Shown here: piece after piece, positions 1 to 33,757 of the stretch
Layout of the letters: each line of letters opens with the position of its first letter
How positions within the stretch are numbered: the first letter of the stretch is position 1
Origin: Desulfamplus sp.
Lineage (GTDB): Bacteria > Desulfobacterota > Desulfobacteria > Desulfobacterales > Desulfobacteraceae
NCBI GenBank assembly: GCA_015232555.1
Contig: JADFZJ010000039.1
Coordinates: 1 to 33,757 of the forward strand
Direction: 5' to 3'
DNA: 33,757 nt
Notes under the pieces: generated by a model
Told to the model about the DNA's origin: nothing
Seen by the model: the letters and a program-made list of their open reading frames with translations, nothing else
Database searches by the model: none
Position numbers and translations under genes: made by a program

Positions 1-309
<309 letters not shown>

Positions 310-399
310 TTATTTATAATAAACTTAAGTTTAAACGTTTTACTGCTGATATATTTAGAGATATTTACTGCATCAGATTGATAAGCTAATAAAGTTTAA

Positions 400-515
400 T
401 CCGGTGGCAATGGCAGAGAGGTCACACCCGTTTCCATCCCGAACACGGAAGTTAAGCTCTTTAGCGCTGATGGTACTGCATGGGAGTCTGTGTGGGAGAG
501 TAGGACGCTGCCGGA
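400..515 (+). rRNA. rrf: 5S ribosomal RNA
   Basis: The ends CCGGTGGC and GCTGCCGG pair to form helix I, and the interior holds the conserved CATCCCGAACACGGAAGTTAAG block of loops B/C. The length of about 115 nt is normal. It follows the 23S gene by about 90 nt, the usual rrn order, and no tRNA is visible between or after them. Confidence 0.96.
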
Positions 516-535
516 TTATCTATTTTTATATTTAT

Positions 536-582
536 AAAAAGCCCTGAGATGAAGTCTATTATACTTCATCTCAGGGCTTTTT
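536..582 (+). terminator. Rho-independent terminator of the rRNA operon
   Basis: Two 20-base arms pair perfectly: 536-555 (AAAAAGCCCTGAGATGAAGT) with 563-582, around a 7-nt loop. The right arm runs into a T tract. It sits 20 nt after the 5S gene. The flanking A and T runs make it usable in both directions. Confidence 0.93.
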
Positions 583-585
583 TTG

Positions 586-684
586 TTTCTTCTTTCTTGG
601 TTTTTCCGATAATTCTTTCACATTCGCTACTTTATGAGCTGCCGCATTATCACATATTACAACATCACCACTTTTTAACTCCGG
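586..684 (-). pseudogene. IS630-family transposase remnant
   Basis: Read on the minus strand from 684 to 586, the sequence gives an open 33-codon stretch starting PELKSGDVVICDNAAAHKVA and ending in EKPRKKK. In IS630/Tc1-type transposases the segment GDVV-x-x-DN-x-x-AHK carries the second catalytic aspartate of the DDE triad. No start codon, no first Asp and no third acidic residue are present, so this is a small fossil. It abuts the rRNA terminator and is followed by a second transposase-like scrap on the other strand. Confidence 0.7.
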
Positions 685-689
685 AACTA

Positions 690-860
690 AATATTACATC
701 TGACAAGGACACCAAATATCAGGCAATTCGGAAAACCCTAGCAGCCAGAAAAAAATTTTTTCATGACTTTACCACATTAACAAAATACCTTTTCTTTAAT
801 AGCTGGGAGCACCTCATGAACTTTATTTTCGAACAACTCAAAATCCCTAAAACAGGATAA
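690..860 (+). pseudogene. Probable transposase C-terminal remnant
   Basis: The frame ending at the TAA at 858-860 encodes a tail with the segments RKTLAARKKFFHDFTTLTKY and FNSWEHLMNFIFEQL. Basic and aromatic tails of this kind are common at the C-terminus of DDE-type transposases, but I cannot name the family. The reading frame is open back to an ATG at 549. That upstream part overlaps the rRNA terminator and the antisense IS630 fragment, so a real 103-residue gene starting there is unlikely. No ribosome-binding site is visible. Confidence 0.35.
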
Positions 861-898
861 TTTTTCAAATTTAGAATTGTGGCAAAATTGCGAAACTG

Positions 899-927
899 TT
901 GACAAGGTTTTTTCTGTGTTTTAAACA
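899..927 (+). promoter_or_regulatory. Candidate sigma-70 promoter for dapL-moeA
   Basis: A perfect -35 hexamer TTGACA (899-904) is followed after 17 nt by TAAACA (922-927), a poor -10 match (3 of 6). It is about 80 nt before the dapL start, in AT-rich sequence. A GGGAAGG Shine-Dalgarno-like stretch at 993-999 precedes the dapL ATG. Confidence 0.35.
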
Positions 928-1009
928 TGTTCGATAAAATAGATTAAGATTATCGTAATAAATATCAAACAATATAAAACTTATAAATAATAGGGAAGGG
1001 TAATCAACC

Positions 1010-2260
1010 ATGATCAAAGCCAATACACACTACAGCAAACTTAACGCTTCATATCTTTTTTCTGATATTGCCAAACGAGTCTCAAAATTTCAGTCAGAGA
1101 ACCCTGATAGAAAGATTATCCGTCTTGGAATAGGTGATGTTACAAGAGCTTTACCTGATGCCTGCATAAAAGGGTTTCAGCAGGGAGTTTCTGAGATGGC
1201 AAACGATGCTACTTTTAAGGGATACGGACCAGAACAGGGTTATCAATTCTTACGTGAAAAGATTGCAAAATATGATTTTAAGTCAATAGGTGCTGATATT
1301 GAAGCAGATGAGGTCTTTGTAAGTGATGGTGCAAAGTGCGATACTGGTAATTTTCAGGAACTTTTTGCATCAGATATTAAAATTGCTATTCCTGATCCTG
1401 TTTATCCTGTTTATCTTGATACCAATGTAATGGCTGGTAGAACAGGAAAATTTGCAGATGGCAGATATGAGGGCATTATCTATTTAGATTGCACCAAAGA
1501 GAATAATTTTCTTCCCAAACTTCCTGACACCCTGGTTGACCTTATATACCTCTGTTTTCCAAACAACCCGACCGGCACGACAATCACAAAAGCAGAGCTT
1601 AAAAAATGGGTCGATTATGCCAAAGAGACAAAGGCTTTAATTCTATTTGATGCAGCTTATGAAGCCTTTATCCGTGATGAGTCTCTACCACACTCAATTT
1701 ACGAGATTGAAGGGGCAAAAGAGGTGGCTGTTGAGTTTAGAAGTTTTTCCAAAACAGCAGGATTTACAGGCACACGTTGCGGATACACGGTTGTTCCAAA
1801 AGAGTGTATGATTTTTGACGAAGATGGAAACACAATCTCACTTCATGCTTTATGGCACAGACGACAGAGCACTAAATTTAACGGAGTATCCTACCCTGTG
1901 CAGAAGGCTGCAGAAGCTATCTACTCAGAAGAGGGTCGTATTCAGATTAAAGCACTTGCATCATACTATCTTAAAAACGCTGAATTAATAAGAATTTCCA
2001 TGTCAGAACTTGGATTTAAGTTTGTGGGTGGTGATAACTCACCGTATATCTGGATTGATGGAAACGGCAGGGATTCTTGGGAATTTTTTGATATGCTTCT
2101 TACAAAGGCTGGCGTTGTCTGTACCCCTGGAGCAGGTTTCGGAAAATGTGGACAGGGATATATCAGGATCAGTGCATTTAACAGCCGTGAAAATGTGGAA
2201 CAGGCAATGCTTCGTATTGGTGAAGCGTTGGGTGGGGACTCTGCTGCGGGGTTAAAATGA
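1010..2260 (+). CDS. dapL: LL-diaminopimelate aminotransferase
   Basis: A 416-residue PLP-dependent class I/II aminotransferase. DapL converts tetrahydrodipicolinate and glutamate to LL-diaminopimelate in one step, feeding lysine and peptidoglycan synthesis in the cytoplasm. The N-terminus ([13 protein letters not shown]) and the segment [12 protein letters not shown]-like at about 106-116 are characteristic of this family, as are FPNNPTGTT (183-191) and the Schiff-base lysine in [11 protein letters not shown] (Lys248). Length is normal for DapL (about 410). The ATG follows a GGGAAGG ribosome-binding site by about 10 nt. Its stop overlaps the moeA start in an ATGA, so the two are translationally coupled although the pathways are unrelated. 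Unlike five other housekeeping genes here, it carries no low-complexity insertion. Confidence 0.95.
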
Positions 2261-3750
2261 ACCACTTTTTCAGGGTAAAAACATTGGAACAAGTAATGAC
2301 ATTAGTTCCAATATTTCCTACCGTGGGCATTGAGACAGTTCATATTTCCAAGGCATATTTCCGCGTCCTTGCTACAGATATAAATGCGGATCAGGATATT
2401 CCGGGTTTTAGGAGAGCCACAATGGATGGTTATGCTGTCCATTCTGGTTCAACTTTTGGTGCATCTGAATCCAATCCAGCATGGCTTACTGTAACTGGTT
2501 CTATTTTAATGGGAGATGTGCCAGAGTTCTCTATTCAATCAGGACAGGCTGCAAAAATCTCAACTGGCGGTATGCTGCCTGATGGTGCTGACAGTGTGGT
2601 AATGGTCGAACACACTGAATCTGTTAATAGTGGCTCTGTGAAAAATAGTGAAACGGTAGAGCACAGTGGAAAAGGGGAAAACTGCGGCATTGTAGAGGAT
2701 AATGGAACAGTAGAGATTTATAAAAGCGTTCCCCCTCTTCAAAATATGATTGACAAGGATGAAGATTTCAAAAAAGGGGAGAAGATTCTTAAAGCAGGCA
2801 CACTTTTAAGACCGCAAGAAATTGGTCTTGCTGCTGCACTTGGAATATGTGAATTGCCTGTTTACAAGATTCCAAAGGTGGGGATAATCTCCACAGGCGA
2901 TGAGATTGTGCCGATTGATAAAACACCGTCGATGGGTAAAATAAGAGACATAAACTCACATACACTTGCAGGACTTATAATTGAGGCTGGTGCTGAACCA
3001 ATTCAATACGGTATTATTAAAGATAACGAACAAGCGTTGTTTGATATGTGTAAAAAAGCACTTTATGAAACTGACATGGTACTTATTTCTGGCGGTAGCT
3101 CTGTCGGCACCCGTGATTTTACAGTAAATGTCCTCTCTTCATTGAAAGATACAGAGATTTTGGTGCATGGAATATCAATAAGTCCGGGTAAACCCACCAT
3201 TCTTGGGAAATCCTTTTTGGCTCAAGATAGTTCTTTTAACACTACCCTTGTTAAAAACGAGTTAATATCTGAATCCGGAATAAAACCGATTTGGGGGCTG
3301 CCGGGTCATGTTGTATCTGCAATGGTTGTGTTCAAGGTTGTAGTAGCACCATTTTTAAATAAGATAAGAGGCTTGGCAATTTGTAGTGATGATTTTGAAG
3401 CAGAAAATAGAGGTACAAAAAGCAAAGCCGCATCTTCATTAGAAAATATAAAAATTCCTGCAACACTTACAAGAAATGTTGCATCAGCTCAAGGCAGAAC
3501 CGATTTTATCAGGGTAAAACTTTTTAGAAAATTTGATGTAACCTCAAACAATAAAAGCGAAAAAAAGAGTATCTCAAAAGATGGTTGCTTAAAATATAAA
3601 TATGAGCTTTTCGCGGAACCAATTTTAGGCAAATCTGGACTTATCAGAACAATGGTCATGGCTGATGGTCTGCTTGAGATTGGTGAAAATGTTGAAGGTT
3701 TAGAAAAAGGAGAGTTAGTTTATATTATACCTCTTCGAGCTTTTTTGTAA
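2257..3750 (+). CDS. moeA: Molybdopterin molybdenumtransferase
   Basis: A 497-residue MoeA, which inserts molybdate into adenylylated molybdopterin in the last step of molybdenum cofactor synthesis. Visible family blocks in order: ATMDGYAV (54-61), [21 protein letters not shown] (about 101-121), [42 protein letters not shown] and [10 protein letters not shown] (usually GLPGNPVSA). The usual length is about 400. Much of the excess is an insertion at about residues 122-150 built of degenerate 6-codon repeats ([20 protein letters not shown]), plus a second polar stretch near the C-terminus. The start overlaps the dapL stop by 4 bp. The 3' end overlaps the convergent pyrF by 26 bp. Confidence 0.92.
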
Positions 3751-4546
3751 TTTTTTCGATTTCTTGATCAATCTCATACGCAATTTCTTCTGCAGCCAAA
3801 GCAGGATCAGCCGCTGTTTTAATGGGTCTACCCACAACAATAAGGTCTGCTCCTGCTTTGACCGCCATTGCTGGTGTAGTGATACGCTTTTGATCATCGA
3901 CAATTTGTTTTTGATTATAATTTATTTTATCATAATTTAACTCACCAATATTAGCGTTGTGTTCTTGTAATTTATTTGTAGTTAATAACCATGCTGGTCT
4001 TATTCCGGGAGTTACTGCCATGAAATCTTTTCCAAACCTTGACTTAATTAACTCCACCTCCAGCCCTGAACAGACAACTCCGCAGCACCCTGCATCGTAT
4101 GCCATCTGTGCCCGTTTTATAACAAGTGCCTTGATATCATCTACATAGATATCCTTAAAACCAGATGCTTCAATTACTGATGCATCATGGTCAGTAAGCA
4201 CAGTGACTCCAAGAACCCCAACACCATCCCCCCCTTTTACAGCCATTTCCAACATTTTTTGTGACGATGAACAATGAACCGTAACCAGATCAACTCCAAG
4301 TTCTGCCGCTCGCTCCATGACTCTTTTTACTGTCTCTGAAATATCATGGAACTTTAAATCAAGAAAAATACCCGCATCACTCAAATCTTTGATTCTTCTT
4401 ATAATATCAGGTCCAGTCTGGATAAAGAGTTCTAAACCTATTTTGAACATTCCAACCTTGCCATTGAGTATATTGACATATTTTTCAGCTTCATCGGCTG
4501 AGGTAACATCAAGAGCAAAAACAATATAATCTTTTCCTTTTTTCAT
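3725..4546 (-). CDS. pyrF: Orotidine 5'-phosphate decarboxylase
   Basis: A 273-residue OMP decarboxylase, the last step of UMP synthesis. The catalytic D-x-K-x-x-D motif is intact in FLDLKFHDI (Asp63, Lys65, Asp68). The phosphate-binding segments VTPGIRP (178-184) and IVVGRPI (236-242) are present. Family members are usually about 235-240 residues. The excess is an insertion of about 30 residues rich in N, K, Q and Y (about 186-215) between GIRP and DDQKRI, at the mobile phosphate-gripper loop. It is the last gene on the minus strand after the CHAT gene (66-bp gap). Its tail overlaps moeA, so no separate terminator is possible between them. The ribosome-binding site is weak. Confidence 0.94.
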   Translation of the reverse strand: MKKGKDYIVFALDVTSADEAEKYVNILNGKVGMFKIGLELFIQTGPDIIRRIKDLSDAGIFLDLKFHDISETVKRVMERAAELGVDLVTVHCSSSQKMLEMAVKGGDGVGVLGVTVLTDHDASVIEASGFKDIYVDDIKALVIKRAQMAYDAGCCGVVCSGLEVELIKSRFGKDFMAVTPGIRPAWLLTTNKLQEHNANIGELNYDKINYNQKQIVDDQKRITTPAMAVKAGADLIVVGRPIKTAADPALAAEEIAYEIDQEIEKITKKLEEV

Positions 4547-4612
4547 CTGTAGTTCTCACTTTTCATTAAATTTATTCAGTAAGATAAATATTCTTTGTAT
4601 ATGAATATCAGT

Positions 4613-7138
4613 TTACAACCAATTTCCCACAAGAATAAACGCAGACCAGTAAAACGGGTGGTTAAAATCTTTGGTATTGATAAGTTCAATCTGTGCCTTC
4701 TGAAGGGCTTTAGCTTTTGATATATCTGAACTGCTCAGATGTCTGTAAAAAGACGATAACAGCAGTTGAGTTGCAGTGTCAGATACAGGCCACAATGAGC
4801 CAAGCACGCTTCTGGCACCAGATTTTAGTGCAACACCAGAAAGACCAAGAGGAGAGCGGTCATCGCCTTCAGCAGTCTGGCAAGCACTTAAAGTTAGAAG
4901 CTCAACCGGCAGATCGACAAACTGCTTTGGTTTGATATACTCTTCAAGAAGGTTCATGTTAAGGAGCTTATCATAGGTCATAATAAAATTTTCCTCTGGA
5001 CTTCCACCAAAAAAGCCATGAGATGCAACATGTACTATTCTGTAGTTCTGGTCTTTAATTTCACCTGAAAAACGGTCACGGAGAAATTCTCTGTTCATAA
5101 GTTTCTGTCCATGAAGATTTTTTGACAGCTCTGCAATCTCTTTATCAACTCCTGGAAGCTCAAGCAGCTCTCTGACCTTTTCTACAGCCTCTTTATTCTC
5201 TTTTGTTGCAATATCAGACTTTTCTGTTTGCTTAACACTTTCTTCTGTTTGATTACTATTTTCAGGTTTAACTGTTTCAGACGCAGATGCCTTTTCAACT
5301 GCTGGTGCATCTTGTTTAATTGATATTCCTCTAATTTTCCTGTTCGTGCCAGACGCCTCTATCTTTGTCAGTTGATTCCATAAATTTATAGGCAAATCTA
5401 ACACCACAGGACCAGGTTTGCTTACCCCTGCAAGAAGCGTATTTCTTTCACCTTCTGGCAGAGGTGATGGATCAAGTAGAGTAAGAGCGGGTTCTATTAC
5501 CACAGCATATTTTTGACCAAGAAATTTTTCACCTGTCCAAAGTGCCGCAAGTGGAATCATACGAAACACACCGTCAGGAACAACTACCAGAGTATCCACA
5601 TTCTGACCGTCAAGAGTCGATTGAAGAGGTTCAATCACCCATCCATAAACCTTTTTGCCAAGCTCTTCGTGAAAAAGCGAATTTCTAAGATTTGCAGCAA
5701 GCTGGGTAACAGTCTGCTCAAGATCATCTTTTCTTACATCGCTTGTTTTACGGTAAAGTGTGCCGCCTATATCTGCTAAAAGCTCTAATCGGTCAGGCAG
5801 AATAACAGGATAAATCACAGCAGTTGAACCAGATAAAGACTGAATTTCATGTTTCATAGCATCAATGCACGGGTCTTTAAAATAGTCCTGAAGCTCTGAC
5901 TGTTTAATGCTCTCTACAGCCTGCTGTGCCTGCCTTAAAAGCTGCTGCTGTTCCTGTCTATCTTGAACTACGCCGGACTCTTTTAGCAGCATATCTGCAA
6001 GACCTGTATATATCGGCGATAGCGTCTGTCTAAAAGATGAGCAGCCCCTGTTGTCTATTACTGGCATATCCTGACGTATTGCTTCAACATGAAACAAAGC
6101 TCTCTTATATGCAGCTATAGCTTTTCGCTGCCCAACCTCATTTCTCTCTTCTGCTTGACGTTTCAGAAGTCTTCCCCACTGCCACTCCCACTGAACAAGA
6201 AGATCATGAGCTTGAACCATCAAGGCAGATTCAACCGCCTGTTCAGTAAGCGTAATTGCCTCTGAAATCCTGCCGCGGCTCTCATACAAACCACCAAGCT
6301 CGCCAGACGCTGTTGAGATAAGCCTCTGATCTTTTAAAGTGCGTGCAATTTCAAGAGCTTGATTTAAAAGAGGATAACGCAAACTATCTGCCTCTGGTCC
6401 AGGCTCTTTTGCCGAATACTCTGAAGCAATCTCAAGCAACAGCCTTGCCTTTTCATGCAGAGAGGTTACCTGAGCGGCAAGCTCTTCTGCCTTGTTAAGA
6501 TGGGTAAAAGCGAGATGCTTATCATCAACAACAGATGCAATATTTCTATGAATAGTTGCAGCAAGAGCAAGGTCGCTTTTTTCAATATATCCAAGAGCTT
6601 TTGTATAAAAATTTAGAGCTTCATCTTTTCTGTTCTGACCAGCAACAACATTGCCAAGATGGTTGGCACACACGGCAGACAGGGCAGGGTAGGGTGATGA
6701 ACTTTGCTGGCTGCTGCTCATAAGCCTCTCTGATTGTTGAAGAGCCTCTCTGAGCAGACTCTCTGCTGTTTTTGCATCTTGCATTAAAAAATGTATATAT
6801 CCTAAAGATTGAGTAGCAAGAACATCTAAAAAATCAGGTTTATGTGGTTTAATCTTTTTTATCTCTTCAATAGCTGCTTTAAAATCAGCATGAGCATCAG
6901 GATAATATCCAAGCAATCGATACATTTCTCCTCTTTTTACAAGAAGTTCTGCCTTATGCCTGCCGTCAGCTTTATCGATTGACTGACTCAGCTTTGTAAT
7001 TTCTTCAGCAGACGCATCAACTTTACTTAAACCACCATCACCAGAAGATAGAGAATATGAGGGATATATAAATTGGCTAAAGTTGCAAATCAACATACTG
7101 GTAATTAGTGCTAACCAAAATACAGAGCGGTTTTTCAT
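4613..7138 (-). CDS. Exported TPR-CHAT domain protease
   Basis: An 841-residue protein with an N-terminal signal peptide (hydrophobic core at about 6-18), a TPR-like helical array at roughly 60-420, and a C-terminal CHAT domain (about 520-841). CHAT domains are caspase-like clan CD peptidases. Both catalytic residues are visible: His707 in VHVASHG and Cys753 in LLTLSACQTAEGD, followed by the typical GLSGVALKSGARSVLGSLWPV. It should therefore be active and outside the cytoplasm. A charged, low-complexity segment (about 605-655, rich in E, K, T and S) interrupts the CHAT domain. It is the last gene of the TPS operon, 108 bp after the tpsA stop, with a strong AAGGAG site. CHAT proteins often neighbour TPS adhesins (recollection, not checked). 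The substrate is unknown; the adhesin next door is a guess. Confidence 0.88.
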   Translation of the reverse strand: MKNRSVFWLALITSMLICNFSQFIYPSYSLSSGDGGLSKVDASAEEITKLSQSIDKADGRHKAELLVKRGEMYRLLGYYPDAHADFKAAIEEIKKIKPHKPDFLDVLATQSLGYIHFLMQDAKTAESLLREALQQSERLMSSSQQSSSPYPALSAVCANHLGNVVAGQNRKDEALNFYTKALGYIEKSDLALAATIHRNIASVVDDKHLAFTHLNKAEELAAQVTSLHEKARLLLEIASEYSAKEPGPEADSLRYPLLNQALEIARTLKDQRLISTASGELGGLYESRGRISEAITLTEQAVESALMVQAHDLLVQWEWQWGRLLKRQAEERNEVGQRKAIAAYKRALFHVEAIRQDMPVIDNRGCSSFRQTLSPIYTGLADMLLKESGVVQDRQEQQQLLRQAQQAVESIKQSELQDYFKDPCIDAMKHEIQSLSGSTAVIYPVILPDRLELLADIGGTLYRKTSDVRKDDLEQTVTQLAANLRNSLFHEELGKKVYGWVIEPLQSTLDGQNVDTLVVVPDGVFRMIPLAALWTGEKFLGQKYAVVIEPALTLLDPSPLPEGERNTLLAGVSKPGPVVLDLPINLWNQLTKIEASGTNRKIRGISIKQDAPAVEKASASETVKPENSNQTEESVKQTEKSDIATKENKEAVEKVRELLELPGVDKEIAELSKNLHGQKLMNREFLRDRFSGEIKDQNYRIVHVASHGFFGGSPEENFIMTYDKLLNMNLLEEYIKPKQFVDLPVELLTLSACQTAEGDDRSPLGLSGVALKSGARSVLGSLWPVSDTATQLLLSSFYRHLSSSDISKAKALQKAQIELINTKDFNHPFYWSAFILVGNWL

Positions 7139-7177
7139 TTTAATTTTCTCCTTAAAATTTGTCTATTCTTTATTGAA

Positions 7178-7205
7178 GTAGAGAGGCTTTGTTGTGCGTC
7201 TCTAC
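7178..7205. repeat. GTAGAGA hairpin repeat between tpsA and CHAT gene
   Basis: The arms GTAGAGA (7178-7184) and TCTCTAC (7199-7205) pair perfectly around a 14-nt loop. The minus-strand half GTAGAGACGCACAA resembles the dispersed GTAGAGACGC...GCGTCTCTAC hairpins found in cyanobacterial and some proteobacterial genomes (recollection). A half-copy, TGCGTCTCTA, occurs near 28195. It may act as a weak intercistronic stem. Confidence 0.5.
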
Positions 7206-7246
7206 TGAATTTAAATACAAACATTTTCATCAGACTGATTTTTCAA

Positions 7247-10200
7247 TTATTTTTTCCTCTTCTGCTCTTCATACCTCAAAAACTCTTCTAATCTCTCGTC
7301 AGTGATGAAAATTGATGATGGTTCTGAGAGCATCGGAGGGATTCCGCCTCTGCCGCCGCGGGTCAGACGGCTTGCCTTTTTTGTGCCGATAAAACGACAA
7401 TAATTTTCTGCCATCTCAACAGGCTTTGCAGTTTTAGAATCTGCATTTATAATTGAAGCTCCAATATTAATTGGAACTGTGGGAGATTTAATATCATCAT
7501 TTTTCGGGTTGCCCTCTGGTGCTGCTGCCTGAATTATGTTTCTCTTGCTGCCTGCTTGAAACTGCTGAATCTCATCGCCCCCGATTTCAAGAGTTGCATC
7601 ACTCTCTTTAAGCAGCCTGTCGGCATTTATGGTTATCCGTCCGCCTGTTCCACCTTTTGCTTTGCTGTTTGCCTGAATAAAGCCGTTCTGCATAACAAGA
7701 ATATCAGCAGGATCAGCCTCATCATTTATATTTATATTTCCGCCGTCTCCATTTGTGCCTTCAACTGATGTGGTAATTAGACCATCATGGAGATAGATGG
7801 TATCAGAATTGATGTTGATGTCGCTGGCGGGAACGTTTTGGGTGCTTTCGGAGGTTATTTTTGATTCGCTTTCAACGGTCAGTCGTTTAGTGTTTAGGGT
7901 GATGGATTGTTCAGGCATATCGGCAAGTTTTTCTTCGGGAAGGGTTTGGTATGCATCAATAGAAATTTCACTTCCATTAATTAGATTTACTGAATCTGCG
8001 TTTATTGAGATATTACCTACATAGCCTTGCGAATCTTTATTGGCACGGCTTGCAATACCGTTAAAATACTTAGTTCCTTGACCGTCAATTTTTATATCAG
8101 CAGCATTAACAACTACATTACCTGCATTACCTTTTGCAGAGGTGTTGCTTGTTGTTTCACCACCATTAACTATTTCAAATAAACCAGCTGCTGCTATTTC
8201 TATATCTCCAGCTTTTCCTTCAGAGCCTGTCTCAGCGTTGGTTGCAATTCTTGTATAAACGGTACTTCCCTGCCCATCAATCTTAATATTGCCGGCATTG
8301 ACTTTTACATTACCTGCATCTCCTTTTGACTTTGTGCTGCTTGATATTTCAGCCCCATTAATCAATTCAAGCAGATCTGCTGCTGTTATCTCTATTGTTC
8401 CTGCATTGCCTTCGGAATTTTTTTCAGCATTGCTTGATATTCTCGTATAATAGTCGCTTCCTTGCCCATCAATCTTCATACTGCCAGCATTAACAAATAT
8501 ATTTCCTGCTTTTCCTTTTGACTCTGTATTACTTGATATTTGAGCTTCATTAATTAATTCAAGTAAATTAGCTGCGGTTATCTTTATTGTACCAGCATTA
8601 CCTCCAGAACCTGTTGCAGCACGACTTGAAATGCCAGTAAGAGAGCTGTCTCCTTTGCCACTAATTTTCATATTATTTGCATTCACTACAATATTACCAG
8701 CATTACCTTTTGCAAAAGTATCACTTGTTATCTGACCGCCATTAAGTAGTTCAAGTAATCCAGCTACCGTTACTTCTATTGTTCCTGCATTGCCTTCCGA
8801 ACCCTTCTTTGCACGACTTGCAATATCGTTAACATATTTTGTTCCTTGACCGTCAATTTTCATATTACCAGCTTTAACTTTAATATCTCCTGCATTGCCT
8901 TTTGCTGATGTGTCGGTTGTTATTTCGCCTCCATTTAAAATTTCAAGCAGCTTTGATATTGTTATCTTTATATCTCCAGCATCTCCTTCAGAACCTTTTT
9001 CTGCATTACTTGAGACTCTGACATAATAATCACTATTTTCTCCATCAATTTTCATATTTTCCGAATTAATAGTTACGCTGCCAGCATTACCTTTTGAAAA
9101 TGTGCTGCTTGATATTTGTGCATTATTAATCAAACCAATATTATCAGCCGTAACTTGGAGGTTTCCCGCATTACCTTTTGAATAGGTATCGCTTGTTATT
9201 CGACCGCCATTAAGTAGTTCAAGTAATCCAGCTACTGCTATTTCTATATCTCCAGCCTTTCCTTCAGAATCTTTTTCAGCGTTAGTTACAATTCTTGTAT
9301 AATATTTGCTTCCTTGACTATTAATTTTAATATTGCCAGCATTGACTTTTACATTGCCACCATCTCCTTTTGAGCTTGTGCTACTTGATATTTGACCACC
9401 GTTAATCAGCTCAAGGAGATTATTTACGATTATTGACACTGTACCAGCATTTCCTTCTGAGCCAGTAAAAGCATCGCTTCTGATACCAGTAAACTTGATA
9501 CTGTCTTGCCTATCAACTTTAACATTGCCAGCGTTGATTTTAACGCTTCCCGCATCTCCTTTTGCAAAGGTACTGCTTGATATTTCACCGCCATTAAGCA
9601 ATTCAAGCAATTCAGTTACAGTGATTTCCACTACACCAGCGTTACCTTCGGAGTTTTTATCTTGAGTAGAGCTTAAAACTCCAGTGGGATCACTATTATC
9701 ATGCCTAATAATTCTCATATTAGCAGCGTTGATTTTAACACCCCCGGCGTTTCCTTTTGAAATTGTGTTACTTGATATTATACCACCATTAAGTAATTCG
9801 AGAAGACCAGCAACTGTTATTTCTACTTTACCTGCGTTACCCGCAGATTTAGACTCAGCACTACTGAAAACACCAGTAACATTTCCTTTTCCGTCAATTT
9901 TCATATTACCAGCTGTAATATTAACATTATCAGCATTGCCTTTTCCAAATGTCCCACTTGCTATTTGTGCGCCATTAAGCAACTCAAGAAGACCAGAGAT
10001 GTTTATTGTTACTTTACCAGCGTTGCCTTCGGTATCTGTGCCTCTAACATCACTTGCAATGCCTGTAAAAATATCCTTTATACTCTCCTCCCTATAAATT
10101 TTCATATTAGCAGATTTGATATTTAAACTTCCCGCATCTCCTTTTGATAATGTACTACTTAATATTTGACCGCCATTAAGCAACTCAAACATTTCAGATA

Positions 10201-12973
10201 TTGTTAAATCTATTGTTCCCGCTTTTCCTTCAGAGTTAGCGTAAGCTACGCTATAAATACCAGTAGTATTCCCCTGCCCATCAATTTTCATATTTTGTGA
10301 TTTGATTGTAATAGTTCCAGCATTGCCTTTTGCCAATGTGGAGCTTGATATTTCAGAATCATTTAACAATTCAATCAGACCAGCTGCTGTTATTTCTATT
10401 TTACCAGCATTACCTTCTGAATCAGCAAGAGCGTCATTTCTCACTCCAGTAAAATTTTCATTTCCTCTATTATCTATTTTTATATTCCCAGACTTTACTA
10501 TAATAACCCCTGCATTGCCTTTTGATTTTGTGCTGCTTGATATTATACCACCATTAAGCAATTCAAACAAACCAGATACATTTATCAAAAGCGTACCGCC
10601 ATTACCTTGAGAGCCGGTTGAAGCATTAGTAAAAATACCCGCATGGCTTCCCTGTCCATCAACCTTCATATCACCAGTATTAACTATTATAGTTCCAGCA
10701 TCTCCTTTTGACCATGTTGCACTTAATATTTCAGCACCGTTGAGCAATTCAATAAGCCCAGCTACTGTTATTTCTACTTTACCAGCGTTTCCTTCTGCAC
10801 CTTCAAAGGTATTACTTCCAATACGAGTATAATATTCACTTTTCTGCCCATCAACTTTCATATTACCAGCATTGATAATAACATCTCCAGCATTGCCTTT
10901 TGCTGTGGCGTTGCTTGATATTTCACCACCATTAAGCAACTCCAGCAGATTAGCTGCTGTTATTTCTACTATGCCTGCATTGCCTTCTGAACCAGCAAGA
11001 GCATTGCTAAAAACACCCGCATACTTTCCCTGTCCATCAATTTTAATATTGGAAGCTGTTATTTTAACACTGCCAGCATCGCCTTTTGATAATGTCCCGC
11101 TTGATATTTCTGCACCATTAATCAACTCTAAAAATTCAGCTGCGGTTATCTCCACTGTTCCAGCCTTCCCTTCTGAACCAGCAAGAGCATTGCTAAAAAC
11201 ACCCGCATACTTTCCCTGTCCATCAATTTTAATATTGGAAGCTGTTATTTTAACACTGCCGGCATCGCCTTTTGATAATGTCCCGCTTGATATTTCTGCA
11301 CCATTAATCAACTCTAAAAATTCGGCTACGATTATCTCCACTGTTCCAGCTTTGCCTTCGGAATCTTTTTCATTAGTGCTACTAAAAATACCAGCTCCTC
11401 TCACTTCTTGCCCATCAATTTTTATATTAGAAGAAATTATTTTAACATTACCAGCATCGCCTTTTGCAAAGGTGCTGCTTGATATTTCACCACCATTAAT
11501 TAGCTCAAGGTATTCAGATACAGTTATTTCAACTGAACCTGCTTTGCCTTCAGAGCCTATATTTGCAACACTTCCAATTCCCGTAAAATTACTGTTACCC
11601 TGCCCATCAATTTTAATATTTTCAGCTTTTACAATGACATTGCCGGCATCACCTTTACCTGAAATAGAACCGCTGATTCCGCAGCGATTCAGCATTGTGA
11701 GAAGATGATCAACATAAACAGATACAGTATTGGCGTTACCATTTGAAATCTTGCCTGCTTCGCTTGAAATTCCAGCCATAAAAGAGCTGTTACGATAAGG
11801 CACTGCTCTACCTTCACCATCTATCAACAATTCACCAGTTGTAACATTCACAGAGGCAGTATTACCATATCCATAAGTTGTGCTTGGTATTCCAGCAGCC
11901 CCTTGTATTGTGAGTTTATCTTTGACCTTTACATCAATGGCTTTTCCGTTTCCTTCTGCTTCTGGCTCAACTTCAATAAAAACGCCTGTAAACTCTTCGC
12001 CTTCCTGCTGTTTTATGAGCATATTTTGAGCTTCAACTTTTACTGTGCCGGAATCTCCGCTTCCAAAGATATTGGATTGAATACGGCTGCTTTGTTTAAT
12101 TTCAAGCTCTTTATCAGCCTTAATTTCCACACCGTTTCCATCAACGTTTTTTTCTCCTGTGTTATCTGCCGCAATCTTTGATTTATTATGGAGTTTTACA
12201 TTACCTGCTTTTACGGTAACCTTCCCGCCGCCATTCCCTCTTGATTCAACTCTTGCATTATCAAGCAGCAAATCACCTTTTGCTTTAAGCTCAATCTCAC
12301 CTCCCGCACTTGTCAAAGATGCCTGTTTTGTTTCCGCTCCAGTCTTTGTTTTGTTTTCTGTTCCTTTTATGGTTATATCCTTACTGCTGGTAAGTGAGAC
12401 TTTACTTTCAGGCTTAAACTCAAGAGTTGAACCATTTACCTCAATGCTTGCTGATTGGGTTCCTAAAAACCCGAAAGACTCTGGTGCAGCCTGTGTTAGT
12501 GTGCTTTGTGCCGCTTTTGATGCTTTGAAAGATGAACCGTCTTGAAATTTAAGCTCATCTGTTGTGCTTACGTGAAACGCTGCTGGAACATCAACCTTTG
12601 CATTTTGTCCAAAAACAACACCGCTGGGATTGATAAAGTAAAAGTCAGCTTTGCCAACATTTGAGCGAAGAGTTCCGTCAATCTCTGATTTTTCTCCACC
12701 TGTAACCCTTGAAATGACATTCTTGATTGAGTCAGAACCTGTAAAGGTTGCACTCTCTTGAGTCTTTATGCTGAATTTATCAAAGCTGTGAAAAAGGTTA
12801 TCTCCTTTGATTGTGCCGAGAGTTTCGGGAATGGCGTAATCTGGTCCTGTTAAGTTTTGTGCTGCACCAACCGAGCCGTCAGTTGAAATATCAGCATAAA
12901 GCAGGGCAGGGGAGGCAGATAAAATAAGGGTAAAGATTAGAGATAGGCATAAGATGGTCTGCTTGAAGTTCAT
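7247..12973 (-). CDS. Giant TpsA filamentous-haemagglutinin-type adhesin
   Basis: A 1908-residue secreted exoprotein of two-partner secretion. A signal peptide (hydrophobic core about 7-25, SPALLYAD cleavage region) is followed by the TPS/haemagglutination-activity domain (about 28-250) with the hallmark INPSGVVFG (Asn115). About 20 degenerate repeats of roughly 62 residues follow (about 480-1740), each with a core like LLELLNGGEISS, then SKGDAG or AKGNAG, then NIKIDGQG. These should form a long right-handed beta-helix. The C-terminus has a Cys in ENYCRFIG, then TRGGRGGIPPMLSEPSS and a charged helix-like tail, shared with the second TpsA. It lies in an operon with TpsB, the nuclease-like gene and the CHAT protease. 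The start overlaps the stop of a 48-residue gene (ATGA), whose last codons contain the GGAG site. Confidence 0.92.
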   Translation of the reverse strand: MNFKQTILCLSLIFTLILSASPALLYADISTDGSVGAAQNLTGPDYAIPETLGTIKGDNLFHSFDKFSIKTQESATFTGSDSIKNVISRVTGGEKSEIDGTLRSNVGKADFYFINPSGVVFGQNAKVDVPAAFHVSTTDELKFQDGSSFKASKAAQSTLTQAAPESFGFLGTQSASIEVNGSTLEFKPESKVSLTSSKDITIKGTENKTKTGAETKQASLTSAGGEIELKAKGDLLLDNARVESRGNGGGKVTVKAGNVKLHNKSKIAADNTGEKNVDGNGVEIKADKELEIKQSSRIQSNIFGSGDSGTVKVEAQNMLIKQQEGEEFTGVFIEVEPEAEGNGKAIDVKVKDKLTIQGAAGIPSTTYGYGNTASVNVTTGELLIDGEGRAVPYRNSSFMAGISSEAGKISNGNANTVSVYVDHLLTMLNRCGISGSISGKGDAGNVIVKAENIKIDGQGNSNFTGIGSVANIGSEGKAGSVEITVSEYLELINGGEISSSTFAKGDAGNVKIISSNIKIDGQEVRGAGIFSSTNEKDSEGKAGTVEIIVAEFLELINGAEISSGTLSKGDAGSVKITASNIKIDGQGKYAGVFSNALAGSEGKAGTVEITAAEFLELINGAEISSGTLSKGDAGSVKITASNIKIDGQGKYAGVFSNALAGSEGNAGIVEITAANLLELLNGGEISSNATAKGNAGDVIINAGNMKVDGQKSEYYTRIGSNTFEGAEGNAGKVEITVAGLIELLNGAEILSATWSKGDAGTIIVNTGDMKVDGQGSHAGIFTNASTGSQGNGGTLLINVSGLFELLNGGIISSSTKSKGNAGVIIVKSGNIKIDNRGNENFTGVRNDALADSEGNAGKIEITAAGLIELLNDSEISSSTLAKGNAGTITIKSQNMKIDGQGNTTGIYSVAYANSEGKAGTIDLTISEMFELLNGGQILSSTLSKGDAGSLNIKSANMKIYREESIKDIFTGIASDVRGTDTEGNAGKVTINISGLLELLNGAQIASGTFGKGNADNVNITAGNMKIDGKGNVTGVFSSAESKSAGNAGKVEITVAGLLELLNGGIISSNTISKGNAGGVKINAANMRIIRHDNSDPTGVLSSTQDKNSEGNAGVVEITVTELLELLNGGEISSSTFAKGDAGSVKINAGNVKVDRQDSIKFTGIRSDAFTGSEGNAGTVSIIVNNLLELINGGQISSSTSSKGDGGNVKVNAGNIKINSQGSKYYTRIVTNAEKDSEGKAGDIEIAVAGLLELLNGGRITSDTYSKGNAGNLQVTADNIGLINNAQISSSTFSKGNAGSVTINSENMKIDGENSDYYVRVSSNAEKGSEGDAGDIKITISKLLEILNGGEITTDTSAKGNAGDIKVKAGNMKIDGQGTKYVNDIASRAKKGSEGNAGTIEVTVAGLLELLNGGQITSDTFAKGNAGNIVVNANNMKISGKGDSSLTGISSRAATGSGGNAGTIKITAANLLELINEAQISSNTESKGKAGNIFVNAGSMKIDGQGSDYYTRISSNAEKNSEGNAGTIEITAADLLELINGAEISSSTKSKGDAGNVKVNAGNIKIDGQGSTVYTRIATNAETGSEGKAGDIEIAAAGLFEIVNGGETTSNTSAKGNAGNVVVNAADIKIDGQGTKYFNGIASRANKDSQGYVGNISINADSVNLINGSEISIDAYQTLPEEKLADMPEQSITLNTKRLTVESESKITSESTQNVPASDININSDTIYLHDGLITTSVEGTNGDGGNININDEADPADILVMQNGFIQANSKAKGGTGGRITINADRLLKESDATLEIGGDEIQQFQAGSKRNIIQAAAPEGNPKNDDIKSPTVPINIGASIINADSKTAKPVEMAENYCRFIGTKKASRLTRGGRGGIPPMLSEPSSIFITDERLEEFLRYEEQKRKK
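7980..11710 (-). repeat. Array of about 20 degenerate 180-190-bp coding repeats
   Basis: The central two thirds of the large tpsA consists of tandem units of about 62 codons in a single frame. I counted about 20 copies of the LxELxNGxxISS...KGxAG core. Sequence divergence is high between most units, but one adjacent pair is nearly identical. Edges are approximate. The lack of stops in the antisense frames is a by-product of the repeats. Confidence 0.85.
10983..11354 (-). repeat. Recent 186-bp tandem duplication inside tpsA
   Basis: The units 10983-11168 and 11169-11354 differ by only a few bases over 186 bp (62 codons), while other units of the array are much more diverged. Within the first unit and its junction with the second, bases 11088-11214 are repeated exactly and inverted at the right end of the window. 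Confidence 0.85.
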
Positions 12974-13116
12974 TTGTGTTTTTCTCCTTTTTCTTGAATT
13001 TTAAAAATATCTTGAAAGGCTTGTTCTCTGCTATAACCTTGTCGTTGTTTTTCCTTTGCCTTTTCTTTGGCTCTTTTCACAAGTTCTTTAATCTCTTCAG
13101 GGTATTTTTTAGGCAC
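12970..13116 (-). CDS. Small basic protein, 48 residues, hypothetical
   Basis: Not recognised. On the minus strand a GTG at 13116 opens a 48-codon frame ending in TGA at 12970-12972, which overlaps the tpsA ATG in an ATGA. A GGAG site lies 8 nt before the GTG. There is no ATG upstream in frame before the stop. The product begins VPKKYPEEIKELVKRAKEKA and ends in QEKGEKHK. It is strongly charged and predicted helical, with no signal peptide, so it is probably cytoplasmic. The stop-start overlap and the tpsA ribosome-binding site inside its 3' end suggest that its translation is coupled to that of the adhesin. It could be a small regulator or an antitoxin-like partner of the nuclease-like gene upstream, but nothing in the sequence proves this. 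Confidence 0.6.
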   Translation of the reverse strand: MPKKYPEEIKELVKRAKEKAKEKQRQGYSREQAFQDIFKIQEKGEKHK

Positions 13117-13183
13117 TATTTTTACTCCAATGTTTTCATATTGATTAGCAGAGTCAGAATATTATGAATGATTGTTTTGGTTA

Positions 13184-14068
13184 TTAAAAAGATTCCACTG
13201 ATTTATGAATCTGGTCAAAATTTAAAATATCCATATTATCTGCACCCATAGCCATAGCGTAAATTTTCTCTTTGGTCAGCCTGTTTTTGATGTTTTCAGG
13301 AATATGAAGACATGAAAATATAGGGATTAACTGCTTGTCTCTGTGTTCAGGAAAATAGGTGTATATCTCCTCATTAAGCAGTTGGACAAACTCATCAACA
13401 TAGCTCTCTCTTGCCGTGGCTTTAGTCTCATTGACAATAAACGCATCTTTAGATACTGCAATTACATCAAACTCTTTTATTTTGTCAGGATTAACTCTGT
13501 TTCTTCTATTATAACGTATTGAAAAATCTTCAAATCGTTCAATTCCAAAATATTTACGGGCAATTCCAGAGATGTTTGGTGCAACAATGTCTTCAACCAC
13601 TGTGCCCATCTTGTTGGCAAGTTCTCCCCATTTTTTGTTCATATCTTTGTTAATCTTTTCAGTGTCTTTCTTCATCTCACCAATAGTTTTATCTAAACTT
13701 ACTTTGAGATTTTCACTATCCTGTTTCATTTTCTGACTATCTTTGTTCATCTCACCAATAGTTTTATCTAAACTTACTTTGAGATTGTCAGTATCTTGCT
13801 TCATCTCACTTATAGTATGGTTCAATTTTGTAGTAAAATTTTCCATATTATATTCCATACGTTCAACTATTGTGTCAGTTCTGATTCTGGATGCTGATGT
13901 ATCCCGATCCATTCTCAACATAATGCGTTCAAGCATGTTTTCAGTTCTCATTTTAAAATCTGCTGTATCTTGCTCCATTCGGGACAGTATTCCATCTGTA
14001 GAAGTTATAAAACCTTGAAGTGTTGACTCTAAGCTGCTTACCCTCTCTTCTACAATCATATCTGACAT
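13184..14068 (-). CDS. Coiled-coil protein with PD-(D/E)XK nuclease-like C-terminal domain (DUF3782-like)
   Basis: A 294-residue protein without a signal peptide. Residues about 5-165 are a long coiled coil with repeated hydrophobic heptads, including two near-identical 25-residue units (DNLKVSLDKTIGEM and ENLKVSLDKTIGEM). The C-terminal part (about 170-294) has KIKEFDVIAVSKDAFIVNETKAT, which fits the D...(D/E)-x-K core of the PD-(D/E)XK fold. The layout resembles the DUF3782 family, whose function is not established. It starts 12 nt after the tpsB stop with an AAAGGAGAAAGG site, so it is co-transcribed with the secretion genes. A cytoplasmic nuclease-like protein in a secretion operon is unexpected. 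Whether it cuts DNA is unknown. Confidence 0.7.
   Translation of the reverse strand: MSDMIVEERVSSLESTLQGFITSTDGILSRMEQDTADFKMRTENMLERIMLRMDRDTSASRIRTDTIVERMEYNMENFTTKLNHTISEMKQDTDNLKVSLDKTIGEMNKDSQKMKQDSENLKVSLDKTIGEMKKDTEKINKDMNKKWGELANKMGTVVEDIVAPNISGIARKYFGIERFEDFSIRYNRRNRVNPDKIKEFDVIAVSKDAFIVNETKATARESYVDEFVQLLNEEIYTYFPEHRDKQLIPIFSCLHIPENIKNRLTKEKIYAMAMGADNMDILNFDQIHKSVESF
13671..13786 (-). repeat. 75-bp tandem repeat in the coiled-coil gene
   Basis: A 41-base block beginning TTCATCTCACCAATAGTTTT occurs identically at 13671 and 13746, giving a 75-bp period. This equals 25 codons, so the duplication is in frame and lengthens the coiled coil by one unit. Confidence 0.85.
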
Positions 14069-14080
14069 AACCTTTCTCCT

Positions 14081-15850
14081 TTAAAAGAAGTTGTATGTAA
14101 CACTAAAATGAATCCCGTCATCTTGAATATCATACTCATAATCTGATTCATCGTCTTCAATTGCATATCCATAATAAATCTGAGCATCAAGTTTTGGAGT
14201 TGACCAGAGAAGACCTATGCCGACAGAATGAAGAGTATTGTCGCTTCTGGTAGCCTCTCTTGTAAAGTGATCTCTATCCCAAGCTGAACCGTAATCCATA
14301 AAAGGTGCGATCTGTAGAAGTTTAGTCTGTTCCTCATGCCCTGTTTTCTGGCTCTCCCAAACCGGAACACGCCATTCAAGAGAGAAGAGATAGCCGTTAT
14401 CTCCTGTATGCTTGTTTTCTCGGTAGCCTCTGACACTATCTGCACCACCTAAGCTAAACTGCTCCATTGAGAATAGACGGTCATCGGCAAGCTGAACATT
14501 TCCTTTAAAAATAATTTGACCAGCCTTGCCGTCAAAACGTCTGGCATACTGAACCTGCCCAAGCCATGCCACAAATTCGCCATCTGGAAGCGATTCTGAG
14601 TGAAGGGTAGGGGAGAGCATATCTACACCAAAGCTAAAAGTTGAACGCAGCACCATAACCTGATCTGTTGTTCTGTCGTCAAACGATTGAGTGAGCTGCA
14701 CAACTGTTGCTTTATCTACTCCATTATCTGAACCTTCAAAAACTGAAAAACTTCCGTCAATAATATAGGTTCTTGTCTCTTCAGATTTGACAGATACACC
14801 CATGCTTATATCGCGTCTTAATGTGTGATAAATCGGGTGGTTTAATGAAAGTTTTGTGCTTTGCAATCTGCTTTCAATATTTAGTGAATCAAAAGGTTTA
14901 GAGACAATCTCATTTCTGCTGTAGTTATAGTTGAGAGCTAAAGTTGTATTGTTGGAATTAATAGGAACAGCGTATGAAGCGTCAATTTCCTGTGTCCCTT
15001 CTGTAAAGTCTAAGACAGCATTTAAAGAATCGCCAAACCCTGTAAGATTACGAACAGTCTGATTAATTGAAAGTTTTTCAGAGCCAAGGTTTGGTGATGA
15101 ATGGTTGCTTGCGGTAATGCTTAAATCGTAAGGTCTCGCCCTTGTTATATCAATATCAAGTTCAGCCTCTCCTGGTTTTATGCCCGGAACTATATTTCCG
15201 TCCATTTTATCAATCAGAGGGTCTTGCAGAAGCATCTGAAAATAATCTTGAAGTTTGTGGGTGTTAAATGGTTTATCTCCATCTTTCCAGACTCTCTTTT
15301 TAATGTAGTTCTCTCTAAGCCTGCCGTTGCCTTTAATATTAATGTTTGTCAATTTGCCTTCTATTATAAGGTAGGTTACAATTCCGTCTGTTACTTTCTG
15401 ATTTGGTTTTATCAATGCACCTGAGTTGATATATCCTCTGTCAATATAATATCTTGTAATCTGATAGCGAATCTCTTCAAGCTCTGCCATGCCTACGCTA
15501 TGGTTTATAAAAGGGGTGGCAGCCTCATTGAGCTGCTCATTTGAAAACAGCGTGTTGCCTTCAAATTTAACCCCTTTAAGCTCAAAAAGTTTACTCTGGA
15601 TTTTATCTGTTCCATCTGTTTGAGATTCTCCTTCTGATTGGGGAGTTCTCTTCTCTGGAACAGGCGGAAGCGTAAAATTTTTTTTGCTTTCAGGGCTGCC
15701 CTCTTCAGGGAGATATTTAGGCAGTTTTGGTGAATCCTTTGGTTTGTGTGTTAAAGATGTAAAAGGGTTAGGATTACCTGAAAAAGAGTTTGTGGTAAAA
15801 AATAATATAATCGTCATAACGGCTAAAATGGTGTGGAAGATTGTTTTCAT
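14081..15850 (-). CDS. TpsB outer-membrane transporter (ShlB/FhaC/HecB family)
   Basis: A 589-residue Omp85-superfamily translocator for two-partner secretion. An N-terminal signal peptide (core about 8-20) is followed by a proline-rich linker and two POTRA domains, the first with FELKGVKFEGNTLFSNEQL (about 88-106) and the second with TNINIKGNGRLRENYIKKRV. A C-terminal 16-strand beta-barrel follows, with the conserved loop-6 motif SVRGYRENKHTGDNGY. The protein ends in a phenylalanine (SVTYNFF), the usual barrel C-terminal signature. It is the first gene of the minus-strand operon that also encodes the large TpsA. It is the only TpsB in the window, so it probably also exports the second TpsA about 6.5 kb away. 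The ribosome-binding site (AAAGGAA) is fair. Confidence 0.93.
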   Translation of the reverse strand: MKTIFHTILAVMTIILFFTTNSFSGNPNPFTSLTHKPKDSPKLPKYLPEEGSPESKKNFTLPPVPEKRTPQSEGESQTDGTDKIQSKLFELKGVKFEGNTLFSNEQLNEAATPFINHSVGMAELEEIRYQITRYYIDRGYINSGALIKPNQKVTDGIVTYLIIEGKLTNINIKGNGRLRENYIKKRVWKDGDKPFNTHKLQDYFQMLLQDPLIDKMDGNIVPGIKPGEAELDIDITRARPYDLSITASNHSSPNLGSEKLSINQTVRNLTGFGDSLNAVLDFTEGTQEIDASYAVPINSNNTTLALNYNYSRNEIVSKPFDSLNIESRLQSTKLSLNHPIYHTLRRDISMGVSVKSEETRTYIIDGSFSVFEGSDNGVDKATVVQLTQSFDDRTTDQVMVLRSTFSFGVDMLSPTLHSESLPDGEFVAWLGQVQYARRFDGKAGQIIFKGNVQLADDRLFSMEQFSLGGADSVRGYRENKHTGDNGYLFSLEWRVPVWESQKTGHEEQTKLLQIAPFMDYGSAWDRDHFTREATRSDNTLHSVGIGLLWSTPKLDAQIYYGYAIEDDESDYEYDIQDDGIHFSVTYNFF

Positions 15851-16204
15851 CTTTTTGGGGTTCCTTTTTTTGTAAGTTGTTTTTATGAAGAGTTGGTAAC
15901 TACTCAGGCATCTACTACAGTTTTATAGAAATCATCCGATTGAAGCAGCTGAGATATTAACCTGTAGAGAACATCATGCAGCTGGACATTCCTTTTGAAA
16001 AAGAGATTTGTGGAACCTACCGTGTTGCCTTTAAGAGAGTCAAGCGGTTTTTCAAAGTGTAGTATAGTTTTTTATAGTATGGTAAAGGAGAAGCAACCAG
16101 TAACAAGTTTATAATAACATATTTTTAATATAGTTATTTGATACTGACTAAAACTATTTGGTCTATATCAGCTATGGACGACATACAACAGAGACAATAA
16201 TGGC
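15851..16204. other. Divergent intergenic region tpsB / fic
   Basis: These 354 bp separate two divergent genes and should hold both promoters, but I see no convincing -35/-10 pair in either direction. A short + strand frame at 15975-16061 (starting MQLDIPFEKEICGTYR) has no ribosome-binding site and may be a gene scrap. I cannot assign it. Confidence 0.5.
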
Positions 16205-17275
16205 ATGAAAAAATTTATAATATCAGAATTACCACCATCAAAAGATGTTGAGACAAAAAAAGTTCTAAGGCAAACAGCACAAGCCCACCGCTGCCTTGCA
16301 GAATTAAAGGGAATATCAAAAACTATTCCAAACCAGTCAATATTGATAAATACACTGCCTCTTTTAGAAGCAAAAGACAGCTCTGCAATAGAAAATATTA
16401 TCACTACGCATGATGAGTTATATAAAGAAGATTTATTTGGTGATTTTATTAATAACGCCAATGCAAAAGAGGTTCGAGATTATTCTCAAGCACTAAAAGC
16501 AGGTTTTGAAAAAATAAAAAAAAGAGGATGTCTTACAAATAATCAAATTATAGAAATACAAAGTTATATTGAAAAAAATAACGCTGGCTTCCGTAAACTT
16601 TCAGGAACAGAGTTAAAAAATCAACAAACAGGAGAAACGGTTTACACTCCGCCTCAAACACATGATGATATTGTAAGACTTATGAGTAATCTTGAAAATT
16701 ATATCAATAATGATGCTGTCTGTCCGATTGACCATTTAATAAAAATGGCAGTGATACATTATCAATTTGAATCTATACACCCTTTTTATGATGGCAATGG
16801 AAGAACAGGAAGGATTATTAATGTGCTTTATCTTGTTTTAAAAGGGCTTCTGGATATTCCAGTGCTTTATTTAAGCCGATATATAATCCAGACAAAAAGC
16901 CAATATTACAATCTATTGCAAGATGTAAGAGATAACGAGAATTGGGAAGATTGGATAATATATCTTTTGCAAGGTGTAGAATCAACATCAATTGAGACCA
17001 TCACAATAATCACAAAGATTCGTGAATTAATGCGGGATTATAAGTTTCGTATCAGAGAACAATATAAATTCTATTCTCAAGATTTGCTCAACAATCTATT
17101 CTGCCATCCTTATACAAAAATAGAATTTATTGAGCATGATTTAAGAGTAAGCAGGCAGACAGCATCAAAATATCTTGAGGAACTCTCTGCTGGTGGATTT
17201 TTAAGAAAAGAAAAAATGGGCAGTTATAACTTTTATATAAATGAGCCGTTATTCAACATATTTGTAGATAAATGA
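16205..17275 (+). CDS. Fic family AMP-transferase with C-terminal winged helix
   Basis: A 356-residue Fic/DOC protein. Fic enzymes usually transfer AMP from ATP to hydroxyl side chains of target proteins. The catalytic loop HPFYDGNGRTGR (192-203) is complete, including the essential His192. An N-terminal inhibitory helix of the (S/T)xxxE type is visible as SSAIEN (59-64), which places it in the self-inhibited class II, so no separate antitoxin is needed. The C-terminal 70 residues look like a winged helix-turn-helix (RVSRQTASKYLEELSAGGFL), typical of this chromosomal subgroup. No signal peptide. It stands alone between the divergent TPS operon and the convergent mltF. The target is unknown. 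The ATG has only a weak AGAGA site. Confidence 0.9.
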   Translation: MKKFIISELPPSKDVETKKVLRQTAQAHRCLAELKGISKTIPNQSILINTLPLLEAKDSSAIENIITTHDELYKEDLFGDFINNANAKEVRDYSQALKAGFEKIKKRGCLTNNQIIEIQSYIEKNNAGFRKLSGTELKNQQTGETVYTPPQTHDDIVRLMSNLENYINNDAVCPIDHLIKMAVIHYQFESIHPFYDGNGRTGRIINVLYLVLKGLLDIPVLYLSRYIIQTKSQYYNLLQDVRDNENWEDWIIYLLQGVESTSIETITIITKIRELMRDYKFRIREQYKFYSQDLLNNLFCHPYTKIEFIEHDLRVSRQTASKYLEELSAGGFLRKEKMGSYNFYINEPLFNIFVDK

Positions 17276-17296
17276 TAAGATGCTGTAATTTAAACC

Positions 17297-17335
17297 AAAC
17301 CATGTTAAGAAAACCTACTTTTTTTAACATGGTTT
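17297..17335. terminator. Inverted repeat between convergent fic and mltF
   Basis: The perfect 12-base arms AAACCATGTTAA (17297-17308) and TTAACATGGTTT (17324-17335) enclose a 15-nt loop. A second, weaker pair with the same TGTTAA/TTAACA core follows at 17343-17370. Located between two converging 3' ends, it may terminate both, although the stem is AT-rich and has no clean T tract. It could instead be a protein-binding palindrome. Confidence 0.5.
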
Positions 17336-17397
17336 GAAAGCGTGTTAAGATTTTTCAATTTCTTTAACATAGATTAACCAAATACGGGGTGGTCAGA

Positions 17398-18816
17398 CTA
17401 TCCTGAAGTGTGGGCTTTTTGCTTTAAAATATCATAATAAGCAAATACCTTTTTGATATATTTTACAGGCTCATGTCCGCGGGCATATCCGTATTTTGTT
17501 TTGGAATAGTATCCACGTTTAGATAAAAGGGGCAAAGTTTTATTGAGTGAATCCCATCTGTTAGGGTTCATGCCGTACCTTCTTGCAATATCTTGAGCAT
17601 CAATAACATGACCATACCCGACATTATAACTTGCAAGGGCAAATTTCATTCTGTCCATATTATCAGGGATATCGTTAAATTTTTTATAAAGAATATTCAA
17701 ATAACCAATACCAGCTTTGAGATTCTGCATGGTATCGCGTCTGTTAGTTATACCCATCTCTTTTGCAGCCTCTTCTGTAACCTGCATAAGTCCTCTTACA
17801 CCTGTTTCGCTTCGGGCAGTTGGTTCAAAACGAGACTCTTGATAGATTAAAGCTGCAATAATCCGCCAATCAAATCCATGCCGTTCCGACTCTTTTATAA
17901 TAGTCTTCTGGTATTTAGGAAGCCTTTTTTCAACATCTTCATGGAATGCCTTTAAATCAGGATAGTCAAAATTAGTTGCAAGATGTCCGTAGTATTTTTC
18001 ATATATTCTATTAAAAACTCCATTATTTTTAATAATATGAAAAAATTGTATCATCTTATCAGAAAGGGCAGTATTGCTTTTCCGTACTGCCCATCCAAGA
18101 TGCTCTTTATCATAAAGAGATATCCCAATGCAGATATCTGGATAATATCTGTAGTTCAAGAGGGCAATATGAGAATATGCAACTGTATAGCTTACATCAT
18201 TTTCATTGTCTGAAACCATTCTTATAAGCTCTTCTGTGGCAAGCTCATCATGCACTACCATATCAATGTTGATCCCACTATTTTTTAGTTCAAGCATTCT
18301 ATCATGGTAGGTAGTGTTGCTGCTGACGTGAATGGTTCTGCCCGGAAGCTCATCAATGCTTTTAATTGGAAGTTTGCTTTTGTGGTAGATAAATTTTTGC
18401 TCAACATCCATATACGGCTGGGTAAAGAGCATATCCTGCTCTCTTGTTTCTGTAATTGTAATACCAGCAGCCACAAAATCGCCCATATCCATATTAAGAT
18501 ATGAAAAAATGCTGTCTAAACTCGGCGTTATCACCTCTAATTCAACTTGAATAAAAGCTGCAAACTCTTTAGCAAGCTCATATTCAAAACCCATCGGCTG
18601 ATCGCGATAGATGTAATATGAATTTGGACTGTTTTCTGTGAGCATTCGGATTTTGCCAGATTTTAAAATATTCGACAGTGCGGTCTGATTATTTTTTATA
18701 GATTCGTTTATTTCTGATTGGGATTTATGATCAATGTAAACACACAACGCTGTAAGAGCCGTGATCATTGATGTTAGAATTATAAAAATAAAATATTTAA
18801 CAAAAAAATTTTTCAT
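17398..18816 (-). CDS. mltF: Membrane-bound lytic murein transglycosylase F
   Basis: A 472-residue MltF-type enzyme that cleaves the glycan strand of peptidoglycan with formation of 1,6-anhydromuramic acid. An N-terminal membrane anchor or signal (about 8-27) is followed by a periplasmic binding-protein family 3 domain (about 55-275; GFEYELAKEFA, GDFVAAGITITETRE), thought to sense ligands and regulate activity. The SLT domain (about 300-460) contains IYQESRFEP with the catalytic Glu327, then GVRGLMQVT and ALASYNVGYGH. Length is close to E. coli MltF (about 518, which has a longer start). The short N-terminus has no clear lipobox (Cys25 lies inside the hydrophobic stretch), so it is probably membrane-anchored. 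It is 58 bp downstream of parC on the same strand. Confidence 0.92.
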   Translation of the reverse strand: MKNFFVKYFIFIILTSMITALTALCVYIDHKSQSEINESIKNNQTALSNILKSGKIRMLTENSPNSYYIYRDQPMGFEYELAKEFAAFIQVELEVITPSLDSIFSYLNMDMGDFVAAGITITETREQDMLFTQPYMDVEQKFIYHKSKLPIKSIDELPGRTIHVSSNTTYHDRMLELKNSGINIDMVVHDELATEELIRMVSDNENDVSYTVAYSHIALLNYRYYPDICIGISLYDKEHLGWAVRKSNTALSDKMIQFFHIIKNNGVFNRIYEKYYGHLATNFDYPDLKAFHEDVEKRLPKYQKTIIKESERHGFDWRIIAALIYQESRFEPTARSETGVRGLMQVTEEAAKEMGITNRRDTMQNLKAGIGYLNILYKKFNDIPDNMDRMKFALASYNVGYGHVIDAQDIARRYGMNPNRWDSLNKTLPLLSKRGYYSKTKYGYARGHEPVKYIKKVFAYYDILKQKAHTSG

Positions 18817-18854
18817 GGTTCACCTGTTTTGTATTAACCCCTAACAGTCAAACA

Positions 18855-18867
18855 GGGTAGGGCAGGG
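18855..18867 (+). other. Double GGGNAGGG (KOPS-like) element
   Basis: Two overlapping octamers, GGGTAGGG (18855-18862) and GGGCAGGG (18860-18867), lie in the short gap between parC and mltF, so they are not explained by coding. They match the FtsK-orienting consensus of E. coli. Another overlapping pair is at 6682-6694, inside the CHAT gene. Confidence 0.45.
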
Positions 18868-18874
18868 GTTGTTG

Positions 18875-21307
18875 TTAATTTTTCTCCTTTATAATCTCAA
18901 CATGGCTGATATTATGATACAAACGGGGAAGTCGTCTTCCTCTATATCCTCTTTTGCCATGATAATTCTGCTGGTTGGAGGGATTTAATTTCAAAGTGTG
19001 AATACTCTGCTTTCCTGAATATATGACAATTGATGCGTTGTATGGAAATACTTGTAATATTTTAAGACGCTCTCCATTTTTCTCTGTAAGCTCTTCTGTT
19101 TTAATTCCAATTATCTTATTGCCTTTACCCTTTTCAAGCATCGGCATTTCACTTACAGGAAAGATAATACACCTGCCAGTTGTGGTGATGCTGATAATAA
19201 GGTCGGTTTCAGGGTTATTAACGGTTTGAGGAGCCATCAATGTTCCGTTGTCAGTAAGATTGATAAGGGCTTTTCCGTTTTTCATCCGTGAGTATAGGTT
19301 TGATATCTGAGTAACAAATCCAAAACCAATATCAGAGGCAAGCAGAACAAGTTGATTATCATCTTCGCTGGTGAGCATAAATTTTATAGATGCTTCAGGC
19401 TTAATAACAAGACGCCCGCTTAAAGGCTCACCCATGCCGCGTGCTGATGGGAACGTATGAGATGGTATAGAGTAACTTCTCCCTTCAGAGTCGAGAAATA
19501 TTGTCTGTCTATTGCTCATGGTTCTTGCAACAGATAGCAGCTCGTCACCTGATTTGAATTTAACCTTTTCAGGATCAAAATCATGACCTTTTGCTGATCT
19601 AACCCATCCGTTCTGTGAAATAATAATGGTCAGAGGCTCAACTGTTATAATATCCTCTTTAGAGAATGCTTCTGCCTCTTTTCGCTCTTTTATAGGAGAT
19701 CGTCTCTGATCCCCATGAGCTTTAATGTCTTGTCTAATCTCTTTTTTAATCAGATTATTCAACAAAGATTCTGATGAAAGCGTTCGTTCAATCAATGTCC
19801 GCTCTTGATCAAGCTCGTCTCTCTCTGACTTGATTTTAATCTCCTCAAGTTTTGCAAGATGGCGAAGTTTTATCTCAAGTATGGAATCAGCCTGAATGTC
19901 GCTTAATCGAAATTTTTCAATCAGGTTTAATTTTGGCTCATCTTCATTCCTGATAATCTCAATCACCTCATCAATGTTGAGAAATGCAATCAGAAGACCG
20001 TCAAGTATATGAAGTCGTTCAACAACTTGATTAAGGCGATATTCAAGACGTTTTGTAACCGTGTTGACTCTGAATGCTATCCACTCTTTAAGAATGGTAA
20101 GAAGATTCTTCACTTCTGGTTTGCCATTAATTCCAATCATGTTCATGTTGACACGATACGAACGCTCAAGGTCAGTTGTGGCAAACAGATGATCCATAAG
20201 AGATACTATTTCAGGGCTTTCAGGTTTATGACTTCTGTCTGTTTTATCAGCTCTTCCCGACTTGTTAAGATTAAGCTTAGTTGAATTATTGATTCTGCTT
20301 AAATCTTTGTTTAAATCAATTCTGCCTGATTTATCAGACCTGCCAAACTTTGGGACAATAACAACACGGGTAGGATTTTCGTGATCAGATTCATCACGCA
20401 GATCAACAACCATTGGAAGACGTTTTGCCTCCATTTGGACTGCAATCTGCTCGATAATTCGTTCGCCAGAAGCGTGAAAGGGTAGGGCAGTTACAACAAT
20501 CTCACCATCTTCAACATGATATTTAGCCCGCATTTTTATTCTGCCGCTGCCTGTCATATACATCTCTTTTATCTCACTTTGCGGAGTGATAATCTCAGCT
20601 TCGGTAGGGTAGTCAGGACCTTTTACAAACTCCATGATTGCTGAAATATCTGCATCAAGTATATTATCTGAATAAGAATTTCCCAAATGTGGATTGTCTA
20701 AGAGATAAATGCAGGCATTGGCAACCTCAACCAAATTGTGTGGAGGAATATCTGTTGCCATACCAACCGCAATTCCAGTTGTTCCATTTAACAGCAGATT
20801 TGGAAGTCTTGCAGGCAGAAGAGCAGGTTCTTTCAATGTGCCATCAAAATTTGGACTCCATTCAGTGGCTCCAAGATTGAGCTCAGACAGAAGAATTTCA
20901 GCATATTTGGAGAGCCTTGATTCTGTATATCTCATTGCAGCAAAAGATTTTGGATCATCTTGTGCCCCCCAGTTACCTTGACCATCTAAAAGCGGATAAC
21001 GGCAGGAGAACGGCTGTGCAAGCAAAACCATTGCCTCATAGCAGGCACTATCGCCGTGCGGGTGGAATTTACCCAAAACATCTCCAACCGTTCTTGCAGA
21101 TTTTTTATATTTTGCAGGAGCAGAAAGACCAAGCTGGCTCATGGCATAGACAATCCTGCGTTGAACAGGTTTGAGACCGTCACCAATGTGGGGTAGGGCA
21201 CGATCAAGAATTACATACATTGAGTAGTTAAGATATGCCTTTTCTGCAAACTCCTCAAAAGGCATCTGTTCAAAATCTTGAACTACTGTTGATAAAGGTG
21301 GAACCAT
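18875..21307 (-). CDS. parC: DNA topoisomerase IV subunit A
   Basis: An 810-residue ParC, the DNA-cleaving subunit of topoisomerase IV, which decatenates daughter chromosomes. It is closer to the E. coli ParC type than to GyrA ([20 protein letters not shown] at the start, [13 protein letters not shown] in the middle). The active-site tyrosine is Tyr127 in [11 protein letters not shown]. The quinolone-region positions Ser87 and Glu91 ([10 protein letters not shown]) are the wild-type residues. The C-terminal pinwheel domain lacks a clear GyrA box, as expected for ParC. At about residues 323-363 there is an insertion of roughly 35 residues with repeated units [12 protein letters not shown] and DRSHK that is absent from E. 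coli. It is normally next to parE; here three genes or remnants separate them. A GGAG site lies 13 nt before the ATG. Confidence 0.94.
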
Positions 21308-21403
21308 ATTGTTATTTAATCTCCATAATTGAAATAGCTATTAGCCTACGGCTATCCAGCAGATTCGCTCAAAACCGAGTGCCGCAACAGCAAAACATTT
21401 TAG

Positions 21404-21953
21404 TTATACTTTTTCCGCAGCTTCTCTGCCAATATCTCTGTCAAACGGTTCAGGTAGAAGCATTTCGTTAATCCGCTCAACATAAAGTCGCTGCATAACC
21501 AAATTAGGCACTTTCAAGGCAAGTTTTCCTTGTATAGTTATTGTTGATTTCAATCTCAGGCAATCCATAATTTTTGTAATATAAAACAAACCCCTTGATC
21601 CGTTCATTTATATGATCATGAATTGAGCTGCGAATCTGGTCAGGGTTTCCTGAAGGATCAACACAGGAAAAATCCCATTTAAGTATATAAAACGAATTAC
21701 GCAGAGTGGTAGGGCGAGTGCCGATTTTAAGCCTGCCGAACAGGGCATCAAATTCATCTTTTTTTGCAACATCATAGTAGTTTTCAAGCATAGAAAGCAG
21801 AAGGGATTTACCGAATCTTCTTGGACGGAGAAAAAGCTGAAATTTATCCTTTTCCAGCATGTGAATTTTATCTGTCCTGTCGCAGTAAAAATAATTATGC
21901 TTAATTATTTCCCTAAAATCACTAATACCGTATGGAAATTTTAAATCTAACAT
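21404..21953 (-). pseudogene. Decayed AAA-ATPase-like / PD-(D/E)XK protein gene
   Basis: Full-length relatives (AAA-ATPase-like N-terminal domain plus DUF1703 nuclease-like C-terminal domain) are about 500 residues. Here the first 149 codons (21953 to 21504) encode the family start, with FPYGISDFREI, the P-loop-like FLRPRRFGKSLLLSML and GLPEIEINNN. The frame then ends. A second frame overlapping it (about 21540 to 21404) carries a later segment, KLALKVPNLVMQRLYVERIN...LLPEPFDRDIGREAAEKV. A large internal stretch is missing and the two parts are out of frame, so deletion plus frameshift explains the remains. It sits between parC and the second tpsA on the same strand. I do not expect a functional product. 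Confidence 0.75.
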
Positions 21954-21991
21954 GATTATAGTTATTTACTCCATTTCGAAATAATACATAT

Positions 21992-22020
21992 TACATTAAA
22001 TTTCATTTCGTTTTAATGTA
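21992..22020 (-). terminator. AT-rich hairpin at the 3' end of the small coiled-coil gene
   Basis: The arms TACATTAAA (21992-22000) and TTTAATGTA (22012-22020) pair perfectly around an 11-nt loop. The upstream arm, in minus-strand reading, contains the TAA of the small gene. The stem has few G-C pairs, so termination strength is doubtful. Confidence 0.4.
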
Positions 22021-22315
22021 ATATTTTCTCTGATAACTTTTTGTTAATAGCTGCAATATTTTTTTTCAACAATATGTTTTCACTTGTCAGTTTATGGATA
22101 TTCTCAGATGCTGCTTCTATTTTTATTATGATATTATTAATTTGTTTTTGTATTGTATATTCTGTTTCTACAACTGCATTTGAATACAAACATTCACTTT
22201 CAGCTCTATCCTGAACATCGTACCATTCCTGCAAAAGTTTATGCTCTTCGTTTGTTAAAATTTTTCCTTGAGTTGCCCTTTCATGCAGCTCTTTTCCAAT
22301 TTCATCAGATAACAT
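22013..22315 (-). CDS. Small coiled-coil protein, hypothetical
   Basis: A 100-residue protein of unknown function. The N-terminal half (KELHERATQGKILTNEEHKL, then LQEWYDVQD) resembles small proteins common in genomes rich in toxin-antitoxin and TPS genes (recollection). The C-terminal half is a predicted coiled coil with regular Leu/Ile spacing (about 55-98). There is no signal peptide or membrane segment. The start is well supported by an AAGGAGG site 5 nt upstream. It lies 40 bp downstream of the second tpsA stop on the same strand, so the two may be co-transcribed. It may be half of a small two-gene module whose partner has been lost, but no partner is visible beside it. Confidence 0.7.
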   Translation of the reverse strand: MLSDEIGKELHERATQGKILTNEEHKLLQEWYDVQDRAESECLYSNAVVETEYTIQKQINNIIIKIEAASENIHKLTSENILLKKNIAAINKKLSEKILH

Positions 22316-22355
22316 TTATCCTCCTTTTTACATTTTTATCAGGCTGACTTTTCAA

Positions 22356-24866
22356 TTACTTTTTTCCCTTCTGCTCTTCATACCTCAAAAACTCTTCTAA
22401 TCTTTCATCAGTAATAAATATTGATGATGGTTCCGAGAGCATTTGAGGTATCCCGCCCTTTCCGCCTCGAGTCAAATGGCTTGCCCTTTTTGTGCCAATG
22501 AACCTACACTGGTTTTCCGCCATCTTTACAGGCTCGGAAAATTTGGAGCTTGCATTTATAATTGAACCGCCAAGGTCAATCGGAACTTCAGGAGCTTCAA
22601 TATCTTGTGGGTTCTTTGAAGGGTCTGCTGCCTGAATGATATTCTTTTTATCATCAAGGCTAAATGCTTCTGGCTCTCCGCCAATTTGGAATGGCATTGA
22701 TTTATCAGCTATCAAATTGTCTGCATTAATCCTGATTCTTCCGCCTTTTGCCCCTTCTGCTAAAGTGTTTGCCTGAATCAATCCGTTTTGCATAACAAGA
22801 AAACCATCAGATTCAGCATTTTCATTTATGCTTATATTTCCTCCGTCCCCGTTTGTGCCGAAAACTGATGTGGTAATTAGACCATCATGGAGATAGATGG
22901 AATCAGCATTGATGTTGATGTCGCTGGCTGGAACGTTTTCGGTGCTTTCAGAGGTTATTTTTGATTCGCTTTTAATTGTGAGTTGTTTTGTATTCAAGTT
23001 TATATATTTTTCATCTATATTGGCAATTTTGGCAAATTTTTCTTCCGAAAGTTTTTGATAGGCTGCTATTGAAATTTGAGCACCATTCAGGATAGTTACA
23101 GAATCAGCTATAACCGAGACACTGCCGACATAACCTTCGGCATATTTTGAGGCAGCACTTGCAATACCCGTGAAATTTGCGGTTCCCTGACCATCAATTT
23201 TAATATTGCCAGCTTCTATCCTTACATTTCCTCCATCTCCTTTTGCAGAGGTACCGCATCCTAATGTGGCACCGTTAAACATTTTAAGATAATCATCTGC
23301 TATTACTATTACTTTTCCAGCATTACCTTCAGAACCATCGGCTGCAATACTTGCAATACCAGTAAGATCATTGCCTTGTCCGTCGATTTTGATATTACGT
23401 GCATTCACAGTAACAATATAAGCATCACCTTTTGACCCTGTATTGCTTGATATGGTAGAACTATTAAGTATTTCAAGATTACCTGCTTTAACAATTACTT
23501 CACCCGCATTTTTTTTTGATAATGTATCACTTGAGATTCTTGTACCATTGCAAAGTTTCAACAACCCATCTACAGTTATGTTTACTATCCCACCTTTGCC
23601 TCCAAAATCTTTAAATGAGCCAGCAATAACTCCAGTAAGAGAGTTGTCATTTTTAAGTTTGGCAATTGTAATATCGCCTGCTTCTATAATTACGCTCCCT
23701 CCATCTCCTTGTCCGTATGTAGCACTTCCCAAAATTGCACCATTAAGCATTTCAACCAGACCGACTACGAATATTTGAACTTTACCAGCATTTCCTTGAG
23801 AACCTTCAGCGGCAATACTCGCAATACCTGTCAAGTAACCTTGTCCGTCAATTTTGATATTATGAGTATTAACAGTAACAATATAGGCATCACCTTTTGA
23901 CCCTGTATTACTTGATATTGTAGAACCATTAAGAATTTCAAGTTCATAAGTTTTTACATTTACTTCTCCCGCCTTTCCTTGTGATAATGTATTACTTGAT
24001 ATCTGGGAATTATTATACAACATAATTTTATTATCGACCTCTATTGTTACTCCACCAACAGAATCTTTATCACTAATATTATTTGTTATAATTTTTGAGT
24101 TGTTATGAAGAGCTATATTGTCAGTTTTTATATCGATTTTACCACCACCATTTCCGCTTGATTCAACACTTGCGTTATCCATGAACAAATCACCTTTTGC
24201 TTTAAGCTCAATTTCTCCGCCTGCATTTACAAGAGATGCCTGTTTTTCCTCTGTCCCACTCTTTGTTCCTTTTATGGTTATATCCTTGCTACTGGTCAGT
24301 GAGACTTTACTTTCAGGTTTAAACTCAAGAGTTGAGCCATTGACCTCAATGCTTGCTGATTGTGTTCCCAAAAAACCAAAAGATTCTGGTGCTGCCTGTG
24401 TTAAGGTGCTTTGTTCGGTCTTTGATGCTTTAAAAGATGAGCCATCTGCAAATTTAAGCTCATTTCCAGTGCTCGCATGAAATGCTGCTGGAACATCAAC
24501 CTTTGCATTTTGTCCAAAGACAACTCCGCTGGGATTGATAAAGTAAAAGTCAGCCTTGCCCACGTTTGAGCGAAGAGTGCCGTCAATCTCTGATTTTTCT
24601 CCGCCTGTAACCCTTGAAATGACATTCTTGATTGAGTCAGAACCTGTAAAGGTTGCACTCTCTTGAGTCTTTATGCTGAATTTATCAAAGCTGTGGAAAA
24701 GGTTGCTGCCCTTGACTGTGCCGAGCGTTTCGGGAATGGCGTAATCTGGTCCGGTTAATGTTTGTGCAGCACCAACTGTGCCGTCAGTTGCAATGTCAGC
24801 GTGGAGTAGGGCAGGGGAGGTTAAGCAAAAGAAGATTAGACATAAAGATATCTGTTTTAGACTCAT
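22356..24866 (-). CDS. Second, shorter TpsA filamentous-haemagglutinin-type protein
   Basis: An 836-residue paralogue of the large adhesin. A signal peptide (hydrophobic core about 6-22) and the TPS domain with INPSGVVFG are nearly identical to those of the long protein; about 120 bp around 24590-24710 differ from the other copy at only a couple of bases. The central region has only about five diverged repeats (for example LVEMLNGAILGSATYGQGDG). The C-terminal tail again shows ENQCRFIGTKRASHLTRGGK, GGIPQMLSEPSSIF and a charged end. It has no tpsB of its own, so it presumably uses the transporter encoded at 14081-15850. It lies between parC and parE, a place where another gene is not expected. 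An AAAGGAG site precedes the ATG. Confidence 0.9.
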   Translation of the reverse strand: MSLKQISLCLIFFCLTSPALLHADIATDGTVGAAQTLTGPDYAIPETLGTVKGSNLFHSFDKFSIKTQESATFTGSDSIKNVISRVTGGEKSEIDGTLRSNVGKADFYFINPSGVVFGQNAKVDVPAAFHASTGNELKFADGSSFKASKTEQSTLTQAAPESFGFLGTQSASIEVNGSTLEFKPESKVSLTSSKDITIKGTKSGTEEKQASLVNAGGEIELKAKGDLFMDNASVESSGNGGGKIDIKTDNIALHNNSKIITNNISDKDSVGGVTIEVDNKIMLYNNSQISSNTLSQGKAGEVNVKTYELEILNGSTISSNTGSKGDAYIVTVNTHNIKIDGQGYLTGIASIAAEGSQGNAGKVQIFVVGLVEMLNGAILGSATYGQGDGGSVIIEAGDITIAKLKNDNSLTGVIAGSFKDFGGKGGIVNITVDGLLKLCNGTRISSDTLSKKNAGEVIVKAGNLEILNSSTISSNTGSKGDAYIVTVNARNIKIDGQGNDLTGIASIAADGSEGNAGKVIVIADDYLKMFNGATLGCGTSAKGDGGNVRIEAGNIKIDGQGTANFTGIASAASKYAEGYVGSVSVIADSVTILNGAQISIAAYQKLSEEKFAKIANIDEKYINLNTKQLTIKSESKITSESTENVPASDININADSIYLHDGLITTSVFGTNGDGGNISINENAESDGFLVMQNGLIQANTLAEGAKGGRIRINADNLIADKSMPFQIGGEPEAFSLDDKKNIIQAADPSKNPQDIEAPEVPIDLGGSIINASSKFSEPVKMAENQCRFIGTKRASHLTRGGKGGIPQMLSEPSSIFITDERLEEFLRYEEQKGKK

Positions 24867-24971
24867 TTTTTCTCCTTTGTAGGTTTTGTGGTGGTCTGAA
24901 TCAGGGATTAAGATGATTACACATATTTCACTGATTGATTACAGTTGTGATTAAATCTAAAAAATTATACT

Positions 24972-27158
24972 CTATTCTAAAATTTCCATAATATTTCCTT
25001 TAGTTTCAATCCATTTACGGCGATCAGAGGCTCTGTTTTTAGCAAGAAGCATATCCATTATTTCAAATACGCCTCTATTATCAGACACTTTTTTAAACGG
25101 CTCAACAACAAGCTGCACCAATCTTCTTGTATCTGGTGCAATTGTGGTCTCCCGAAGCTGGGAAGGGTTCATCTCACCAAGTCCTTTGAATCGCTGAACA
25201 TTTATTTTACCAGCTTTTTTTCTCCGCTCAATTTTTCTTATAATGCTGTCTCGTTCAGATTCATCTAAAGCATAAAAGACCTCTTTGGCAACATCAATAC
25301 GGTAAAGAGGCGGCATTGCAACAAAAACATGTCCCTGCCTTACAACTTCATAAAAATGTTTAAGAAACAGGGCACAAAGAAGTGTGGCAATATGCAGGCC
25401 ATCTGAATCTGCATCAGCAAGAATGCAGATTTTGTGATATCTAAGCCCGGATATATCAACTATATTATTCTGAGAACCGCCTGTTTCATTAATATCCACA
25501 CTGCTTGGATCAACACCAATTGCAACAGCTATGTCATGTATCTCTTTTGATGCAAGAAGAGTTTCAGGTTCAGTTTCCCATGTGTTGAGGATTTTTCCCC
25601 TAAGAGGCAGGATAGCTTGAAAACGCCTGTCCCGTGCCTGTTTAGCTGATCCGCCCGCAGAATCTCCCTCAACTAAAAAAAGTTCGCTCTTTGCAGGGTC
25701 GCCGCATGTGCAGTCAGACAATTTCCCGGGCAGGGCAGGACCGCTTTTAACCTGTTTTCTTGTAATAATCTTAGCTCGCTTGAGGCGGTTCTTTGCATTT
25801 TCAAGGACAAGCTGGGCAAGCCGCTCGCCTTTATCTGTATTTTGATTGAGCCAGAGACTAAAAGCATCTCTGACCACAGATGAGACAATAGCAGCACAGT
25901 GACGGGAAGATAACCTTTCTTTTGTCTGCCCTGAAAATTGTGCATCAGTTAGCTTTACTGAAAGAATAAAACCAATATTTTGCCAAATATCTTCAGGTGC
26001 AATCGTTACCCCTTTTGGTAGTAAATCCCTGAAACCACAAAATTCTCTGATCGATTCCAAAAGCCCTGACCTGAACCCATTGACATGAGTGCCGCCCTGT
26101 TGAGTGGGGATAAGATTTACATAGCTTTCACACAAATAGCCGTTTCTATTGTGATTATTATCTGTTCGGTTTCTACTGTTATCTGCTCCGTTTTTATTGC
26201 TGTTAATTCCATTTTTATTGTTATCAAACTCTTTTACAGAATTGTCTGCTTGATTGTCGTTTATATCCATTCCATCTGCTGCCCAGTCAACTGCAAAGGT
26301 AACGGCTGCATCATCTGTCTTTATATCGCATGTAAAAGGATTGCAGAATGGGTTGCCAAAAATTGTCTCAATATTTCCAAAAGATTCTGCAAGATAATCC
26401 TTTAACCCATTTTGAAACTGCCACTGCTCTTTTTCTCCTGTTGCTTTATCCAAAAAAGTTACAAGCAATCCCGGGCAGAGCACAGCTTTTGCCTTTAAAG
26501 CGTGCTGGAGTGATTTTTTTGAAAATTTTTCTCTCTCAAAATAGGATGTATCGGGATAGAAACGAACCGTTGTGCCAGTTCGCTTTAATGGTGCTTTATC
26601 AATAATTTCAAGTTCTTGAACTTTAAAACCATTTTCAAAAACTATTTTATATACAGAGCCGTTTCTTGTAATTTTAACCTCAAGAGAGGTGGAAAGGGCA
26701 TTTACAACTGAAACACCGACCCCATGAAGTCCGCCTGAAAAGGTGTAATCTTTGTTAGAAAATTTTGCTCCTGCATGAAGTTTGGTCATAATCAGCTCAA
26801 CGCCTGTAATTCCCTCTTCAGGGTGAATATCAACTGGCATACCGCGTCCGTTGTCTGTAACTTCAAGGGAATTGTCTTCATGGAGAATAACATCAATTCT
26901 ATCGGCATGACCTGCAATTGCTTCATCAACGCTGTTGTCAATAACTTCATGGGCAAGATGGTCAGGACTTGTGGTGTCTGTGTACATGCCGGGTCTGCGT
27001 TTTACAGGGTCAAGACCTTTAAGAACTTCAATTGATTCTGCGTTATATCCTGATTTTGAACGGTGTTTATCGTCAGTTTTTTTAATGTTGTAACTGTTTT
27101 GATTATCTTCAGATTTAGGGTTTTCTTCTTTAGTGTTGTTTTCGTTAAATAGCTGCAT
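24972..27158 (-). CDS. parE: DNA topoisomerase IV subunit B
   Basis: A 728-residue ParE, the ATPase subunit of topoisomerase IV. GHKL ATP-site motifs are VIDNSVDEAIAGHA, VTDNGRGMPVDIHPEEG and SGGLHGVGVSVVNALS. The TOPRIM domain has FLVEGDSAGGSAKQARDR and DADSDGLH. E. coli ParE is about 630 residues. The excess is an Asn/Lys/Asp-rich N-terminal extension of about 37 residues and an insertion of about 40 residues (DNA 26139-26270) before ESYVNLIPTQQGGTHVNG, made of degenerate 8-residue units such as NNKNGINS and NKNGADNS. The ATG at 27158 was chosen; the frame is open to a TTG at 27179, but that abuts the BI-1 terminator and has no ribosome-binding site. No good promoter or leader is visible. 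Confidence 0.94.
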   Translation of the reverse strand: MQLFNENNTKEENPKSEDNQNSYNIKKTDDKHRSKSGYNAESIEVLKGLDPVKRRPGMYTDTTSPDHLAHEVIDNSVDEAIAGHADRIDVILHEDNSLEVTDNGRGMPVDIHPEEGITGVELIMTKLHAGAKFSNKDYTFSGGLHGVGVSVVNALSTSLEVKITRNGSVYKIVFENGFKVQELEIIDKAPLKRTGTTVRFYPDTSYFEREKFSKKSLQHALKAKAVLCPGLLVTFLDKATGEKEQWQFQNGLKDYLAESFGNIETIFGNPFCNPFTCDIKTDDAAVTFAVDWAADGMDINDNQADNSVKEFDNNKNGINSNKNGADNSRNRTDNNHNRNGYLCESYVNLIPTQQGGTHVNGFRSGLLESIREFCGFRDLLPKGVTIAPEDIWQNIGFILSVKLTDAQFSGQTKERLSSRHCAAIVSSVVRDAFSLWLNQNTDKGERLAQLVLENAKNRLKRAKIITRKQVKSGPALPGKLSDCTCGDPAKSELFLVEGDSAGGSAKQARDRRFQAILPLRGKILNTWETEPETLLASKEIHDIAVAIGVDPSSVDINETGGSQNNIVDISGLRYHKICILADADSDGLHIATLLCALFLKHFYEVVRQGHVFVAMPPLYRIDVAKEVFYALDESERDSIIRKIERRKKAGKINVQRFKGLGEMNPSQLRETTIAPDTRRLVQLVVEPFKKVSDNRGVFEIMDMLLAKNRASDRRKWIETKGNIMEILE

Positions 27159-27182
27159 ATTTATATCTGCCCGATTCAAAGT

Positions 27183-27220
27183 AAAAAAGCAGCAGGCTTA
27201 ACTTGCCCGCTGCTTTTTTT
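27183..27220 (-). terminator. Rho-independent terminator after the BI-1 gene
   Basis: A 15-bp stem with one mismatch pairs 27183-27197 (AAAAAAGCAGCAGGC) with 27205-27219, around a 7-nt loop. On the minus strand the GC-rich stem is followed by a run of six T. It ends 25 nt before the parE ATG, so it separates BI-1 transcription from parE. Confidence 0.85.
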
Positions 27221-27248
27221 GTTATTCATTTAAAATTTTGAAATGCTC

Positions 27249-27956
27249 TTAATCTCTTGAGTTTCCAAATATACGAAGCAGCATCAAAAAGAGATTTATA
27301 AAATCAAGGTAAAGTGTAAGAGCACCCATAATTGCACCTTTTCTTACCATTGTGCCTGATATATCTGCTGGCTGGGTTACTGCCATTTCTTTTAACTTTT
27401 GTGTATCATAAGCTGTAAGTCCCACGAAAACCAGAACTCCAACATAGGAGATGATCATGCTCATTGCAGAACTTTTGAAAAACATATTCAACAAGGAAGC
27501 AATGATGATTCCAATAAGTCCCATCATCATAAATCCACCCATTGAGGTGAGATCACGCTTTGTAACCATGCCATACACGCTGCATACAGCAAAGGTCAGA
27601 GCACAAACAACGAATGTAGATGCAATTGAAGAGCCTGAATAGACAAGGAAAATAGATGCAAGGGTTGCACCGTTAAGCACCGAATAGGCTACAAACAGTC
27701 CAGTTGCTGTTGTTGCACTCATCTGCTGCACTCTGGCACTCAGATAAAATACCATACCAAGCTCACCAATAATCAACCCAAAAAATATAAGCTGATTACC
27801 AAATATAAGCTGGAGCAGGGCAGGGGAGCTTGCTACGTAATAGGATGTAAAAGCTGTCAGTGCAAGACCCAACGCCATCCAGTTATAAACACTTCTTATA
27901 AAGGAATTTACCTTTACAAGGGATTTTGCATTATCAAATGATGAATAAGATTCCAT
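27249..27956 (-). CDS. Bax inhibitor-1 (BI-1/YccA) family membrane protein
   Basis: A 235-residue inner-membrane protein with seven predicted hydrophobic helices and the family features YNWMALGLALTAFTSYYV near the start and GLTAYDTQKLK and LYLDFINLFLMLLRIFG at the C-terminus. Bacterial BI-1 proteins are pH-sensitive calcium-leak channels or, in the YccA branch, modulators of the FtsH protease. The sequence alone does not say which applies here. Length is normal. It has a strong AGGAGG site 7 nt before the ATG, its own promoter candidate upstream and a terminator downstream, so it is probably a single-gene unit. It is divergent from xseA. Confidence 0.92.
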   Translation of the reverse strand: MESYSSFDNAKSLVKVNSFIRSVYNWMALGLALTAFTSYYVASSPALLQLIFGNQLIFFGLIIGELGMVFYLSARVQQMSATTATGLFVAYSVLNGATLASIFLVYSGSSIASTFVVCALTFAVCSVYGMVTKRDLTSMGGFMMMGLIGIIIASLLNMFFKSSAMSMIISYVGVLVFVGLTAYDTQKLKEMAVTQPADISGTMVRKGAIMGALTLYLDFINLFLMLLRIFGNSRD

Positions 27957-28468
27957 TTTTAAAACCTCCTGATTTTTTCTGTTTTGTTTGTTTTTAGGCG
28001 ACTATTTGTTTAAACAATTTTTTTTTGAATAAACGCTCTATTTTTAATCTGCTTTCTCCAATTCAGTAAAAATATAACACAAGAGCGTAGCTTTTCAAGT
28101 CTTTTCGGATCTGAATATCTCGTATTTGCTTAATATATCAATCTTTGCGATTTTGCTATCAGATGAAATTTAAAGAACAGAAGAGAAGGGGGGGCGTGCG
28201 TCTCTAAATGGGAACTATTAAAATGCAAAAATAAAAGTTTACATAATACCTATTATAAGACATATAATAATAAAAATTACTAAATATAAATTTAATGACT
28301 TATATAGATTTTTTATAAAGTTTTTTGTTTTTAAATTTTGCTGTTATTTTTTTATTTGTTATTATGATCGTGCTGTTTTATAAGAAATATTTTTGTATTA
28401 TCTTGCAAAAAATTTATGGTGTTATTTTATTCCAATTCCTACGGCTTATTAAGGATAAGTTTGAATTT
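27957..28468. other. Divergent intergenic region BI-1 / xseA
   Basis: About 510 bp without a supported gene. It holds the BI-1 promoter candidate, a palindrome TTGTTTAAACAA (about 28005-28016) between that promoter and the BI-1 start, and a G-rich patch near 28187 next to a TGCGTCTCTA half-repeat. The 48 codons before the chosen xseA ATG stay open in frame back to a TTG at 28325 and would encode a hydrophobic segment. That part is very AT-rich, has no ribosome-binding site and is not part of the XseA family. Confidence 0.55.
28071..28098 (-). promoter_or_regulatory. Sigma-70 promoter candidate for the BI-1 gene
   Basis: On the minus strand TTGAAA (28098-28093) and TATATT (28076-28071) are separated by 16 nt, each matching five of six consensus bases. 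It is about 115 nt upstream of the BI-1 ATG. Confidence 0.55.
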
Positions 28469-29818
28469 ATGATGGTTGACGACAAGCTGACATTTTCTTC
28501 TGGAAACATCTATACAGTTTCTCTTCTTACAAAAGAGCTGAAAAACCTTCTTGAAGAGACATATCCATTTATCTGGATTACAGGAGAAATTTCCAACTAC
28601 TCCCTACCCTCTTCTGGTCACGCATATTTTTCACTTAAGGATAAAGATGCTCTTATCAACTGTGTGATGTTTCGCAATCAAAAATCGAGACTTGGTTTTA
28701 ATCTTGAAAACGGCATAAAAATAATTGGTATTGCAAGGCTCTCCTTGTATGAACCAAGAGGAACTTATCAGCTTATATTTGAACATATAGAGAGTTCTGG
28801 CGTTGGTTCTCTTCAAATACGTTTTGAGCAGTTAAAAAGAGAGCTTGAACTTGAAGGGATTTTTGATCAATCTCGCAAAAAAGAGCTTCCTTTTATCCCG
28901 TCAAAGCTCTTTATTATAACATCTCCGACTGGTTCTGTTATCAGAGATATAATTCATGTATCTCAAAGACGTTTTGAAGGCATTCCTATATCTATAGTTC
29001 CAGTAAAAGTTCAGGGAGAAGGTGCAGAGGCTGAGATTAAAGATGCGATTGAGTTGGTAAATAATTTAGTAAATACGACAAGTTATAATATAAAAAATAT
29101 TGATGATAAAATCTGTATTGGCAGCAATATAAATAAGCTAAATAAAAATATTTTAGATGACCCTGTAATAATCATTGCCCGCGGCGGCGGTTCACTTGAA
29201 GATTTATCTGCTTTTAACTCTGAGACAGTTGCAAGAGCTGTATTTGAATCTGAGATTCCGATCATATCAGCAGTTGGACACGAGACAGACTTTACTATAT
29301 GTGATTTTGCGGCAGATGTAAGAGCTGCAACCCCTTCTGCAGCAGCAGAGATTGCTGTTCCTGAAAAACGAGCTGTTCAACAAGCTCTCTATCTTCTTCA
29401 AAAAAGTTTATCAGACTCAATTATACATCAAATTAATATATTGAAAAAACGTATAAACGATCTGCAATCAAGGCTTAAAAACCCTATTGCAAGAGTTTAT
29501 GACATAAGATTAAAATTAGATGATATTGAGCAGAGACTTAATAATCGAATCACAAGAATAATAGAACACAACAAAGAGAAACTTGACTGGATTACCCATG
29601 CCTTGTATGCGTTGAGTCCAATTGAAGTATTAAATAGAGGATACAGCATTACAAGGCTTTATGAAGAAGGATCGCAAAACAATATCAATGTAAATGCTCA
29701 ATTTGGCAGTGGAAAAATCCTCATGCACTCAGCAGACGCAGCTAAGGGCGATAGTGTAATGGTAATCCTCTCAAAAGGAAAAATACTATGTCAGGTGAAC
29801 GAATCTGTTAAGGATTAA
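28469..29818 (+). CDS. xseA: Exodeoxyribonuclease VII large subunit
   Basis: A 449-residue XseA, the catalytic subunit of ExoVII, which degrades single-stranded DNA. The N-terminal OB-fold region starts YTVSLLTKELKNLLE, then FIWITGEISNYS. The nuclease core has TSPTGSVIRDI, ARGGGSLEDLSAFNSE and SAVGHETDFTICDFAADVRA, followed by PSAAAEIAVPEK and a coiled-coil arm. The start was set at the first ATG that matches the family, with AAGGATAAG upstream; an adjacent ATG at 28472 is equally possible. An insertion of about 30 residues rich in N, I and K (DNA 29069-29158) sits just before the GGGSLEDL motif. xseB follows after 58 bp, the standard pairing. Confidence 0.94.
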   Translation: MMVDDKLTFSSGNIYTVSLLTKELKNLLEETYPFIWITGEISNYSLPSSGHAYFSLKDKDALINCVMFRNQKSRLGFNLENGIKIIGIARLSLYEPRGTYQLIFEHIESSGVGSLQIRFEQLKRELELEGIFDQSRKKELPFIPSKLFIITSPTGSVIRDIIHVSQRRFEGIPISIVPVKVQGEGAEAEIKDAIELVNNLVNTTSYNIKNIDDKICIGSNINKLNKNILDDPVIIIARGGGSLEDLSAFNSETVARAVFESEIPIISAVGHETDFTICDFAADVRAATPSAAAEIAVPEKRAVQQALYLLQKSLSDSIIHQINILKKRINDLQSRLKNPIARVYDIRLKLDDIEQRLNNRITRIIEHNKEKLDWITHALYALSPIEVLNRGYSITRLYEEGSQNNINVNAQFGSGKILMHSADAAKGDSVMVILSKGKILCQVNESVKD

Positions 29819-29876
29819 ATTAAAGAACCATTAACTGAAACAACTCAACAAATTTAGAGGACAACTTTTAATAAAT

Positions 29877-30104
29877 ATGGCAAAAAAGAGAACTTTTGAA
29901 TCCGCTATGGAAGAGCTTGAAGAGATTGTCAGAGAGCTTGAATCTGGCAGCCTTCCGCTTGAAGAGGCTATCAAAAAATTTGAGGCTGGCATGAACTGTT
30001 CTAAATTCTGCACTCAAAAATTAGATGAAACTGAAAAAAAAATTACCATTCTTATGGCTGATGTTCACGGTAACATAACAGAAGAAGCTTTTGAGAGTGA
30101 GTGA
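29877..30104 (+). CDS. xseB: Exodeoxyribonuclease VII small subunit
   Basis: A 75-residue XseB. These small helical subunits bind the coiled-coil arm of XseA and control the nuclease. The signature FESAMEELEEIVRELESGSL (7-26) is followed by PLEEAIKKFEAGM. Length is normal (about 75-80). An AGAGGA site lies upstream. It shares the transcription unit of xseA. In many proteobacteria ispA and dxs come next; here an accessory gene set follows instead. Confidence 0.95.
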   Translation: MAKKRTFESAMEELEEIVRELESGSLPLEEAIKKFEAGMNCSKFCTQKLDETEKKITILMADVHGNITEEAFESE

Positions 30105-30186
30105 AAGCCAGAGAGAGATTTAATTATAAAAACTTGGACTCTATTTTTCTAAAAAAGTATGAATCAAACAAAGAGAGGATAAAAAC

Positions 30187-30561
30187 ATGTTATCAACTAT
30201 TCAGTTTGATATTTCAAATGAACTTGCAATCAGATTGCAGCCATTACAGAGTAGAATTTCTGAAATATTAGAATTGGGATTACGTGAGTTCAACGCAAAA
30301 AAGAGTTTTAATTTTGAAGGCTTTTCAGATGTATTGGAATTTTTAGCAGGACTTCCATCACCTGATGAAATTATAAATCTTAGACCATCAGATAAAATAG
30401 AGGCAAGAATAAACCATCTTCTTGAAAAAAATCGTGTTCAAGGTTTAACCCCAGAAGAGAATATTGAGTGGGAGCAGTATCAATACATTGAGCATTTAGT
30501 TCGGATTGCAAAAGCCAAAGCCCATCTAAAACTCAAAAATAAAGGACAAACGATAAATTAA
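30187..30561 (+). CDS. Hypothetical protein, HNH-gene partner
   Basis: A 124-residue soluble protein of unknown function. The middle part (FSDVLEFLAGLPSPDEIINL) and the end (GLTPEENIEWEQYQYIEHLV, then RIAKAKAHLKLK) belong to a family that I recall being encoded just before small HNH endonucleases in cyanobacteria and sulfur bacteria. No catalytic motif is visible. The charged helical C-terminus could bind nucleic acid or the partner. An AGAGAGGAT site precedes the ATG. Its TAA overlaps the next gene's ATG by one base, so the two are translationally coupled. An antitoxin-like or accessory role for the HNH enzyme is only a possibility. Confidence 0.75.
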   Translation: MLSTIQFDISNELAIRLQPLQSRISEILELGLREFNAKKSFNFEGFSDVLEFLAGLPSPDEIINLRPSDKIEARINHLLEKNRVQGLTPEENIEWEQYQYIEHLVRIAKAKAHLKLKNKGQTIN

Positions 30562-30995
30562 TGAGCAGCTATATTTCCGCTGAATTAAGACGTATTGTTT
30601 ATGACCGTGCCAAAGGCTGCTGTGAATACTGTCTTATACCTGAGTCCGTTTCTTTTGCTACACATCAAATTGACCACATTATTGCCCAAAAGCACCAAGG
30701 CAAAACCACATTAGATAACCTTGCTTTATGCTGCACACTCTGCAATAAACATAAAGGCAGTGATATTGCGTCAATAGTGCCTGAAACAGGAGAAATAACA
30801 GCACTTTACCACCCACGCAATGACATCTGGACAGACCATTTTACAATAGTTGAAGCTCAAATCATTCCGCTCACTCCAAAGGGTCAAGTTACGGTCAGTT
30901 TGCTTCAATTAAACAGCCTTAATCGTGTAGAAGAACGATCCCTTTTGCTTAAAGCGGGCGTTATCAAACCAACGAATCAGGAGAAAAATAAATGA
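30561..30995 (+). CDS. HNH endonuclease family protein
   Basis: A 144-residue protein with a complete HNH/McrA-type site: a zinc-binding pair CEYC (21-24) and CTLC (58-61), the catalytic region HQIDHIIAQKH (35-45), then DNLALCC and NKHKGSD. HNH enzymes cut DNA using one metal ion. The small size, with no specificity domain, suggests a nicking or non-specific enzyme. It overlaps the preceding gene by one base and the next gene by 4 bp (ATGA), which makes a three-gene coupled set. It could be a self-contained mobile module or part of a nucleic-acid defence set. The neighbourhood does not decide between these. Confidence 0.88.
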   Translation: MSSYISAELRRIVYDRAKGCCEYCLIPESVSFATHQIDHIIAQKHQGKTTLDNLALCCTLCNKHKGSDIASIVPETGEITALYHPRNDIWTDHFTIVEAQIIPLTPKGQVTVSLLQLNSLNRVEERSLLLKAGVIKPTNQEKNK

Positions 30996-33652
30996 AAAGG
31001 TTATCTATCCTAATTGCTTTAAGTTTCATGTTTTCAGCATTCACAGCAACAATCGCCTATTCTGCAAATCTCTTCATAGACCCCGCCTCTCCTCTTGTGC
31101 AGGTGGGAGGAGAGATTACCCTTACTGTTACCAACCCCATCGGTGAAGCCAAGTGGTCAGCATTTGAAGGAGAGATAGAAAAAACAGGAAACTCAGTTAT
31201 TTACAAAGCTCCTGATAGAGTTGCCATAGATGCCGTAACTGCAAAGGATTCTGCTGGAAATATAGGCACGGTAGCCGTTGTTGTGCAGGAAAAAGAGAAA
31301 ATTGATGAGCGGTTTTCAAAGGAGAATGCCAACTGGGAGGTTTTTACAAACACAACCGAGATAGGCAAAATCCTTCTTTCTGATGATAAAAAAATTTTGT
31401 GGGTTGGGACAACTGGAGGATTAGAGGAGAGAGATGCAATAACTGGTTTAAGGAAACGGTTGCTAACAAAACACGATGGTCTTCATAATAATAACGTAAA
31501 TTCTATAAAACCTGACGGTGCTGGTGGTATATGGGTATTTACTGCTCCAAATATTGAACTGGAACAAGACGCAGAAGCAGGCATAGTAAATATCTCTTCA
31601 GACGGTGATTTGAAAATATATGATAATTTTGAATCTGCGGGGCTGTCAGATTATTTTTTCAGAGACGAATATCCAGATGGTAATGGTGGTTTCTGGTATA
31701 TAACCGATAACGGTTTGAAACATATTTTGTCAGACGGGAGTGAGATTATTTATGACACGGCTAATCTGAATCTTCCTGATAACAGAATATGGTCTTTGGA
31801 GCCAGATGTTAATGGATGTGTTTGGCTTGGAACTCGTATAGGTTTAGTTCTGCTCTCATCAGATGGTGATTTTGACATTTATGACACGACCAACTCTAAG
31901 CTGTCATCTAATTTTATAACATCAATTGAATTAGATGGAATTGGTGGATTATGGGTTGGAATTCATGGCGGAGGTTTGGCATATCTGTCATCAAACGGGG
32001 ATTGGAAAAATTACGATGATAACCGATCTGAACTGCCCAATAACAATATAAGATCACTTGAACCAGATGGTAATGGGGGGATATGGATTGGAGCTTGGGG
32101 TGAAGGACTTGCCCATTTTAAGAAAGATGGCTCGTGGCAGGTTTTTAATAAAGAAAATTTAGAGTTGCCTACAAACAATGTTACATTATTCTTGTCAGAC
32201 GGTTATGAAGGAATCTGGATTGGAACTTATTCAGCAGGCTTAATTCATATAGAGTCAAATGGGAATAAAAAAATTTATGATATAAACAACTCAGATTTGC
32301 CATCCAATCAAATTCACGCTTTAGAATCTGACGGAAATAGAGGTCTATGGATAGGAACAGATGCAGGTTTGGCACATTTATCATCAAACGGCAGGTGGAA
32401 AATCTATAGTTGGCTTGATGACTGGCTTTCTTCTTTATTTGACGATACAACTATCGCGGAACTACCATCTGATAATATTACATCTTTGAAATCTGACAAT
32501 AGCGGGGGAATATGGGTAGGCACAGACGAGGGGTTGGCACATCTATTATCAGACCAAAGCTGGAAGATTTATGATACGAGTAACTCAGGTCTAACATCTA
32601 ATTATATTGATGAATTAGAGTCTGATGGAAGAGGAGGGGTATGGTTTACGACTGGTATGGATAGCGGTTTCGCACATTTGTCATCAGAAGGTAGTTATAA
32701 AGAGTATTGTGAGGACAATTCTGATTTACCATCTGATAGAGTCAATGCATTGAAATCCGACAATAGCGGTGGAGTCTGGATTGGAACAGGCTTTGGTGGC
32801 TTGGCACATATGTTATCAAATGGAAAATGGGAATTTTATAATACAGACAACTCTACATTGTCAGGCAATTATATCGAATGTTTAGAATCTGATCAAAGTG
32901 GAGGTTTATGGGTTGGAACTGGATTCAGCGGTCTCGCCCACCTCACCTTCTCATCTGGACAGATTCAAGATGAACAATATCTCAAAAATGGACGTGCAGC
33001 CATAATAATTGCAGGCGGTGGAAACACTGACGACAACGCCTTATGGGACAGCACAGCAAAAATCAGCAATTACACCTATAAAATGCTCAACAAACGTGGA
33101 TTTCTAAATACCGATATTCACTACATTTCTCCCCAACCTTTTGCAGATTTCAACGGTGATGGTCTTGACGATAAAATCGTTGACTCACCTAACCCCGCCA
33201 GACAGCTTCAACTCTCAGATATTCAGGCAGCGTTTGACTGGGCAAAAACCAAAGGCGCACTTAACCAACCTCTTTACATATTCTTCACAGACCACGGCGG
33301 AAATGAGCAGTTGCAGCTTGCAAAAGGCGTTTACATTGAAGCCTCTGAACTTAAAACCATGCTTGACGATTACCAGAAAACCACAGGCAATAAAGTTGTT
33401 TTTGTGATTGATGCGTGCCATTCAGGGACAATGGTAAAAGCTCTTGCAGGTGGGAACAGGGCAGTAATTTCCAGCACTGATGATGGTCTTGCCTATTTTG
33501 ACAGAACCGAAGATCAGAGTTTTACATATTTTATGATTAATGCTCTTTTTAAAGGAATGGATTTTGTTGAGGCGTTCCATGATGCAGCCAGCAGACAGAA
33601 AAAGCTTCTCGGCAGGCTGTCAGATTACCAGAAAGTATGCGGGTGTTTTTAG
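30992..33652 (+). CDS. Exported propeller protein with C-terminal C13/caspase-like peptidase domain, 3' end disrupted
   Basis: 886 residues as read. A signal peptide (about 1-25) is followed by an Ig-like beta domain (about 26-105; SPLVQVGGEITLTV), about 12 repeats of roughly 42 residues (about 120-665) of the two-component-regulator-propeller type (core SDGNGGIWIGT...GLAHLSSNG.W..Y), a calcium-loop-like DFNGDGLDD, and a clan CD peptidase domain. The His-Cys pair is visible as His768 in FFTDHGG and Cys809 in VIDACHSGTM, resembling C13 (legumain-like) peptidases. It overlaps the HNH gene by 4 bp. The last six codons (KVCGCF and stop) fall in sequence copied from the tpsA repeats, in the wrong frame, so the natural C-terminus is lost or lies elsewhere. 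It is probably periplasmic or secreted; the substrate is unknown. Confidence 0.82.
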   Translation: MKRLSILIALSFMFSAFTATIAYSANLFIDPASPLVQVGGEITLTVTNPIGEAKWSAFEGEIEKTGNSVIYKAPDRVAIDAVTAKDSAGNIGTVAVVVQEKEKIDERFSKENANWEVFTNTTEIGKILLSDDKKILWVGTTGGLEERDAITGLRKRLLTKHDGLHNNNVNSIKPDGAGGIWVFTAPNIELEQDAEAGIVNISSDGDLKIYDNFESAGLSDYFFRDEYPDGNGGFWYITDNGLKHILSDGSEIIYDTANLNLPDNRIWSLEPDVNGCVWLGTRIGLVLLSSDGDFDIYDTTNSKLSSNFITSIELDGIGGLWVGIHGGGLAYLSSNGDWKNYDDNRSELPNNNIRSLEPDGNGGIWIGAWGEGLAHFKKDGSWQVFNKENLELPTNNVTLFLSDGYEGIWIGTYSAGLIHIESNGNKKIYDINNSDLPSNQIHALESDGNRGLWIGTDAGLAHLSSNGRWKIYSWLDDWLSSLFDDTTIAELPSDNITSLKSDNSGGIWVGTDEGLAHLLSDQSWKIYDTSNSGLTSNYIDELESDGRGGVWFTTGMDSGFAHLSSEGSYKEYCEDNSDLPSDRVNALKSDNSGGVWIGTGFGGLAHMLSNGKWEFYNTDNSTLSGNYIECLESDQSGGLWVGTGFSGLAHLTFSSGQIQDEQYLKNGRAAIIIAGGGNTDDNALWDSTAKISNYTYKMLNKRGFLNTDIHYISPQPFADFNGDGLDDKIVDSPNPARQLQLSDIQAAFDWAKTKGALNQPLYIFFTDHGGNEQLQLAKGVYIEASELKTMLDDYQKTTGNKVVFVIDACHSGTMVKALAGGNRAVISSTDDGLAYFDRTEDQSFTYFMINALFKGMDFVEAFHDAASRQKKLLGRLSDYQKVCGCF

Positions 33653-33757
33653 CAATGCTCTTGCTGGTTCAGAAGGGAAGGCTGGAACAGTGGAGATAAC
33701 CGCAGCTGAATTTTTAGAGTTGATTAATGGTGCAGAAATATCAAGCGGGACATTATC
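33631..33757 (+). repeat. 127-bp exact inverted copy of a tpsA repeat at the window end
   Basis: Every base of 33631-33757 equals the reverse complement of 11088-11214 in the large tpsA, by direct comparison. Identity stops at 33630 (A here, G expected from the tpsA copy). The copy reads in the tpsA sense direction but is out of frame with the C13 gene that it interrupts. The length equals the largest k-mer commonly used by de Bruijn assemblers, so this is probably the shared end node of an assembly graph. Confidence 0.95.

Follow-up and report, generated by a model that had tools for sequence, protein, structure and literature searches.

Bacterial proteins are usually compact. The variable intragenic minisatellites of bacteria consist of in-frame tandem units of about 15 to 36 bp and occur mostly in surface proteins, and conserved signature indels, which by definition have a fixed length and a conserved sequence, often lie in surface loops. 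Conserved signature indels are treated as clade-marking insertions in conserved proteins (PMC5867870). Ogata and others, cited in PMC10969869, describe palindromic elements of Rickettsia that sit in frame within bacterial genes unrelated to one another. In Plasmodium falciparum, lineage-specific and often N-rich insertions are reported in essential enzymes, including the apicoplast gyrase (PMC4297366, PMC11260460), and the former source also mentions Plasmodium species that are equally AT-rich yet lack asparagine repeats.

We analyzed a 33,757-nucleotide stretch of a Desulfamplus genome (G000), here called the window, in which a preliminary description had reported one in-frame low-complexity insert in each of five housekeeping enzymes. 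All five inserts are real and interrupt a conserved alignment in frame, but the five proteins hold 12 rather than one apiece, with seven more found (three in MoeA, two in ParE, and one each in ParC and XseA). The genes and inserts are as follows.

2257..3750, plus strand: moeA, 497 aa, with four inserts of the genus type; Pfam MoeA_N, MoCF_biosynth, and MoeA_C.
2635..2706, plus strand: MoeA insert 1, residues 127 to 150, the MoeA segment of the preliminary description.
3211..3273, plus strand: MoeA insert 2, residues 319 to 339, absent from G007.
3385..3435, plus strand: MoeA insert 3, residues 377 to 393.
3532..3597, plus strand: MoeA insert 4, residues 426 to 447.
3725..4546, minus strand: pyrF, 273 aa; Pfam OMPdecase.
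3899..3973, minus strand: PyrF insert, residues 192 to 216, flanked by TPGIRP and DDQKRITTP.
18875..21307, minus strand: parC, 810 aa, identified by Pfam and a structure match.
20210..20332, minus strand: ParC insert, residues 326 to 366, in G000 only.
20657..20689, minus strand: second ParC insert, residues 207 to 217, with longer versions in G004, G005, and G007.
24972..27179, minus strand: parE, 735 aa, identified by Pfam and a structure match.
26148..26273, minus strand: ParE insert, residues 303 to 344, N/K/D-rich, with other versions in G004, G005, G007, and G009.
27087..27140, minus strand: N-terminal ParE insert, residues 14 to 31, in a variable region and the least certain of all 12, as 11 residues also occur here in G020, outside the genus.
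25461..25499, minus strand: further ParE insert, residues 561 to 573.
28325..29818, plus strand: xseA, read from a TTG start.
29075..29158, plus strand: XseA insert, residues 251 to 278, with no repeat detected.
29672..29713, plus strand: second XseA insert, residues 450 to 463.

The open frames of moeA in other genera are mostly 411 to 425 aa long, versus the 497 aa in the window. The true start of xseA probably lies near codon 49, because the TTG start yields a hydrophobic N-terminal stretch that is mostly unmatched in relatives. DapL and BI-1, which had been said to lack inserts, indeed have no large one as judged from the Pfam profile: the match spans nearly the whole protein in each case, with 9 and 7 residues beyond the profile stretch, respectively. 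The DNA encodes an XseB of 75 aa.

Mapping on solved structures, which the preliminary description had proposed, showed by sequence matches that the five originally described segments are absent from the structures. The alignment breaks at query residues 125/148 in MoeA (125/123 in 1uz5), 185/217 in PyrF (207/212 in the 3ldv chain), 325/369 in ParC (281/284 in 1zvu), 303/348 in ParE (259/262 in 1s16), and 247/280 in XseA (194/199 in 8txr), so the matching structures have 0 to 4 residues at these sites; for PyrF, 31 query residues compare with 4 in 3ldv. We aligned each window protein to as many as 9 other genomes of the genus and as many as 29 of other genera, with protein availability varying by genome and some proteins cut by contig ends, and within this set inserts at the five sites occur only in the genus. 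The alignments of ParC, ParE, and PyrF did not include six family genomes that do enter the five-protein tally, which covers 30 loci per protein and excludes PyrF of G002, G003, G005, G007, and G008. A similar 28-aa low-complexity ParE insert is present in G015 and G023, outside the genus. It had been conceded that the same segments might prove to be standard, with conserved sequence, in close relatives; this is not what the alignments show. Both the sequence and the length of the inserts vary between Desulfamplus species: the G004 insert at the PyrF site is shorter and contains the copy DDQKQTS-DDQKR, and PyrF of G007 carries a different insert near residue 108. A literature search on Desulfamplus, which left subscription papers mostly outside, yielded papers that by title mostly concern magnetosome biology and no description of such inserts.

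Loop insertion in housekeeping enzymes is larger across Desulfamplus than the preliminary description stated. We reduced 206 reciprocal-best ortholog groups to 76 by removing overlapping antisense frames and to 61 by requiring at least two genus members and at least two other genera, and across these 61 we counted private, internal inserts of at least 8 residues. With 14.7 to 18.0 thousand aligned residues per genome, G000, G001, G004, and G007 of the genus hold 17, 13, 25, and 27 such inserts, compared with 0 in G010 (the nearest genus), 0 in G016, 1 in G015, and 2 in G023. Their hosts include gyrase, topoisomerase IV, RNA polymerase, phosphoglycerate kinase, and OMP decarboxylase, and their lengths run from 8 to about 70 residues. 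In pairwise comparisons, limited to pairs with at least 45% identity and 60% coverage, the genus member had 414 extra segments of 8 aa or more and its partner 43, summed over 16 genus-family pairs, a 4- to 30-fold excess depending on the pair; six pairs outside the genus gave 0 to 6 on either side. Divergence was comparable (79 to 80% identity between the genus and G010; 80% between G010 and G016). The preliminary description raised the possibility that the phenomenon reaches beyond the window, and it does: 6 of 12 G000 proteins of at least 300 aa with a usable ortholog, outside the window and its synteny block, carry an insert. These 12 are not a random sample, because several stretches were chosen round gyrB, mutL, mutS, and moeA-like hits (others round parC and xseA hits, and many at contig starts). 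Protein termini showed no growth, with 4 longer and 4 shorter at the N terminus and 2 longer and 0 shorter at the C terminus. An entropy measure of low complexity (12.6 to 15.4 residues per 1,000 in the genus versus 5.4 to 8.0 in relatives) was dropped for the ortholog comparison because its contrast is only about twofold.

The inserts have been gained recurrently. On the species tree implied by pairwise identities, rather than separately built, 34 of 36 insert sites fit a single gain, and gains fall on every branch apart from that of G004 itself. That the inserts are artefacts of assembly or binning is a reading to which we give next to no weight: three genus members are metagenome-assembled genomes, but the inserts are in frame, share sites among separately assembled genomes, follow the tree, and also occur in G001, whose contig C1 exceeds 1 Mb. 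Low GC might by itself expand tracts rich in N, K, D, and S, and Desulfamplus loci have 36 to 46% GC while low-GC genomes have higher raw repeat counts. Against this, G013 (30% GC, 3 proteins), G012 (34%, 5 proteins), and G022 (36%, 5 proteins) of the same family have no insert in the proteins available, some of which are cut by contig ends, and long insertions number 26 in G000 versus 2 in G012 over 26 protein pairs; low GC alone is therefore not the explanation, and we consider it very improbable.

A minority of the inserts originated by tandem duplication. In a self-repeat test that excluded inserts longer than 90 aa or within 10 residues of a protein end, and in which orthologous inserts enter once per genome, 31 of 191 inserts showed self-similarity at p ≤ 0.05, against an expectation of about 9, and the remaining 160 had no significant repeat; inserts were more self-similar than control segments from the same genes (p 0.001). 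The repeat period is divisible by three in 30 of the 31, as any mechanism would produce in coding DNA. Between G004 and G007, which are 95% identical, three of seven insert differences are by eye tandem copies of 8, 11, and 12 aa, and these also pass the repeat test. Tandem Repeats Finder at a score of at least 30 placed no array within any of the five window segments. Codon shuffling (five tests, uncorrected) recovered offsets of 54 and 36 in MoeA (p 0.02), both multiples of the 18 bp proposed for that gene. For ParC, where 18-bp units had also been proposed, it found instead one 36-nt duplication with copies 87 nt apart (p 0.0025), and the period in ParE is 21 nt (p 0.0075) rather than 24. 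PyrF gave 15 nt (p 0.06), and XseA gave no repeat (p 0.62). Local slippage expansion, as first suggested, agrees with the local duplication seen in some inserts, but significant self-similarity is limited to 31 of 191.

The suggestion that inserts of different genes are unrelated holds, no dispersed or palindromic element having been found. A mobile in-frame element like those of Rickettsia could in principle place inserts of 11 to 42 aa in unrelated housekeeping genes, as seen in the window and as described for that genus (PMC10969869), but the five segments have no inverted repeat and no unusual fold (z-scores −0.75 to 0.91). Off-locus matches within the same genome, in sampled DNA, were no commoner for inserts than for controls (4 of 47 inserts versus 3 of 47 controls for G000 and 3 of 42 versus 6 of 42 for G001). 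Across its whole genome the ParC insert is single-copy, and the ParE insert has six matches that are short and weak. We regard such an element as highly improbable.

Operon spacers are longer as well, so that the effect, which is concentrated in the genus, reaches beyond proteins. With spacers measured to the downstream core, 16 of 49 are longer in the genus by at least 24 nt and 2 are shorter (p 1e-4); with called starts the result is weaker (16 longer, 7 shorter, p 0.015). Over genome pairs, 233 were longer and 51 shorter, compared with 16 to 13 and 12 to 5 in controls, and G001 supplies 72 of the 233. Against the nearest genus, G010, the counts over four genus genomes are 40 versus 17, a weaker effect.

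The relatives examined rarely show such inserts or long intergenic gaps.

Raw counts had hinted at a raised intergenic supply of tandem repeats, but this was lost under composition-matched simulation and low-GC controls: relative to an expectation from 8 first-order simulations per genome, intergenic repeat density is 2.5 to 5.6 times in the genus, inside the relatives' range of 1.2 to 8.0. Inside genes the figures are 2.3 to 3.5 in the genus versus 1.8 to 2.5. Indels of 1 to 3 aa, with G000 first, are 19/16 against G010, 36/20 against G016, 15/7 against G012, and 15/15 against G022, a mild rise unlike the prediction of a simple slippage mutator. Nor do the repair genes point to a mutator lineage by loss of mismatch repair. 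Among the 10 genomes of the genus, matches to mutL exceed the cut-off in all 10 and those to mutS in 7; G000 and G002 yield mere fragments of mutS, the former at a contig end, and G006, which is 52% complete, yields none. Loss of RecJ is likewise unsupported (9 of 10, with G003 under the cut-off), and sbcD is patchy both within and outside the genus, giving no pattern by genus.

Insert composition is hydrophilic, with N enriched 2.3-fold, S 2.0-fold, and D 1.5-fold and with W, R, and M depleted; N makes up 10% of insert residues, and the listed inserts are, by reading, mostly of mixed composition. The flanks are less conserved than the proteins as a whole (0.39 versus 0.63), and none of the five ortholog groups at 90% identity or above contains an insert. 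Between G004 and G007 the dN/dS of inserts is 0.45 (0.32 to 0.66) versus 0.08 for the host protein, with dS of 0.247 and 0.225, respectively; a value below 1 indicates some constraint on the inserts. A global relaxation of purifying selection, through small population size or symbiont-like decay, might be expected to leave its mark on long insertions, which would be the class most exposed to purging. Core dN/dS in the genus, however, is 0.064 to 0.075 versus 0.089 for the single control pair G015-G023, so weaker purifying selection on core residues is not seen; genome sizes are 2.5 to 6.7 Mb, and coding density by simple gene calls is 77 to 88% versus 74 to 84%. We judge this explanation improbable.

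A proteome-specific tolerance or benefit is a more serious competitor, although we hold it doubtful. Insertion would then occur at an ordinary rate, and disordered loops would be kept, being either useful or buffered by, for instance, chaperones. The unraised composition-corrected intergenic repeat density, the merely mild rise in small indels, the constraint on inserts, their hydrophilic composition, and the weak spacer effect against G010 all agree with this, but the longer operon spacers overall, the lack of conservation of insert length and sequence between species, and the unrelaxed core dN/dS do not. We lean slightly towards a lineage-wide bias to local insertion that is in part tandem-duplicative and whose products pass through purifying selection. 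In Desulfamplus, gain of DNA by local insertion would outpace its loss in both genes and spacers, at least partly through tandem duplication of adjoining sequence, and the bias would stem from a difference in replication or repair. Insertions that break the frame or disrupt the core would be purged, so those that survive in genes would be hydrophilic, keep the frame, and lie where conservation is lower. Each tract would then drift, weakly constrained, until its repeats became illegible. The inserts would thus be tolerated spacers rather than functional modules.

We think it unlikely that this bias reflects an activity that generates insertions, or a habit of replication, of a kind not described in bacteria. 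Were it so, loops and spacers would be inflated by steps of 20 to 150 bp with small indels little raised and selection unrelaxed, giving a steady supply of new disordered segments and a proteome that would be the bacterial equivalent of that of Plasmodium. As a natural experiment, Desulfamplus can help to decide whether protein length is governed by the rate of insertion or by its tolerance, and its inserts bear on the birth of disordered segments.

Compared with known systems, the Desulfamplus inserts are like the palindromic elements of Rickettsia in being in frame and in unrelated genes, but unlike these or intragenic MITEs they showed neither a palindrome nor a terminal inverted repeat in any of the five segments, and neither a shared consensus nor dispersed copies (whole genome for ParC and ParE; sampled DNA for 89 inserts from the G000 and G001 genomes). 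Unlike conserved signature indels, they differ in length and sequence among species of one genus. Those with legible repeats share with minisatellites in-frame tandem units of about 15 to 36 bp, but the hosts here are gyrase, polymerase, kinase, and cofactor enzymes, and in most inserts no repeat is legible. As in P. falciparum, they are hydrophilic, lineage-specific insertions in conserved proteins; in Desulfamplus, by contrast, the inserts are mostly of mixed composition rather than homopeptide runs, the lineage is bacterial, and operon spacers are lengthened too.

Pfam identified MoeA, PyrF, ParC, ParE and XseA, and 38 genomes related to that of the window were searched for them. The window's own genome, G000, is a 3.8-Mb Desulfamplus assembly in 106 contigs (the other genus genomes are G001 to G009). 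Alignments and solved structures bear out the earlier claim that each protein carries an insert between conserved motifs: conserved blocks flank all five, at sites where the structures have 0 to 4 residues according to sequence matches. The implied count of one insert per protein was nonetheless too low: together the five carry 12 that are internal and 8 aa or longer. The PyrF insert probably lies in the phosphate-gripping active-site loop. Inserts of at least 8 aa were counted in these proteins across fetched loci of 39 genomes; they are present in 9 of 10 Desulfamplus genomes, the tenth (G006) contributing one partial protein, and the genus genomes are mostly incomplete. In other genera, 7 of 29 genomes have a single insert and 22 have none. 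A 28-residue low-complexity insert in ParE is common to two of the seven, G015 and G023, and Desulfamplus is therefore not strictly alone in this habit. The GyrB/ParE-like match in the order-level relative G034 (C43:1542-2306) contains internal TGA and TAA codons.

The window also encodes proteins of other kinds, which we assign presumptively as follows.

7247-12973 and 22356-24866: presumably two large filamentous-haemagglutinin-like proteins with nearly identical N-terminal regions; the larger gene has internal repeats of 186-192 bp
14081-15850: presumably a ShlB-type transporter-like gene, near both
4613-7138 and 30992-33652: presumably a TPR protein whose C terminus is CHAT-like and a propeller-like protein whose C terminus is caspase-like

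Inserts differ between Desulfamplus species, as PyrF alignments illustrate: residues 192-216 of G000 are 25 additional ones, and at that site G004 has a shorter insert holding a copy (DDQKQTS-DDQKR); the insert of G007 is a different one, near residue 108, and G001 has neither. In the ParC alignment, the 41-residue insert occurs in G000 only, and the insert at a second site is small in G000 and larger in G004, G005 and G007. Of the genomes shown, G003 and G008 alone have an insert at a third site. One MoeA site holds a plain tandem array in G001 and a degenerate array in G000. About 60 residues of the XseA C-terminal helical region (window 28325-29818; loci L092, L094, L095 and L096) are absent in G004, G005, G007 and G009, and a different stretch of that region is absent in G000, so this gene undergoes loss besides gain.

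We extended the census to 61 ortholog groups of the syntenic block pyrF-rpoC-gyrA, taken in four Desulfamplus genomes and four others, using simple codon-usage gene calls, so that start codons in the fetched stretches may be wrong. Internal inserts that are private and 8 aa or longer numbered 17, 13, 25 and 27 in the genus genomes versus 0, 0, 1 and 2 in the others, and core identities do not place Desulfamplus on a long branch. Over 16 genus-family pairs there were 414 extra segments in the genus versus 43 in the other family member. The inserts occupy 36 distinct sites in 15 of the 61 groups, and a single gain fits 34 of them if the genomes are related as (((G004,G007),G000),G001), a topology taken from identities rather than built. 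Affected proteins include the following.

GyrA and RpoC, located by searches
RpoB, inferred from its position beside rpoC
Phosphoglycerate kinase, SelA, porphobilinogen deaminase and a HemD-type protein, by Pfam
CheA, CheB and a MoaA-like enzyme, by Pfam and named from domain content

The genome-wide extent suspected in the preliminary description also held outside this block, in stretches partly chosen around known genes: among G000 proteins there for which a usable ortholog exists, inserts were found in 6 of the 12 that reach 300 aa and in 0 of the 4 shorter ones.

Significant self-similarity was detected in 31 of 191 inserts, most commonly with periods of 18, 21 and 24 nt, and the remainder have no legible repeat; inserts exceeded control segments (p = 0.001), the controls themselves lying slightly above their own shuffles. 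G004 and G007 are a close pair, and 3 of the 7 insert differences between them resemble tandem duplications, of 8, 11 and 12 residues. The repeat origin proposed for the window's five inserts stands in part: the test is positive for MoeA, ParC and ParE, borderline for PyrF and negative for XseA. Inserts in different genes are, as had been proposed, no more related than control segments; no second copy of the ParC insert was found in its own genome, and the ParE insert has six short, weak matches there. Insert dN/dS between G004 and G007 is 0.45 (0.32-0.66) versus 0.08 for the host proteins, with similar dS (0.247 and 0.225), so the inserts behave as weakly constrained coding sequence and not as a hypermutating element; we infer that they are translated.

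We lean slightly towards a general insertion bias in the Desulfamplus lineage. Three results count toward it: purifying selection on core residues is no weaker in the genus, low GC proves insufficient as a cause when relatives are compared, and spacers between conserved co-directional genes, measured to the downstream core, are longer in the genus in 16 of 49 cases and shorter in 2 (p = 1e-4). Measured to called starts, 16 were longer and 7 shorter (p = 0.015), and over genome pairs 233 were longer versus 51 shorter, with controls at 16 to 13 and 12 to 5. Several results speak against simple slippage by a mutator: composition-corrected intergenic repeat density is no higher in the genus, the rise in indels of 1 to 3 aa is only mild, protein termini have not grown, and the spacer excess leans on G001 and is weak when the nearest genus (G010) is the comparison (40 against 17). 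Protein-specific tolerance or benefit, by which insertions arise at a normal rate but are retained because the loops are buffered or useful, seems to us less likely as the explanation; the spacer tables shift a little weight to it from the insertion bias. Inserts favor less conserved proteins and regions (flank conservation 0.39 versus 0.63 for the whole protein), and none was found in the five ortholog groups with at least 90% identity. Their composition is rich in N, S, C and D and poor in W, R, M, F and V.

Loss of mutL was seen in none of the 10 genus genomes; mutS exceeded the cutoff in 7 and recJ in 9. MutL open frames span 744-786 aa in five genus genomes and 634-706 aa in the other five, and 601-736 aa in relatives with a full-length match; this repair protein is thus often inflated in the genus. 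The longer frames lie as follows.

G001: C13:153713-155734
G003: C453
G006: C289
G008: C247
G002: C310

RecJ-type frames reach 698 aa in the genus and are mostly 569-610 aa outside it, with one of 710 aa. A second recJ-like gene is present in G000 (C101 and C8) and G005 to G009 and, among the other genomes of the recJ search, in G015.

The portion of the literature searched contained no description of this trait in Desulfamplus. Rickettsia palindromic elements are the precedent in bacteria for in-frame inserts (PMC10969869), but neither of two of their defining features was found in the Desulfamplus inserts. The closest parallel comes from Plasmodium falciparum, whose habit of low-complexity insertion also affects gyrase and for which AT content alone does not account (PMC4297366).
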